Shown here: positions 1 to 51,439 of the stretch, piece after piece
Layout of the letters: each line of letters starts with the position of its first letter
Numbering within the stretch: position 1 is the stretch's first letter
Origin: a virus
Virus record (IMG/VR): IMGVR_UViG_3300010885_019416
Coordinates: 1 to 51,439 of that record
Reading direction: 5' to 3' (one strand)
DNA length: 51,439 nt
Made by a program: the position numbers and the translations under genes
Notes under the pieces: model-generated
Databases searched by the model: none
What the model was told of the DNA's origin: nothing
What the model saw: only the letters and a program-made list of their open reading frames with translations

Positions 1-1
1 A

Positions 2-355
2 GGTGTTCAGGGTACCGTTGGTAGTCAAGGTGTTCAGGGTACACAAGGACGTCAAGGTACTACCGGTGCAGGTAATCAAGGTACCACTGGTGCGCAAGGT
101 GTTCAAGGTACAGTTGGTAGTCAGGGTGTTCAAGGTACTGTAGGTAGTCAAGGTGTTCAAGGTACTGTAGGTAATCAAGGTACTACTGGTGCTGGCAATC
201 AGGGTGCTGTAGGTTCACAAGGTACTGTAGGTAGTCAGGGTGTTCAAGGCACTACTGGTAGTCAAGGTACTACTGGTAATCAAGGAACTACTGGTTTACA
301 AGGTACTACTGGTTTACAAGGTACTACTGGTGCTGGCAATCAAGGTATTAGTGGT
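2..355 (+). repeat. Collagen-like Gly-X-Y tandem repeat
   Basis: Degenerate 9-base units (ggt-nnn-nnn) run from the window edge to about position 355 and encode Gly-X-Y triplets. The register is broken three times by the pentapeptide GAGNQ, at 65-79, 188-202 and 329-343, each time right after a GTT triplet. X and Y are mostly Thr, Val, Ser, Gln and Asn, with no Pro. Such DNA can expand or contract by slippage. Confidence 0.9.
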
Positions 356-1288
356 GCTACTGTTACTGAAGTTACTGGTTTAAATGCTTCTAATTATATC
401 AATCGTAACGGCGGTAGTGGAAATTGGAACACTGATTTTCAAAATACTCCTGCCGGCACTGCTCGCTACGGTGGCGACATTGCAAATGGCACAAACAGTC
501 CAGGCAATGTCTGGTGGATACAAGAAAATTACCGTCATAGCAATGGTAGTGGATACTGGGGTACACAAATTGCATGGGGATGGGAAGATAACGCCAATAA
601 ACTTCAAACTAGAAATGTAACAGGCGGGACTTTTGGTGCATGGGTTAATTATTTAAACAGTAGTAACTATAGTAGCTATGCCTTGCCACTAAGTGGCGGC
701 ACTGTAACTGGTATAACTTATTTCCAAAGCAACAAAGGTGCTGCTAGCTACCTTCAAGATAACACTAGCTACTCCCTTGAAGCATTCTCAAGCGACGGTG
801 GCGCCGCAGCAATGAGTTTCCACCGTGGAGGAGCCTATGCAGTTAACATGGGATTAGATCCAGACAATGTATTCCGTATAGGTGGATGGTCAGCAGGCTC
901 AAATAGGCTCTTCTCAATGGATATGAGTGGTAATCTTACCATGTTGAATAACGTTACCGCATATTCCGACGAACGTTATAAAACAAACTGGAGAGATTTA
1001 CCAGCAGATTACATTGATCAGCTTGCTACCGTTAAGCACGGAATTTATGATAGAACAGACGTTGAATCAACACAAGTTGGTGTATCTGCGCAATCATTAC
1101 AGAATATTTTAGAACATGCTGTACTAACATCAAATGATGGGATATTATCAGTTGCATACGGAAATGCTGCACTAGTGTCAGCTGTTGAATTAGCTAAACG
1201 AGTTGTTGAATTACAAAAGACAGTTGATAGTCAGCAAGTACAAATAGATCAGATTAATGCCACCCTGGCATTACTGGTTAATAAATAA
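2..1288 (+). CDS. Collagen-like tail fibre with C-terminal S74 chaperone (5' truncated)
   Basis: The frame is open from the window edge, so the N-terminus is missing; 428 codons remain. Residues 1 to about 118 are Gly-X-Y triplets such as GVQ, GTV, GSQ and GTT, without any proline. A linker rich in Asn, Gly and Trp follows, then a C-terminal peptidase S74 (endosialidase-type intramolecular chaperone) domain: it carries SDERYKTNWRDL, where the conserved Ser-Asp is the expected self-cleavage point, VGVSAQSL, and a final coiled coil (AVELAKRVVELQKTVDSQQ). In this family the chaperone helps the fibre trimerise and then cuts itself off. The protein is a receptor-binding or side fibre of the virion. 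It ends 20 bases before a small fibre-partner gene. The apparent start at 683 is only an internal TTG in the same frame. Confidence 0.88.
   Translation, partial: GVQGTVGSQGVQGTQGRQGTTGAGNQGTTGAQGVQGTVGSQGVQGTVGSQGVQGTVGNQGTTGAGNQGAVGSQGTVGSQGVQGTTGSQGTTGNQGTTGLQGTTGLQGTTGAGNQGISGATVTEVTGLNASNYINRNGGSGNWNTDFQNTPAGTARYGGDIANGTNSPGNVWWIQENYRHSNGSGYWGTQIAWGWEDNANKLQTRNVTGGTFGAWVNYLNSSNYSSYALPLSGGTVTGITYFQSNKGAASYLQDNTSYSLEAFSSDGGAAAMSFHRGGAYAVNMGLDPDNVFRIGGWSAGSNRLFSMDMSGNLTMLNNVTAYSDERYKTNWRDLPADYIDQLATVKHGIYDRTDVESTQVGVSAQSLQNILEHAVLTSNDGILSVAYGNAALVSAVELAKRVVELQKTVDSQQVQIDQINATLALLVNK
1282..1287 (+). promoter_or_regulatory. Candidate late promoter element TAAATA before the fibre-partner gene
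   Basis: TAAATA overlaps the stop codon of the fibre gene. It matches the core of the T4-type late -10 element (TATAAATA). A start a few bases downstream would leave a leader containing AGAGGAAAG before the ATG at 1309. Confidence 0.4.
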
Positions 1289-1308
1289 AAACGCCGCAAG
1301 AGGAAAGT

Positions 1309-1533
1309 ATGGCAACATTACCAGCAACAGGCAGCGCAATATCGTTTGGTCAGATCAATAGAGCATATACTAACCAAACGCCGGGTGCTGCTGGAGATGC
1401 ACCAGCAGGTGGACAAAATATTAAACTTAGTGAAGTTTTGGGCAATAAACCAGAGTATACTATTAATCAAACTGTTGGAACACAAATTAGTGTATCGGCA
1501 ACTTTCGGCGGCAAAGATACTCCTTACGCATAA
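1309..1533 (+). CDS. Small fibre-associated structural protein
   Basis: 74 residues, starting at ATG after the Shine-Dalgarno-like AGAGGAAAG. It begins MATLPATGSAISFGQINRAY, the pattern of short virion proteins found next to tail-fibre genes in T4-like phages of aquatic bacteria (a Leu-Pro-x-Thr-Gly start, then a 'SFGQIN' or 'SLGDVN' segment, then a 'KLSEVLG'-like segment). No catalytic motif is visible. A role as fibre cap, adhesin tip or fibre attachment partner is inferred from position just behind the S74 fibre and from this sequence style. Confidence 0.6.
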   Translation: MATLPATGSAISFGQINRAYTNQTPGAAGDAPAGGQNIKLSEVLGNKPEYTINQTVGTQISVSATFGGKDTPYA

Positions 1534-1534
1534 A

Positions 1535-1993
1535 ATGAAAATAGAACAAATCTCCGAAGTATTATCAAAAATTAAAACCGGTCCAAGCAAGTGGGAATTA
1601 GATACAATTACATGGCATGATAGATTATCTAACCCAGATACATTTGTAAAATTCTTAACTCGAATACAATACCTATCTAGCTTATCATCTAGTTCGCAAG
1701 AACTAACTTATCTGTTAGAACTACTAGACGAAATGGATGATTCTGATATTAATGATCTTATTAACTATTCAGAAAAAGATGCGCATGACAATTTTATTGA
1801 AGAATTGGCAAAAAGAAGTGCAATTAATATCATTGCTAATGGAAAAATGGCAGAAGATACCTTAAATACCTCTTGCAAATTGTCCCCTAATGACTTTATA
1901 CTATGTGCTAAACGTACACAAGATTTACTAGTTGCTATTCAAGGCCTAGTGATCAAGGGCGAAACACTTAGTAAGGATGTTGCAGGCGCATGA
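1535..1993 (+). CDS. Hypothetical protein, helical, 152 aa
   Basis: I do not recognise this protein. The start chosen is ATG at 1535 (MKIEQISEVLSKIK), one base after the stop of the preceding gene; an upstream in-frame start at 1346 would lie wholly inside that gene in another frame and is rejected. The sequence looks all-alpha and acidic, with leucine- and serine-rich helices (LLELLDEMDDSDINDL). Its stop overlaps the next ATG as ATGA, so it is probably translationally coupled to the glycosyltransferase that follows. A fibre-assembly or fibre-modification accessory role is possible from context only. Confidence 0.6.
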   Translation: MKIEQISEVLSKIKTGPSKWELDTITWHDRLSNPDTFVKFLTRIQYLSSLSSSSQELTYLLELLDEMDDSDINDLINYSEKDAHDNFIEELAKRSAINIIANGKMAEDTLNTSCKLSPNDFILCAKRTQDLLVAIQGLVIKGETLSKDVAGA

Positions 1994-2646
1994 AAAAAAA
2001 TTCGGTATTCTCATCAACAAGTTGGTCAAATAAAAAAGGTAAGTTAGCAGTATGTATTCCATGTAGAGATACCCTGCATAGTGCCCATGCTATGAGCTTG
2101 GTTGAACTAGTTAAGTTCAACACAATGAATGACATTGATACTCATGTGTTTATGGATGCTAGCACAGTTTTGTTAACACAACGAGAACGATTAGCGTCGC
2201 TGGCATTGCAGTTTGGTGCAGAATATATGTTATGGTTAGATAGTGATATGGTATTTCCTGCTACCACAGCAGTAAGGTTAATGTCACATAACGAAGATGT
2301 TGTAGCTGCAAATTATATCAGACGGCAACTTCCTGCTAAAGGAGTAGCTTATGAAAAAATTGGAAACTGGCATCACCCATTAGGATTTGAAGTTCAAGAC
2401 AACCTAGTACCAGTTGAAGGTGTAGGAATGGGATGTATGTTGATGAAAACTGACATATTTCTAGAACTGTCTAAGCCGTGGTTTGAATTTGAATGGACAC
2501 CTGCTAGTAATGATTTCTTAGGTGAAGACATGATACTATGTCGTAAGATTGCAGCCACTGGTCGACAAGTTAAAATTGACACAGCATTGAGTAAAGAACT
2601 ACGTCATTTAGGAACTTGGGCATTTGGCCCAGACTTGTTAAAGTAA
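1990..2646 (+). CDS. Glycosyltransferase-like protein, GT-A fold
   Basis: 218 residues. The N-terminus 'KLAVCIPCRDTLHS' is the nucleotide-binding beta strand of a GT-A glycosyltransferase. 'YMLWLDSDMVFP' near residue 85 holds the Asp-x-Asp motif that binds metal and sugar nucleotide, and 'NDFLGEDMILCRKI' near residue 175 fits the catalytic region with its conserved Glu-Asp. Similar short proteins occur in many phages. Donor and acceptor cannot be read. The gene sits directly behind the collagen-like fibre and its partner and is coupled by ATGA to the previous gene, so fibre glycosylation is a reasonable but unproven job. Its last 9 bases overlap the end of the convergent Nudix gene. Confidence 0.75.
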   Translation: MKKNSVFSSTSWSNKKGKLAVCIPCRDTLHSAHAMSLVELVKFNTMNDIDTHVFMDASTVLLTQRERLASLALQFGAEYMLWLDSDMVFPATTAVRLMSHNEDVVAANYIRRQLPAKGVAYEKIGNWHHPLGFEVQDNLVPVEGVGMGCMLMKTDIFLELSKPWFEFEWTPASNDFLGEDMILCRKIAATGRQVKIDTALSKELRHLGTWAFGPDLLK

Positions 2647-3078
2647 TTCTAGTAACAGTTCCAGTTTAGCCTGGATAATTTTATTGCTAAAAGAATTCTT
2701 AACTGCTCTGTGTAATGGCTTTGGCCAATGATCATACCCCACCCATGCATATCCATCATGTTCATCATTTAGTTGAGGAATAAATTCTCTATCAATAATT
2801 AATACATACGTATTATATTGAAAATTTTGATCATTACTGACAAATAATTCCAAGGGAATTACTTTTTTAATTGTAGGAGTTTTACCTACTTCTTCCTGTA
2901 TCTCTCTAGTGAGAGCATCAAATGGTGTACTATCGGATGGTTCTTTCTTTCCGCCTACTAGTCCCCACGTACCTGCTGTTTTTATTTGTGTTCTAGATAG
3001 TAGTAAAAAGCGTTTAGTGTCTCGTGCAAGAAATAGTCCGCCACTACATATTACTTGATTTAAAGTATTAGTCTCCAT
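2638..3078 (-). CDS. Nudix hydrolase
   Basis: 146 residues. A Nudix box runs through GGKKEPSDS and TREIQEEVG; the catalytic REIQEE core that binds Mg2+ is intact, while the first part of the box has one extra residue and no Glu at the usual first acidic position. Nudix enzymes cleave nucleoside diphosphates linked to another group (oxidised dNTPs, ADP-ribose, NDP-sugars, mRNA caps); T4 encodes one (NudE). The substrate cannot be deduced. The start codon lies within the last 19 bases of gp15, so it is the distal gene of a minus-strand gp14-gp15-Nudix unit. A sugar-nucleotide substrate would fit the many glycosyltransferases in this phage. Confidence 0.85.
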   Translation of the reverse strand: METNTLNQVICSGGLFLARDTKRFLLLSRTQIKTAGTWGLVGGKKEPSDSTPFDALTREIQEEVGKTPTIKKVIPLELFVSNDQNFQYNTYVLIIDREFIPQLNDEHDGYAWVGYDHWPKPLHRAVKNSFSNKIIQAKLELLLELL

Positions 3079-4463
3079 AATCCCTGATCGTAAACGCCTT
3101 CATAACTTTTGCTCCATGAGCCGTTTTCCCATTTATATTGAGTGTTTGTATATGAATTAGTTATATATATTACAGAAGGATTAGATGCAGAACTGAATAG
3201 TACGGCCCATCTTGCCCCGTTCCACTCAATAATATCATTGGCAAATGCTTGAAAATCAGATGAATCAATATTTTTCCATGCTACTGGTCCTGAAAATTCA
3301 ACTTCTCCAAACTGTGGAACATTATTAATATCTTCTAATATTAGATAACGTGTACCGGCAACAGTTCCTGTGGGATTATAAGTTTCAGGATTTATAACAG
3401 CATCAATTGTACCTCTGTTATCAAGTATGGTATTACTGGGAACCGTGTCAGTGTCGATGTTTAATCTCATAGCAAACTCGTCACTAGGATCTAAACTAAT
3501 ATAAGCAATTACTTCATTATTTCCTGACTGTGCAAATCGTAATTGGCTTAACCCTGCTCTAAATTTTCCAGGGTATACATCCAATATTTTTAACCATGAT
3601 GCATTATTGTTAGGTGAAGAAATGTCTATGTTTTCTCCCGCACCATTGGACTTAATCAATCTTGCAGTATTGTTTAATACCAATAAACTATAATTTCCTG
3701 GAACTGTAACAACAGTAGTGTCCGGACTTATATCTGAAAATAGTTCAGCAGCACCGGCTTTATCATAAGTTGATGAAATTGCGCCTTGCTGCATAGTTGT
3801 AGAAAATATATTTGATATAATTTTAGTAATTACACCTAATTGTTTAACTTTAGCCGGTGGCGTGATCCATACTGGAGTTTCAAATGTTAGTGACATTATA
3901 TCAATATCATCTGTAGCACCTTGCGGTATTTGACGACTACTAAAATTTACATCATCAAGTCTAACAACACTCAAGCTGGTCCAGTCGACATAATTATCAG
4001 TAGTTTGAATTTCAAAACTTGGAGTAAAAAATATTGCTATTTGCTCAAATATTTGCAACTTTTGTTCAGTATTTGTTGTCCATATATCTGCTACCAAGAT
4101 TAATTTATAAGGACTTGGCATAATACGTTCAATTGTGTAGTTTGCACCTTGCGTATTTTGATATTGTTGTGTATCAGAATTAAATTCTCGTTCAATAATA
4201 TTAATCTTACTAATAAAAGTAGGATCTTGCATTCGTTCTCTATCAAATTCAAGAGATTTTATGTAGCATGAAATAAACGGAGCACTAGGAATTGTATTTT
4301 CACTATTCTTTTTAAGAATCTGACCAACTTGTCTAGTCATGTCTCCATATCGAACAGGCACCTGTGTTAATTTTCCACTATTGTCTTTATAAGCATAGTT
4401 GCTCATTAGTTGCATAAATTGGGCTATATACCTGCGTATTTGACCGTCATAAAAATAATCCAT
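3060..4463 (-). CDS. gp15: Proximal tail sheath stabiliser / tail completion protein (gp15-like)
   Basis: 467 residues. The N-terminal 250 residues follow the T4 gp15 pattern: 'YFYDGQIRRYIAQFMQLMSN' opening, 'VPVRYGDMTRQ', 'FISCYIKSLEFDRERM', 'PSPYKLILVADIWTTNTEQK', 'FFTPSFEIQ' and 'FETPVWITPPAKVK'. In T4, gp15 forms the ring that caps the finished tail and joins it to the neck. T4 gp15 has 272 residues; this one has about 200 extra C-terminal residues with 'IIEWNGARWAVLF' and 'YKWENGSWSKSYEG' segments, the same W-x-N-G-x-W style seen in the sheath insertions. It starts 1 base after the gp14 stop, so the two are coupled. Confidence 0.82.
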   Translation of the reverse strand: MDYFYDGQIRRYIAQFMQLMSNYAYKDNSGKLTQVPVRYGDMTRQVGQILKKNSENTIPSAPFISCYIKSLEFDRERMQDPTFISKINIIEREFNSDTQQYQNTQGANYTIERIMPSPYKLILVADIWTTNTEQKLQIFEQIAIFFTPSFEIQTTDNYVDWTSLSVVRLDDVNFSSRQIPQGATDDIDIMSLTFETPVWITPPAKVKQLGVITKIISNIFSTTMQQGAISSTYDKAGAAELFSDISPDTTVVTVPGNYSLLVLNNTARLIKSNGAGENIDISSPNNNASWLKILDVYPGKFRAGLSQLRFAQSGNNEVIAYISLDPSDEFAMRLNIDTDTVPSNTILDNRGTIDAVINPETYNPTGTVAGTRYLILEDINNVPQFGEVEFSGPVAWKNIDSSDFQAFANDIIEWNGARWAVLFSSASNPSVIYITNSYTNTQYKWENGSWSKSYEGVYDQGLWRLIL

Positions 4464-4464
4464 T

Positions 4465-5655
4465 TTAGTTGTCAGCCTTTGGTTTTAGTACTTGACTAAG
4501 TGCTTGTTTTTCTGGAACAATTGCACCTGCAATAGTTGATGTATTGATATTATTTACAAAGCTAGCTTTTTGCTTTCTTCTAACTAATATTGGATTATCT
4601 GTTTGTGTTTCACCTAACATGCTAGTGGTCATTCTTACATTGTCTTCATATTTAATCCAATGTCTGCCATCAAATCTAAAAAGTCTATTAGGTAGATAAT
4701 CTGTTCTAAGGAAGAAATCACCAGTTGCTGAGCCAGATGGAAAAGTTATACCAAACCCATAAGGAATACCGTCAGGGGGAATACCATCACCAGTTAGGTA
4801 ACCAATATAATAATTATTAGTTGGAGTGTTTAACACTGCGGAAGAATCTAATAAAGAACTACCGTTAATACTTTCATCAGTAGAAGCATCATTAACTGAT
4901 ACAAGACCGGTTGTAGGATTTACTGGAGTAACATACAACTGATCTGTTTGATATCCGCTTGCTCCTACATCTGCTTGCGCCTGTTGAATAATTTGATTAT
5001 TAATTTCTATATTTTTCTTATAGGTTGACAACAAATCGCGAAGTGTACTGCCATCTTCTGCGCCGCTATCAGCATCAAGTATTTCTTTAAATTCTTGACT
5101 ATCAACTAATGGTTGGCATTTTGCTCTAACTAAGTGTGGAAACCATGTTTGACTATATCCGCTAGCAGGTCTAGTAACTTCAGACACTACATAGAATCGT
5201 TTCAATGCTACTACACTATCATCAAGTGCAAATTCATCCTTTTGATGAGGTAATTCAATAACATCCCCAGCCATGATTTTTCTACCTAATGCATCATAAC
5301 TGCTACGAAGATGAAAATTAATCATTATATTATCGTTGTTTAAAAACAATCCAAACTGGCTTAAATTAAAATCTAATTCCTGCATGGTGTAGATTCCACG
5401 AATAACATATACATCCGAGCTGTAATGACGATCTCTGTTTTCCATAAACAACAAATCTTGTATCCCCAATTCTGGAATTGGATTAGAATTATTAGGAATA
5501 GCAGGAGAACTGTTACCTTCTTCGGGATTTACAGGACCGAGATATTTGTGGATGAAACAATCAGTTCCTCCCACTTGGAATTCTTCGTTAATTATACGAT
5601 CTAAAAACTTGAAATCATTGCCCTTTTCGGGCCTGTACATGGAAAGTCTTGGCAT
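4465..5655 (-). CDS. gp14: Neck protein gp14-like (head completion)
   Basis: 396 residues. The first 200 resemble T4-type gp14: 'FLDRIINEEFQVGGTDCFIHKYL', 'YVIRGIYTMQELDFNLSQFG', 'MAGDVIELPHQKDEF', 'LKRFYVVSEVTRPASGYSQT'. In T4, gp13 and gp14 form the neck that seals the filled head before tail joining. The C-terminal half is an extension containing 'GDFFLRTDYLPNRLFRFDGR' followed by 'HWIKYEDNVRM', typical of T4-like phages of aquatic bacteria. Transcription is from the minus strand with a TAAATA element 7 bases before the ATG, back to back with gp13, so neck genes are divergently arranged. Confidence 0.8.
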   Translation of the reverse strand: MPRLSMYRPEKGNDFKFLDRIINEEFQVGGTDCFIHKYLGPVNPEEGNSSPAIPNNSNPIPELGIQDLLFMENRDRHYSSDVYVIRGIYTMQELDFNLSQFGLFLNNDNIMINFHLRSSYDALGRKIMAGDVIELPHQKDEFALDDSVVALKRFYVVSEVTRPASGYSQTWFPHLVRAKCQPLVDSQEFKEILDADSGAEDGSTLRDLLSTYKKNIEINNQIIQQAQADVGASGYQTDQLYVTPVNPTTGLVSVNDASTDESINGSSLLDSSAVLNTPTNNYYIGYLTGDGIPPDGIPYGFGITFPSGSATGDFFLRTDYLPNRLFRFDGRHWIKYEDNVRMTTSMLGETQTDNPILVRRKQKASFVNNINTSTIAGAIVPEKQALSQVLKPKADN

Positions 5656-5662
5656 AGTATTC

Positions 5663-5668
5663 TATTTA
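5663..5668 (-). promoter_or_regulatory. Late promoter element CATAAATA for gp14
   Basis: On the minus strand CATAAATA, whose TAAATA core is at 5668-5663, is followed by 7 bases and the gp14 ATG. It is one half of a divergent pair with the gp13 element at 5672-5677. A start 5 to 7 bases downstream of the core gives a leader of 0 to 2 bases. Confidence 0.6.
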
Positions 5669-5671
5669 TGG

Positions 5672-5677
5672 TAAATA
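5672..5677 (+). promoter_or_regulatory. Late promoter element TAAATA, N5 before gp13 ATG
   Basis: GTAAATA-TCAGT-ATG: the element ends exactly 5 bases before the ATG at 5683, so the predicted transcript starts at or next to the start codon. No Shine-Dalgarno sequence is present. This spacing recurs at many late genes in the window. Confidence 0.65.
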
Positions 5678-5682
5678 TCAGT

Positions 5683-6441
5683 ATGACTGAAAACGAAAAC
5701 GAACGCCAAAAGATAGTTGACTACGCCAAAGCTATGCTAGGTAGTGGCATGATTGATGTTGAATTAGATCCAATTCATTACAATACTGCAATTGACCGAG
5801 CATTGGCTAAATTTCGACAGAGAAGCAGTAATGCATCTGAAGAAAGTTTTGGATTTTTAACTTTACAACTGGATCAAAATGAATATATTTTACCAAAAGA
5901 AGTTACGGAAGTTCGACAAATATTTAGAAGAAGTATCGGCAGCAGAACTGGTGGCGGTCAAGGTGGATCATTGTTTGAACCATTTAATCTTGCATATACC
6001 AATACCTATTTGTTAACTAGTTCTAATATGGGTGGATTGGCTACTTATTATGCGTTTGCAAGTTATCAAAAGTTAGTAGGTAAGATGTTTGGAAGTGACA
6101 TTAATTTTACTTTTAATAGAACTGCTAAAAAATTAAGTATTATGCAACGTCCACGTGGTGAGGAAGAAGTCATGTTGTGGATGTATAACTATCGCCCTGA
6201 TTTTAATTTGATGCAAGACCAATTTGCAGGACAATGGCTTAAAGATTATTCATTAGCAACTTGTAAATTAATGCTAGGAGAGGCTCGTGAAAAATTTGGA
6301 TCTATTGCAAGCCCACAAGGAAGTACAACTCTTAATGGCGCTGCACTCAAAGCTGAAGGCAAGGCAGAAATTGAAACGTTAGAACTTGATCTAATCAACT
6401 ACAAAGACGGCGGAACTCCTCTTACTTTTGTAATTGGATAA
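5683..6441 (+). CDS. gp13: Neck protein gp13-like (head completion)
   Basis: 252 residues from ATG 5683. An in-frame ATG at 5668 lies upstream of the TAAATA element and is therefore less likely. Hallmarks of the T4-type gp13 family are 'AIDRALAKFRQRSSNASEES', 'NEYILPKEVTEVRQIFRRSI', 'KDYSLATCKLMLGEAREKFG' and 'LNGAALKAEGKAEIETLE', ending 'GGTPLTFVIG'. It works with gp14 to close the portal after DNA packaging. The length is somewhat below T4 gp13 (309). Expression should be late and possibly leaderless. Confidence 0.85.
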   Translation: MTENENERQKIVDYAKAMLGSGMIDVELDPIHYNTAIDRALAKFRQRSSNASEESFGFLTLQLDQNEYILPKEVTEVRQIFRRSIGSRTGGGQGGSLFEPFNLAYTNTYLLTSSNMGGLATYYAFASYQKLVGKMFGSDINFTFNRTAKKLSIMQRPRGEEEVMLWMYNYRPDFNLMQDQFAGQWLKDYSLATCKLMLGEAREKFGSIASPQGSTTLNGAALKAEGKAEIETLELDLINYKDGGTPLTFVIG

Positions 6442-6468
6442 TTTTTTAATACTTTTTATATGCGATAA

Positions 6469-6491
6469 TTAATACTTGTAATGAGTATTAA
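6469..6491 (+). other. Perfect 8-bp hairpin just before a glycosyltransferase start
   Basis: TTAATACT (6469-6476), loop TGTAATG, AGTATTAA (6484-6491), ending 3 bases before the ATG at 6495. There is no T-run after it, so it is not a normal terminator. The loop contains an AUG that opens a two-codon frame (AUG GAG UAU UAA begins at 6481). It could mask the start codon region or be an operator dyad. Confidence 0.5.
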
Positions 6492-6494
6492 CTA

Positions 6495-7250
6495 ATGAAA
6501 TCTATTGAAGTCTTTTATCATCTTTATATTCCAGACAATATCCATGCATGTAACTGGGTTTGGTGGGTAGATCAGCAATTATTGTTGATACGCAATTCAA
6601 AATTATCTAATATAGCCAAAATTAACATGGCTATAACTATGCCAAAATATTGGGCAGCAATTAATGGCGCATATTTTGTTAAGAATACCGATCAGGATAT
6701 ACGCATATCGTTTGAAAGTAAAGTAGTAGAATATGTAAATTTACGATATCCATTTGTTAATATTTTAGATATTAGAGATACCGGAGCACCTAACATTTAT
6801 GAAGGGCACACTCTTAAACTACTATATAATAGATGCCAGGAAGCAGATATTGATGTATTATATTTTCATAGTAAAGGTGTACTTAATAATGGATCTGCAT
6901 CTGTGGCAAATTGGAGAGAAATACTTAATCATTTTTGTATAACCGAATGGGCAGAATGTGTAAATCAACTACAACGTGCAGATGTAGTAGGATTGAAAGA
7001 AACATCAAAACTTAATATAATAAGTGGAAATTTTTGGTGGTCAAACTCCGAATACATCAAGACATTGCCGGATCCACTTACTTCAGAAAAATATATGTCG
7101 GCTGCTGATTACTGGCCTGGACAAATATCATATAGGTATTCATTTGAACATTGGGTTGCAGTAAATAATCCAAATATCTATTTTGTTAAAGATACCAAAG
7201 TAAATCACTACAAACAATATTGTTTTTTAGAAGATGTAATAAAACGGTAA
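6495..7250 (+). CDS. Glycosyltransferase-like protein with Y-F-H-S-K-G motif
   Basis: 251 residues, starting 'MKSIEVFYHLYIPDN'. The central 'ADIDVLYFHSKGVLNNG' followed by 'VANWREILNHFCITEWAECV' and 'IISGNFWWSNSEYIKTLP' is shared, in the same order, with the minus-strand proteins ending at 39999 and 41410 ('YCLYLHLKGITH', 'WRWLIDYWNIEKWEDCI', 'SGSCSWTTSNFLKK'). These three are paralogues of a family of short glycosyltransferase-like proteins found in aquatic phages and bacterial glycan clusters. Enzymatic activity is inferred from family company, not shown. No Shine-Dalgarno site is visible; a hairpin ends 3 bases before the ATG. Confidence 0.65.
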   Translation: MKSIEVFYHLYIPDNIHACNWVWWVDQQLLLIRNSKLSNIAKINMAITMPKYWAAINGAYFVKNTDQDIRISFESKVVEYVNLRYPFVNILDIRDTGAPNIYEGHTLKLLYNRCQEADIDVLYFHSKGVLNNGSASVANWREILNHFCITEWAECVNQLQRADVVGLKETSKLNIISGNFWWSNSEYIKTLPDPLTSEKYMSAADYWPGQISYRYSFEHWVAVNNPNIYFVKDTKVNHYKQYCFLEDVIKR

Positions 7251-7268
7251 CATTTAACAAATAAAATA

Positions 7269-7297
7269 TTGACATTACAGTCTAAATAATATAAATT
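7269..7297 (+). promoter_or_regulatory. Promoter region of dNMP kinase (sigma70-like and late elements overlapping)
   Basis: TTGACA (7269-7274) is followed at 15 to 17 bases by TATAAATT, a passable -10. A TAAATA late element (7283-7288) lies inside the spacer. Either start would give a leader carrying TTGAGGA, a Shine-Dalgarno-like site, 5 bases before the ATG at 7319. Confidence 0.5.
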
Positions 7298-7318
7298 ATA
7301 GTATCAGTTGAGGATACT

Positions 7319-7975
7319 ATGATTATAGGCTTTGTAGGACTTATTGGCGCAGGCAAAGACACTGCTGCTGATTATTTGGTTAATACACACGGATTTCGAC
7401 GAGATAGTTTTGCTAATACACTCAAGGACGCAGTTGCACATGTGTTTGGGTGGGACAGAACACTACTTGAAGGCCGCACAAAAGAAGCCCGAGAATGGCG
7501 AGAGCAAGTTGATCCATGGTGGTCTACTCGTTTAAAGATGCCAAAACTTACTCCACGTTGGATTCTACAACACTGGGGTACTGATGTTTGTCGAGTTGCA
7601 TTCCACGATGATATTTGGATTGCTAGTTTAGAAAACAAGATGCGTAAAACTGGTGATAATATTGTTATTAGTGATGTAAGGTTTCCTAATGAGATCAAAG
7701 CAATTCACAATGCAGACGGCCAAGTCATCCGTGTAACACGCGGACCTAATCCTGAATGGTATGATGCTGCACTTGCATTTAATCGAGGACCAAATGGCAA
7801 TGCTACTTGGTCACTTAGTAAAATGAAATTAGAAAACATGAAAATTCATGCAAGTGAATATTCATGGGTTGGTGGAAAGATTGATGCCATTGTGTCAAAT
7901 GATTCCACGGTAGATGAATTGTTTGCTCAACTTAAAAATCTGGTCGAAGATCTCCCTGTCGCCAAGGCAGCTTGA
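7319..7975 (+). CDS. gp1: Deoxynucleoside monophosphate kinase (gp1-like)
   Basis: 218 residues. The P-loop 'GLIGAGKDTAADYL' at residues 7-20, 'FRRDSFANTLKDAVAHVFGW', the long 'WWSTRLKMPKLTPRWILQHW' segment, 'VVISDVRFPNE'-like 'NIVISDVRFPNEIKAI', and 'RGPNPEWYDAA' are the signature of T4 gp1. That enzyme phosphorylates dTMP, dGMP and hydroxymethyl-dCMP (related enzymes accept dCMP or dAMP) to the diphosphates and feeds phage dNTP synthesis. It works upstream of the replication proteins encoded further on and beside dCMP deaminase in pathway terms. A strong terminator follows the stop codon and lies inside the opposing gene. Confidence 0.88.
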   Translation: MIIGFVGLIGAGKDTAADYLVNTHGFRRDSFANTLKDAVAHVFGWDRTLLEGRTKEAREWREQVDPWWSTRLKMPKLTPRWILQHWGTDVCRVAFHDDIWIASLENKMRKTGDNIVISDVRFPNEIKAIHNADGQVIRVTRGPNPEWYDAALAFNRGPNGNATWSLSKMKLENMKIHASEYSWVGGKIDAIVSNDSTVDELFAQLKNLVEDLPVAKAA

Positions 7976-8267
7976 GTATGTGAAGTATGCGCTGACAGTT
8001 GGCGCATACTGTTTTTAAATTGGCGTGTCGGCAATTAATAGGATTGCCATCCACATAGTAAATATTAAACTGAGCTGTATATTTAGAAGTAAAGCCACAT
8101 CTATCACATGTGGATTTTTTCTTGTACCCTGTTTTTTGCCAAAGCGGAACACCGTCTTTACGTTGACTAGCACAATGGTCGCATTTTGACCTATAGAAGG
8201 GCTTTCCTTCTTTATAGTAATTAATTGCCACTGGACGTTGTCCACACTCTTTACAAATATCTCTCAT
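7932..8267 (-). CDS. Zinc-knuckle protein, degenerate HNH-like
   Basis: 111 residues from the ATG at 8267 (MRDICKECGQRPVAINYYKE). That start has AAAGGG six bases upstream; the earlier ATG at 8294 lies only 3 bases from the TAAATA element, inside the expected transcription start. Cys pairs: CKEC, CDHC, CDRC and CANC, so two zinc sites are likely. The second half (TCDRCGF ... NIYYVDGNPINCRHANLKTVCANC) follows the layout of an HNH nuclease zinc ribbon, but the catalytic His positions are Tyr, so nuclease activity is doubtful. It overlaps the dNMP kinase 3' end by 44 bases and contains that gene's terminator within its own codons. Confidence 0.65.
   Translation of the reverse strand: MRDICKECGQRPVAINYYKEGKPFYRSKCDHCASQRKDGVPLWQKTGYKKKSTCDRCGFTSKYTAQFNIYYVDGNPINCRHANLKTVCANCQRILHILKLPWRQGDLRPDF
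7984..8016 (+). terminator. Intrinsic terminator after dNMP kinase
   Basis: AGTATGCGC (7984-7992), 9-base loop, GCGCATACT (8002-8010), then GTTTTT. It is a perfect 9-bp stem. The same bases encode residues around the last CANC knuckle of the opposing zinc protein. Confidence 0.85.
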
Positions 8268-8297
8268 TTGCGCCCTTTTTGTTGCCTTTTTCATCAG

Positions 8298-8303
8298 TAT
8301 TTA
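8298..8303 (-). promoter_or_regulatory. Late promoter element TAAATA for the zinc-knuckle gene
   Basis: On the minus strand GGTTAAATA. A start about 6 bases downstream gives a leader of roughly 27 bases that carries AAAGGG before the ATG at 8267, supporting that shorter start. Confidence 0.5.
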
Positions 8304-8328
8304 ACCCCTTGTTTTTTGGTATACTAGG

Positions 8329-8334
8329 TAAATA
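8329..8334 (+). promoter_or_regulatory. Late promoter element TAAATA for tail sheath
   Basis: GGTAAATA about 32 bases before the sheath ATG. A start near 8340 gives a 26-base leader with a strong AGGAG site (8352-8356). TATACT just upstream (8320-8325) could serve as a housekeeping -10 but has no good -35. Confidence 0.6.
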
Positions 8335-8365
8335 ATTCAAGTAATCCAATTAGGAGATATTACAT

Positions 8366-11311
8366 ATGGCAACATTGAATTCACCAGGCGTAAGCGTATC
8401 AGTAATTGACGAGAGTTTTTATCTACCGTCAGCACCAGGCACCACGCCTATGTTATTTGTAGCGTCTGCGCAAGACAAAACTAATCCAAGCGGAACAACC
8501 GCACTAGGAACAACTGCTGCTAATGCAGGCAAAGTATGGATAATGACCAGTCAACGTGACATATCAGATACGTTCGGTACACCACTGTTCTATACTGATA
8601 GCAGCGGTAATGCTCAACACGGTAACGAACTAAACGAATACGGTCTACAAGCCGCGTACAGTGTACTTGGTGTAAGTAGTCGTGTTTATGTTGTTCGTGC
8701 AGATATAGACACAAAGGCATTAGTTCCTACTAGCAGCATTCCTGAAGGTGGACCAGTTAACGGCACTTATTGGGTTGATACTGCATCTAGTACATTTGGC
8801 GTTAAAGAATGGAATTCTTCAACACAGGCATTTTCAGTAAAAACTCCTATTGTATTAAACGACGACAATACATCTGCTGATGACTTTAGTGGTGTTGCAC
8901 CAAGTTTAAATATTGGTGTTACCGGTGACTATTGTATGGTTGTTAAAACTGGCAATGCAAATAAATTATATTACAGAAGTTTAACATCTGGATGGATTGC
9001 AGTAGCCAACAATTTTGATACAACTACTAAGAAATTACAAATTAGCAGTCATTATTCATACCCTAATACTGCTGCTTGGGTTACCGGTAGTGTATGGATT
9101 ACTACTACTACTCCAACAAGTGGAGCAAACTGGAGAGTAAAACGTTATAACAGTCTGTCACAAGGGTGGGATACTGTAACTGCACCGTTGTATAGCATTT
9201 TACCAGAAGCTACAAAAGCATATGATCCAGCTGGCGGAAAGAATATCGCAGTGGGTACATTGTTTGTTGAACCAAACTATGAAAATGCTGCTACTGAAGT
9301 TGCTAATTTTAAACTATGGAGACGTCAGGTAGCAGGTGCAACTACTATTGTTAGTGCAGCTAGTAATGCACTTACTCCAGCAGGAACTTATACATTCCGT
9401 ATTAGAGAAACACTAGCAAATTCCAGTGCATGGGGGTCATTTAAAACATGTACTATTACACCTCCTAATACAACAACTGCTCTAGGATCTTTAATTCCTG
9501 CTGCAATTCTTGCTCAAGGATTTACTAACGTATCGGCTACTTATAATTCAACTACCAAACAAGTAACAATTACTCATGCACTTGGTGGTGATTTTGAATT
9601 ACAAGATTTAACTGCGACACCATTAGCAACAGCTGGATTCACTACATCAGTAACAAACTTGTATGCTGCGCCAACTAATGATACTTCAACATTTATTGCA
9701 ACCAACTGGAAAGCATTAACATACGAAGCAAGTGCAAATGATCCAACAACAACTCCTGCAGATAGTACATTATGGTATAGTTCAGTAACTGACGAAGTTG
9801 ATATTATGTATCACAATGGTACAATTTGGCAAGGATACAAAACGGCATTTCCTGCTACAAGTCCAAACGGCCCAATTGTTAGTGCAACTGAACCAGATAA
9901 AGATACTGGTCAAAGCGACGGAACCGCATTAGTAGCTGGTGATATTTGGGTTTCTACAGCAGACATGGACCGCTACGGTAAAGATCTTTATGTATATGAC
10001 ACAACTGCTGGTTGGGTATTGCAAGATACTACTGATCAATCTAGTCCAACTGGCTGGTTGTTTGCTGATGCTCGTTGGGCAAATACAGGAACAACATTAA
10101 CAGCAAGCTCAATTAGCACATTGCTAACTAGCAATTATGTAGATCCCGATGCGCCTGATCCTGCTATATATCCAAAAGGTATGCATTTATTTAATACACG
10201 ACGCAGCGGATTCAATGTTAAGAAATATATTTCTGGACATATAGATCTATATGCTAACGATAGTTTAAACACTCGTTATGGTAACGAAAATATGGTAACT
10301 TTAGGTTACCAAACTGATCGTTGGGTAAGCCAACATAACGTAGCCGAAGACGGATCTGGTGTATTTGGCCGTCACGCACAACGAGCTCAAATAGTACAAG
10401 CATTGAAATCTACAATTGATACTAATGCATTGATTAGAGATACTGATACTATTAACTTTAACTTGATTGCTACTCCTGGTTATCCAGAAGCTATTCAAAA
10501 CATGATTGGATTTAATACAGATCGTGGTATTACAGCATTTGTGGTCGGTGATACTCCATTCCGCTTAGAGCCAAACGGAACAGCGTTAACAGCTTGGGGC
10601 AATAATACTGCTAAAGCATTTGACAACGGTGACGACGGTGCAACAAGTTATGATGAATATATGGCCATGTACTATCCAAGTGGTTATACAAATGACAATA
10701 CTGGTAACTATATTGTTGTTCCACCAAGCCACATGATGTTACGCACTATTATTAATAGTGATGCCAAGAGTTTCCAATGGTTTGCACCAGCAGGAACACG
10801 TCGTGGTGGTGTTGATAATGCTACTTCAGTTGGTTACATTACTGGTGAAGGCGAATTTAAAACAGCAGCATTACATCAAGGTCTACGCGATGTTTTAGAT
10901 GATGTTAAAATTAATCCTATTGCAACATTAACTGGTGTAGGTGTATTGGCTTATGGTCAGCGCACTCGTGCAAAAAATGCTAGCAGTTTAGATCGTATCA
11001 ATGTTGCTCGTTTAGTTTGCTACTTACGTAGACAATTAGACATTCTTGCAAGACCATTCTTGTTTGAACCAAATGATGCACAAACTCGTCGTGAAATTAA
11101 AGCAGCAGCTGAAAGTCTAATGCAAGAATTAGTCGGTCAACGTGCGCTGTATGATTACATTGTAGTTTGCGATACATCTAACAATACTCCAGCGAGAATT
11201 GATCGTAGCGAGTTGTATATGGATATTGCTATCGAACCTGTTAAAGCAGTTGAGTTTATTTACATTCCTCTTAGACTGAAAAATACTGGTGATATCAAAG
11301 CTGGTTTATAA
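8366..11311 (+). CDS. gp18: Tail sheath protein (gp18-like) with very large insertion
   Basis: 981 residues against 659 in T4. The N-terminus ('LNSPGVSVSVIDESFY', then 'GVSSRVYVVRADID') and the C-terminal 390 residues ('HLFNTRRSGFNVKKYISGHI', 'RTRAKNASSLDRINVARLVC', 'YIPLRLKNTGDI') are the sheath core that polymerises around the tube and contracts on infection. Residues about 118-590 are an insertion made of repeating segments of the type G-x-x-W-V-x-T ... W-x-x-x-T-x-A-W ('NGTYWVDTASS', 'AGDIWVSTADMDRYGKDLYV', 'TLWYSSVTDEVDIMYHNGT'). This insertion probably faces outward. Strong leader and AGGAG site fit high expression. Confidence 0.92.
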   Translation: MATLNSPGVSVSVIDESFYLPSAPGTTPMLFVASAQDKTNPSGTTALGTTAANAGKVWIMTSQRDISDTFGTPLFYTDSSGNAQHGNELNEYGLQAAYSVLGVSSRVYVVRADIDTKALVPTSSIPEGGPVNGTYWVDTASSTFGVKEWNSSTQAFSVKTPIVLNDDNTSADDFSGVAPSLNIGVTGDYCMVVKTGNANKLYYRSLTSGWIAVANNFDTTTKKLQISSHYSYPNTAAWVTGSVWITTTTPTSGANWRVKRYNSLSQGWDTVTAPLYSILPEATKAYDPAGGKNIAVGTLFVEPNYENAATEVANFKLWRRQVAGATTIVSAASNALTPAGTYTFRIRETLANSSAWGSFKTCTITPPNTTTALGSLIPAAILAQGFTNVSATYNSTTKQVTITHALGGDFELQDLTATPLATAGFTTSVTNLYAAPTNDTSTFIATNWKALTYEASANDPTTTPADSTLWYSSVTDEVDIMYHNGTIWQGYKTAFPATSPNGPIVSATEPDKDTGQSDGTALVAGDIWVSTADMDRYGKDLYVYDTTAGWVLQDTTDQSSPTGWLFADARWANTGTTLTASSISTLLTSNYVDPDAPDPAIYPKGMHLFNTRRSGFNVKKYISGHIDLYANDSLNTRYGNENMVTLGYQTDRWVSQHNVAEDGSGVFGRHAQRAQIVQALKSTIDTNALIRDTDTINFNLIATPGYPEAIQNMIGFNTDRGITAFVVGDTPFRLEPNGTALTAWGNNTAKAFDNGDDGATSYDEYMAMYYPSGYTNDNTGNYIVVPPSHMMLRTIINSDAKSFQWFAPAGTRRGGVDNATSVGYITGEGEFKTAALHQGLRDVLDDVKINPIATLTGVGVLAYGQRTRAKNASSLDRINVARLVCYLRRQLDILARPFLFEPNDAQTRREIKAAAESLMQELVGQRALYDYIVVCDTSNNTPARIDRSELYMDIAIEPVKAVEFIYIPLRLKNTGDIKAGL

Positions 11312-11315
11312 TAGG

Positions 11316-11321
11316 TAAATA
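11316..11321 (+). promoter_or_regulatory. Late promoter element TAAATA for tail tube
   Basis: GGTAAATAACATAG directly after the sheath stop. A start near 11327 gives a 17-base leader with AAGGAG (11331-11336), 7 bases before the ATG at 11344. Same layout as the sheath gene. Confidence 0.65.
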
Positions 11322-11343
11322 ACATAGATTAAGGAGCATTTAT

Positions 11344-11991
11344 ATGCCAATTGCAAGTTTAAATAGATTTACAGTACCATTGAGTGGAACACAATCAGCA
11401 GCCACTCAAGGGCTGTTGATGCCAAAACTAGCGTATCGCTTTCGCGTTACGTTAGATCAATTCGGAGTAGGTGGAGTATCAAGCACAGAGATGACTAAAC
11501 AAGTTATGACTGTCAGTCGCCCAGAACTTACATTTGATGATATGACACTAGATGTTTACAACAGCAGAATTAAAATGCTAGGTAAGCACAAGTGGGGAGA
11601 TCCAAAACTAAAAATTCGTGACGACGCTAGCGGAGTTGTTAGCAAGAAAGTTGGTGAACAACTACAGAAGCAGTTTGACTTTTTTGAACAAAGCGGTGCA
11701 GCATCTGGTGTTGATTACAAGTTTAGAATGCGTGTTGAAATACTAGACGGTGGTAATGGCGCATACGAACCAGTAACACTTGAAAGTTTTGAATACTTAG
11801 GTTGTTTTATTAAACAAGTTACATATTCAGGCGGAGACTACACTAAAAACGATCCATTAGAAATTGAAATGACAATTTCTATTGATAACGCAATACAATT
11901 AGAAGCACCTGGCGGTGCAGCAAGTGGTGTTGGACTAGATGTTGGAAGAGTTGTACGTGCTGCAAACTCTCAAGGACTAGCAACAGGTTAA
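11344..11991 (+). CDS. gp19: Tail tube protein (gp19-like)
   Basis: 215 residues. 'PKLAYRFRVTLDQFGV', 'TKQVMTVSRPELTFDDMTLD', 'SRIKMLGKHKWGDPKLKIRD' and 'LESFEYLGCFIKQVTYSGGD' are typical of the T4-type tube protein, which stacks in rings to make the DNA conduit inside the sheath. The length is a little above T4 gp19 (163) owing to a longer start and an alanine- and glycine-rich tail. It follows the sheath gene as in T4 and has its own promoter, AAGGAG site and a strong terminator, the pattern of a very highly expressed gene. Confidence 0.9.
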   Translation: MPIASLNRFTVPLSGTQSAATQGLLMPKLAYRFRVTLDQFGVGGVSSTEMTKQVMTVSRPELTFDDMTLDVYNSRIKMLGKHKWGDPKLKIRDDASGVVSKKVGEQLQKQFDFFEQSGAASGVDYKFRMRVEILDGGNGAYEPVTLESFEYLGCFIKQVTYSGGDYTKNDPLEIEMTISIDNAIQLEAPGGAASGVGLDVGRVVRAANSQGLATG

Positions 11992-12010
11992 TAATTACAA
12001 TAACCATACA

Positions 12011-12040
12011 AAACCTGGACTAATCTCCAGGTTTTTCTTT
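12011..12040 (+). terminator. Intrinsic terminator after tail tube
   Basis: AAACCTGGA (12011-12019), loop CTAATC, TCCAGGTTT (12026-12034), then TTCTTT. A perfect 9-bp stem with U-rich tail, immediately before the next late promoter element. Confidence 0.88.
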
Positions 12041-12043
12041 GGC

Positions 12044-12049
12044 TAAATA
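12044..12049 (+). promoter_or_regulatory. Late promoter element TAAATA, N5 before ATG 12055
   Basis: GCTAAATA-TTAGT-ATG, directly behind the tail-tube terminator. The spacing predicts a transcript that begins at the start codon. There is no Shine-Dalgarno site. Confidence 0.7.
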
Positions 12050-12054
12050 TTAGT

Positions 12055-13161
12055 ATGAGCAACGACATTTTTACTAATTTCCTTTCTAACAAAGGATACG
12101 GCCCAAATTTAAGAGACTATCAACATGCAAGTAGACTTTATGTCGATAGCATGTACAGTAATGCTCCTAAATCAGGATTCTTATATTTTGTAAGTTTACA
12201 AATAAATCCAGACGCTGTTAGATCGTCTAATAATAATTTTTCAGATGTTGGACTATTGGCAAAAAAAGTAGATCTTCCTAAATTTACAATTGAAACTGAA
12301 ACAATGAATCAGTACAACAGAAAAACTGTTGTACAAAAGAAACTTTCGTATTCTACTATTAATATTGAGTTGCATGATGACAATAGCGATATGACTCATC
12401 AACTATGGTCCGACTATTATAGAAATTATTATAATGATAGCAACTTAACTGACCGTGCGTTTCAAGATACCAAGTACAAGACCACTGACTATAACTATGG
12501 CAGATATGACAATGGGTTATTGAAAAATTTTATAACTTCACTTGAAATATATGTGTTACATCAGACATATTTTACAAAATATACATTAGTAAATCCTAAA
12601 ATAACTGACTGGCAACATGACTCAGTGGATCAATCAGCAAGTACCAAACTTATGCAAAATAAAATGTCTATTGCATACGAAAATGTGTATTATGATTATG
12701 GTAAAATACAAGGGTCTGAGCTTGATGGGTGGACACATTTTTACGATCAAACACCTAGTCCTCACCCTATCAACGGTGTTGGTGCATCTGACATTTTATA
12801 CGGGCGTAATGGTGAAAGTTCGTTTGATAAACCTAGCAAAGATAGAGTGTTTGGTACCTTCCGACCACAAGTTCCTAATCAATTGCAACAGTTAGGAACT
12901 ATATTACTTAAAAATTATGTTAATGCTAACGGCCTTACTCGTCAAAATGCAGTTGCATATAACATTGCTGGTAGTGTATTGAGTGCCTCACTAAGTACCG
13001 GTGCTGGAAAATATGCAAGCCCACCTAGCACAGAAAGTCAACCAGGTGTGTTTACATTACCAGGGGGTGTTGGTATTAATATATTCAAAGGATTCAATAC
13101 AACAGTAGATGGCAAAATAAGAGCCAACCCTGCTGCAATATTATTTCCTCCTAAAGGTTAA
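12055..13161 (+). CDS. Tail-tube-like virion protein
   Basis: 368 residues. The region 'LLAKKVDLPKFTIETETMN' followed by 'YNRKTVVQKKLSYSTINIEL' and 'DDNSDMTHQLWSDYYRNYYN' resembles the tube-protein fold used by T4 gp19 and by baseplate tube-initiator proteins: a target surface contacts 'LPKF', then a beta-hairpin with 'HDD'. Related proteins are encoded beside gp18/gp19 in T4-like phages of aquatic bacteria and are annotated only as virion structural. It is therefore probably a tube terminator, initiator or neck ring, but which one is not decided by the sequence. The tail has Gly/Pro-rich segments. Own terminator-insulated promoter, leaderless design. Confidence 0.68.
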   Translation: MSNDIFTNFLSNKGYGPNLRDYQHASRLYVDSMYSNAPKSGFLYFVSLQINPDAVRSSNNNFSDVGLLAKKVDLPKFTIETETMNQYNRKTVVQKKLSYSTINIELHDDNSDMTHQLWSDYYRNYYNDSNLTDRAFQDTKYKTTDYNYGRYDNGLLKNFITSLEIYVLHQTYFTKYTLVNPKITDWQHDSVDQSASTKLMQNKMSIAYENVYYDYGKIQGSELDGWTHFYDQTPSPHPINGVGASDILYGRNGESSFDKPSKDRVFGTFRPQVPNQLQQLGTILLKNYVNANGLTRQNAVAYNIAGSVLSASLSTGAGKYASPPSTESQPGVFTLPGGVGINIFKGFNTTVDGKIRANPAAILFPPKG

Positions 13162-13163
13162 AA

Positions 13164-13532
13164 ATGTCTAGTTATTCAAATATTCCTCCAGCAGCAACTC
13201 CTAGTAATGATACAGTAAAAGCGTTTGACAATTATTACAAACAACCAACTGAATTAGAAGCAACCGTGTTTGCTGCTATGAAAGGATACTTTACTAATAG
13301 AGGGTTTGATGAAGTAGCAAGTGAATCAATTACAATTATTGTAATGACACAGGCACAATCTGATGGTTATAACCCTATGCAAATCCTCGATACACTTAGA
13401 GGATTAAGCAATGTAGAATTATCAGGGTTGGTATCTGAGTTATTAAATTATAATAGATTCAAATCTAGCAGTTTAGGAATTGCACAAACAATTCTTCCTA
13501 ACGTAGAAATACAAAGAAGCATTATTGCATGA
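13164..13532 (+). CDS. Conserved virion-associated protein, 122 aa
   Basis: Starts 2 bases after the preceding stop and is clearly cotranscribed. It opens 'MSSYSNIPPAATPSNDTVKA', then 'AFDNYYKQPTELEATVFAAM', and contains 'QAQSDGYNPMQILDTLRGL' and 'SELLNYNRFKSSSLGIAQTI'. This small protein accompanies the tube-like gene in other T4-like phages of aquatic bacteria; its function is not established. It looks mainly alpha-helical. A structural or assembly role in the neck or tail is inferred from its position. The stop overlaps the gp4 start as ATGA. Confidence 0.6.
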   Translation: MSSYSNIPPAATPSNDTVKAFDNYYKQPTELEATVFAAMKGYFTNRGFDEVASESITIIVMTQAQSDGYNPMQILDTLRGLSNVELSGLVSELLNYNRFKSSSLGIAQTILPNVEIQRSIIA

Positions 13533-13972
13533 GTTTAAGATTTGCTAAAAGCATTTATCAGGTAAAAAACCTTGACAAATATGTAGGTTCTAAACTTCCT
13601 TATTGCAGGAGCAGTTGGGAAACTACATTCTGTTTATTCTGTGACAATAACCCAGCAATAGAACAATGGGCAAGTGAACCTGTTAAAATTCCCTACAGAG
13701 ATCCATTAACAGGAAAACCTACTGTGTATGTTCCAGACTTTTTAATCTCCTATATTGATAGGAATATGAAAAAACATGCTGAACTGATTGAGATCAAACC
13801 TGCCAATCAAATGATTTTAGAAAAAGTAGGAAAGAATCCTTACAATCAAGCTCAATATGTAAAAAATATGGCCAAGTGGGCTGCTGCTGGTAAATGGGCA
13901 CAGCAGCAAGGAATTAAATTTAGAATTATTAACGAACATGATATTTTCTCCAACACTAAGAAAATGAAATAA
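13529..13972 (+). CDS. gp4: Head completion protein gp4-like, PD-(D/E)XK nuclease fold
   Basis: 147 residues. 'YCRSSWETTFCLFCDNNPAI', 'EQWASEPVKIPYRDP', 'VYVPDFLISYID', 'HAELIEIKPANQ' and 'KWAAAGKWAQQQGIKFRIIN' match T4 gp4 (gp50/gp4), a head-completion factor. The layout PDF ... EIK and the closing 'FRIINEHDIF' is that of TnsA-like or PD-(D/E)XK nucleases, so the protein probably trims or seals DNA at the filled portal. Length equals that of T4 gp4 (150). Coupled by ATGA to the previous gene, near the terminase genes. Confidence 0.85.
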   Translation: MSLRFAKSIYQVKNLDKYVGSKLPYCRSSWETTFCLFCDNNPAIEQWASEPVKIPYRDPLTGKPTVYVPDFLISYIDRNMKKHAELIEIKPANQMILEKVGKNPYNQAQYVKNMAKWAAAGKWAQQQGIKFRIINEHDIFSNTKKMK

Positions 13973-13980
13973 GTAATAGT

Positions 13981-14466
13981 ATGACTAAACGACTCGAAGA
14001 ACTATTAGATTTACCAACATCTAACAACAGTAAATTGATAGAACCTACTAGTGTAGACGCTACACCGGTTCCTACTATTGATATACAAGATAAGTTGGAA
14101 GAATTTGATAAAATTTCATCAGCATTACCCAGAGTAAAAGGGTTAGGCGATATAAGTGATGCAGAATTTGACAGTCTTGCAGCCAAAGCAGAACAAGCAT
14201 ACGATGATTTAATGGATCTAGGTATGAGTGTTGAAGCTAGACACGGCGCAAGAATGTTTGAAGTTGCAGCCACTATGCTAACTGCTGCAATTACTGCTAA
14301 AAGTGCTAAGATTGATAAAAAGCTAAAAATGATTGATTTACAGATTAAAAAATTAGCTATTGATAAAAAGAGTGGAGACGATTCAGGAAAAACTGTAGAA
14401 GGTGAAGGATACATCATTACAGATAGAAATAGTATCCTAGCAAAGTTAAAAGATTTGAAATCTTAA
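13981..14466 (+). CDS. gp16: Terminase small subunit (gp16-like)
   Basis: 161 residues. The conserved part 'AYDDLMDLGMSVEARHGARM' followed by 'FEVAATMLTAAITAKSAKID' and 'KKLKMIDLQIKKLAIDKK' is the central coiled-coil of the T4-like small terminase, which forms rings that recognise concatemeric DNA and stimulate gp17. The ends are disordered and charged, as usual. It lies 1.9 kb upstream of gp17, with two head-protein genes between them; in T4 the two terminase genes are adjacent. No clear Shine-Dalgarno site is seen (GTAATAGT before ATG). Confidence 0.75.
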   Translation: MTKRLEELLDLPTSNNSKLIEPTSVDATPVPTIDIQDKLEEFDKISSALPRVKGLGDISDAEFDSLAAKAEQAYDDLMDLGMSVEARHGARMFEVAATMLTAAITAKSAKIDKKLKMIDLQIKKLAIDKKSGDDSGKTVEGEGYIITDRNSILAKLKDLKS

Positions 14467-14472
14467 TAAATA
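14467..14472 (+). promoter_or_regulatory. Late promoter element TAAATA, N5 before ATG 14478
   Basis: AATAAATA-ATACT-ATG; the element overlaps the gp16 stop codon. Same leaderless spacing as gp13 and gp17. Confidence 0.65.
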
Positions 14473-14477
14473 ATACT

Positions 14478-15065
14478 ATGAAAACATTTACTCAATACCT
14501 ATCCGAGTCGGCTAAAAAGTACGACTTCCGTGTAAAAGTAGCCGGAGAGTTTACAACTGAGCAAGAATCATCAATGAAATCATTGTTGAGCAAATACTCA
14601 GTTAGTGGATTTAAAAAGTCCGGAACAACTCCGATTCAAGCACTACCATTAGATTTTCCTCAAGTTAAAAACTGTGAAGTAAGCATCTATGAAGTAGTTT
14701 TAGATTATCCTACAACACAGCAAGAACTTACAGAATATCTAAGCAGTTCATTAGGTGTTAACAAAAGTCATCTTGTAGTACGTAGTCCTAACGAGCATAC
14801 TGAAGAATATCAACACGTAGAACCAAAGCGTGAAGGTGCGTTACTTGATGATCCAGACTACAAAGAAGCAGGTAGTCCTAAGTTTGAAGATTATTATGGT
14901 GACAAATATAATACAGGGTTTGTTAAAGAATTAAACGATATTCTCAAACTTCAGCGTAAAGCACGTGGCGAAGAAATTCCTACTGAAGGCGCCGCAAAAT
15001 TCAATACTGATACTGATGTAAAGCAAGAAAGCCTTTTAAAGGCCCCACAAGACCCAAGGAAATAA
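14478..15065 (+). CDS. Head internal protein with capsid-targeting-like leader
   Basis: 195 residues. The first ten residues, MKTFTQYLSE, have the form of the capsid-targeting sequence of T4 internal proteins (MKT-aromatic-x-x-Phe/Tyr-hydrophobic-x-Glu), which the prohead protease gp21 cuts after the Glu (here after YLSE). The rest is acidic and helical with 'DYKEAGSPKFEDYYGDKYN' and a disordered end 'SLLKAPQDPRK'. I therefore infer a protein packed inside the prohead and processed, either ejected with the DNA or part of the core. It is encoded between the terminase subunits. An uncharacterised virion protein is the safe alternative. Confidence 0.6.
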   Translation: MKTFTQYLSESAKKYDFRVKVAGEFTTEQESSMKSLLSKYSVSGFKKSGTTPIQALPLDFPQVKNCEVSIYEVVLDYPTTQQELTEYLSSSLGVNKSHLVVRSPNEHTEEYQHVEPKREGALLDDPDYKEAGSPKFEDYYGDKYNTGFVKELNDILKLQRKARGEEIPTEGAAKFNTDTDVKQESLLKAPQDPRK

Positions 15066-15067
15066 TT

Positions 15068-16306
15068 ATGCAAATGATCGATGTAATGAAGCGTTTAGCT
15101 GAACTTGACAGCACTAACCCTACTATAGTTAAAGAATCTCAACAAGTTGAAGAATGCGGTATGATGCCTGAAATGGGCATGGGTATGGGTAGTCCAGCAA
15201 TGCCTGCTAGCATTAATATGACTGCTGGCAGCGGTGAAGAACTTAGCAACATGTTGGCTACTATTATGCAACTAGCAGGTGTTAAACCACATGGTGCAGA
15301 AGAACCAATGAGTGCAGAACCAGCTGTAGCAATTGCAACAGAACCAGAAATGGATTCTAATGCAGACATGCGTTCAGTTATGGATCTAATGAATGAACCA
15401 GAAGCAGGCGATGAAGATGACGGACTTGCTGGATTAGATCGTGACCACGATGGCGACCATGATATGGATGATCACAACATGGAAAAAGAAGAAGGATATT
15501 ACCAAGATCCTGACGGAGATGAAGATTCAGCAGCAGATCAAGCAGATCAAGCAGATCACGAAAGACGCGGTCGTGAAGAAGAAATGGGAGAGTATGATAA
15601 TAGTCCTAACAGCCCAATCAAGCCTCCGATGTTCAATGCTAATCAGTATGCTAATCAAGAAAATCAGCCAGGCCAAGGCAACCGCATGGATGGAACAAGT
15701 CCTAAAGCATACGCTGATATGAAAGAAGCAACCGCTGATTTGTTTGCTCAATACAAAAAGTTTGTATCCGAAAGTAACGGAATGTCTCAGCTAGAACAAA
15801 AGATTCGTGCTCGACTAGAAAAATTACATAATGAAATGGAACCAGAATACGCCTACGAAAAAGTAGCACGCGAATTTGGTATGGATCAAGAGGAACTGCA
15901 AGATAAATTAGCTCACGGGTTTGGTATATCTGAAGCATATAATCCAAACTCCGCTGATGCTACACACTCTCGTGATGTAAATGCATCCCACAAAGCTGAC
16001 CTCAAAAAGAAAGCTGATGCTGGCGACGAGGGTGCTAAAAAGCGCCTAGCCGCAATGAAAGACAAAGAAGATACTAGACGCAATGATTATAATGATCGTA
16101 TGGAACGAGAAAGTGTAGAAGAAGGCAAACCAAGTGCTGGTATGAGCAAAGGTGAAAAATCATCACTTGCTAAGAAAGCAGCAGCGGGTAAAGACATTGG
16201 CAAGCCAGGTAAGAGCTTTGATAAAATTGCCTCTAAAGCAGGTGGTGGCGAAAAAGGTAAGAAAATTGCAGCCGCAGCAATGTGGAAAAACGCTGCAAAG
16301 AAATAA
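15068..16306 (+). CDS. Acidic virion or prohead protein with repeats
   Basis: 412 residues, starting after AAGGA. The opening 'MQMIDVMKRLAELDSTNPTI' then 'VKESQQ' recurs in aquatic T4-like phages; the 'xxKE' could be another prohead protease site. A Met/Gly-rich stretch (EMGMGMGSPAMP) is followed by a very acidic low-complexity block with 'DRDHDGDHDMDDHNMEKEE', repeated 'ADQADQADHE', and a J-domain-like or helical segment ('KIRARLEKLHNEMEPEYAYE'), then a Lys/Ala-rich end ('KKIAAAAMWKNAAKK'). An acidic front and basic tail suggest DNA packing or scaffold interactions in the head. Function is not known. A strong terminator follows. Confidence 0.6.
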   Translation: MQMIDVMKRLAELDSTNPTIVKESQQVEECGMMPEMGMGMGSPAMPASINMTAGSGEELSNMLATIMQLAGVKPHGAEEPMSAEPAVAIATEPEMDSNADMRSVMDLMNEPEAGDEDDGLAGLDRDHDGDHDMDDHNMEKEEGYYQDPDGDEDSAADQADQADHERRGREEEMGEYDNSPNSPIKPPMFNANQYANQENQPGQGNRMDGTSPKAYADMKEATADLFAQYKKFVSESNGMSQLEQKIRARLEKLHNEMEPEYAYEKVAREFGMDQEELQDKLAHGFGISEAYNPNSADATHSRDVNASHKADLKKKADAGDEGAKKRLAAMKDKEDTRRNDYNDRMERESVEEGKPSAGMSKGEKSSLAKKAAAGKDIGKPGKSFDKIASKAGGGEKGKKIAAAAMWKNAAKK

Positions 16307-16325
16307 AAACTTTAGGATGTAATCC

Positions 16326-16353
16326 AAATAGCTCCTCCGGGAGCTATTTTTTT
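16326..16353 (+). terminator. Intrinsic terminator before gp17
   Basis: AAATAGCTCC (16326-16335), tetraloop TCCG, GGAGCTATTT (16340-16349), then TTTT. A perfect 10-bp stem with a stable-type loop; the next late promoter element begins 4 bases later. Confidence 0.9.
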
Positions 16354-16356
16354 CAG

Positions 16357-16362
16357 TAAATA
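16357..16362 (+). promoter_or_regulatory. Late promoter element TAAATA, N5 before gp17 ATG
   Basis: AGTAAATA-ACATT-ATG. It directly follows the terminator, so gp17 is transcriptionally insulated and its message should begin at the start codon. Confidence 0.72.
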
Positions 16363-16367
16363 ACATT

Positions 16368-17954
16368 ATGGGATCAAAAAATTTAGACGGCCAACTAGTA
16401 AAAAAGGCCCACAGCACACAGAAGTTTACGGAAGAACAAATTGATGAATTAATGAAATGTTTGGATCCTGTTGATGGACCACATTATTTCTTAGAACACT
16501 TTTTTCATATACAACACCCTATAAGGGGTAAACTACTGTATGCACCGTTTGCTTATCAGAAGCGTTTAATTGATAGCTATCATACCAATCGTTTCAATGT
16601 AAACTTACTACCACGTCAAACTGGTAAAACTACTACAGCAGCAGGATACCTACTGTGGTTTGCTATGTTTGTACCTGATAGTACTATCCTAGTAGCAGCG
16701 CACAAACACACAGGCGCACAGGAAATTATGGCCCGTATTAGATATGCATATGAATTATGCCCGGACCATATTCGAGCCGGTGCAACTAGCTATAACAAGC
16801 AAAGTTTAGAATTTGAAAACGGTAGTCGTATTGTAGCGCAAACTACCACAGAAACAACAGGTCGTGGTATGTCATTATCATTACTATATGCCGACGAGTT
16901 TGCATTCGTACCACCAAATATTGCCAGTGAATTCTGGACTTCAATTAGTCCTACACTATCAACTGGTGGTAAAGCAATTATTACTAGTACTCCAAACAGT
17001 GATGAAGATCAGTTTTCTCAAATTTGGAAAGAAGCAAATAACAAATTTGACGAGTATGGAAACGAACAAGAATTAGGAAGAAACGGTTTTTACCCATTTA
17101 GAGCATACTGGCATGAACATCCAGATCGTGATGAAAAATGGAAAGCAGAAGAAACTGGACGTATTGGAGAAGAACGATTCCGTCGAGAACATGATTGCGA
17201 ATTCTTGGTATTTGATGAAACATTGGTTAGCAGTATTAAATTAGCAACTCTTGAAGGCTCTCGTCCTATAATGAATATGGGTGAAGCTAGATGGTATAAG
17301 AAAATTAACCCAATGAGTACTTATATTGTATCATTAGATCCTAGTCTTGGAACAGGTGGCGACCCTGCTGCTATACAAATAGTAGAAATACCTAGTTTTG
17401 ATCAAGTAGGAGAATGGACACATAACCTTACTACAGTACAAGGACAAGTGAGAATTTTACGAGATATTTGTAATTATATTAATGACGAGTGTGTTAAGAA
17501 AGGCGCATCAGCTAGTATGTATTATAGTGTAGAAAATAACAATATTGGCGAAGCAGCTCTTGTAGCTATTAATGAAATAGGGGAAGAAAGTATTCCAGGA
17601 ATGTTCTTAAGTGAACCTATTAAGAAAGGGCATGTGCGCAGATTCCGCAAGGGATTTAATACTACCCACTCAGTTAAGATTAATGCCTGTGCTAAATTAA
17701 AATACCTAATTGAAACTGACAGATTAAAGATTAATTCCAAAGCATTTATTAGTGAACTAAAAACGTTTGTAGCAAAAGGATTAAGTTTTGAAGCAAAAGT
17801 AGGAGCACATGACGATCTTGTTAGTTCTATGTTATTGGCATTACGTATGATAATGGTTCTACAAGACTGGGATCCTGCCATTTATGATCGCATGAGAGAA
17901 GAAAAAGACGACGAGTTTATTATGCCAATGCCGATATATATGAACTCCTATTAA
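16368..17954 (+). CDS. gp17: Terminase large subunit (gp17-like)
   Basis: 528 residues. ATPase domain: Walker A 'LLPRQTGKTTTAAGYLLWF' near residue 82, Walker B 'LSLLYADEFAFVP' near 167, coupling motif 'IITSTPNS' near 206. Nuclease domain: 'IVSLDPSLGTGGDPAAIQIV' near 322 (first Asp), 'YYSVENNNIGEAALVAI' near 385 (Glu) and 'HDDLVSSMLLALRM' near 483 (final Asp). The protein pumps DNA into the prohead and cuts it at headful. The motor is intact and of usual length (T4 gp17 is 610). It stands alone between a terminator and the next TAAATA element. Confidence 0.95.
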   Translation: MGSKNLDGQLVKKAHSTQKFTEEQIDELMKCLDPVDGPHYFLEHFFHIQHPIRGKLLYAPFAYQKRLIDSYHTNRFNVNLLPRQTGKTTTAAGYLLWFAMFVPDSTILVAAHKHTGAQEIMARIRYAYELCPDHIRAGATSYNKQSLEFENGSRIVAQTTTETTGRGMSLSLLYADEFAFVPPNIASEFWTSISPTLSTGGKAIITSTPNSDEDQFSQIWKEANNKFDEYGNEQELGRNGFYPFRAYWHEHPDRDEKWKAEETGRIGEERFRREHDCEFLVFDETLVSSIKLATLEGSRPIMNMGEARWYKKINPMSTYIVSLDPSLGTGGDPAAIQIVEIPSFDQVGEWTHNLTTVQGQVRILRDICNYINDECVKKGASASMYYSVENNNIGEAALVAINEIGEESIPGMFLSEPIKKGHVRRFRKGFNTTHSVKINACAKLKYLIETDRLKINSKAFISELKTFVAKGLSFEAKVGAHDDLVSSMLLALRMIMVLQDWDPAIYDRMREEKDDEFIMPMPIYMNSY

Positions 17955-17960
17955 TAAATA
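17955..17960 (+). promoter_or_regulatory. Late promoter element TAAATA, N5 before ATG 17966
   Basis: AATAAATA-CATAT-ATG, overlapping the gp17 stop codon. Leaderless spacing; no Shine-Dalgarno site. Confidence 0.7.
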
Positions 17961-17965
17961 CATAT

Positions 17966-20164
17966 ATGAAACCTATCCAAATTATATCACAAGACCTTTT
18001 TGACAAAGTACGCAGCCGTTTTACCAATTTAGAAATGGGTGACGAAACCGGCGCAGTTACAATTGATCCTGCAGAAGCTAGGTTTTTTGATTTTGACTTT
18101 GTTAATGAAGGTGTTAATTTAGGAAGAGTTAGTATTAGTTTAAACGATCTTGGCAGTTTAAAAATATATTACAGCCAGGGTATTACAGAAAATCAGGATG
18201 ATCAGGCTACACAAATGTGGTTTAATTTTCTTAAAGAAATGCGATTCTTTTCCATGCGTAGATTGCTACGTTTTGATACTCGCGATATTGCAAAAAATAA
18301 TCTTGATAAAAATGATTTTCAACATTTGGCCGCAACACAAGGCCCTAAGGAAGAACCAGATATGACTATGAACGAATCACGTTGGAACCAAAAGAGTTCT
18401 AGCAAAACTAGCCGCGCAGTACAAGGTGCTACTGAAGTTATTGTAAGACATGCAAAACCAGTGGATCCAATGTATGCAGGTAGCCGCAGTCAAAAGAAAA
18501 ACATTAAAGCTATCTACATTCAAAATGCAGACGGCGAGCGTTTTAAATATCCGTTTATCCATCCAGCTGGTGCGTTTGCTATGGCGCAACACGTTGATCA
18601 CGGCGGAGTTCCACACGATCCAGCAGGTAAAGCTATTGTTAAGATGAGCGAAGATCTTGCTCAATTACAAGAATTTCACAGACATATCCAACGTAGTTCG
18701 TTGCACGACGATGCAATGGGAATTACCGAACGGGCTCTAAGCCGAATGGAAGAATTAAAAGCACATATATCAGCATTAGGCAAACGCCAACATTACGAAT
18801 CATGGATTAACGAATTTACAGGTACCGACGACAGCGAAGATATGGTGCTCGATGCCGTAACCCTTGAAGACTATAAGAGTAAATTTACACAAACAAATTT
18901 CCAAGAAGAATTAGCAAGTTTCTTCCCATTATTACATAGAATTATGAGCGAAACTAATACAGTTGACTTAGAGTCATATGTTAGTGAAGCAACCTGCTCA
19001 AAATGTCATTGCGATCCATGTGAGTGCGATGACGAAGAAGAAGTTAAAGAAAGTGCGTTTGCACAATTTGAAGATTGGGCTGAAGCAACAGAACAAGGCA
19101 AACTTACAGACGATCAAATAGCAGAACTTAAATCAGCAATCGAGGCATTACCACAAGGACCAAAAGGACCAGAGTTAGATCTTGAAACAGCAAATAATTT
19201 CTTTAGTGAATTTGGACTTGATGATCCAGATTTGCAACAAGCATTTCAAGACGAATCAAGTAGAGATCCTGAAATACAAGCAACTCCTTTACAAATATTA
19301 CAATCATGGGCAAATAAAAATTATCCAGAATTAGTAACAGCACTAGGAATGGAAGGAGCAGAAGAACCTGCACCTCCAGCTGCTCCTCCAACAGACCCTG
19401 CAATGGCTCCAGCCCCTGCTCCAGTAGAACAACCAGTAGCAGAAGGTGCCGATGGCGCTTCTATGGTACAGGAAGTTGCTCAAATTGTTAAGAGTTTTTA
19501 CAATAAAGACAATCCCGAAGTTGGCCCATTCCGTGGCCCTGAAGGTATTGCCATTGATGTAGAAAAACAAATCAGTGAAAAATTTGGTGAAGAAGCTGGT
19601 CAACAAGCACGCCAAATGGCTGAAATGTTTATGGACAAACTTACAACTGAATGGACCGCACGTCATGGACAAACTGGTGCAGTTGACAGCGGCGACGGTC
19701 TTGCTAGACTAAAAGAACTATTAGGCAATGTAAAATCAAAAGTAGAATGTTATAGCCCAGCCGGTGAAAAAAGTGCAGGCGGATTAGACATGATGAGAGA
19801 ATTGTTAGACAGCGTTAAATCCAAAGTAGAAGCATATGCACCAAGTCAGGAAAACGAAGGTATGTTAGATAAAGCAAAAGAATTTGGTAAAAAAGTTCTA
19901 GACAAAGTTGCACCCGGTGATGATGAATTGTTAAAGCGTCTTGAAAAAGACACCGGCGGCAAGCGTCCTAATATGTATAACAAACCTGAACAGAAAGAAA
20001 ATACCGAATTAGAAAGCATTATGAAATTGGCTGGGCTCGGTGAAGGCGGATTTCCAAAAAAAATTAGTAAAAAAGAAGTTGATAATTTTCAAAAGAAACA
20101 CAATGAAAAATTAAAAGGTCGTGAAGTAAATCGCCAAGAACAAGAAAAAAATAAGAAAAAATAA
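17966..20164 (+). CDS. Large virion-associated protein, 732 aa, unknown function
   Basis: I do not recognise a known fold. Residues 1-115 form a compact domain ('FFDFDFVNEGVNLGRVSISL'). Residues about 150-230 contain 'AIYIQNADGERFKYPFIHPA' and 'GAFAMAQHVDHGGVPHDPAG', conserved in head- or tail-associated proteins of aquatic T4-like phages. A CSKCHCDPCECDDE cluster near residue 345 could bind metal. A Pro/Ala linker (PAPPAAPPTDPAMAPAPAP) follows, then two copies of an R-x-L-L-x-x-V-K-S-K-V-E repeat ('LKELLGNVKSKVE', 'MRELLDSVKSKVE') and a Lys-rich end. It is the last late gene before the gp32 block. Likely a virion structural or ejected protein. Confidence 0.6.
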   Translation: MKPIQIISQDLFDKVRSRFTNLEMGDETGAVTIDPAEARFFDFDFVNEGVNLGRVSISLNDLGSLKIYYSQGITENQDDQATQMWFNFLKEMRFFSMRRLLRFDTRDIAKNNLDKNDFQHLAATQGPKEEPDMTMNESRWNQKSSSKTSRAVQGATEVIVRHAKPVDPMYAGSRSQKKNIKAIYIQNADGERFKYPFIHPAGAFAMAQHVDHGGVPHDPAGKAIVKMSEDLAQLQEFHRHIQRSSLHDDAMGITERALSRMEELKAHISALGKRQHYESWINEFTGTDDSEDMVLDAVTLEDYKSKFTQTNFQEELASFFPLLHRIMSETNTVDLESYVSEATCSKCHCDPCECDDEEEVKESAFAQFEDWAEATEQGKLTDDQIAELKSAIEALPQGPKGPELDLETANNFFSEFGLDDPDLQQAFQDESSRDPEIQATPLQILQSWANKNYPELVTALGMEGAEEPAPPAAPPTDPAMAPAPAPVEQPVAEGADGASMVQEVAQIVKSFYNKDNPEVGPFRGPEGIAIDVEKQISEKFGEEAGQQARQMAEMFMDKLTTEWTARHGQTGAVDSGDGLARLKELLGNVKSKVECYSPAGEKSAGGLDMMRELLDSVKSKVEAYAPSQENEGMLDKAKEFGKKVLDKVAPGDDELLKRLEKDTGGKRPNMYNKPEQKENTELESIMKLAGLGEGGFPKKISKKEVDNFQKKHNEKLKGREVNRQEQEKNKKK

Positions 20165-20209
20165 TTGGCAAAATATAATCAAAATTAGCAGCCACCGAGG
20201 TTGCAATGA

Positions 20210-20255
20210 TAAATAGATGTGTGTATACTTAACCGTATGCACACATTTTTCTTTT
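20210..20255 (+). promoter_or_regulatory. gp32 leader: late element and 12-bp hairpin with U-tract
   Basis: TAAATA (20210-20215) is followed at once by a 12-bp hairpin with one G-T wobble: ATGTGTGTATAC (20217-20228), loop TTAACC, GTATGCACACAT (20235-20246), then TTTTCTTTT. Transcripts arriving from upstream would form the full stem and could terminate; those begun at the late element would start inside the 5' arm. The remaining 60 bases to the gp32 ATG carry AAGGAAGAGG and, closer, ATAAAGG. T4 gp32 controls its own mRNA through a leader structure. Confidence 0.6.
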
Positions 20256-20308
20256 AGTCAGTTGGCTTTAAGGAAGAGGCATAATACATTTTATAAAGGC
20301 AAAACATT

Positions 20309-21319
20309 ATGGCAACATTAGCAGAAATTCGCGCAAAATTACAAGCATCATCACAACAAGGCGGCGGACAATCCGGCGGCGGTGATAATGCAATTTACCC
20401 TCACTGGAACATGCCAGAAGGTACAACTACTACAGTTCGTTTCCTTCCTGACCAAGACCCCAACAACACTTTTTTCTGGATTGAACGAGCAATGATCAAA
20501 TTGCCATTCGCCGGTGTCAAAGGTGAAACAAATTCCAAGCCAGTGACTGTACAAGTTCCTTGTATGGAAATGTGGGGAGAGACATGTCCAGTATTGACAG
20601 AAGTGCGTCCATGGTTCAAAGACAAATCTTTGGAAGATATGGGTCGTAAGTATTGGAAAAAGAAGTCTTATGTGTTCCAGGGCTTTGTTGGTGACAGCAA
20701 GCTACAAGAAGACGGTAAGATACCAGAGAATCCAATTCGTCGTTTCATCATTGGTTCACAAATTTTTAACATTGTTAAGAATGCATTGATGGATGCTGAG
20801 ATTGAAGAATTGCCAACAGACTACGTTCGTGGTTTGGATTTCAAGATTGCAAAAACATCTAAAGGTGGATATGCTGATTACTCTACTAGTACTTGGGCTC
20901 GTCGCGAACGTGCTTTGAGCGAAGCAGAACATGCAGCAATTGCACAGTATGGTCTGTTTGATTTGAAGAGCTTCCTTCCTAAGAAGCCAGGCGAAGTTGA
21001 ACTTAGAATTATCGCAGAAATGTTTGCAGCATCAGTTGATGGTGAAGCATATGATGGCGATCGTTGGGGTCAATACTTCAAGCCAGCAGGATTTGGTGGT
21101 AGTGGTTCGGCAACTGGTAGCGCATCAACAGCGGCTCCTAGGCCTGTAGCAGCACCAGCAGCAACTCCAATTGAGGAAGACGACGTCCCTTTTGAACCTG
21201 CGGCAGCAACTCCCGCTAAAGTGGTTGCAGCAGAAGCACCAAAAGCAAGTGGTGGTGAAGCAGGTTCTCGTGCAGCAGATATCATCGCAATGATTCGTAG
21301 CCGCCAACAAGCAAGCTAA
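20309..21319 (+). CDS. gp32: Single-stranded DNA-binding protein (gp32-like)
   Basis: 336 residues. 'LAEIRAKLQ' N-terminal cooperativity segment, then the OB-fold core: 'YPHWNMPEGTTTTVRFLPDQ' (opening of the DNA-binding cleft), 'MEMWGETCPVLTEVRPWFKD', 'GRKYWKKKSYVFQGFV', 'RRFIIGSQIFNIV', 'DFKIAKTSKGGYADYSTSTW'. The C-terminal 100 residues are Ala/Pro-rich and acidic, as is usual for the partner-binding tail. The T4 zinc-site pattern is reduced to 'CMEMWGETCP'-type Cys residues. It protects ssDNA in replication and recombination and loads together with UvsY and gp41. It heads the uvsX-uvsY-uvsW recombination group. Confidence 0.92.
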   Translation: MATLAEIRAKLQASSQQGGGQSGGGDNAIYPHWNMPEGTTTTVRFLPDQDPNNTFFWIERAMIKLPFAGVKGETNSKPVTVQVPCMEMWGETCPVLTEVRPWFKDKSLEDMGRKYWKKKSYVFQGFVGDSKLQEDGKIPENPIRRFIIGSQIFNIVKNALMDAEIEELPTDYVRGLDFKIAKTSKGGYADYSTSTWARRERALSEAEHAAIAQYGLFDLKSFLPKKPGEVELRIIAEMFAASVDGEAYDGDRWGQYFKPAGFGGSGSATGSASTAAPRPVAAPAATPIEEDDVPFEPAAATPAKVVAAEAPKASGGEAGSRAADIIAMIRSRQQAS

Positions 21320-21329
21320 GGAGTAGAAG

Positions 21330-22388
21330 ATGGGAAAAGCATTTGATATTTCTAAGTTTAGAAAGTCAATTACCAAGTCCATTGAAGGACTAGGTATTGG
21401 CTTTAATGATCCAACTGACTGGATCTCAACTGGTAATTATGCTCTTAACTATCTTATCTCGGGGGACTTCTTTAGGGGAGTTCCTCTTGGTAAAGTTACA
21501 GTATTTGCCGGTGAAAGTGGTGCTGGAAAGAGTTATATCTGTTCTGGTAACATTATTCGTCATGCGCAGGAACAAGGCATTTATGTTATTCTAGTTGATA
21601 GCGAAAACGCTCTTGATGAAAAATGGTTGTTGGATTTGGGCGTTGATACCAGCGATGATAAGTTGTTGAAACTTAATATGGCTATGATTGACGATGTGGC
21701 AAAAACTATATCTGAGTTCATGAAAGAGTACAAAGTTATGCCCGAGGAGTCACGTCCTAAGGTATTGTTTGTAATTGATTCATTGGGTATGTTGTTAACT
21801 CCAACTGACGTAAATCAGTTCGAAGCAGGTGAAATGAAAGGTGACATGGGTCGTAAACCTAAAGCACTTACAAGTCTTGTTCGTAACTGTGTGAATATGT
21901 TTGGTAGTTACAATGTTGGGTTAGTTTGCACTAACCACACATACGCCAGTCAAGATATGTTTGATCCAGATGACAAGATTAGTGGCGGACAAGGATTTGT
22001 TTATGCAAGTTCTATTGTAGTTGCTATGAAGAAACTTAAACTGAAAACTGACTCTGATGGCAATAAATCTTCAACTGTTTACGGTATCCGTGCAGCCTGT
22101 AAGATTATGAAAACACGTTATGCAAAGCCGTTTGAATCAGTTCAAGTTGAGATTCCATATACAACTGGTATGAGTCCGTTTAGTGGATTAGTTGATTTGT
22201 TTGAAGACAAAGGTAAGTTGAAGAAGGAAGGCAACAGTCTTGTTTATGTAACTAAAGATGGCGAAATTATTAAACAATTCCGCAAGGCTTGGGAACGTAA
22301 TGAGAAAGATGGGTTAACTGTTATGATGGCAGAGTGGGATGACATTGAAGTCAAGTCATCTCTAATTGAAGAAACTGAGGAAGAATAA
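21330..22388 (+). CDS. uvsX: UvsX recombinase (RecA family)
   Basis: 352 residues with an AAGGAG site 7 bases before ATG. Walker A 'FAGESGAGKSYICSGNII' near residue 60; 'VILVDSENALDEKWL' near 88; Walker B 'KVLFVIDSLGML' near 145; DNA-binding loop region 'KGDMGRKPKALTSLVRNCVN'; 'VGLVCTNHTYASQDMFDPDD' near 195. It forms filaments on ssDNA, with UvsY as mediator and gp32 as competitor, and drives recombination-dependent replication. The length is close to T4 UvsX (391). Eleven bases separate it from gp32, so the two are cotranscribed. Confidence 0.95.
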   Translation: MGKAFDISKFRKSITKSIEGLGIGFNDPTDWISTGNYALNYLISGDFFRGVPLGKVTVFAGESGAGKSYICSGNIIRHAQEQGIYVILVDSENALDEKWLLDLGVDTSDDKLLKLNMAMIDDVAKTISEFMKEYKVMPEESRPKVLFVIDSLGMLLTPTDVNQFEAGEMKGDMGRKPKALTSLVRNCVNMFGSYNVGLVCTNHTYASQDMFDPDDKISGGQGFVYASSIVVAMKKLKLKTDSDGNKSSTVYGIRAACKIMKTRYAKPFESVQVEIPYTTGMSPFSGLVDLFEDKGKLKKEGNSLVYVTKDGEIIKQFRKAWERNEKDGLTVMMAEWDDIEVKSSLIEETEEE

Positions 22389-22389
22389 T

Positions 22390-22635
22390 ATGGAAGAAGA
22401 TCTAATTATTGGCGTATGGGATACTTTTAAAGATTATGTCCCTGAAAAGAATCGTGACACCGCAGCACATCATTTTGTAGATTTTTTAATTGGACAAGAT
22501 GTAGAGCTGTCAGTGCTCGAAGCAGTTATGGGATACGATACTCATCTCGATAACGCAATTCAAATTATCGTAGAAGAAAACGACGAAGAAAAATCAATCG
22601 ACGAAGAAGACGATTATAACGAAGAAGAGGATTAA
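22390..22635 (+). CDS. Small acidic protein between uvsX and uvsY
   Basis: 81 residues from ATG 22390, 1 base after the uvsX stop, with GAGGAAG at a good distance. The N-terminal 'IGVWDTFKDYVPEKNRDTAA' followed by 'HHFVDFLIGQDVEL' is conserved in T4-like phages just downstream of uvsX; the last third is almost wholly Asp and Glu (EENDEEKSIDEEDDYNEEED). The acidic tail may mimic DNA or bind a basic replication protein, but no function is established. Transcribed with uvsX and uvsY. Confidence 0.7.
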   Translation: MEEDLIIGVWDTFKDYVPEKNRDTAAHHFVDFLIGQDVELSVLEAVMGYDTHLDNAIQIIVEENDEEKSIDEEDDYNEEED

Positions 22636-22637
22636 TA

Positions 22638-23093
22638 ATGAATTGGTACAGCAAAGTAAGCAAGGATATTGCTCACTTGCCAGGCTGTATTGATCACTAT
22701 TATCTTGAGTTAGAAGAAGCAAGGCGAGAGATTAAAGTACAAGGTAACTTGGAAAAATCTTCCGCCTCTTTGCCTGGCTATGTCGAGCAACGGTTTAATC
22801 AACTTCAAGAAATTGAAGGTATTTTAGAATATCTAAATATTGAACTGCGACGCCTACGTTCCAAAACATTTAAAAAATATTTGGAAAATTATCAACGTGC
22901 TCTAACCAGTAGAGATGTTGACAAATACGTAGATGGTGAAGCAGATGTGGTAGATATGGAGAAGATTATCAATGAATTTGCATTACTTCGAAATCAATGG
23001 CTCGGCATTATCAAAGGTTTAGATATCAAACAATGGCAATTAAGTAACATCATAAAACTCCGAACAGCCGGAATGGAAGATGTAGTAATTTAA
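22638..23093 (+). CDS. uvsY: UvsY-like recombination mediator
   Basis: 151 residues, AGAGGAT before ATG. All-helical; 'RFNQLQEIEGILEYLNIELR', 'RLRSKTFKKYLENYQRALTS', 'RDVDKYVDGEADVVDMEKII' and 'GLDIKQWQLSNIIKLRTAGM' follow the UvsY layout (coiled coil, Arg/Lys-rich Tyr segment, 'AKDID' region, and a closing helix ending in AGM/AG). UvsY hexamers displace gp32 and load UvsX. Identification rests on pattern plus its place directly after uvsX; similarity to T4 UvsY (137) itself is weak. A terminator follows. Confidence 0.75.
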   Translation: MNWYSKVSKDIAHLPGCIDHYYLELEEARREIKVQGNLEKSSASLPGYVEQRFNQLQEIEGILEYLNIELRRLRSKTFKKYLENYQRALTSRDVDKYVDGEADVVDMEKIINEFALLRNQWLGIIKGLDIKQWQLSNIIKLRTAGMEDVVI

Positions 23094-23096
23094 CAT

Positions 23097-23124
23097 AGAA
23101 AGGACTTGCGTCCTTTCTTATTTT
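23097..23124 (+). terminator. Intrinsic terminator after uvsY
   Basis: AGAAAGGAC (23097-23105), loop TTGC, GTCCTTTCT (23110-23118), then TATTTT. A 9-bp stem. The -35 box of the next promoter overlaps its loop and 3' arm. Confidence 0.85.
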
Positions 23125-23134
23125 GTGTTATAAT
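23106..23134 (+). promoter_or_regulatory. Sigma70-like promoter TTGCGT-17-TATAAT
   Basis: TTGCGT (23106-23111), 17-base spacer, TATAAT (23129-23134). Transcription would begin near 23141, only a few bases before the ATG at 23144. The -35 lies in the uvsY terminator, so one sequence both ends and starts a transcript. Confidence 0.65.
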
Positions 23135-23143
23135 AGTATTATC

Positions 23144-24307
23144 ATGTATATTGAAGATATTTTAGGCATCCTGACCTTTAGAGTCCAAGTAAATCCATTT
23201 GATTCAAATTTAATTACTAGTTTCTACGACCAGATATGTAAAGGATCTGGCCTTACTGCAAAACAATCACATGTTGCACTTAAAATTATCAGCAAATATA
23301 TTGATAAAATTAATACAGCGGCAGGTAACGATTTAACCATGGCAATTGCTAATCCTACATATAGATTGGGTATTAGATCTATTGCTACTACAAAAAATAT
23401 ATCCATTTTTACCAATAAAGATTCTCTTAAATTTGTTAAGGTACAGTTTCCATATAACGAAGCAATGGTTACTGAGATTAAAAAGATTAAATCAACTTTT
23501 ATATATAATTCATGGGATTCTGACGACAAAGCATGGATTTTTTCATTAGAGGGTAAGACAATTGAATTCTTTGGATCGTGGACTACTACCTATAATTTCA
23601 CCGTTGATGAAGAATTTAAAAATCTTGTCGACCAACTTCCACTGGTAGATATCAATTTTGAAAGTATTATACCACATGTGGCATTTGATGGAGAAAATAT
23701 CAAATTTAACAATGTACATTCCACTGTTAACCAACCAACTAGTAATGATATTGTGAAAACACTATTTGAAGCTCGACGGTACGGAATCCAACAATGGGAC
23801 GATTCAATTGAAAATATACTAACTGATAACCATTCCACAAGCATCATCCAGGACTACTTAAAAACAACCCCAAATGAGCCATTTTCCATAAATTTAGAGG
23901 AAAAATCCTTATTGGAATTAATTCCAATTATTAATAATTTGTCCCCATGCATTGTTGCAGTACCGGGAGGAAACGAATTTAGTAAAACAAAAACTGCATT
24001 GGAGTTGCTAAAAGCATCTGGAATTGAAAATCACGAAATTAGTGTTTTATTTCGATTACCATCAGAAACTGGTGAAGAATTTAATAATTTTGTTAAAGAA
24101 GAAAAACTGAACTCTCCAATTTCAAGCACAACCAAAGCAATAATTGTTAGTGGTAAGATTCCAAAACCAGTGTTTGAGTCAAAGTTGAACTTTAATTGCG
24201 TGATAAACTTTAATTTTTATAATGTTCACTATACACTTGCTAATTTCATTAAAAGCCAGCATAATGTTATTAACGTATTAGCAGATAAAAAATCAAAAGG
24301 ATCATAG
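23144..24307 (+). CDS. HARP-like domain protein upstream of UvsW
   Basis: 387 residues from ATG 23144 (MYIEDILGILTF). Residues about 85-140 ('FPYNEAMVTEIKKIKSTFIY' then 'NSWDSDDKAWIFSLEG') resemble the HARP domain of annealing helicases of the SMARCAL1 type, in which a W-D-x-x-x-K-x-W-x-F core recognises fork DNA. The C-terminal half has 'PCIVAVPGGNEFSKTKTALE' and 'ISVLFRLPSETGEEFNNFVK', weakly like a helicase fold without a clear Walker motif. The gene lies right before UvsW, a fork-regression helicase. A DNA-fork cofactor of UvsW is my inference. The start at 23123 is unlikely because it precedes the -10 element. Confidence 0.55.
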   Translation: MYIEDILGILTFRVQVNPFDSNLITSFYDQICKGSGLTAKQSHVALKIISKYIDKINTAAGNDLTMAIANPTYRLGIRSIATTKNISIFTNKDSLKFVKVQFPYNEAMVTEIKKIKSTFIYNSWDSDDKAWIFSLEGKTIEFFGSWTTTYNFTVDEEFKNLVDQLPLVDINFESIIPHVAFDGENIKFNNVHSTVNQPTSNDIVKTLFEARRYGIQQWDDSIENILTDNHSTSIIQDYLKTTPNEPFSINLEEKSLLELIPIINNLSPCIVAVPGGNEFSKTKTALELLKASGIENHEISVLFRLPSETGEEFNNFVKEEKLNSPISSTTKAIIVSGKIPKPVFESKLNFNCVINFNFYNVHYTLANFIKSQHNVINVLADKKSKGS

Positions 24308-24308
24308 A

Positions 24309-25769
24309 TTGGCAACATGTAAGGTTATTATTAAAGATGAGGTAAATGTTAAGATTGATAATCTTGATCTTGATACTCGAAAGGCGTTGGTTAAGAAATT
24401 CAAGTACGAAGACCCCACTGCTCGCTTCAGACCCAGCTATAAATTAGGTCGGTGGGACGGTGCAATTAGTTTCTTCGGTCTAGGAGGAACTACCTATCTT
24501 AGTATGCTTGGACCAGTATTGGAATACTTAGAGAGTAAGAATTTTTATGTTGAAGTTGAAGATCATCGTCACCCAACTTTACTAGAATTTCCTGAGATTT
24601 TTGAGGATTTTTGGGGTGACCAAACATGGCCGGAAGGGCATCGGTTTGCCGGAGAAAAGATTAGACTACGCGATGACCAAGTTGATGCGGTTAATATTTT
24701 CTTAAAGAATCCACAATGTATTCAAGAAATTGCCACCGGTTTTGGTAAGACAATTACCACCGCAACTTTGAGCAAAATCTGTGAAAAATACGGTCGAACA
24801 ATAACCATTGTTCCTAACAAAAGTCTTGTTGAACAAACTGAAGAAGACTTTATTAACTGTAAATTAGACGTAGGTGTGTACTACGGAGACAGAAAAGACC
24901 TCGATAAAACCCATACAATCTGCACTTGGCAAAGTTTGAATATTTTGGACAAAAACTCCAAAAATTGGAATGAAGCAGCCTGTGCTCGTTTAGAGATGTT
25001 ATTGGACAATGTTCAATGTGTTATGGTTGATGAGGTACATATGGCCAAGGCTGATGTACTTAAAAACTTGTTAACAAAGAATCTTGCCAATGCTCCTATA
25101 CGTTGGGGATTGACTGGAACTATACCAAAAGCTGAACACGAATTTCAAAGTATTCGTGCAAGTTTAGGTGAGGTAGTAAACAGAATTGCTGCTCACACAT
25201 TGCAAGAAGCGGGAGTATTGAGCAACTGCCATGTGAACATTGTACAGACTGCTGAATGGAAAGAGTTTGGTAGCTATGCAGAAGAATTAAAATATTTGGT
25301 CACTGATAATACCAGGATGCAATACCTCAGTGACATGATCAAAGGCATTGCTGAAACAGGTAATACATTAGTATTGGTTAATAGAATTGATTCGGGTAAA
25401 GCATTAGTTGAAATGAATCCAGAAGCTGTATTTGTATCAGGTGAAGTAAAAACTACAGCACGAAAGAAAGAATATGACGAAGTTAAAACTGTTGACAATA
25501 AGATTATTGTGGCGACTTACGGCGTGGCCGCTGTTGGTATTAATATCCCTAGGATTTTTAATCTGGTTCTTCTTGAGCCCGGAAAGAGCTTTGTCCGCGT
25601 TATACAAAGCATTGGGCGAGGCATTAGAAAAGCAGACGACAAAGACTTTGTACAAATCTGGGATCTTACCGCAAGCACAAAATACGCAAAGAGACACTTG
25701 ACAGAACGAAAGAAGTTCTATAAGGATGCTAAGTATCCATTCACAATTGAGAAAGTAAAATATATATAA
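24309..25769 (+). CDS. uvsW: UvsW helicase
   Basis: 486 residues from a TTG start, supported by AAAAGGA seven bases upstream and by the normal N-terminus 'TCKVIIKDEVNVKIDNLDLD'. An N-terminal dsDNA-binding domain ('YKLGRWDGAISFFGLGGTTY') is followed by a superfamily 2 helicase core: Walker A 'EIATGFGKTITTATLSK' near residue 142, DEVH box 'VMVDEVHMAKADVLKN' near 240, 'RWGLTGTIPKA', 'ATYGVAAVGINIPRI' and motif VI 'QSIGRGIRKADD' near 435. UvsW unwinds R-loops and branched DNA and shifts T4 from origin to recombination-dependent replication. Confidence 0.93.
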   Translation: MATCKVIIKDEVNVKIDNLDLDTRKALVKKFKYEDPTARFRPSYKLGRWDGAISFFGLGGTTYLSMLGPVLEYLESKNFYVEVEDHRHPTLLEFPEIFEDFWGDQTWPEGHRFAGEKIRLRDDQVDAVNIFLKNPQCIQEIATGFGKTITTATLSKICEKYGRTITIVPNKSLVEQTEEDFINCKLDVGVYYGDRKDLDKTHTICTWQSLNILDKNSKNWNEAACARLEMLLDNVQCVMVDEVHMAKADVLKNLLTKNLANAPIRWGLTGTIPKAEHEFQSIRASLGEVVNRIAAHTLQEAGVLSNCHVNIVQTAEWKEFGSYAEELKYLVTDNTRMQYLSDMIKGIAETGNTLVLVNRIDSGKALVEMNPEAVFVSGEVKTTARKKEYDEVKTVDNKIIVATYGVAAVGINIPRIFNLVLLEPGKSFVRVIQSIGRGIRKADDKDFVQIWDLTASTKYAKRHLTERKKFYKDAKYPFTIEKVKYI

Positions 25770-25770
25770 C

Positions 25771-26532
25771 TCATTTAGAAAATAACAGTTTCCTCGATTC
25801 TGATATTTTCTTTTTGGTTTCTTCGGATCGAGGCTTTCCTTTTTTTGAATCAGACATCTTAATCTTAGTTTCAGTTGACCTAACTATACCAGTTAACTTT
25901 TGTGAAATACTATCTTTATGTTCTTGAGAGATCGGCTTCCTGTATTGTCCTTTCTGACTCTCTGATATTTTCTTTTTAGCCTCTGCAGAATGTTTATAAC
26001 CTGTGTTTGATTCTGATATTTTTCTTCTAGTTTCAGGTGAGATTGTTCTTCCGTTTATTGCTATCGTGTCTCGCATTTTTTGTTTTTGTTCCTCGCTCAT
26101 CAATTTACCTTTGTTAGGGCTAGGCTTTCCTTTTCGAGCATCTGATATTTTCTTTCGAGTTTCTGCAGACACAATTTTATTTGTATGTCGATCAGACATT
26201 TGTTGAGAAAATTTTAACTTCGCAATCTCGTAAAATTTACCTTTAGAAATCTCTCGTGCTTGCCCTTTGTTATTAACTCGCAAAATCATCCATGCAGCAT
26301 ACCACATCTTTTTAATATGTTGTTCGTCGTCTAGCATTTTGGGTAATAGTAAATGAACTAACCTATGTTCTTGCGCAGTTAATTCTACTAAATTATTCTT
26401 GGAATTTGATCCGCCGATTGATTTGGGAATTATATGATGGCTTTCCTTATAACTTTCTTTTGATAATTCTCTTGACTTTGCCCGAGTGATAATGTTATTA
26501 TAGCAGTTAGTATACTTGTTATTTAAATACAT
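25771..26532 (-). CDS. HNH homing-type endonuclease with NUMOD3 repeats
   Basis: 253 residues. HNH core near residue 30: 'ESHHIIPKSIGGSNSKNNLV' then 'ELTAQEHRLVHLLL', with the His pair, Asn and the closing His. The C-terminal 130 residues are about seven copies of the NUMOD3 DNA-binding motif (S-x-E-T-x-K-K-I-S-x-S/A-x-K-G). This is the structure of free-standing phage homing endonucleases. It lies antisense to the whole recombination operon, its stop 1 base from the UvsW stop. A perfect TATAAATA late promoter and AAGGAAG site serve it alone. Likely a selfish insertion. Confidence 0.9.
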   Translation of the reverse strand: MYLNNKYTNCYNNIITRAKSRELSKESYKESHHIIPKSIGGSNSKNNLVELTAQEHRLVHLLLPKMLDDEQHIKKMWYAAWMILRVNNKGQAREISKGKFYEIAKLKFSQQMSDRHTNKIVSAETRKKISDARKGKPSPNKGKLMSEEQKQKMRDTIAINGRTISPETRRKISESNTGYKHSAEAKKKISESQKGQYRKPISQEHKDSISQKLTGIVRSTETKIKMSDSKKGKPRSEETKKKISESRKLLFSK

Positions 26533-26554
26533 GCTTCTTCCTTGTATGTATTGT

Positions 26555-26562
26555 TATTTATA
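26555..26562 (-). promoter_or_regulatory. Perfect late promoter TATAAATA for the HNH gene
   Basis: On the minus strand TATAAATA is the full T4 late consensus. A start near 26549 gives a leader of about 17 bases with AAGGAAG before the ATG at 26532. It is the only full octamer I found in the window. Confidence 0.75.
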
Positions 26563-26572
26563 GGAGAACAAA

Positions 26573-27076
26573 ATTCAGATACTCACATTAGACGACGAGA
26601 TTTTTTATCTCAATGAATTACCAGAAGAAGTAGATGACGATCTAAGATTTGCTGTGTTAGATAATAGTGATAGTTCAAACCCTGATTACTTTTTTATTCC
26701 ACTTATCTTTTTGGAGAGCTTTACTGGACCAGCAGCCGTACTAAAAATTGGACCACATGAACTTACCATGCCTTTAGATTGGTGTGCTATTGTTGGTGAT
26801 CCAGAAGGACCGGATATGGAAGTGCTACCATTAACAAGTTTAAATGATAGAGGATTTAAGACATTTTGTTTCAACCCACTTTCAAGTTTCCGACCGGAGT
26901 TTCACGAGATTGATATCATTGATGTTTATCAAGATGTTAAATGGTACTTCCCAAAAATGAAACCCGGACAACTACTAGCAACTCCGTTACATGCTGGTAA
27001 GAAACCAACCTGTGCATATTTTGTTAAAGAAGTTAGTCGTCAAAGTGAACTGGTGGATTATACAAGGTGCTGGTAA
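26573..27076 (+). CDS. Conserved T4-like phage protein, possible ATT start
   Basis: 167 residues if begun at ATT 26573. The frame is open back to a TAG at 26561-26563; no ATG, GTG or TTG exists before GTG 26654, which has no ribosome site. ATT 26573 has AGGAG exactly 6 bases upstream and restores a normal-looking N-terminus (MQILTLDDEIFYLNEL). The body has 'YFFIPLIFLESFTGPAAVLK', 'SLNDRGFKTFCFNPLSSFRP', 'EIDIIDVYQDVKWYFPKM' and 'CAYFVKEVSRQSELVDYTR', conserved in T4-like phages of aquatic bacteria without known function. The HNH gene sits just upstream in the opposite direction, so its insertion may have altered the original start. Confidence 0.65.
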   Translation: MQILTLDDEIFYLNELPEEVDDDLRFAVLDNSDSSNPDYFFIPLIFLESFTGPAAVLKIGPHELTMPLDWCAIVGDPEGPDMEVLPLTSLNDRGFKTFCFNPLSSFRPEFHEIDIIDVYQDVKWYFPKMKPGQLLATPLHAGKKPTCAYFVKEVSRQSELVDYTRCW

Positions 27077-27334
27077 ATGGCCACAATATTTGAAAGTCCG
27101 GACGGGGGCGAAACAGTTTATGCCAGAGAAGCAGGCGAAACTACTCGCACCTTGCATTCTGAAAGTGAAAAGAAAAAGTCTCTTCATGATCAAATTATGG
27201 AATCTCAACTGTGGGGTAATATTCACCGTGCAGCTCTTACCAATACTACTTTACAAGAAGCATTAAATCGTGTTAAAGTAGTGTACTACTTAACTGAAGA
27301 TTACGAGAAAAGATATGGCAACCGCAAAACTTGA
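27077..27334 (+). CDS. Conserved small phage protein, 85 aa
   Basis: Starts directly after the preceding TAA and overlaps the next gene by 20 bases. 'MATIFESPDGGETVYAREAG' followed by 'LHDQIMESQLWGNIHRAALT' and 'NRVKVVYYLTEDY' recurs in T4-like phages of aquatic bacteria, always between the same neighbours. No catalytic motif. It is part of a compact replication-time operon that runs to about 31.7 kb, and its conservation suggests a replication or nucleotide role, not a decorative one; that is inference. Confidence 0.65.
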   Translation: MATIFESPDGGETVYAREAGETTRTLHSESEKKKSLHDQIMESQLWGNIHRAALTNTTLQEALNRVKVVYYLTEDYEKRYGNRKT

Positions 27335-27779
27335 TATTAAGCGTGAACTAGGTGCAGTTGATACTAAGAACTACGACTTCTACGAAAATCTTACTGACGA
27401 AGAAAAAAAAGCATTTAGTCCTTATATACTGATGCGTTATACAGCTAACGTCCAAGGAGATAGAGATATACAGGAATGGTTTGTAGAAATGACCAATGAA
27501 ATGGTCAATAAGAATCATTGGGATTTGAGTAAGGATCATAAAGCATTATTATGGAAATTATTTGCCACATGCGGTGTTGGCAAAAGTTTTTATCATCCTT
27601 ATCTTGCAGCAGGTAAAAAAGAAAAAGCTAATAAAATTGAAAAGCTATTGGCAGAGTTATATCCTGCAATGAAAATGTCCGACATTAAATTAATGGCTAG
27701 TATGATGGACAAAAAGGACAAAGAAGAACTGTTTGACAAGATGGGGTTTGATAAGAAACAACGGAAAGAATATGAATAA
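27315..27779 (+). CDS. Conserved phage protein, possibly clamp-loader small-subunit-like
   Basis: 154 residues. '[20 protein letters not shown]' then '[20 protein letters not shown]' and '[20 protein letters not shown]' is all-helical. The order 'F-S-P-Y-I-x-x-R ... E-M-x-N-E-M-x-N-x-x-x-x-L' and a Lys-rich stretch later recalls gp62, the small clamp-loader subunit of T4, which is otherwise missing here, but the resemblance is weak and gp44 and gp45 are not adjacent. Treated as a conserved hypothetical. It overlaps both neighbours, so it is cotranscribed and probably coupled. Confidence 0.5.
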
Positions 27780-28170
27780 TTTATTTGAGGGATTGGACGA
27801 TAGAACAAAAACTTGTGGGATATGCTTAACTGCATTGCCTTTGTCGATGTTTGGAACAGACGGCGGTGCAAAATATCTTCGATATGAATGTAAGTCGTGC
27901 GCCCGTGCCCAATCGGCTCATCTTAAAAATTTAAAAAAGACTGCACCGCTAAGATCTAAAAATTATATATGCCCTATTTGTAATAGGAATGAAGAAGAAG
28001 CAAAAGGACATAATCCCAATAAAAAAGGTGTTTGGTGCGCCGACCACGACCATGCATCTGGAAAATTTCGAGGATGGTTATGTTATAAATGTAATTTAGG
28101 TTTAGGAAATTTTAATGACGATCTTAACAGACTGTTACGTGCAAAAGAATATTTAGAAAAGCAAACATGA
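27772..28170 (+). CDS. gp49: Recombination endonuclease VII (gp49-like)
   Basis: 132 residues from ATG 27772, overlapping the upstream stop by 8 bases. Zinc ligands CGIC and CKSC at the front, then '[15 protein letters not shown]' and the Endonuclease VII/HNH core '[20 protein letters not shown]' with '[11 protein letters not shown]' and a closing helix. In T4 (157 residues) gp49 resolves Holliday junctions and debranches DNA so that gp17 can package it. The catalytic Asp-His-Asp-His is present. Its company with UvsX, UvsY and UvsW makes the recombination role likely. A homing-type HNH of the same fold is the alternative. Confidence 0.8.
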
Positions 28171-28862
28171 TAGCATTAGTAAATCAACCTTATTCCTGTG
28201 TACATTGCAAGAAAAGTTTCATGCAAGAGAAAACTCTTGTGGCTCATATGTGCGAACGAAAAAGGCGTGCTTTACAAAAAGATGAGAAACGTGTTCAAGC
28301 AGGCTTTATGGCCTATAATAGATTTTGGCAACTGACACAAAATTCTAAACAACCTAAATCATATGATAGCTTTGCTGATAGCAGTTATTATAATGCCTTT
28401 GTTAAGTTTGGTAGTTTTGTGAATAATGTTAATCCACTCTATCCAGATAAGTTTATTGACTATGTAATTAAGAGCGGTGTTAAACTGGATCATTGGTGTA
28501 GAGATGAACTATACGAAAAATATTTGTTTGATATACTCAAAGTAGAACCAGTTGAAAGTGCTGTACAAAGAACATTACAAACCATGATGGAATGGGGTGA
28601 TTCTCACTGTGAGAATTTTTCATACTACTTTTCACATGTTAGTTTAAACAAAGCAGTACATGATATACTTAATGGTAAGATTAGTTTTTGGGTTATTTTG
28701 AATAGCACCTCGGGAAAAACTATGATTAGTAATATGAGTGATGAACAATTGGTAATGATTGCTCCTGTATTTGATATTCAAGTGTGGATGAAAAAGTTTA
28801 GACACAGTCCTGCAGATGTTGCATTAGTACATGAAATTATTAATGAAATTGGATTAACATAA
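28167..28862 (+). CDS. Conserved protein with N-terminal C2H2-like zinc finger
   Basis: 231 residues, overlapping gp49 as ATGA. Residues 8-30 read '[20 protein letters not shown]' followed by a Cys: Cys-x2-Cys ... His-x-x-Cys, a C2HC-type finger unusual in phages but seen in this gene across T4-like phages of aquatic bacteria. The basic helix '[16 protein letters not shown]' follows. The remainder is helical with '[17 protein letters not shown]' and '[20 protein letters not shown]'. Nucleic-acid binding is likely; whether it regulates transcription, translation or replication is not known. Confidence 0.6.
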
Positions 28863-29078
28863 ATGTCAATTGATGTTAAGGCATTCGGAGATGCAAATTT
28901 TATAACAGAGAAAGTTAGAGAACTTAAATCAATGGGTTTAGTACAAGGCATTGATTTTGACTTTTCATTTATACCTCACTCATACCATTATAATCCCATT
29001 GAGGAAGTTAGAAAACATGCGGTCTTTACATTCTACGCTGAGAAATATGCAACCTTCTACGCATTGAAATGGATATGA
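28863..29078 (+). CDS. Small protein, 71 aa, unknown
   Basis: Starts directly after the preceding TAA. 'MSIDVKAFGDANFITEKVRE' then 'LKSMGLVQGIDFDFSFIPHS' and an aromatic-rich end 'FTFYAEKYATFYALKWI'. No motif recognised. The stop overlaps the next ATG as ATGA, so expression is coupled. It resembles the next small protein in having an aromatic, alpha/beta single-domain look and paired order; the two may act together. Confidence 0.55.
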   Translation: MSIDVKAFGDANFITEKVRELKSMGLVQGIDFDFSFIPHSYHYNPIEEVRKHAVFTFYAEKYATFYALKWI

Positions 29079-29278
29079 CAAAATTTAAAATTAATTACTC
29101 TAATAGTAAAGAAGTAGAGCAATGGTGTATGCAATTCATTGGTCCTCGGATGTATTATCTACCTAAACGAATAGGCGGACAAGGATGGACTATACATGAT
29201 CACTGTTCTCCTACTCCTGTGATTGCTATAGAAGATAACAAACACGCCCTGATGGCCATGATAAAATTTGGAGCATAA
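29075..29278 (+). CDS. Small protein, 67 aa, unknown
   Basis: ATG 29075 is chosen because it overlaps the upstream TGA (ATGA); an in-frame ATG six bases earlier is also possible. 'FKINYSNSKEVEQWCMQFIG' and 'KRIGGQGWTIHDHCSPTPVI' then 'DNKHALMAMIKFGA'. The alternating hydrophobic pattern suggests a small alpha/beta fold. It has the same type of layout as other packed small genes in this operon. No function can be assigned. Confidence 0.5.
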   Translation: MTKFKINYSNSKEVEQWCMQFIGPRMYYLPKRIGGQGWTIHDHCSPTPVIAIEDNKHALMAMIKFGA

Positions 29279-29279
29279 T

Positions 29280-29660
29280 ATGAATAATACAGTAAAAGAA
29301 TTTTGTGGACATCACTGCATTAATGTGCTTGATACAAACAAAAGAGCAAGCCGTTATCATAAAGTCAATATAAAGTACTTTAGAGATCCTATGGATTTCA
29401 ATCGAGTTTACGAAGACGTTGTAGTTGATAGCGAACCCTTGTATACTGTAGAGATTGCAGAAAGTGAATTAGAACGTATTGCAACTTTCGAATCAGAAGT
29501 GTTTAACAACATGAAGAAACAAGGCCATTACCGAATGTTTGAAACACTAATGGCACAAAAAGAAGAAGAACGTAGGCTACGTGACAAATATCCAGCAGTG
29601 CAGAAAGCCTACGAATACTATAGTTTAATGCTAAAATTAGCAGAAAGTGGAGAACTATGA
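29280..29660 (+). CDS. Hypothetical protein, 126 aa
   Basis: ATG 29280 lies 1 base past the previous stop; the TTG at 29268 is rejected. 'GHHCINVLDTNKRASRYHKV' could hold a metal site (His-His-Cys), and the second half is a long charged helix ('FNNMKKQGHYRMFETLMAQK', 'EEERRLRDKYPAVQKAYEYY'). It overlaps the nucleotidyltransferase-cupin gene as ATGA. No recognisable family; the helix suggests a dimer or an adaptor. Confidence 0.5.
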   Translation: MNNTVKEFCGHHCINVLDTNKRASRYHKVNIKYFRDPMDFNRVYEDVVVDSEPLYTVEIAESELERIATFESEVFNNMKKQGHYRMFETLMAQKEEERRLRDKYPAVQKAYEYYSLMLKLAESGEL

Positions 29661-30412
29661 ATCAAGACGTAATGAGAATAGTGATAGTAACCGGAGGCTT
29701 TGATCCAATGCATTCAGGGCATGTTACATATCTTAGAGATGCAAGAGCACTTGGACACATGTTAATAGTAGGATTAAACTCCGACGATTGGCTTACCCGT
29801 AAAAAAGGTAGACCGTTTATGCCCTATTATGAGAGATGGGCAGTCCTGTTAGGATGCAGGTATGTTGATGGTGTTATTAGTTTTGATGACTCTGATGGGT
29901 CTGCACGTGATGCAATTCGTAAAGTCATGCAGCAATATCCCGGTGCAGAAATTATCTTTGCTAATGGCGGAGATAGAACTGAGGCTAATATTCCAGAAAT
30001 GGATGTTAATGATTTAAGAGTTAATTTTGTATTTGGTGTAGGTGGTGTAAACAAAGCAAACTCTAGTAGTTGGTTGCTAGAAGATTGGAAAGCACCCAAG
30101 ACCTTACGCCCCTGGGGTTACTATCGTATACTCCATGATGTAGCAGGTTGCAAAGTTAAAGAACTAACTGTAGAGCCGGGTAAAAGTTTAAGTATGCAAC
30201 GTCATGAGCATAGATCAGAATATTGGTTAGTTACAGAAGGCGAATGTAAAGTAGAAAAAGAACTCGGAGCATTGCTTGTACGCAAACATGAGACTGTACA
30301 AATTGCAAAAGAACAATGGCACCAACTAAGCAACCCTTTCACAGAACCTTGTAGATTGGTAGAAGTACAATACGGTGATCATTGTGTTGAAAATGACATT
30401 GAAAGGAAATAA
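29657..30412 (+). CDS. Fusion: cytidylyltransferase-like + mannose-6-phosphate isomerase type II cupin
   Basis: 251 residues. Residues 7-130 are an HxGH-class nucleotidyltransferase: 'VIVTGGFDPMHSGHVTYLRD', with HSGH as the catalytic signature, 'GLNSDDWLTRKKGRPFMPYY' and 'ERWAVLLGCRYVDGVISFDD'; this is closest to the RfaE/HldE C-terminal or glycerol-3-phosphate cytidylyltransferase type. Residues 148-251 are the cupin of bifunctional mannose-6-phosphate isomerase/GDP-mannose pyrophosphorylase proteins: 'RPWGYYRILHDVAGCKVKEL', 'SLSMQRHEHRSEYWLVTEGE' (metal-binding His and Glu) and 'VQYGDHCVENDIER'. Both modules look intact. It should make or activate a sugar phosphate for the glycan genes downstream; exact substrates are unknown. 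Confidence 0.82.
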   Translation: MNQDVMRIVIVTGGFDPMHSGHVTYLRDARALGHMLIVGLNSDDWLTRKKGRPFMPYYERWAVLLGCRYVDGVISFDDSDGSARDAIRKVMQQYPGAEIIFANGGDRTEANIPEMDVNDLRVNFVFGVGGVNKANSSSWLLEDWKAPKTLRPWGYYRILHDVAGCKVKELTVEPGKSLSMQRHEHRSEYWLVTEGECKVEKELGALLVRKHETVQIAKEQWHQLSNPFTEPCRLVEVQYGDHCVENDIERK

Positions 30413-30413
30413 G

Positions 30414-30599
30414 ATGAACATACCAAAAGTTGGAAGCAAGTGGACAGAACAAAATGGACATATGATATTTCGAGTATTACATACTATAGAATTAGATGGA
30501 CATACATGGGTACATTATCGAGATAATGATAACGGTGAAAAAGAATATAGTTGTTATGTGGAAAGTTTCCTAACAAGATTTACTGAGATTCCAACTTGA
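30414..30599 (+). CDS. Small protein, 61 aa, SH3-like hypothetical
   Basis: ATG 30414 follows AAAGGAAAT. The sequence 'PKVGSKWTEQNGHMIFRVLH' then 'TWVHYRDNDNGEKEYSCYVE' and 'FLTRFTEIPT' has the spacing of short 'G-x-x-W' SH3-like proteins that are common as early phage genes ('VxxGxxWxxxxxxxxYxVxxIxxxxVxYxxxxG ... F'). No enzymatic residue. It overlaps the TTG start of the dCMP deaminase as TTGA. Confidence 0.55.
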   Translation: MNIPKVGSKWTEQNGHMIFRVLHTIELDGHTWVHYRDNDNGEKEYSCYVESFLTRFTEIPT

Positions 30600-31114
30600 A
30601 ACAAAAGTTTATTGACCTTTACATGGCATGGGCAGATCGTACAGCCCAACTAAGTCATGCACGTAGACTACAGGTAGGTGCTGTTATTGTAAAAGATGAC
30701 AGTGTTATCAGTTATGGATATAACGGTATGCCTGCAGGTTGGGATAACAACTGCGAGAATAAAATGTACATAGACGGAACGGCCGGCGGCTGGCTAAGTT
30801 CTGAAGAGATTGAAGAACAATGGCCATTTGAAGAAACTCACGGCGAGTTACAAGATCAAAAAATACGTTACAAGTTGAAAACTAAACCAGAGGTGTTACA
30901 TGCGGAATCGAATGCAATTGCTAAATTGGCTAAAAGCACCAACAGTGGTTTGGGCGCTACTTTGTTTATTACCCACGCTCCATGTTTGGATTGTGCAAAA
31001 CTTATCTACCAAAGTGGTATTGGCAGTGTTCTATATAGGAACGCTTATAGGGATACTAGTGGTATTACGTTTTTGGAAAAATCCGGAGTAGAGGTTAAAC
31101 AAATAAATGCCTGA
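30596..31114 (+). CDS. cd: dCMP deaminase
   Basis: 172 residues from TTG 30596, overlapping the preceding stop as TTGA; the next in-frame ATG would cut the conserved front. 'SHARRLQVGAVIVKDDSVIS' and 'YGYNGMPAGWDNNCEN' lead to the zinc site: 'VLHAESNAIAKLAK' (HAE, with the proton-shuttle Glu) and 'THAPCLDCAKLI' (PCxxC). It converts dCMP to dUMP for dTTP synthesis; T4 Cd has 193 residues. No dCMP hydroxymethylase is seen in the window, so cytosine replacement is not implied. Its end overlaps the next gene by 8 bases. Confidence 0.9.
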   Translation: MKQKFIDLYMAWADRTAQLSHARRLQVGAVIVKDDSVISYGYNGMPAGWDNNCENKMYIDGTAGGWLSSEEIEEQWPFEETHGELQDQKIRYKLKTKPEVLHAESNAIAKLAKSTNSGLGATLFITHAPCLDCAKLIYQSGIGSVLYRNAYRDTSGITFLEKSGVEVKQINA

Positions 31115-31694
31115 TATCGATATTGACTTTGCTGATAGAAAACAAGCACTTGAGTTGATCAAGCATATTCCTGCGAGTATAGAATCAAATGGAACTTTTA
31201 AGAAACACAATACTGGTGTGTATTGTCATTCTATTCCCTACAATCCCCTAAGTGATACTGCAAGTATTGAATATAAAGCAGCAGAGGAACGAGGTTATTT
31301 TAAGATTGATTTCTTGAATGTTAATGCGTACACAGGAGTACGGAATGAAGAACATCTTGTTCAATTGATGAACATTGAACCATTATGGGATTTGTTAGAA
31401 GAGAAAGAAGTATGTGATCAATTGTTTCACATTAACGGTTATCATCAATTATTAGGACAGTTAAAACCAACTAGTATTGTTGAACTAGCCATGGTACTTG
31501 CTATGATTCGTCCTGGTAAAAAACATCTCTTCCCAATATGCAAGGAAAAAGGCTTCGATGCTATTAAGGATGAAATATGGACTAAAACTGAAGATTCCTA
31601 TTTCTTTAAAAAGGCACATGCTATTTCCTATGCTAGTGTCATTGTTGTTCAATTAAATTTAATTTGCGAACGGATTAGCTACGGATACTCTTAG
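31107..31694 (+). CDS. Miniature DNA polymerase III alpha palm-like protein
   Basis: 195 residues. The start 'MPDIDIDFADRKQALELIKH' aligns with the catalytic segment of bacterial PolIII alpha (E. coli 'PDFDVDF', D401 and D403). 'KHNTGVY' corresponds to the 'H-x-x-G-V' segment, 'RGYFKIDFLNV' to 'GLVKFDFLGL' with the third catalytic Asp (E. coli D555, here D68), 'LLGQLKPTSIVELAMVLAMI' + 'RPGKKHL' to the fingers entrance, and 'FFKKAHAISYASVIVVQLN' to 'FNKSHAAAYxxxxYQ'. PHP, most of fingers, tau- and beta-binding parts are absent. Similar short proteins exist in cyanophage-type genomes as hypotheticals. Polymerase activity is unproven; an initiation, repair or regulatory role is possible. Confidence 0.72.
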   Translation: MPDIDIDFADRKQALELIKHIPASIESNGTFKKHNTGVYCHSIPYNPLSDTASIEYKAAEERGYFKIDFLNVNAYTGVRNEEHLVQLMNIEPLWDLLEEKEVCDQLFHINGYHQLLGQLKPTSIVELAMVLAMIRPGKKHLFPICKEKGFDAIKDEIWTKTEDSYFFKKAHAISYASVIVVQLNLICERISYGYS

Positions 31695-32052
31695 GATTTC
31701 TAACTAACTGTATTGACTTACGTTTGATTCTTTTTTCTGCAATTTCACTAAGATTCACTGTGGGCCCAAATACCATTTCAACATCTTTACTACTAAAAGT
31801 TTTAATGTAAGGCTTGAAAGTTTGCATTTCTTTTTTTAGAAAGATGTTGATAGGTATTTTTCTATTACTTTCCCACCACCAAACTTCACCTAATTCTAAA
31901 AATAATACTTTTTTAGTTTCATCTATTATCATAGATAAGTCATACATACTGGATACATAGTCATCACAGTTGACAATAATACCCACATACTCTCGGTCGT
32001 TGGACTTTAAACAGGATATAAATGGAAATTTTTCGTGGAATTGGTTACTCAT
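31675..32052 (-). CDS. Conserved protein with W-W-W-E-S-N-R motif
   Basis: 125 residues on the minus strand, overlapping the polymerase-like gene by 20 bases. 'LELGEVWWWESNRKIPINIF' near residue 53 and 'DVEMVFGPTVNLSEIAEKRI' followed by 'KRKSIQLVRNP' are conserved among T4-like phages of aquatic bacteria; function unknown. It is divergent from the next structural gene, whose ATG is 22 bases away. The Lys/Arg-rich end suggests nucleic-acid or membrane-charge contacts. No clear promoter element is seen on its own side (TTAAAACTTA before ATG). Confidence 0.6.
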   Translation of the reverse strand: MSNQFHEKFPFISCLKSNDREYVGIIVNCDDYVSSMYDLSMIIDETKKVLFLELGEVWWWESNRKIPINIFLKKEMQTFKPYIKTFSSKDVEMVFGPTVNLSEIAEKRIKRKSIQLVRNPKSIRS

Positions 32053-32063
32053 TAAGTTTTAAA

Positions 32064-32069
32064 TAAATA
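32064..32069 (+). promoter_or_regulatory. Late promoter element TAAATA, N4 before ATG 32074
   Basis: AATAAATA-CATT-ATG. Spacing is one base shorter than the usual N5; the predicted transcript is again essentially leaderless. Confidence 0.6.
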
Positions 32070-32073
32070 CATT

Positions 32074-32907
32074 ATGCAAATTTTACCAATCTATTTATAC
32101 GCAAATAAACTTGATGTGATACTAGATCTGGACGACACAATCAGGGGAGTTAATCAAGTTATGTATCAACGCGATCTAACAATACAAAAGGGAATTAAGA
32201 ATCAAGTAAGAATTCAATTCAAAAACAGCGACCAAAAAAGAATATCAATATCCACTACACAAACATTCGTGTTTAGTATGTTTGACGCTATAAATCAACG
32301 TCTTATGATTGAAAAGGAACTTACGGTGCTTGCGGAAACTACTAGCACCAAAGGTACCGCATTGCTAACTCTAACTGAAAGCGATACACTAGACTTAGAT
32401 AAATCAAGCTATACATATAGTGTAAAAGTAAAAGATAACGACGGAACATATACTGCTGCTTATGCTAATACTTACTACGGTATGAACGGCACGATACATA
32501 TTTCTAACGATATATATCCTGTATTGAAAGATAGTGCTGAAATTACCAGCTTCAACCCTGATTACAATAACACTACTCGTCTATATGAACACAAGAGCGG
32601 AAAAATATATGCGTTTCCTGAATATAACGGAAATACAGCATTGCATACCGTGGCACTTTATATGACCGCATATAAAGGAACTGTGTTGATACAGGGTACA
32701 TTAAATAACTCTCCAAATGGTGATTCTGATTTTTATACTGTGTCTACAATTCCATATACTGGATTTACTGGCGTGGACTATGTAAACTTCAATGGCGTAT
32801 TTACATATATACGTATTGTTTATATACCGGCCACTGCACCTGCTGGCACAATTAACAATAATCCTAATTTCTTCGGTTCGTTTGACAAAGTATTGTACAG
32901 AAGTTAA
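32074..32907 (+). CDS. Virion structural protein, baseplate or fibre-like
   Basis: 277 residues. The first 140 residues have the form of phage baseplate-upper-protein type domains: beta-rich with 'NQVRIQFKNSDQKRISISTT' (polymer backbone strand), 'TKGTALLTLTESDTLDLDKS', 'YTYSVKVKDNDGTYTAAYAN' and 'MNGTIHISNDIYP'. The C-terminal half ('TVALYMTAYKGTVLIQGTLN', 'FNGVFTYIRIVYIPATAPAG') is a beta-sandwich like a carbohydrate-binding or fibre-head module. Isolated late gene between replication genes, with its own late element. A role in tail tip or fibre attachment is likely; no catalytic motif. Confidence 0.65.
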   Translation: MQILPIYLYANKLDVILDLDDTIRGVNQVMYQRDLTIQKGIKNQVRIQFKNSDQKRISISTTQTFVFSMFDAINQRLMIEKELTVLAETTSTKGTALLTLTESDTLDLDKSSYTYSVKVKDNDGTYTAAYANTYYGMNGTIHISNDIYPVLKDSAEITSFNPDYNNTTRLYEHKSGKIYAFPEYNGNTALHTVALYMTAYKGTVLIQGTLNNSPNGDSDFYTVSTIPYTGFTGVDYVNFNGVFTYIRIVYIPATAPAGTINNNPNFFGSFDKVLYRS

Positions 32908-32915
32908 ACTAGTGC

Positions 32916-33920
32916 ATGAATCAAATTCAGGCAGCAATACATACATTATTACCAGGTAACAGAAAACTAACTTCCGGCGGATGGATAAGTTTCAATGCGG
33001 TTTGCTGCCATCATAGAGGCAATCGTGCCGATACTAAAAAACGTGGCGGCGTACTCTTTACTGATGAAGGATTTACTTTCCATTGCTTTAACTGCGGATT
33101 CAAGGCAGGATGGAGCCCTGGCAAACTACTAAGCAACAACACAAAACTTCTATTCAAATGGTGTGGCATGGGAGATACCGATATTAGTAAACTCGGTCTG
33201 CTGACTCTGAAATTTAAAGAGGATCAACCACAAGTTAAAAAAGAATTGGTGTTTGAACTATTGGAAAAACCTTTGCCAGAAGGCACAATGTCTATTATGG
33301 AATGGATTAATACTGCATACCTTCCGGACATAAGTGAAGACCTGGATAAAGTTGTAGAATATATATTGGGTCGCGGTATGACCCTTGAGTGGTACGACTG
33401 GCACTGGAGTGCAGCACCTGGATTTAAAGATAGAGTGATTATTCCATTTTACGATAAAGGTAAGATAGTGGGCTACACTGGTCGTAAGATCAAAGACGGA
33501 AAACCCAAGTACTTGACTGATAGCCAAAGCGGCTATGTGTTTAATATGGATGCACAAACTTATAATAAGGAATGTGTTATAGTTACCGAAGGTCAGTTTG
33601 ATGCTATTGCGGTAGATGGTGTTGCTATTATGACCAATGAACCTAATGAGACTCAGTGCGCAAGGATAAATGCTTTAGGGAAGCCAGTGATTGTGGTACC
33701 TGACAAAGACAAACCAGGAGCCAAACTGGTCAAAGCTGCTTTGGCCAACGGCTGGGGTGTGAGTTTACCACCGTGGGAAGATCATATTAAAGATGCAGCT
33801 AAGGCTACAGAAGTATATGGACGTTTATATACACTGACCACAATCTTGCACTATAGAGAAACAAATAAGATAAAAATACAATTACTACAGAAAAAACTAG
33901 AGGCACTAACAGATGAATAA
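32916..33920 (+). CDS. gp61: DNA primase (gp61-like)
   Basis: 334 residues. N-terminal zinc ribbon: 'ISFNAVCCHHRGNRADTKKR' and 'FHCFNCGFKAGWSPG'. Catalytic TOPRIM core: 'KDRVIIPFYDKGKIVGYTGR', 'VIVTEGQFDAIAVDGVAIMT' (the metal-binding Glu) and 'VIVVPDKDKPGAKLVKAAL' (Asp-x-Asp). It makes the RNA primers for lagging-strand synthesis together with gp41. The length equals that of T4 gp61 (342). It overlaps gp41 by 8 bases, so primase and helicase are cotranslated, in the fixed order of T4-like phages. Confidence 0.9.
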   Translation: MNQIQAAIHTLLPGNRKLTSGGWISFNAVCCHHRGNRADTKKRGGVLFTDEGFTFHCFNCGFKAGWSPGKLLSNNTKLLFKWCGMGDTDISKLGLLTLKFKEDQPQVKKELVFELLEKPLPEGTMSIMEWINTAYLPDISEDLDKVVEYILGRGMTLEWYDWHWSAAPGFKDRVIIPFYDKGKIVGYTGRKIKDGKPKYLTDSQSGYVFNMDAQTYNKECVIVTEGQFDAIAVDGVAIMTNEPNETQCARINALGKPVIVVPDKDKPGAKLVKAALANGWGVSLPPWEDHIKDAAKATEVYGRLYTLTTILHYRETNKIKIQLLQKKLEALTDE

Positions 33921-35397
33921 AAAAGAAAAACTCCCTAAACCAAATTATACCAGCGAGATGCAATGCTTGTATCTTGAAATGTTTTTGTCAGATGCAGAAA
34001 CATTTGTACGCTGTCAAAACATTTTTGATCCACTTAACTTTGATCAACGCTATCAAGATACCGCAGCATTTATTACAAAATATGTTGATGACTATAAGGT
34101 AATGCCCGAAGCATCTATTGTGAATGCCAGTTGTAAAATGGATCTACAACCTGTGCAATTGGCCAAGGAAAACTATGATTGGCTTATGGACGAGTTTGAA
34201 AACTTTAGTCGTCATAAAGGTCTTGAACGTGCTATTATTGCCAGTGCTGATTTACTTGAAGCAGGCGACTATGGACCAGTAGAAAAACTAATCAAAGACG
34301 CTATACAGATATCGTTAAACAAGGATATGGGTACAGATTACTTTGAAGATCCAAGAGCACGTCTAAGTAAACTTAAAGATGGTAACGGACAGATCAGCAC
34401 AGGCTGGCCTAGCATTGATAAGAAACTGTATGGCGGATTTAATAGAGGTGAACTGAATATTTTCTGTGCAGGATCCGGCGGCGGTAAGAGTTTGTTCTTG
34501 GCCAATATGGGTGTGAATTGGGCACAGCAAGGACTTAACGTATTGTACCTGACATTCGAATTGAGTGAAGGTCTTGTATCTATGCGTCTTGACAGTATGA
34601 TGACTGGTATTAGTACTAGAGAAATCTTTAAGAATCTTGATGAAGTTGAATTGAAAGTTAAAGTACTTGGTAAGAAATCTGGAAACTTACAAATTAAGTA
34701 TATGCCAAGCGGTAAGAATTGTAATGACATTCGTGCGTATTTGAAAGAATATCAAGTTAAGAAAGGGTGCAAACCTGATGTTATCTTGATTGACTATTTG
34801 GACTTGATGATGCCACTGAGTGTTAAAGTTAGCCCTAGTGACTTGTTTGTTAAAGACAAATATGTATCTGAGGAAATTCGTAACTTGGCTATGGAGACAC
34901 AATGTATTACTGTAACTGCTAGTCAGCTCAATCGTAGTGCTGTTGAAGAAATTGAATTTGATCATAGTCATATCTCAGGTGGATTATCTAAGATTATGAC
35001 AGCGGATAATGTTATTGGTATCTTTACTAGTAGAGCTATGAAGGAACGCGGTCGCTATCAAATACAGTTTATGAAAACTCGTAGCAGTAGCGGCGTTGGA
35101 CAAAAAGTTGATCTAGAATTTGATATGGATACATTGCGTATTACTGATCTAGGCGAAGACGGAGATACTGCTAGTTTTAATCAAGGTGGTGGACAAGGTA
35201 ACAGTAGCAGCGGTAGTTCTATGATGCAGGGATTTAAACGAACTAGCACAGTAAGCACCAGTTCAGGTGGCGGTCAACCTTGGGAACGACCTACTCCAGT
35301 TGAAGGATGGAGTTTAGAAAAACCGCAAGCCAAAGGTGTTAAGGCAGCGGGTGATATCCGTAATATGATTGCTAACTTGAATAGCGAAAAAGATTAG
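33913..35397 (+). CDS. gp41: Replicative DNA helicase (gp41-like, DnaB family)
   Basis: 494 residues. N-terminal helical primase-binding domain, then RecA-type core: Walker A 'IFCAGSGGGKSLFLANMGVN' near residue 190, 'NVLYLTFELSEGLVSMRLDS', Walker B 'PDVILIDYLDLMMPL' near 293, 'CITVTASQLNRSAVEE' and 'KTRSSSGVGQKVDLEFD' near 380. A Gly/Ser-rich, disordered C-terminal extension ('GGGQGNSSSGSSMMQGF') ends the protein. It unwinds the fork 5' to 3' as a hexamer and travels with gp61 and gp32. Its stop overlaps the convergent AlgH-family gene by 4 bases. Confidence 0.92.
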   Translation: MNKKEKLPKPNYTSEMQCLYLEMFLSDAETFVRCQNIFDPLNFDQRYQDTAAFITKYVDDYKVMPEASIVNASCKMDLQPVQLAKENYDWLMDEFENFSRHKGLERAIIASADLLEAGDYGPVEKLIKDAIQISLNKDMGTDYFEDPRARLSKLKDGNGQISTGWPSIDKKLYGGFNRGELNIFCAGSGGGKSLFLANMGVNWAQQGLNVLYLTFELSEGLVSMRLDSMMTGISTREIFKNLDEVELKVKVLGKKSGNLQIKYMPSGKNCNDIRAYLKEYQVKKGCKPDVILIDYLDLMMPLSVKVSPSDLFVKDKYVSEEIRNLAMETQCITVTASQLNRSAVEEIEFDHSHISGGLSKIMTADNVIGIFTSRAMKERGRYQIQFMKTRSSSGVGQKVDLEFDMDTLRITDLGEDGDTASFNQGGGQGNSSSGSSMMQGFKRTSTVSTSSGGGQPWERPTPVEGWSLEKPQAKGVKAAGDIRNMIANLNSEKD

Positions 35398-35954
35398 AAC
35401 CAGTTGGCCACTTGTTCTCTGCTGGATTCACCTATCACACGATGCCACTGATCAATGTCAGTATAACCAAATACAGTGTCAGGTTCTGCAGGAATGAAAC
35501 TCCAACTATGATTGATTGTCCAGGGATCTTCACCTAATACTTCACCTTCTAGGTGCCCCGGTAACCAACGTGTGAATCCTGCTATGGCTCTGTAATAAGA
35601 TGGACCTTCATTATTGCTAATTGCTGTTAGTACTGATATATCACTACTGATTCCTATTTGATCAGTTACTTTATTTGTTGTGGGACTAAACCAATCTAAT
35701 GTATGTATGATATGTATACGGTTAGTAGACGATGGCCCTCCATTATAAAGTGGCTGATCGTTTTGCATTGTTAGGCCTACATTTTTCATAACCGAATCTA
35801 TTGATAGATTGCTATTGTATGGTTTATTAATTTGAAGACCTATGGCACCTGCATTATCATGATCTATCACTAGTATAGTAGAACGGCGTAATAATCCTTC
35901 TTCTCGCTTGGGATGGGATGCTAATAGGTAACCTGTATAATTTTGTTCGAACAT
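35394..35954 (-). CDS. AlgH/YqgE (UPF0301) family protein
   Basis: 186 residues. 'GYLLASHPKREEGLLRRSTI' , 'HDNAGAIGLQINKPYNSNLS', 'PLYNGGPSSTNRIHIIHTLD' and 'AIAGFTRWLPGHLEGEV' reproduce the UPF0301 hallmarks (opening 'LLA-x-P', 'GA-x-GL-x-x-N-x-P', 'GGP ... R-x-x-x-x-H', 'G-x-x-x-W-x-PG-x-LE-x-E'). Family members are bacterial cytoplasmic proteins of unknown mechanism; P. aeruginosa AlgH affects alginate genes. It stands divergently from a nucleotidyltransferase with a TAAATA element exactly 5 bases from its ATG, so it belongs to the late, leaderless class. Confidence 0.85.
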   Translation of the reverse strand: MFEQNYTGYLLASHPKREEGLLRRSTILVIDHDNAGAIGLQINKPYNSNLSIDSVMKNVGLTMQNDQPLYNGGPSSTNRIHIIHTLDWFSPTTNKVTDQIGISSDISVLTAISNNEGPSYYRAIAGFTRWLPGHLEGEVLGEDPWTINHSWSFIPAEPDTVFGYTDIDQWHRVIGESSREQVANWF

Positions 35955-35959
35955 GAAAT

Positions 35960-35965
35960 TATTTA
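35960..35965 (-). promoter_or_regulatory. Late promoter element TAAATA, N5 before the AlgH-family ATG
   Basis: On the minus strand GGTTAAATA-ATTTC-ATG. Back to back with the plus-strand element at 35971-35976, only 5 bases apart. Confidence 0.68.
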
Positions 35966-35970
35966 ACCGA

Positions 35971-35976
35971 TAAATA
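35971..35976 (+). promoter_or_regulatory. Late promoter element TAAATA, N7 before ATG 35984
   Basis: CGATAAATA-CTTTTAT-ATG. A start 5 bases past the element leaves a 2-base leader, AU-AUG. Confidence 0.62.
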
Positions 35977-35983
35977 CTTTTAT

Positions 35984-36670
35984 ATGGCTATACTTGACTT
36001 TAATTTGGGATTTGAACCCCATGAACAACTTAATCCCAAATTATGGAAGGGCAATCAATTGCGCCCCGATATACAATCAGCTTTGATTAAAATTGCTCAG
36101 GATTTTAAAAAATTTATTGATGTTCCGTTTGATATTGTAGATGTTAGAATTACCGGCGGGCAGGTATCATACTTCTATACAGAACACAGCGACTTGGATC
36201 TACATTTGATTTGCGATTTTGATAGTGTGGCATGTGATAGAGAAGCTGCGGAAATGTTTGATGCTAAACGCTTACTTTACAAAGCCAAATACGATATTAC
36301 TGCTAATAGTATACCTGTGGAACTGTATGTGGAAAATTTAGATCACCCTGCGGTTAGTGCTAGTTACAGCATTATAAAACGTGCTTGGATTAAACAACCA
36401 GAACGCGATGTTGGACCATTTGATATTGATAATATTGAGAAATTAAGCAATGTGTGGGCTACGATAATACGACATAGTTTGGCGTCAAAAGATGCAGAAA
36501 CTGCCAAAAAAACTATGAATTTATTACGTAAATTCCGCCATTTAGGCCTCAAAACAGGCGGAGAATATTCGACAGCTAATCTAGTATATAAAACACTTAG
36601 AAACAGCGATCTTATTAAAAATCTTCAAAATTTCATTGATCAGGAACATGATCGAACTCTAAGCATCTAA
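35984..36670 (+). CDS. Nucleotidyltransferase-fold protein
   Basis: 228 residues. 'VDVRITGGQVSYFYTEHSDL' followed by 'DLHLICDFD' is the polymerase-beta-type nucleotidyltransferase motif (G-G/S ... S-D-L-D-L), with the two Asp that bind Mg2+ and a third acidic residue likely in 'IPVELYVENL' (Glu near residue 112). 'YSIIKRAWIKQPERD' and the helical 'ETAKKTMNLLRKFRHLGLKT' complete the known phage version. Family members adenylate or guanylate proteins, RNA or small molecules; the target here is unknown. Paired divergently with the AlgH-family gene and expressed late. Confidence 0.72.
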   Translation: MAILDFNLGFEPHEQLNPKLWKGNQLRPDIQSALIKIAQDFKKFIDVPFDIVDVRITGGQVSYFYTEHSDLDLHLICDFDSVACDREAAEMFDAKRLLYKAKYDITANSIPVELYVENLDHPAVSASYSIIKRAWIKQPERDVGPFDIDNIEKLSNVWATIIRHSLASKDAETAKKTMNLLRKFRHLGLKTGGEYSTANLVYKTLRNSDLIKNLQNFIDQEHDRTLSI

Positions 36671-36705
36671 TATCAAACTGTGCCTAGTGTACACATAGTT
36701 GTTTG

Positions 36706-36711
36706 TAAATA
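36706..36711 (+). promoter_or_regulatory. Late promoter element TAAATA, N5 before ATG 36717
   Basis: TTTGTAAATA-CCACT-ATG. It heads the glycan cluster on the plus strand and sets the start at 36717; the TTG at 36699 precedes the element. Confidence 0.68.
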
Positions 36712-36716
36712 CCACT

Positions 36717-37553
36717 ATGATAACATTAGTATGGCAGTGTAACCTAGCATCATCTTGGGAATGTGACTGGATTGAATTTTTATTTCAACATATCCCGCAT
36801 ACTACTATTACCGATTACAATCAATCTACCTGCATAGATAATAGTGTGCTTATCTATAACAGTACTGTGAATAATGCTGCTTATCTAAAATCTCTTTCCG
36901 ATAACGGAATTACGTTTGGACTAATACATCTTAGTGACGAATGGGATAAAGATCCAACTGATCACTATAAGTTGGCTAAGTTTGTACTTAGGAACTATTA
37001 TAAAGATATTGGCCCTAATGTACTGAATATTCCATTAGGATGGATGAAAACATTTCCTCACAATATTATTCCTAAAACTTCTAAACAAAGAAAATATACC
37101 TGGGCATTTAGCGGACATGTAGATAAAACTACTCGCCCTATGATGGTTCAATATATGTCAACCATAGAAAATGGGCAACATTACTTTAAAAAGTGCGGTG
37201 AAAATTGGGGAGCATTTGATGGACAAGCATTAGATCCAGTTGGCCTTGCTGAATTATATAATGATTGCTTATTTGTACCATGCCCAACAGGTAATCAAAG
37301 TATAGATACTCTAAGGGTATGCGAAGCATTACAGTCAGGTAGTTTACCTATTGTTGAACGCAGCGAGTATTGGTCAAAGTTATATGGCGCCAACCATCCA
37401 CTAATTGAAATAGACAATTGGAATCAAGCACCTGAAATTATTAAAAATCTTACTATTAATATGGATGACTTTGAAATTAAAAGATTGTATACTTACAATT
37501 GGTGGCATGATCATTGCGATCATGTAAAAAATAAAATAAAGGAACGTATATGA
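36717..37553 (+). CDS. Exostosin-like glycosyltransferase
   Basis: 278 residues from ATG 36717 (MITLVWQCNLASSWECDWIE). 'KYTWAFSGHVDKTTRPMMVQ' and the block 'LFVPCPTGNQSIDTLRVCEA' + 'LQSGSLPIVERSEYWS' are the exostosin/GT47-type donor-binding region (F-x-P-x-G-x-x-x-D-T-x-R-x-x-E-A-L-x-x-G-x-x-P-V). Such enzymes are inverting, GT-B fold. The gene opens the plus-strand part of the glycan cluster and overlaps the next gene as ATGA. Acceptor unknown. Confidence 0.75.
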   Translation: MITLVWQCNLASSWECDWIEFLFQHIPHTTITDYNQSTCIDNSVLIYNSTVNNAAYLKSLSDNGITFGLIHLSDEWDKDPTDHYKLAKFVLRNYYKDIGPNVLNIPLGWMKTFPHNIIPKTSKQRKYTWAFSGHVDKTTRPMMVQYMSTIENGQHYFKKCGENWGAFDGQALDPVGLAELYNDCLFVPCPTGNQSIDTLRVCEALQSGSLPIVERSEYWSKLYGANHPLIEIDNWNQAPEIIKNLTINMDDFEIKRLYTYNWWHDHCDHVKNKIKERI

Positions 37554-38395
37554 AAATAATTGATACAATAATGTTTCATAACGAATTTGACATACTTGAT
37601 CTACGACTTAGTATCATGGGGGATTATGTTGATAAAATTGTTATTATTGAATGTGATAAAACTCACTCGGGCTTTTACAAGGGATTTAATTTTGAAAAAC
37701 AATTAGACAGATACAGTCGTTGGATGCATAAAATTGAATACGTTAAAGTAACTAATCAACCAACTAATCAGTCTGCAATGGATAACGAAGGGTGGCAACG
37801 AGAACACGCAGTACATGGATGGAAAGATGTCGAAGATGACGATGTTATATTAATATCTGATTGCGATGAAATTATGAGACCGGCAGCGTTAGATTTTATT
37901 AAAAATACAAACTATAATTGGTATGGATTATATATGCCAGCTTTTTATTTTAAATTTAATTATTTAGATACTAAACCCAACTGGCATTACAAAGTTTGGG
38001 GTAAAGCATATAGAGGTATAAAAGTGTCTCCAACCAAAATGAGATATATGGGTCCTAATGAAATTCCAGGCACTACTTCAATTAAATTGCATCATGCTGG
38101 TTGGCATTTTGGATGGTTAGGAAATAACGATTTTGTAAAATACAAATTGCAAAGTTCTGCCCATACTGAAATTAATACACCCGATACACTGAATAACATT
38201 AACATTGATAAACATATTGCCGAAGGAAGAGATCATTTTAGACCAGAGAATGTCACATGGACTGGTGTAAATTTAGACTCTTATTTTCCTGATGAAATTT
38301 TAAATAATAGAGAAAAGTACAAAGAGTTCATATTGCCTGATACAGGCAAAACTGTACAAGAATATTGGACTAATCAAATATTAGAGAAAGAATAA
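37550..38395 (+). CDS. Glycosyltransferase family 17-like protein
   Basis: 281 residues. 'IIDTIMFHNEFDILDLRLSI' then 'DYVDKIVIIECDKTHSGFYK' and 'DDDVILISDCDEIMRPAALD' match the GT17 pattern (N-E-x-D-L-L-x-x-R-L, V-D-x-x-V-I-x-E-x-x-x-T-x-x-G, S-D-x-D-E-I-P), best known from the enzyme that adds the bisecting GlcNAc to N-glycans in animals and found in some bacteria and large viruses. 'GTTSIKLHHAGWHFGWLG' is the other conserved block. Coupled by ATGA to the exostosin-like gene. Donor and acceptor are unknown. Confidence 0.82.
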   Translation: MKIIDTIMFHNEFDILDLRLSIMGDYVDKIVIIECDKTHSGFYKGFNFEKQLDRYSRWMHKIEYVKVTNQPTNQSAMDNEGWQREHAVHGWKDVEDDDVILISDCDEIMRPAALDFIKNTNYNWYGLYMPAFYFKFNYLDTKPNWHYKVWGKAYRGIKVSPTKMRYMGPNEIPGTTSIKLHHAGWHFGWLGNNDFVKYKLQSSAHTEINTPDTLNNINIDKHIAEGRDHFRPENVTWTGVNLDSYFPDEILNNREKYKEFILPDTGKTVQEYWTNQILEKE

Positions 38396-38401
38396 AATAG
38401 G

Positions 38402-39337
38402 ATGAAAATTTTAATACTACGGCAACCTCAGGTACCTGCTGGTTTTCCTGGTAATATTGCCGGTGGTGCTTGTTATCTAACAGATATGTTATTCCACGGA
38501 CTTAGAAATAAGTTTGGGGATGATGTTGTTGATTACGAAAGATCATGGTGGATGTATCATGGTGATTTTGGTCCAGATAAATTTGATCCTGAAATTTATT
38601 GTCCTAGAGGATTTACCATCTATAGAACAATAAATGACGATAGTGGTGTTGATCGAACTGATATAGAATCTAAAATTAAAAATCAATACTACGATTTGAT
38701 TATTTTTGGTTACACACATTACGGCCTACGTCCTGGATCATGGGATCTTGTTACTAAACATTATCCAAAAAATAAGATAGCATGGATAGACGGTGGAGAT
38801 CTTTGGAGTGATTTAAAACCTGAAATGGTAGATAAATCTATATACTTTAAACGAGAGATACATCAACCCCTACCAGGAGTACATCCTATTAATTTTGCTA
38901 TACCTGCAGAAAAGATTGCATCAATATATAGAGAAAAAATTAATGTACTGGCACCAATGGATCCACGGAATTCAGCTTCATATATCTATAACGACGAAAA
39001 CTCATATTATACACAATATGCAGAAAGTTTATTTGGTGTGACAACTAGAAAGAACGGATGGGATTGCGTTAGGCATTACGAAATTATGGCTAATAACTGT
39101 ATCCCGTTGTTCTTAGATATAAATCAATGCCCGACAAATATTATGACCTCTTTGCCAAAAGAATTACTCAAAGAAGCATTAGATCTAGTACATGAAAATG
39201 GAATAGAATGGTTTGCACAAGGCGAAGGCGAAATTAAATGGTTAGAATTAAACGATAACATTCAACAACACTTTAGAAAGTACTGTACTACTAATGCATT
39301 AGCTGACTACTTTTTAAATGTAATAAAAAAATATTAA
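38402..39337 (+). CDS. Putative glycosyltransferase, GT-B-like
   Basis: 311 residues. 'MKILILRQPQVPAGFPGNIA' opening with 'GGACYLTDMLFHGLRNKFGD' is a Rossmann-type N-terminal half; 'TRKNGWDCVRHYEIMANNCI' + 'PLFLDINQCPTNIM' is the typical acceptor or donor loop of CAZy-like 'D-x-x-R-x-x-E-x-x-A-x-x-x-x-P-L' proteins. I cannot place it in a CAZy family. It follows GT17 by 6 bases and precedes the methyltransferase, so it is probably in the same pathway. Confidence in an enzyme of sugar transfer is moderate. Confidence 0.6.
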   Translation: MKILILRQPQVPAGFPGNIAGGACYLTDMLFHGLRNKFGDDVVDYERSWWMYHGDFGPDKFDPEIYCPRGFTIYRTINDDSGVDRTDIESKIKNQYYDLIIFGYTHYGLRPGSWDLVTKHYPKNKIAWIDGGDLWSDLKPEMVDKSIYFKREIHQPLPGVHPINFAIPAEKIASIYREKINVLAPMDPRNSASYIYNDENSYYTQYAESLFGVTTRKNGWDCVRHYEIMANNCIPLFLDINQCPTNIMTSLPKELLKEALDLVHENGIEWFAQGEGEIKWLELNDNIQQHFRKYCTTNALADYFLNVIKKY

Positions 39338-39347
39338 AGGAGACACA

Positions 39348-39992
39348 ATGGAACTATTACAATACTTTTTAAATAATACTGGAAAATCTATTCATAAATG
39401 GATGAATTATTTTCCAATATACGAAAAACACTTTTCTCCATGGAAAGGAAAACCTGTAACTATTTTAGAGATAGGAGTTGAGAATGGCGGGTCTTTAGAA
39501 ATGTGGAAAAACTATTTTGGACCAACTTCTACTATTGTAGGTATTGATATTAACCCCAACTGTACCCAACATGCACAACCTGGTATTGAAGTGAGAATTG
39601 GAGATCAAAGTGATCCTGTATTTTTACAAAGTATAGTTGATGAGTTTGGACCGTTTGATATAATCATTGATGACGGCAGTCATGTAAGTGATCACATTAC
39701 AACCTCATTTAATTTCTTATACTCTAAGGTAACAGAAAATGGATGTTATTTTGTCGAAGATGTACATTCAACGTATTCATACGATAAAGGAAATAGTTTA
39801 AATAATAATAACTCGTTTATTAATATTATAAAAAATATAACCGACACGCTTACAGCAGATCATCAAGATTGCCCATTGAACGTTACTTCGTTTACTAGAA
39901 ATACATTCTGTATAAGTTTTTACGATAGTATTATTGTTCTTGATAAAAAACAAATACCTGTGAATACGGCTATACGTATTCCTCATGTTTGA
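39348..39992 (+). CDS. SAM-dependent methyltransferase, CmcI / rhamnosyl O-methyltransferase-like
   Basis: 214 residues after AAAGGAG. SAM-binding motif 'VTILEIGVENGGSLEMWKNY' near residue 42, 'TIVGIDINPNC' near 68, 'FDIIIDDGSHVSDHITTSFN' near 108 (D-D-G-S-H metal-binding type), and 'ENGCYFVEDVHSTYSYDKGN'. This is the class of small O-methyltransferases acting on sugars (macrocin, rhamnose) and on some natural products. As the only methyltransferase inside the glycan cluster it probably O-methylates the glycan, possibly as a cap. Convergent with the gene ending at 39999. Confidence 0.8.
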   Translation: MELLQYFLNNTGKSIHKWMNYFPIYEKHFSPWKGKPVTILEIGVENGGSLEMWKNYFGPTSTIVGIDINPNCTQHAQPGIEVRIGDQSDPVFLQSIVDEFGPFDIIIDDGSHVSDHITTSFNFLYSKVTENGCYFVEDVHSTYSYDKGNSLNNNNSFINIIKNITDTLTADHQDCPLNVTSFTRNTFCISFYDSIIVLDKKQIPVNTAIRIPHV

Positions 39993-39998
39993 TACTAA

Positions 39999-40694
39999 TT
40001 ATTTTCTATAGTTTTCTGGCGGGTATTCATCTCGATAAAAATCGTGATTGGTGTTATGAAAACTAAACATGTTGGCATTGTTATACCCGTGATAAAATTC
40101 TATATCACATCGATACGGATGTCCTGTATTCAATCCCGGTACTTGACCTTGAAAATTAATTTCACTAGGAAGTTTTAATATTTGAGATTTTTTTAAAAAA
40201 TTTGATGTTGTCCACGAACACGAACCTGAGAAATGACGAGGTACTGTATCTTTTAATAAACATCCTACTGCATCATAACCTTCTTGAAGTTTAACTATAC
40301 AATCTTCCCATTTTTCAATATTCCAATAATCAATTAACCACCGCCAATGTGTATTGGGTATTTCTTTAACAGGATTACCTATATGTGTTATACCTTTTAA
40401 ATGTAGATATAAACAATAAAATTCTTCTGAACTGTTAATGGCTGTTTGTTGCATTAACACCCAAGTTGGATGTTCAAAATTTTCAATATCAGGTTGACTT
40501 GACCATATTAAATTAGTTTTATCTTTATACTGTTCTTTAATATTATCATAACTGTGTTTGTCTTTGTAATGAACATTCATGTAAATTTCAGCTTTGTCTA
40601 AGAGTCCACTAGAGTTTAATTTTTTAAACTGCTCGGCAAATATAGTTTCATATCCGGGTAGATCAACCAAGTGATAAAAAATTTTGATATTCAT
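39999..40694 (-). CDS. Glycosyltransferase-like protein with Y-L-H-x-K-G motif (paralogue)
   Basis: 231 residues from ATG 40694, which overlaps the upstream stop as ATGA; a longer start at 40736 is rejected. 'MNIKIFYHLVDLPGYETIFA' opening, 'EEFYCLYLHLKGITHIGNPV', 'HWRWLIDYWNIEKWEDCIVK', 'HFSGSCSWTTSNFLKK' and 'QVPGLNTGHPYRCDIEFYHG' follow the same order as the proteins ending at 41410 and starting at 6495. The N-termini (I-K-I-F-Y-H-L) are almost identical to that of 41410-42144, so these two are recent duplicates around the gene between them. Enzyme class inferred from context. Confidence 0.68.
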   Translation of the reverse strand: MNIKIFYHLVDLPGYETIFAEQFKKLNSSGLLDKAEIYMNVHYKDKHSYDNIKEQYKDKTNLIWSSQPDIENFEHPTWVLMQQTAINSSEEFYCLYLHLKGITHIGNPVKEIPNTHWRWLIDYWNIEKWEDCIVKLQEGYDAVGCLLKDTVPRHFSGSCSWTTSNFLKKSQILKLPSEINFQGQVPGLNTGHPYRCDIEFYHGYNNANMFSFHNTNHDFYRDEYPPENYRK

Positions 40695-41413
40695 GTAATA
40701 TTGGTTACCTGTGTACGATTCAACACTGCTTGCCAATCAACCATTTTACCTATTACCCATGTATCCATGTGTGTAGAATATCCCGGTATAGGTGTAATCA
40801 ATGGATGCTTATTAGTTATTTCTGTAAACAGCTGATTATCGTGCATCCACCCATGCTCATCACACCATTTATAAAAAATATCTTTATCCTTGGCAAGTGT
40901 TGATACCCTACTAGCAAATGTAAGTGTTGTAGATGGCACAGTTCTCCAATGTACATCATTTGACATTAATACTACTGCTGGCACTCCATGGTTATCTCCC
41001 CAATATTTGTCTGGATGATCGTATAAACTAACATAGGGACATAGTTCCATCCCTTGTTCTAAGATTAGATCTGCTCCTTCATGATGAATATAATCATCTT
41101 CTACAAAATATACTATTGTATTGGGATCTAGATTTGCATCCAAAACTTCTTGTAGACTAGAAAGATATGCCCTTCCACTAGTGCCATGTGATGTTCTGCG
41201 TAGATCTAACTTGGGATATAATGAATTTAGTTTATCCCAAACTTGATCATCAACATGTTCTGCCTGTATAGTAATATCGTGTTGTGAAAATACGTTAGTA
41301 AAATTAGCTAGACATTTCCATTTGTCAAACCATTCTGGCCGAACAGGCTGCGGCCGAGCGTGTCCCTTGTGATTAGGAGATAAGCTAAAACTAAATCTAT
41401 AGTAAATTTTCAT
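40691..41413 (-). CDS. Glycosyltransferase-like protein, GT-A type
   Basis: 240 residues. 'MKIYYRFSFSLSPNHKGHAR' opening and 'RAYLSSLQEVLDANLDPNTI' + 'VYFVEDDYIHHEGADLIL' give the GT-A metal-binding motif E-D-D near residue 105. 'VPAVVLMSNDVHWRTVPSTT' and 'HMDTWVIGKMVDW' are likely acceptor and His-Met regions. Four-base ATGA-type overlaps at both ends join it to the flanking paralogues, so the three are translated as one coupled block. No CAZy family assigned. Confidence 0.68.
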   Translation of the reverse strand: MKIYYRFSFSLSPNHKGHARPQPVRPEWFDKWKCLANFTNVFSQHDITIQAEHVDDQVWDKLNSLYPKLDLRRTSHGTSGRAYLSSLQEVLDANLDPNTIVYFVEDDYIHHEGADLILEQGMELCPYVSLYDHPDKYWGDNHGVPAVVLMSNDVHWRTVPSTTLTFASRVSTLAKDKDIFYKWCDEHGWMHDNQLFTEITNKHPLITPIPGYSTHMDTWVIGKMVDWQAVLNRTQVTNIT

Positions 41414-42144
41414 TGTGATTGATTAAAAAAGTTGATATACAAATTTTCTGGACAATCTTGTATATAATGATTTCTGTTGGCATGAAAGAAACTATAACCT
41501 CTATCAGCATGCCACCCTGCATAAAATTCTACATCATCTTTGAAATTGTGATTACCATTGGGAATCTGTGATTGATAATTTACATCTCTAGGCATTTTCA
41601 TTGCAGGTACACAACTTCTTAGAAAACTAGAAGTATACCAATTTGAATTTCCTGCGTAACAGTTACGCATATTTCCATTCTTATCCAGGTGCGGTGTACC
41701 TTGCCTATTGGCTCCAACAGTATCCCAAATGCCTTCATCAAGTTTGGCTACCATATGTTTCCAATTGACAATATTAAACCAATCTAAATATCGTCGCCAA
41801 TCATTACAATTGTGCTCATCTGGTTTACCTCGATGTGTTACTCCTTTTTGATGCAGGTATAAGCAATAAAACTCTTCTTCAGTTGCTAATGCTGTTTGTT
41901 GCATTAATACAAATGTTGGAAGTTCAGCATCAGTTGGTAATGCCGAGGAGTGGTGCCAAACTATATTAGGATGTTGCCACTTTTCTTTGAACTCTGTATA
42001 TGATGACTCAATTTCATAATGTAAATTTGCATGTAATTCACAATTGTCAATTAATCCACTGTCAAATATACGACCCATCTGTTCATCTGCAATTTCTCTC
42101 CAGATGTCAACATTTATGATATGATAAAATATTTTTAGTTTCAT
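41410..42144 (-). CDS. Glycosyltransferase-like protein with Y-L-H-x-K-G motif (paralogue)
   Basis: 244 residues from ATG 42144 (MKLKIFYHIINVDIWREIAD); the reading frame continues upstream inside the preceding gene but that stretch is out of pattern. 'EEEFYCLYLHQKGVTHRGKP', 'DWRRYLDWFNIVNWKHMVAK', 'RNCYAGNSNWYTSSFLRSC' and 'FKDDVEFYAGWHADRGYSFF' parallel the protein at 39999-40694 block for block. The third copy is at 6495. Three copies in one phage suggest successive sugars of related structure. It overlaps the next minus-strand gene by 4 bases. Confidence 0.68.
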   Translation of the reverse strand: MKLKIFYHIINVDIWREIADEQMGRIFDSGLIDNCELHANLHYEIESSYTEFKEKWQHPNIVWHHSSALPTDAELPTFVLMQQTALATEEEFYCLYLHQKGVTHRGKPDEHNCNDWRRYLDWFNIVNWKHMVAKLDEGIWDTVGANRQGTPHLDKNGNMRNCYAGNSNWYTSSFLRSCVPAMKMPRDVNYQSQIPNGNHNFKDDVEFYAGWHADRGYSFFHANRNHYIQDCPENLYINFFNQSQ

Positions 42145-42152
42145 TTTAATTA

Positions 42153-42863
42153 TTATGTTGGAATATGTCTGTGCCAGCCAATGTGCTCTACACGGCCCTC
42201 GGGCTCTAAACTGGCACACCACATACCTAGTCTTTGATAAATTTCTGCATTTGTCCGCTCAACTAGACATCCATCTTTAACATTGAATACTGGCCCGTAA
42301 CGTAATGTAACAGGAGTTCTAATTCCACCTACACGGTGATAGTCTGCTAGTCTACGTAATCCCGGATTGAACGTAAATCCAAATCCGCCATCATGTTGAA
42401 TCCAGGGGCGTGTCTTCCAATATGATAATGCATCAATTACATATTCTTCTTCTTCAATCCAACTTCTATTATGAGACTCTTGCCATAAATCTCTATGACT
42501 GCGTAATTGTACTAGTAAACAATCAGGAAATACTTCTAACAAATGATGACTATCCTCAATGAAGTATGGTTTGGTAAATCTCCAATCATCTTCACAATGA
42601 AATATATAAGGAGTTTTAACTTGACTGTATGCCCATTCAATATTCAGTAACTGTCCTCTGCGTTCTACTGGACTGTTTAATAAATTGAAACTCTTAACTG
42701 TGGGCATGATCTCTTTTACAAAACTGTTATCAGCCGGACCATCTTCAACTATGATTAACTCATCTAAAGTGTTTGGAGCGTATTGTTCAAACGATTTAAG
42801 AGTTTCTGCTAATAGGTCCTGTCGACCACAACTGGTAATTACCATTGTTATTCCAAGAGACAT
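42153..42863 (-). CDS. Glycosyltransferase family 2-like protein
   Basis: 236 residues after AAGGA. 'GITMVITSCGRQDLLAETLK' (GT2 nucleotide site), 'DELIIVEDGPADNSFVKEI' near residue 36 and 'PYIFHCEDDWRFTKPYFIED' near 90 (E-D-D for metal and sugar nucleotide) identify a GT-A family 2 enzyme. 'GFGFTFNPGLRRLADYH' is the later conserved part. First gene of the minus-strand glycan block, divergent from the GT at 42949 across an 85-base gap. Its own promoter lies in that gap but no clear minus-strand -10/-35 pair stands out. Confidence 0.8.
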   Translation of the reverse strand: MSLGITMVITSCGRQDLLAETLKSFEQYAPNTLDELIIVEDGPADNSFVKEIMPTVKSFNLLNSPVERRGQLLNIEWAYSQVKTPYIFHCEDDWRFTKPYFIEDSHHLLEVFPDCLLVQLRSHRDLWQESHNRSWIEEEEYVIDALSYWKTRPWIQHDGGFGFTFNPGLRRLADYHRVGGIRTPVTLRYGPVFNVKDGCLVERTNAEIYQRLGMWCASLEPEGRVEHIGWHRHIPT

Positions 42864-42893
42864 GTTATTCCTTTTTTATTATATATGATTATA

Positions 42894-42922
42894 TTGACAT
42901 GGCCAATAAATTTTATTATACT
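42894..42922 (+). promoter_or_regulatory. Consensus sigma70-type promoter TTGACA-17-TATACT
   Basis: TTGACA (42894-42899), 17-base spacer, TATACT (42917-42922), in the divergent gap of the glycan cluster. A start near 42929 gives a 20-base leader with AAGGAT before the ATG at 42949. It allows the glycan genes to be transcribed by unmodified host polymerase, that is early in infection. Confidence 0.75.
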
Positions 42923-42948
42923 ATATTAACAAGGATAATTACAAGTCT

Positions 42949-43635
42949 ATGATAAGCATTTTATGTCCAAGTAGAGGACAACCAGAACTAGCAGCTAAAA
43001 TGGTCAATTCTGCTGTGGCCCTAGCAGGCGTTGAGATTGAAGTAATTCTATACTTAAATCTCGACGACCCAACATTACAACAATATTTTGATCTAATCGA
43101 TTCAAAATACATTACAGTGGGACCCGACCGTAGCCCTATTTATAGTTGGAATATTATGGCGGAACAGGCCAGATACGAATACTTGTTTTTAATAGGACAC
43201 GACGGATGGTTTGAAACTCAAGATTGGGCTAGTAAAATTGTAAAACATTTTGATAACTATCCAGATAAAATTGCATTTGTATTCCCTTCAGTGGACGGCT
43301 TTGCGTGGCCCGGCGGGCATCTGACTAAAGACCATTGCCCTCACTTTTGTATACATAAAAATTGGGTTAGAACTTTGGGATACTTTTTGCCTCCACAATT
43401 CCATCATTGGTATGTTGATACCTGGTATAGAGAAATTGCAAAATCTATTGGACGATATATTCCTATTACAGATGTTAAAACTCCTTTGATCGTTGATATG
43501 AAAGACGGCTTATGGGAAAGAAAAGATAACTTTTGTAATAGAGAAAAAGACCATTGGCTTTGGAGAAATACTCAACGATGGCGTCAATCTGATACCCAGG
43601 CATTATTGCAATTTATAAATAATAGTAGCAGTTAA
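42949..43635 (+). CDS. Glycosyltransferase family 2-like protein
   Basis: 228 residues. '[20 protein letters not shown]' is the GT-A opening (C-P-S-R-G-R-P type), '[20 protein letters not shown]' gives the first Asp pair, and '[20 protein letters not shown]' replaces the usual D-x-D by H-D-G, as in several phage 'glycosyltransferase' proteins. '[18 protein letters not shown]' contains conserved His and Cys. First gene behind a perfect housekeeping promoter; the epimerase follows by 12 bases. Confidence 0.68.
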
Positions 43636-43647
43636 TTAAGGACACGC

Positions 43648-44652
43648 ATGAAGATTTTTATTACAGGTATAGCAGGTTTTTTAGGTAGCCACTTGGCAGA
43701 CAGGATGTTAGCACTGGGACACGAAGTATCAGGCAACGATACACTTATTGGCGGGTACAAAGATAACTTACCAATAGGCGCTGTATTCCACGAAATTGAT
43801 TGCTGCGATCACGATGCTATGGTTAAAGCTATTGCAGGAGCAGATATTGTATATCATACTGCTGCTACAGCACACGAAGGACTTAGCGTGTTTAGTCCAA
43901 ATTTTATTACTAAGAACATTTTTCAGGCCAGTGTGAGTACTATTAGTGCCGCTATCCAAAATAAAGTAAAACGCTTTGTCTATTGCAGCAGTATGGCACG
44001 CTATGGTAATCAAGAATATCCATATAAAGAATCACAACGCCCTGCCCCTGTCGACCCTTATGGTATTGCTAAAGTAGCAGGTGAAGAAGTACTTAAAAGC
44101 ATTGCTGAAATGAACAATATGGAATGGATTGTTGCTGTTCCACATAATATTGTTGGGCCACGTCAATGTTATGATGACCCATATCGCAATGTTATGAGCA
44201 TTATGATTAATCGTATCTTACAAGGTAATCCACCTATTGTATATGGTGATGGTGGTCAGATGCGCTGCTTTAGCTTTATCGACGATTGTGTCTATTGTCT
44301 AGAACGTCTAGCATTAGATCCAACTATTAAGAACGATACATTTAATATTGGACCTGACGAAGAGTTTATGACCATTAGAGCACTTGCAGAAGCTATTTGT
44401 AAAGAACTTGACTACAAAGGAGATATTGTTTATTTCCCCGAACGTCCAAAAGAAATCAAATACGCTACATGCGATGCTACTAAGGCTAGAACTATTCTGG
44501 GTTATCAAACTAGCACAAAATTTATTGATGGACTGAGAAGTACTATTGCTTATATCCGCGAACGTGGAACAAAACCATTTGACTACAGTAACTATCCTTT
44601 GGAAATTGTTAATCAATATACTCCTAAAACTTGGTCTGAAAGGTCAATGTGA
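43648..44652 (+). CDS. NAD-dependent sugar-nucleotide epimerase/dehydratase
   Basis: 334 residues after AAGGA. Extended short-chain dehydrogenase: NAD motif '[17 protein letters not shown]' at residues 5-21 (G-x-x-G-x-x-G), '[20 protein letters not shown]' near 110 (catalytic Ser), '[13 protein letters not shown]' near 140 (catalytic Tyr-x-x-x-Lys), '[14 protein letters not shown]' and '[17 protein letters not shown]' typical of the GalE/UDP-sugar epimerase group. It makes an activated sugar for the cluster. Substrate probably UDP- or GDP-sugar; the exact reaction is not readable. The stop overlaps the next gene's start by a few bases. Confidence 0.88.
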
Positions 44653-45539
44653 TGAAAGCACTATTTACTGGCGGCTTGGGCGACTTTATTGGAGCCGAGA
44701 GCTTTATGACTGAAGAAGAGAAAGATGCTGTTACAACTGTAGTTTGGGCTACTCGTAATAGAAAAGAAATCCAGTCTGCTGTGGATCTTACAAGAATCTT
44801 TCCTAATATGATTAATCAACATATTATCTTTGATGACTTCTGCGACGACCGCCCTACTCGACCCTGGCAACCCGGCGATAGGTTTATGAACATTGGTACT
44901 AAGGCCGAACTTAATACCAAATGCGGTTTGAATCTCAGCAATAAAGAACTGGCAGAGATTAGTGATCATAGTTTGGACGCTACTCTAGCAGATATATTTG
45001 CTGGACGTCGTAAGTTTGTAAGTAGCCGTATAGCTAGTCGCAGCGAGTGGCCAGCAGTTACCCAATTTAATTTACCCGAAGACTATGTGGTAATACATCC
45101 TTGGAGTGATGCAGAAATTAACGGTAGAGAGTTTACTTCTGCGGATTGGAGAGAACTTTTTATATTTCTGGATCAACATGACATTATAGGTGTTGTGGTT
45201 AATCAAAGTTCTATACCTGCTCCTGCCCATCCACGTATATTGGATCTGACTAATAAGACCAGTTTGAAAGAAACATTTAGTATTATACAAGGCGCTCAAG
45301 CTGCTGTACTATGTGCTAGTAGTTTGGCCTGTTTGGCAACTAAAATATTTGAACCTGGTAGTATTTGGATTAAAGGTGGACACGCACACATGTTCTCAGC
45401 TTGGGCAACTTACTTCTATCACGGCCCATATACTAACCCCAACACAATTATATATAAAGACTTGTCAATATTGAATCCTAGACAACTTCGTAGCCATGAA
45501 CATGATATGCTTGACCAGGGGTTGGCTACTCTGCTATAA
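44652..45539 (+). CDS. Heptosyltransferase-like glycosyltransferase (GT9-like)
   Basis: 295 residues from ATG 44652 (a GTG one codon earlier is also open), overlapping the epimerase stop. '[20 protein letters not shown]' has the 'GGLGD' P-loop-like opening of ADP-heptose:LPS heptosyltransferases. 'LPEDYVVIHPWSDAEINGRE', 'FTSADWRELFIFLDQHDIIG' and 'LTNKTSLKETFSIIQGAQAA' + 'VLCASSLACLATK' follow the GT9 donor-binding pattern ('I-H-P-x-x-x-x-x-x-K-x-W-x-x-x-x-x-x', 'D-L-T-x-x-T-x-L-x-x-x-x-x-x-I-x-x-A'). A GT-B enzyme in the glycan pathway. Confidence 0.75.
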   Translation: MKALFTGGLGDFIGAESFMTEEEKDAVTTVVWATRNRKEIQSAVDLTRIFPNMINQHIIFDDFCDDRPTRPWQPGDRFMNIGTKAELNTKCGLNLSNKELAEISDHSLDATLADIFAGRRKFVSSRIASRSEWPAVTQFNLPEDYVVIHPWSDAEINGREFTSADWRELFIFLDQHDIIGVVVNQSSIPAPAHPRILDLTNKTSLKETFSIIQGAQAAVLCASSLACLATKIFEPGSIWIKGGHAHMFSAWATYFYHGPYTNPNTIIYKDLSILNPRQLRSHEHDMLDQGLATLL

Positions 45540-45540
45540 T
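45511..45540 (+). promoter_or_regulatory. Sigma70-like TTGACC-18-TATAAT, N5 before ATG 45546
   Basis: TTGACC (45511-45516), 18-base spacer, TATAAT (45535-45540), AAAAT, ATG. The -10 overlaps the stop codon of the preceding gene. The predicted transcript starts at the start codon, the housekeeping counterpart of the late TAAATA-N5-ATG units. Confidence 0.55.
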
Positions 45541-45545
45541 AAAAT

Positions 45546-46397
45546 ATGCAAAAAAATCTAACTATTGTTGCTGTAGATACAGCTAATCATCAACTAACTA
45601 CTAGAGCTATTGAACAAGCGGTACAGGTATCCAGTGCTAATCGTGTTTTGGTACTGAGCGATCAGGATCTTTATCCGGGCAGCGAATGGCACAAAATTGA
45701 ACCTATTACTCAAATAGAATACAGTCGAGTGGTACTAAAAGATCTAGCACCACTGCTTACTACTGATCACTATATGGTTATACAATATGACGGTATGCCT
45801 ATCGATGCAGATAAATGGCAGGACGAATTCCTTAAATACGATTATATTGGCGCTGCTTGGCCTTGGGGTCCAGAGAATCGTCGTGTGGGTAATGGCGGCT
45901 TTAGTATACGTAGTCGCCGCTTGGCTGAACTATGTACTGCTCCAGAAGTGGTGTTTAACCCTCCGGGACATGGCAATAATAACTATATGGAAGATACACA
46001 TATCTGTCACCTGTATAGAGATCTATTGGAAAGCCAAGGTATGAAGTGGGCACCTACTGAGTTGGCACAACAATTTAGTGCAGAGATCCCAGCAGGTAGA
46101 TATCCTACATATGGATTCCACGGCACACTATGTTTACCTTACTATTTGGATGATGACCATATGGAATTCTACATTAATACACTGAGAGACGAACAATATA
46201 CTAGCGATACACAACGTCGTATTGTGTTTGGCTTATATTTGAATCAACGTTGGGATTTGATGGAACTGATGATGGATCGCGGTATTACAGCCGACGAGAA
46301 CTTTAAAACTAGATTGCTGGCACAGGTTCCTCAGGATCAATACTATTTTCCGGGCTTGACACAAGAACAAATTGCCGAGGTTTTGATTAACTATTGA
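45546..46397 (+). CDS. DUF5672-type glycosyltransferase
   Basis: 283 residues. 'LTIVAVDTANHQLTTRAIEQ' opening; 'TDHYMVIQYDGMPIDADKWQ' near residue 78, 'YDYIGAAWPWGPENRRVGNG' then 'GFSIRSRRLAEL', 'HGNNNYMEDTHICHLYRDLL' and 'GMKWAPTELAQQFSAE' + 'FGFHG'-like 'YGFHGTLCLP' are the DUF5672 blocks (Q-x-D-G ... G-N-G-G-F-S-L-R ... E-D ... A-x-x-F-S-x-E ... G-F-H-G). This family of putative glycosyltransferases occurs in bacterial and phage sugar clusters. Last gene of the glycan cluster; a long-stem terminator follows. Confidence 0.85.
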   Translation: MQKNLTIVAVDTANHQLTTRAIEQAVQVSSANRVLVLSDQDLYPGSEWHKIEPITQIEYSRVVLKDLAPLLTTDHYMVIQYDGMPIDADKWQDEFLKYDYIGAAWPWGPENRRVGNGGFSIRSRRLAELCTAPEVVFNPPGHGNNNYMEDTHICHLYRDLLESQGMKWAPTELAQQFSAEIPAGRYPTYGFHGTLCLPYYLDDDHMEFYINTLRDEQYTSDTQRRIVFGLYLNQRWDLMELMMDRGITADENFKTRLLAQVPQDQYYFPGLTQEQIAEVLINY

Positions 46398-46456
46398 GCG
46401 CAGGAATAGGTCAGAGAGCCTGTACCCTGCGCGAAGCGCCTGCGCTAAATTTTTTT
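46397..46456 (+). terminator. Complex terminator after the glycan cluster
   Basis: AGCGCAGG (46397-46404) can pair with CCTGCGCT (46439-46446), followed by AAATTTTTTTA. The 34-base loop holds alternative partners (CCTGCGCG and GCGCGAAGCGC), so two folds compete. The stem overlaps the final stop codon. Confidence 0.65.
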
Positions 46457-46476
46457 ATATCCCTTTAACTACCCTG

Positions 46477-47040
46477 TTAAAGAGTAGTTAACAACAACTC
46501 TCTTGCTTGCATCCCTGCTAACTCTCGAGATCTATATTGTAGATCTTCAGTCAACTCCACTATAGCACTATCTAGAGTTAATCCCACTCGGATAGCAATT
46601 CCTCCGGCCGTGGACCACTGCTCACAGTTGTCTGATCGGTCATCTACTAGAATGTCACCTGCAGTACAATGCCGATGCTTGTCTTCACTGTAGGGCCCAA
46701 AATGTACCGGTATATCTGGAAATTGCTCATGGGCCCATAACATCTTGTCATGAAAGGTCCAGGGTACATCATTGTTGTGCGGTATCGCTGTTAAGAATAA
46801 TAACTCCCATCCTAATACATCTCGATATTGTCGAGCTAGAGATACTAATTCTTCCGAACGTGACATTAAGGGCAAATTACGAAATATATGCTGATCGGCA
46901 CGTAATCGAGCCCAATCTACATTACTATAACGTTGTGAAGGATCAAAACAATCATATCCTATTACACTTATAGCATTGGCACGCCAATCTGCTACTACTC
47001 CATCCATGTCTAAATATAAGGTTCTTTGTCTATTAATCAT
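46477..47040 (-). CDS. HAD-superfamily 5'(3')-deoxyribonucleotidase-like protein
   Basis: 187 residues. HAD motif I 'LYLDMDGVVADWRANA' at residues 8-23 (nucleophile Asp and acid/base Asp), motif II 'LLFLTAIPHNNDVPW' near 80, motif III/IV 'CTAGDILVDDRSDNCEQW' near 130. The layout is that of phage and bacterial NT5C-type nucleotidases, which dephosphorylate dNMPs, e.g. in pool balancing or in removing a nucleotide that the phage excludes. A sugar-phosphate phosphatase is the alternative, given the neighbouring cluster. Overlaps the next gene by 8 bases and is coupled with it. Confidence 0.85.
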   Translation of the reverse strand: MINRQRTLYLDMDGVVADWRANAISVIGYDCFDPSQRYSNVDWARLRADQHIFRNLPLMSRSEELVSLARQYRDVLGWELLFLTAIPHNNDVPWTFHDKMLWAHEQFPDIPVHFGPYSEDKHRHCTAGDILVDDRSDNCEQWSTAGGIAIRVGLTLDSAIVELTEDLQYRSRELAGMQARELLLTTL

Positions 47041-47476
47041 AACTGTAGTTTACACTGTCTTGGTTGATATTTAATACTTGCGCACCATTGCGTAAGTGAA
47101 ATACCCGAGCCATCTCGGTCGGTGGACTTAGTGTAACATACTTTGTTATGGTTGGTCTAGTACTGGATATATGATTTCTTGCCATAACTATTAACTTCCT
47201 GCCTGCTCCGGGTACATAACTCCATATGGTGTAGAATACCGCTACTTGTGGATTGTGGGAATTATACTCTAATAACTGTTCACAACTGCGCGGTACATTA
47301 TCTCTATACAGAACACATACTACTGCTTCTGGCTTACTGTATTGATCTTGTAATACTATGATCTCACTGAACTGACTGACCCGAAAATCTATTGCTATTT
47401 CTGGACGTACTGGATCATCAACTATTAATTGACATAAGGGATCCGATAACGTTTTGATGATGTGTAACTGCGACAT
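47033..47476 (-). CDS. GNAT-like acetyltransferase
   Basis: 147 residues. 'QVAVFYTIWSYVPGAGRKLI' followed by 'VMARNHISSTRPTITKYVTL' and 'SPPTEMARVFHLRNGAQVLN' shows the strand-loop-helix with 'G-A-G' acyl-CoA site and a closing 'F-H-x-x-N-G-A' typical of GNAT N-acetyltransferases (the usual R/Q-x-x-G-x-G/A is shortened). Close relatives are found in phages and proteobacteria as hypotheticals. It could modify a host protein early or acylate a sugar. Promoter design TATAAT-N5-ATG, leaderless. Confidence 0.68.
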   Translation of the reverse strand: MSQLHIIKTLSDPLCQLIVDDPVRPEIAIDFRVSQFSEIIVLQDQYSKPEAVVCVLYRDNVPRSCEQLLEYNSHNPQVAVFYTIWSYVPGAGRKLIVMARNHISSTRPTITKYVTLSPPTEMARVFHLRNGAQVLNINQDSVNYSYD

Positions 47477-47481
47477 TCTGA

Positions 47482-47487
47482 ATTATA
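47482..47487 (-). promoter_or_regulatory. -10 element TATAAT, N5 before ATG 47476
   Basis: On the minus strand GGTATAAT-TCAGA-ATG. No convincing TTGACA lies 17 bases upstream (AAGATA at that place). The N5 spacing is that of the other leaderless units. Confidence 0.5.
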
Positions 47488-47592
47488 CCTATTATGTACG
47501 TACTTATCTTATATGCTTAAAAATCATATACATAACGGTAAAAAATTTTACGCAAAAATTTTTAAACCAAAAACTATAGACATATGAAAGTT

Positions 47593-47598
47593 TATAAT
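47593..47598 (+). promoter_or_regulatory. -10 element TATAAT before ATG 47612
   Basis: GTTTATAATATAC, 13 bases before the ATG at 47612, in the AT-rich divergent gap 47477-47611. The -35 is unclear. The gap also has a short A/T palindrome (AAAAATTTTTACGCAAAAATTTTT-like). Confidence 0.45.
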
Positions 47599-47611
47599 AT
47601 ACACTATACAT

Positions 47612-47827
47612 ATGAACAATAACTTTTTAATCCTAACCAACGCTAGCCCTACTCAACGTGGTATGCCACTAGCTGTACGCAAAGACCAAGTGATTACTGT
47701 ACACAGTAATATAGCAGTACGTGAAGACGGCTCTGTGGAACAAGTGACATACGTGTTTGGCCCTCCTCACGGTACTTGGGAGGTGATGGAATCACATGAA
47801 GAAGTCATGCAACAACTGAATCTCTAG
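47612..47827 (+). CDS. Small protein, 71 aa, unknown
   Basis: 'MNNNFLILTNASPTQRGMPL' then 'AVRKDQVITVHSNIAVREDG' and 'SVEQVTYVFGPPHGTWEVME' followed by 'SHEEVMQQLNL'. The pattern 'L-T-N-A-S-P-x-x-R-G-x-P-L-x-V-R-K-D-x-I' is that of short proteins in early regions of many T4-like phages and of phages of proteobacteria, where it is a conserved hypothetical (a flat-beta sheet with 'V-x-x-P-P-H-G-x-W-x-V'). Function unknown. Followed without gap by the next gene. Confidence 0.6.
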   Translation: MNNNFLILTNASPTQRGMPLAVRKDQVITVHSNIAVREDGSVEQVTYVFGPPHGTWEVMESHEEVMQQLNL

Positions 47828-48049
47828 ATGTATGTAGAGTTTCCTACTGCTACGGAACACGCTGGTACTTTCTTGTGGACAAGGTGGCAGATAGCACACT
47901 TTTGTCTACATCATTCGTATGGCTACGGCGAACAATACGGCCCTGAAAATCAATATAGAGTACACTTTGATCAGAACGAAGCTTATACTATGTTGAGCTT
48001 AGAATGGGAGAAACATGAATCTACACAGAATTTCTTTATAGTAACCTAA
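47828..48049 (+). CDS. Small protein, 73 aa, unknown
   Basis: Starts directly after the preceding TAG. 'MYVEFPTATEHAGTFLWTRW' then 'QIAHFCLHHSYGYGEQYGPE' and 'NQYRVHFDQNEAYTMLSLEW'. Rich in Tyr, His and Phe; a one-domain alpha/beta look. No motif recognised. It is the last plus-strand gene before the GC-rich minus-strand region, and a minus-strand terminator overlaps its very end. Confidence 0.55.
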   Translation: MYVEFPTATEHAGTFLWTRWQIAHFCLHHSYGYGEQYGPENQYRVHFDQNEAYTMLSLEWEKHESTQNFFIVT

Positions 48050-48066
48050 AAAATTGCTGCGCAATT
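48045..48066 (-). terminator. Terminator of the early minus-strand region
   Basis: On the minus strand AATTGC (48066-48061), loop GCA, GCAATT, then TTTTAGG. A 6-bp stem with U-run. It would stop early transcripts before they reach the plus-strand genes. Confidence 0.6.
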
Positions 48067-48201
48067 AAAAGCAGGTTTTAGATTAATCTCCATAGGCCGT
48101 TCTAATCTAACTCGACTTTTTAGAGTGGGAACTTTTGGCATGCTGGCAAGTGGGCTTGCTAGGGCTAGCCCAAATGCTACTCCCCGTACCCCCCACTCCC
48201 C
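48067..48201. other. Non-coding junction between AT-rich and GC-rich regions
   Basis: 135 bases without a gene. It holds an AT-rich hairpin (TTAGATTA 48078-48085 with TAATCTAA 48103-48110), a TTTTT run, a second dyad (TGGGCT ... AGCCCA, near 48147-48170) and a C-rich run to the start of the first minus-strand gene end. Base composition changes across it. No tRNA or attachment core was recognised. Confidence 0.6.
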
Positions 48202-48501
48202 TCACCGATCCTCAAACTCCTCTGCAAGCGCCTCAATAGTAGGTAACAGTTCTGAGTCCCCGTACACATCAAAACCTTCCAAGATCAGGATCTCGATCGC
48301 TTCTTGGAACAGTTGCTCCACCATGCGTACACGATCAGCTTGGCGTGTGTCCTTCTTACGCTTACGCCCGCTGCCCACCTTATAGACTAGTGCGTAGTGT
48401 TCAGCACAGTAGCTGGTGCCCGGCACTACAGGTGCAGTACAGCCTGCACTGGTGAGTCCATGTGCTCCAATGTAGGTACATGTTGTGGGTTGGTTACTCA
48501 T
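48202..48501 (-). CDS. Small zinc-binding protein, early region
   Basis: 99 residues from ATG 48501, overlapping the preceding gene by 8 bases; an ATG three codons upstream is possible. 'TTCTYIGAHGLTSAGCTAPV' then 'VPGTSYCAEHYALVYKVGSG' + 'RKRKKDTRQ' places Cys, Cys, Cys and His at spacings like a treble-clef or zinc-knuckle domain with a very basic tail (GSGRKRKKDTR). The second half is an acidic helix. Known as a hypothetical in phages of proteobacteria. DNA or RNA polymerase binding is possible; not established. Confidence 0.6.
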   Translation of the reverse strand: MSNQPTTCTYIGAHGLTSAGCTAPVVPGTSYCAEHYALVYKVGSGRKRKKDTRQADRVRMVEQLFQEAIEILILEGFDVYGDSELLPTIEALAEEFEDR

Positions 48502-48757
48502 CGCCGTCATCCTGTTGTGCTTGTTTGACCAGTGCGATCACATCGGCCCGTTGTTGTTCTGTCATGTCGGCAATCATCTCAATGCCCTGAGCCACGCCGT
48601 GTTCAAAGCCGCCCTGCCGCTCTGTCCAATTGCTGACCCAGAACAGGGCCAGCGCACACCAGAACCAAGGTGTACCATCCAAGATGTTGACGCCACCGGC
48701 GCTCATGACCAGGGCCAGGCCAGCTGCTATAGCGATACGCTGTAGTGTTTCGTTCAT
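48494..48757 (-). CDS. Small membrane protein, 87 aa
   Basis: Two hydrophobic stretches: 'IAIAAGLALVMSAGGVNIL' (residues 7-25) and 'PWFWCALALFWVSNW' (30-44), then 'TERQGGFEHGVAQGIEMIAD' and an amphipathic helix ending in acidic DDGDE. Probably inserted in the cytoplasmic membrane with a cytoplasmic tail. No family recognised. It starts 1 base past the AAA ATPase stop and overlaps the zinc-binding gene, so the three make one coupled block. Confidence 0.6.
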   Translation of the reverse strand: MNETLQRIAIAAGLALVMSAGGVNILDGTPWFWCALALFWVSNWTERQGGFEHGVAQGIEMIADMTEQQRADVIALVKQAQQDDGDE

Positions 48758-48758
48758 A

Positions 48759-49631
48759 TCATGCTCGCTTCATACAGGTTGTCCGGGCCATGCTCTTCCA
48801 GCTCATAGGAAAGCCCTTGCGCAGATCAGCAACCTTGAGTACCATACGCAGGCTCAGTTCACGCAGACTGTCCTTGTTGTCTACTACGAACTGCACAACT
48901 TCGTCCTGTACACAGGGTTCGAACTCGTAACGCTCCAGCATCTTGCCACGGCTCACTACCTGCTGTATACGCAGGATCTTCTCACGTTGCGTGTCCATCT
49001 GCAGATCAATGTAGTGGCAACGGCTCTCCAAGGCATCCAAGTGACTACGCAGCGTCTTGCTACGTACATGTTCAAACTTGATGTTGGTGATAAAGATGGC
49101 ACTGCCGCAGAACTCAAAGCGATCCGGGATGCCTTCACCACGCAGGATACGGCTATCCGTATTCCAAGCAATGAAGCGACGTTCACTTGAGTCCAGTGCG
49201 CCCTTAAGGATGTTCAGTGATAGTGCATCGTACAGGATCTCATCGCAGTCGTCAAACACCACAACGTTGCCTGCCTTGCTGAACTCGTACAGTTTCTTGT
49301 ACAGACCCAGGCTACTCATTGCGCCCTTGACCACTTCGAACTTGGCCTTGCGTTCTGCCAAGACATCAAACAATCCTGACTTCTGCAGTACTGTTTCAAC
49401 GCCGTGACTCTTGCCCACGCCAGGAGGGCCACTCACGATCATAGCACGGATCGCGCCTGCTCGTACAGCTTCAGTCATCTCGTCCAGAATGTTAAAGCGT
49501 TCACCCAGACGGTCCAGGATCTCTTGATCGCTCTCACGTGCCACTGCTGCTTCGGTACGTTTGATAGCTTCTGCATCAAACTCAATAATGTTGATACCTT
49601 TTGTGGGTTTTGTACTAGACTTGGTTGCCAT
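48759..49631 (-). CDS. AAA ATPase, early region
   Basis: 290 residues. Walker A 'IVSGPPGVGKSHGVETVL' near residue 65, Walker B 'NVVVFDDCDEILYDALSLN' near 123, sensor 1 region 'SAIFITNIKFEHVRS' near 178 with Asn, and a small C-terminal helical lid with Arg-rich 'SLRMVLKVADLRKG'. A compact AAA+ unit of the kind seen in early regions of several T4-like and other phages, role unknown: remodelling of a host complex or of phage DNA proteins. Own consensus promoter upstream and a short GGAA ribosome site. Confidence 0.82.
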   Translation of the reverse strand: MATKSSTKPTKGINIIEFDAEAIKRTEAAVARESDQEILDRLGERFNILDEMTEAVRAGAIRAMIVSGPPGVGKSHGVETVLQKSGLFDVLAERKAKFEVVKGAMSSLGLYKKLYEFSKAGNVVVFDDCDEILYDALSLNILKGALDSSERRFIAWNTDSRILRGEGIPDRFEFCGSAIFITNIKFEHVRSKTLRSHLDALESRCHYIDLQMDTQREKILRIQQVVSRGKMLERYEFEPCVQDEVVQFVVDNKDSLRELSLRMVLKVADLRKGFPMSWKSMARTTCMKRA

Positions 49632-49661
49632 TTAGTGTTCCAGGGTTTTGTTTAAAAATGT

Positions 49662-49690
49662 ATTATAGCACACAAAGGCACTGTTGTCAA
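49662..49690 (-). promoter_or_regulatory. Early promoter TTGACA-17-TATAAT for the AAA ATPase
   Basis: -35 TTGACA at 49690-49685, 17-base spacer, -10 TATAAT at 49667-49662. Unlike its siblings the spacer lacks a clear dyad. Leader about 25 bases with CCTGGAA. Confidence 0.85.
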
Positions 49691-49708
49691 TGCCCTTGTA
49701 TACCTCAT

Positions 49709-50041
49709 TTAGTCCATACGTGAGCCAGCGTAGGCCTTGTCAATGCCTGCTGCCTTAAGGATATCTGCATAGGCACGGGCGCCTTCTTCCTTAGCAGTAA
49801 TGCACTGGGTACCGTTGCCACTTGGGTTCCACAGTTGGAGTCCGCCGCCGTATGCCTTGCGGAAGCCTGCCTGTGCAAGGATCTTGCCTGCTTTTGAGTT
49901 GCTACGAACGTCGTACACGTTAACCCAAGCAAAGCCGCAAGCGTCGCGATCGCCGTGTAGGGCCAGGAAGTCCTCAGTGGCCTTTTGTGCGGCCTTTTGT
50001 GCAGTGTTCAGTACGTTAGCCAGTGTGTCGAGTGCAATCAT
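49709..50041 (-). CDS. Conserved early protein, 110 aa, unknown
   Basis: 'MIALDTLANVLNTAQKAAQK' helix, then the conserved body 'GDRDACGFAWVNVYDVRSNS' , 'KAGKILAQAGFRKAYGGGLQ' and 'LWNPSGNGTQCITAKEEGAR'. I recognise it as a protein common in early regions of diverse phages, often near DNA or RNA genes, with no assigned function. The 'G-x-x-W-V' and 'G-G-G-L-Q-L-W-N-P' blocks suggest a small beta domain. AAGGAG leader and own promoter, like its neighbours. Confidence 0.65.
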   Translation of the reverse strand: MIALDTLANVLNTAQKAAQKATEDFLALHGDRDACGFAWVNVYDVRSNSKAGKILAQAGFRKAYGGGLQLWNPSGNGTQCITAKEEGARAYADILKAAGIDKAYAGSRMD

Positions 50042-50068
50042 CTAGTGCTCCTTAGTGTGTAAGTAAGT

Positions 50069-50097
50069 ATTATAACAGCGTTTTACGCTTCTGTCAA
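50069..50097 (-). promoter_or_regulatory. Early promoter TTGACA-17-TATAAT (dyad in spacer)
   Basis: -35 at 50097-50092 lies inside the 3' end of the upstream gene; -10 TATAAT at 50074-50069. Spacer contains AGCG-TAAAA-CGCT and an outer ACAG ... CTGT. Drives the gene at 50041. Confidence 0.85.
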
Positions 50098-50271
50098 CTC
50101 TGTGTAGATCTTCTCTAGCCGCACTGCCTGGTGGCATGCGTTCATCATCTGCATGGCAAACAGGTAAGCGATGGCACGTTCCTTCTTGTTAGGCAAGCGA
50201 TCGATCTCTTCCAGCAGTTCACGTATGCCTTTGGTAGCAAAGAAGTCTGACTTAGGGATGGGATTTAGCAT
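50083..50271 (-). CDS. Small early protein, 62 aa, helical
   Basis: 'MLNPIPKSDFFATKGIRELL' then 'EEIDRLPNKKERAIAYLFAM' and 'QMMNACHQAVRLEKIYTELT'. All-helical, no motif. Its 3' end contains the -35 box of the next promoter. Own consensus promoter with dyad and an AAGGAG site. Such small early proteins often bind and redirect a host enzyme; nothing here shows the target. Confidence 0.55.
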   Translation of the reverse strand: MLNPIPKSDFFATKGIRELLEEIDRLPNKKERAIAYLFAMQMMNACHQAVRLEKIYTELTEA

Positions 50272-50297
50272 GGTAGCTCCTTAGTGTGTAAGCATGT

Positions 50298-50326
50298 ATT
50301 ATAACAGGGTTCTTACGCCCTGTCAA
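50298..50326 (-). promoter_or_regulatory. Early promoter TTGACA-17-TATAAT (perfect dyad in spacer)
   Basis: -35 at 50326-50321, -10 TATAAT at 50303-50298. The spacer reads GGGCGTAAGAACCCTGT: together with flanks ACAGGG ... CCCTGT, a 6-bp inverted repeat between the two boxes. Drives the 62-aa gene. Confidence 0.88.
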
Positions 50327-50328
50327 CC

Positions 50329-50544
50329 TCAGTCCTTCTTGGTCACAGTGGCCTTGAACAAGAGACCGAACAGGAACTGTAGTCCCCAAGCCTGTAGCCA
50401 AGTGACTTCTCGGACGCCGTCAATGGCGCCAACGAAGCAGCCATTCCACAGCATCATCACAGGCCAGGATAGCACAAAGGATAGGAACAGCAGGGTGGCG
50501 ATGCCTGCTACGATTGCGCCCAATGCTAGGATAACTGCTTTCAT
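50329..50544 (-). CDS. Small membrane protein, 71 aa
   Basis: 'MKAVILALGAIVAGIATLLF' + 'LSFVLSWPVMMLWNGCF' gives one long or two short transmembrane segments, then 'DGVREVTWLQAWGLQFLFG' and 'LLFKATVTKKD'. The 'W-P-x-x-x-L-W-N ... W-x-x-A-W-G-L-x-x-L-x-x-L-L-F-K' pattern is found in small membrane proteins of many phages, function unknown. Distal gene of a three-gene early operon (28 aa, 72 aa, 71 aa). Confidence 0.65.
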   Translation of the reverse strand: MKAVILALGAIVAGIATLLFLSFVLSWPVMMLWNGCFVGAIDGVREVTWLQAWGLQFLFGLLFKATVTKKD

Positions 50545-50553
50545 GTCTAGTCC

Positions 50554-50772
50554 TTACAGTGTGAATTGAGAGAGGATGCTTTTGGCTTGATCTACCTGGG
50601 TGATCTCATCAACGAATGCTGCCAACATCATTTGGATCAATGTACGGCACTCCATGCGCTCTGCTTTAGGCAGGGTTGCGATGAATGCCTCTACGGCTTC
50701 GTATTCTTCCAAGCCCCACATGATGTCGCACAGTGCTCGTTGTTTAGGGTTCAGTCCAGCGATAGTGATCAT
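50554..50772 (-). CDS. Small early protein, 72 aa
   Basis: 'MITIAGLNPKQRALCDIMWG' then 'LEEYEAVEAFIATLPKAERM' and 'ECRTLIQMMLAAFVDEITQV'. Helical; the opening 'L-N-P-K-Q-R-A-L-C-D-I-M-W-G-L-E' recurs in early proteins of phages. The ATG overlaps the stop of the 28-aa membrane peptide gene (TAATG), so it depends on translation of that peptide. GGAGAG lies inside the upstream coding end. Confidence 0.6.
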   Translation of the reverse strand: MITIAGLNPKQRALCDIMWGLEEYEAVEAFIATLPKAERMECRTLIQMMLAAFVDEITQVDQAKSILSQFTL

Positions 50773-50858
50773 TAAAACTCTCCAGTGAGGATCAGGGCTA
50801 CGAACATGATAGCCAGAGGGCTCAGTACGATTGCCAGGTTAATGTATGCTTGTTCCAT
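50772..50858 (-). CDS. 28-aa membrane microprotein
   Basis: ATG at 50858 with AAGGAG seven bases upstream and a consensus early promoter in front. The peptide is MEQAYINLAIVLSPL followed by AIMFVALILTGEF: a short polar start, one transmembrane segment of about 20 residues, and a short tail. The TAA at 50774-50772 overlaps the next ATG (TAATG). Evidence is the ribosome site, promoter, clean hydrophobic segment and coupling; too short for normal gene finding. Confidence 0.7.
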   Translation of the reverse strand: MEQAYINLAIVLSPLAIMFVALILTGEF

Positions 50859-50884
50859 GTGCTGCTCCTTGTTGCGATGTGTGT

Positions 50885-50913
50885 ATTATAGCAGGGTTCT
50901 TACACCCTGTCAA
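50885..50913 (-). promoter_or_regulatory. Early promoter TTGACA-17-TATAAT (perfect dyad in spacer)
   Basis: -35 at 50913-50908, inside the 3' end of the upstream gene; -10 TATAAT at 50890-50885. Spacer dyad CAGGGT-GTAAGA-ACCCTG. Drives the three-gene operon that begins with the 28-aa peptide. Confidence 0.88.
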
Positions 50914-51292
50914 CCAGCTCACGCCCCAGGCTTACGCCTTCGCTGTAGTAGCCATTGCTCTCACCCAACCAACGAACATCCACATAGCCCTTGCGGGTAG
51001 CGAACTTGTAGAAGGTCCAAGTCACACTCTCATGGTCCATTTCGTTGAAGTCCACAGGAGTCACACCTTCGACCTCTTCTGCTAGGAGCAAAGGCTCACC
51101 AACCAGGTCTTCCAGGTCTCCGCATACATCCTCTATGCTCACATGCTCGCAACAATCCTGAGCATGGAAGAACACGAAGCGTTCGGTTGCGTTCTCGAAC
51201 ACCAGTTCAGTGTCTTCGTTGCGGATGCTAGTGAAGACCTTGCCCACCATGTCCTCGATCTTTGCTGATGCTTGCCAGTTTGTGTATCCCAT
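50900..51292 (-). CDS. DUF7448-type early protein
   Basis: 130 residues from ATG 51292 after AAGGAG (the longer in-frame start at 51340 precedes the promoter -10 and is rejected). 'ELVFENATERFVFFHAQDCC' then 'EHVSIEDVCGDLEDLVGEPL' , 'LLAEE' and 'SVTWTFYKFATRKGYVDVRW' + 'LGESNGYYSEGV' are the conserved blocks of a protein family (DUF7448) found in many phages and some bacteria ('F-H-x-Q-D-C-C-E ... G-D-x-x-D-L-x-G ... W-T-F-Y-x-x-x-T ... R-W-x-G-x-S-N-G-Y-Y-S'). Function unknown; Cys-Cys may bind metal. Confidence 0.8.
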   Translation of the reverse strand: MGYTNWQASAKIEDMVGKVFTSIRNEDTELVFENATERFVFFHAQDCCEHVSIEDVCGDLEDLVGEPLLLAEEVEGVTPVDFNEMDHESVTWTFYKFATRKGYVDVRWLGESNGYYSEGVSLGRELVDRV

Positions 51293-51319
51293 CTTGTGCT
51301 CCTTAGTGTCTATGCATGT

Positions 51320-51348
51320 ATTATAACTGGGTTTAGCCAATCAGTCAA
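51320..51348 (-). promoter_or_regulatory. Early promoter TTGACT-17-TATAAT (dyad in spacer)
   Basis: -35 TTGACT at 51348-51343 overlaps the end of the upstream gene; -10 TATAAT at 51325-51320. Spacer dyad ACTG ... CAGT with GG ... CC inside. Drives the DUF7448-type gene. Confidence 0.85.
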
Positions 51349-51439
51349 CCTTTTGGAAAGTCCTTCCTTTTAGGTCTAGTACCAAGGGCTTGGCAAACCG
51401 CTGTACAGGACCGGTGCCAAAGGCACTGTAGGCTATGGC
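51341..51439 (-). CDS. 3' end of an early gene (truncated by the window edge)
   Basis: An open frame enters from the right edge and ends with TGA at 51343-51341. The visible 32 residues include AYSAFGTGPVQRFAKPLVLD and LKGRTFQKVD. Its stop overlaps the -35 box of the next promoter, the same arrangement as its neighbours, which supports that it is a real gene. No family assigned. Confidence 0.5.
   Translation of the reverse strand, partial: AIAYSAFGTGPVQRFAKPLVLDLKGRTFQKVD

Follow-up and report, generated by a model that had tools for sequence, protein, structure and literature searches.

At which base does the RNA of a phage late gene start when the core of its promoter, TAAATA, ends only five bases before the ATG? 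Late transcription in T4 is a textbook case, with promoters that depend on gp55, gp33 and gp45 (TATAAATA) and with late genes that are usually translated from messages led by a Shine-Dalgarno (SD) site. A preliminary description of a 51,439-base stretch of viral DNA, here called the window, had listed seven genes with the close spacing and proposed that their mRNAs are leaderless. The window is an entire virus record, and was analyzed together with related contigs and named phages.

The window, probably a piece of a larger genome, comes from an uncultured T4-superfamily jumbo phage, and its family consists of aquatic jumbo phages. By identity of the large terminase subunit (terL), its nearest relatives are IMG/VR contigs (60–89%). 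PA5oct is the nearest named one (55%), followed by the Sinorhizobium phage Phosso (49%), Atu_ph07 (47%) and the GAP32/PBECO4 group (~42%). The late cluster is syntenic with that of jumbo phage PA5oct, and contains genes for a virion protein, a gp13-like adaptor, a dNMP kinase, sheath, tube, a tube-related protein, terL and a gp32-like SSB. An Rfam search of the window gave no matches. Host naming via MAG bins was abandoned, as the bins with related contigs were mixed and unreliable. Gene starts throughout are from ORF logic and homology.

TAAATA-ATG units in the window

All seven TAAATA-N5-ATG units were found where they had been described, and each ATG opens an ORF of at least 186 aa. On the plus strand, TAAATA-TCAGT-ATG (5672–5685) starts gene 5683–6441 for the gp13-like head-tail adaptor Ad2, and TAAATA-TTAGT-ATG (12044–12057) starts gene 12055–13161 for the tail-tube-related protein. 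TAAATA-ATACT-ATG (14467–14480) abuts the preceding stop codon and starts gene 14478–15065 for a virion structural protein. The terL gene (16368–17954) is started by TAAATA-ACATT-ATG (16357–16370), and its stop codon is abutted by TAAATA-CATAT-ATG (17955–17968), which starts gene 17966–20164 for another virion structural protein. TAAATA-CCACT-ATG (36706–36719) starts gene 36717–37553 with an RXYLT1_C match. On the minus strand, TAAATA-ATTTC-ATG (35952–35965, hexamer at 35965–35960) starts gene 35394–35954 for an AlgH-like protein (DUF179).

The three cases described with N4 or N7 were also right. TAAATA-CATT-ATG (32064–32076, plus strand) starts gene 32074–32907 for a virion structural protein; a further TAAATA at 32060 is at N8 to the same ATG. 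The two N7 units belong to divergent pairs. TAAATA-GAATACT-ATG (5653–5668, minus strand) starts gene 4465–5655 for a virion structural protein, the partner of gene 5683, and TAAATA-CTTTTAT-ATG (35971–35986, plus strand) starts gene 35984–36670, the partner of gene 35954. The divergent start codons are 27 bp apart in 5655/5683 and 29 bp apart in 35954/35984, with both boxes in the gap, and both pairs were found again in other contigs.

Wrong start codons were considered as a source of the spacing. For genes 14478 and 5655, this was rejected because the PA5oct versions share this initiating Met, preceded there by a leader and an SD site. An in-frame ATG at 5668 falls within the promoter of gene 5683, and orthologue starts match 5683. 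Gene 36717 is the weakest of the seven, because it has no orthologue among the sampled contigs and its ORF is also readable from TTG 36699.

Contrast cases are present in the same cluster. As had been described, sheath and tube share the TAAATA box but have it before a leader and an SD site: at N31 with TTAGGAGA for the tail sheath (promoter to start codon 8329–8368, plus strand; gene 8366–11311), and at N22 with AAGGAG for the tail tube (11316–11346, plus strand; gene 11344–11991).

Spacing, start codons and orthologues

In the window, the seven TAAATA-N5-ATG compare with 1.8 expected, and none of 100 dinucleotide shuffles reaches seven. When only ATGs of real ORFs are counted, N5 has 7 and the other spacings have a mean of 0.29 each (Poisson 2.4e-8); permuted A4T2 hexamers occur at N5 at most twice.

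The comparison of N5 with other spacings, suggested earlier as a check, was extended to the window plus ten family contigs, two of them longer than 318 kb and each read over all or almost all of its length. In these 11 contigs, distances between TAAATA and the ORF ATG are bimodal, with a spike at N4–N7 (the close class; mode N5) and a broad hump at N14–N35 (the leadered class). N5 is above other spacings in all 11 (P from 3.7e-3 to 4.8e-12), and is the commonest spacing in 10, G006 having more N4. With this outcome, the check did not refute the leaderless proposal. The pooled counts are not independent events, because related contigs share ancestry, and absences are weak because the majority of family contigs may be missing sequence. 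In nine contigs, the 113 close sites represent 44 protein families; therefore, repetition of a single gene does not account for the signal.

The close class differs from the leadered class in its start sites as well. With SD defined as GGAG, GAGG or AGGA at −20 to −4, close genes lack it almost completely as predicted (present in 3/113), whereas 73/145 leadered genes have it; the values for other ORFs and in-gene controls are 209/547 and 28/547. The ratio of ATG to other start codons is 508:4 in the close class vs 294:110 in the leadered range, and 113:3 vs 145:67 in the nine-contig subset (Fisher 1.5e-11).

Orthologue comparison indicates that the class is mostly gene-specific across wide divergence. 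The terL gene has N5 in 64 of 86 matches. N5, N6 and N7 occur 40, 27 and 7 times among 77 matches of gene 17966 (N5–N7 in 74/77), N4–N6 in 57 of 63 orthologues of gene 12055, and N4–N7 in 23 of 24 matches of gene 5655, the exception being PA5oct with a leader and AGGAG. For gene 35954, N5 was seen in 3/3 orthologues found. Two genes clearly switch between classes. Gene 5683 is at N5 in 15 orthologues and gene 14478 at N5 or N7 in 43 of 71 matches; in distant members both genes have a leader and an SD site, as does gene 14478 in PA5oct. Close spacing was found in none of 28 sheath orthologues and none of 57 tube orthologues. The two translation classes proposed among late genes are real and largely gene-specific. 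A rule that high-copy products are leadered and low-copy ones leaderless fits sheath, tube and one fibre, and capsid carries an SD site with no TAAATA within 60 bases, but these cases are too few to claim it.

Near-exclusive ATG and the orthologue spacing had not been predicted in the preliminary description, nor had three features taken up below, namely T at −1, upstream terminators and a gp55 gene.

Promoter position and the predicted RNA start

The boxes resemble T4 late promoters in their TAAATA core, in the lack of an evident −35 element, in the position of this TATA-like box before late structural genes, and in the presence of an encoded gp55 homologue. All eight large contigs searched (G001–G008) have such a homologue (phrog_12791 match, E 1e-76 to 1e-88), which in G001 lies at 131858–132646; G009, G010 and the window, all three fragments, have none. 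The assignment to T4-type late boxes held for the core but not for the two bases preceding it, which are not TA as in T4. The full T4 consensus TATAAATA (−13 to −6) is not present in the family, in which −13 is mostly A or G rather than T, resembling the a/gC variant of Aeh1 (PMC2988020). Because such variants at −13 are known among T4 relatives (PMC2988020), the mismatch lowers identity with the consensus of T4, not with the promoter class. The promoters of T4 and Syn9 differ in lying 14–35 bases from the ATG with no N4–N7 class, and most T4 cases have an SD site.

Numbering of the T4 late box, which is 8 bp long, begins with −13 (PMC2988020). The box thus spans −13 to −6, which places the A of an N5 ATG at +1. 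Of the N5 units, 89% have T at −1. At the position homologous to +1, where leadered promoters require no AUG, purines make up 96% in Syn9 and 76% in T4, and the family's own leadered class has a modest +1 purine bias (65% vs 49% in the control).

The best explanation, to which we give a probability of about 0.86, is that these are gp55-type promoters with TAAATA set so that RNA starts at or within ~2 bases of the start A, and that the messages are translated leaderless. From the spacing and the T4 numbering, we infer 5′ ends at the AUG. The late RNA polymerase would make mRNA beginning with 5′-AUG at N5 units, and N4, N6 and N7 would move the 5′ end by about −1 to +2. N6 and N7 messages would then carry leaders of 1–2 nt, not zero; a strict rule of +1 = A would not cover the N4, N6 and N7 members unless the start site is flexible. 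Without leader and SD, initiation would proceed by direct recognition of the 5′-terminal AUG, as in known leaderless mRNAs. A second late set (sheath, tube and long fibre) would use the same box at a distance of 14–35 nt and an SD site.

Both the box-to-start-site distance in T4 and leaderless initiation are established knowledge, the latter from mRNAs such as lambda cI and those of many mycobacterial genes. The close class is like them in its predicted 5′-AUG, in having no SD site and in its almost obligatory AUG. It would be unlike them in that leaderlessness is built into a viral late promoter, for dozens of genes that share a single sigma factor. Leaderless initiation has been reviewed (PMC9031893), and kasugamycin is known to spare such messages (PMC5230787).

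Alternatively, the promoters could be real but start RNA elsewhere, or polycistronic read-through mRNA with translational coupling could dominate and leave the leaderless message minor. Genes 14478 and 17966, starting about a dozen bases past a co-directional stop codon, would suit coupling. However, terminator-like hairpins with T-runs lie on the plus strand immediately 5′ of the 12044 unit (12010–12035) and of the terL unit at 16357 (16326–16349), so that the genes there are unlikely to depend on read-through. Such hairpins are found 5′ of 20/113 close promoters vs 1 in shuffled sequence. The divergent pairs, with their gaps of 27–29 bp, offer no preceding gene in the same direction for coupling, and the near-total ATG rule would be unexpected for coupled genes. 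We regard this alternative as very unlikely.

It is also highly improbable that TAAATA is not a promoter but a translation-initiation element, that is, an A/T-rich site for the ribosome or S1 inside longer mRNAs. Non-SD A/T-rich initiation sites do occur in some bacteria, and the spacing is indeed relative to the start codon. On the other hand, within these genomes, as well as in T4 and Syn9, the same hexamer stands 14–35 bases upstream, before an SD site. PA5oct orthologues retain TAAATA yet have a leader and an SD site, and gp55 is encoded. The two hairpins count against this alternative as well, because with them just upstream the genes at 12044 and 16357 need a promoter there.

Chance is practically negligible, for although A/T-rich DNA is rich in both TAAATA and ATG, the shuffle, permuted-hexamer and spacing counts exclude base composition, TAAATA itself is depleted in the window (49 vs 82 expected), and the peak is missing from PA5oct and T4, which are richer in A/T, whereas a family contig of 48% GC has it.

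Distribution of the close class

The close class follows terL relationship to the window. Loci with terL identity of at least 58% hold 508 close and 294 leadered sites, and those below 58% hold 16 and 199. On a terL tree made with a quick method, the close class occupies a single clade of 129 rows (SH-aLRT 98), with PA5oct and one MAG contig as its sister group. T4, Syn9, PA5oct and Atu_ph07 (398 kb read) lack the close class and have the N14–35 hump alone.

A second occurrence was found in a marine T4-like group (L383–L462), with terL ~30% identical to that of the window. Most of its 92 N5 and 20 N6 sites belong to a small number of genes, for example one starting with MEIFGFEI. In the cultured Pelagibacter phage HTVC008M, N5 units stand at 12 annotated gene starts vs 0.62 per other spacing (P = 3.7e-12). 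Their ATGs are at 6280, 7562, 11972, 18943, 19456, 31132, 49760, 75559, 75830 and 142360 on the plus strand and at 18916 and 16007 on the minus strand, whereas leaders of about 10–30 nt are predicted for 36520, 46046, 46310 and 51699. Like the window family, HTVC008M combines TAAATA-N5-ATG units with a leadered SD class and has a divergent pair (18916/18943), but it belongs to a distant T4-like lineage (Kyanoviridae) and its spacing is tighter. The close class is missing from two of its relatives, Syn9 (whole genome) and P-SSM2 (50 kb late region), suggesting a separate origin in HTVC008M. The promoter-on-start architecture probably arose more than once. That the class is common to all marine T4-like phages was rejected, as there is none in Syn9 or in the P-SSM2 and C48C1 regions, and Melnitz has one site in 50 kb.

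We tentatively conceive, though this is rather doubtful, that T4-superfamily phages at least twice independently turned a large share of their late genes leaderless by moving the gp55 promoter up against the start codon, and that the phage could adjust the ratio of the resulting two translation classes via ribosome state, perhaps with phage-coded bS21. Lack of phage bS21 was rejected as the cause of the close class, since three family contigs longer than 320 kb carry S21. Lack of phage IF3 was rejected too: Atu_ph07, Phosso and PBECO4 have IF3, and it does not separate the classes because it is absent from both the family and PA5oct.

A literature search of open-licence papers turned up no description of leaderless T4-type late genes, nor any of the N5 class of HTVC008M. 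Spacing that predicts 5′-AUG across a clade would couple late transcription to translation in a new way in common aquatic phages, and the close class would naturally provide dozens of leaderless genes controlled by a single sigma factor. The HTVC008M system is testable now because a cultured phage has 12 clean units beside leadered ones.

For annotation, start calling based on SD sites may miss or shift close-class genes. As for gene identities, the match of gene 17966 is to a virion structural family, and the portal proper is a different close-class gene (G003:54835–56559, N4).

Frequency of the promoter hexamer and the leadered class

Across the whole window TAAATA occurs 49 times against 82 expected, an under-representation that looks as if the hexamer were selected against outside promoters. 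A homing-endonuclease-like gene (25771-26532, minus strand), whose orientation is opposite to that of the genes around it, carries a TAAATA box of its own. This box is of the leadered type, being separated from the start codon by 22 bases (N22) with AAGGAAG.

At one related locus, L318, from a Methylophilaceae MAG bin, all of the TAAATA promoters are leadered, whereas other contigs with similar terminase large subunit (terL) identity differ. The terL identity of L318 is 59%, with the best match spanning only part of the gene.

N5 units in a Pelagibacter phage

TAAATA-N5-ATG units are also found in the cultured Pelagibacter phage HTVC008M (NC_020484; loci L464 and L466-L468), where they number 12. 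Among them is a divergent pair, 18916 (minus) and 18943 (plus), the start codons of which are 26 bp apart.

Translation-related genes in relatives

Genes for ribosomal protein bS21 are present on all three family contigs longer than 320 kb (G015, L346; G014, L347; G013, L348) and in PA5oct (L208), the closest named relative. A protein with the IF3 C-terminal domain is encoded by the jumbo phages Phosso (L211), Atu_ph07 (L212) and PBECO4 (L213); when looked for in the window's family and PA5oct, none was found. Incidentally, the related contig G001 contains 41 tRNA genes within about 13 kb (L095, G001:5650-18512).
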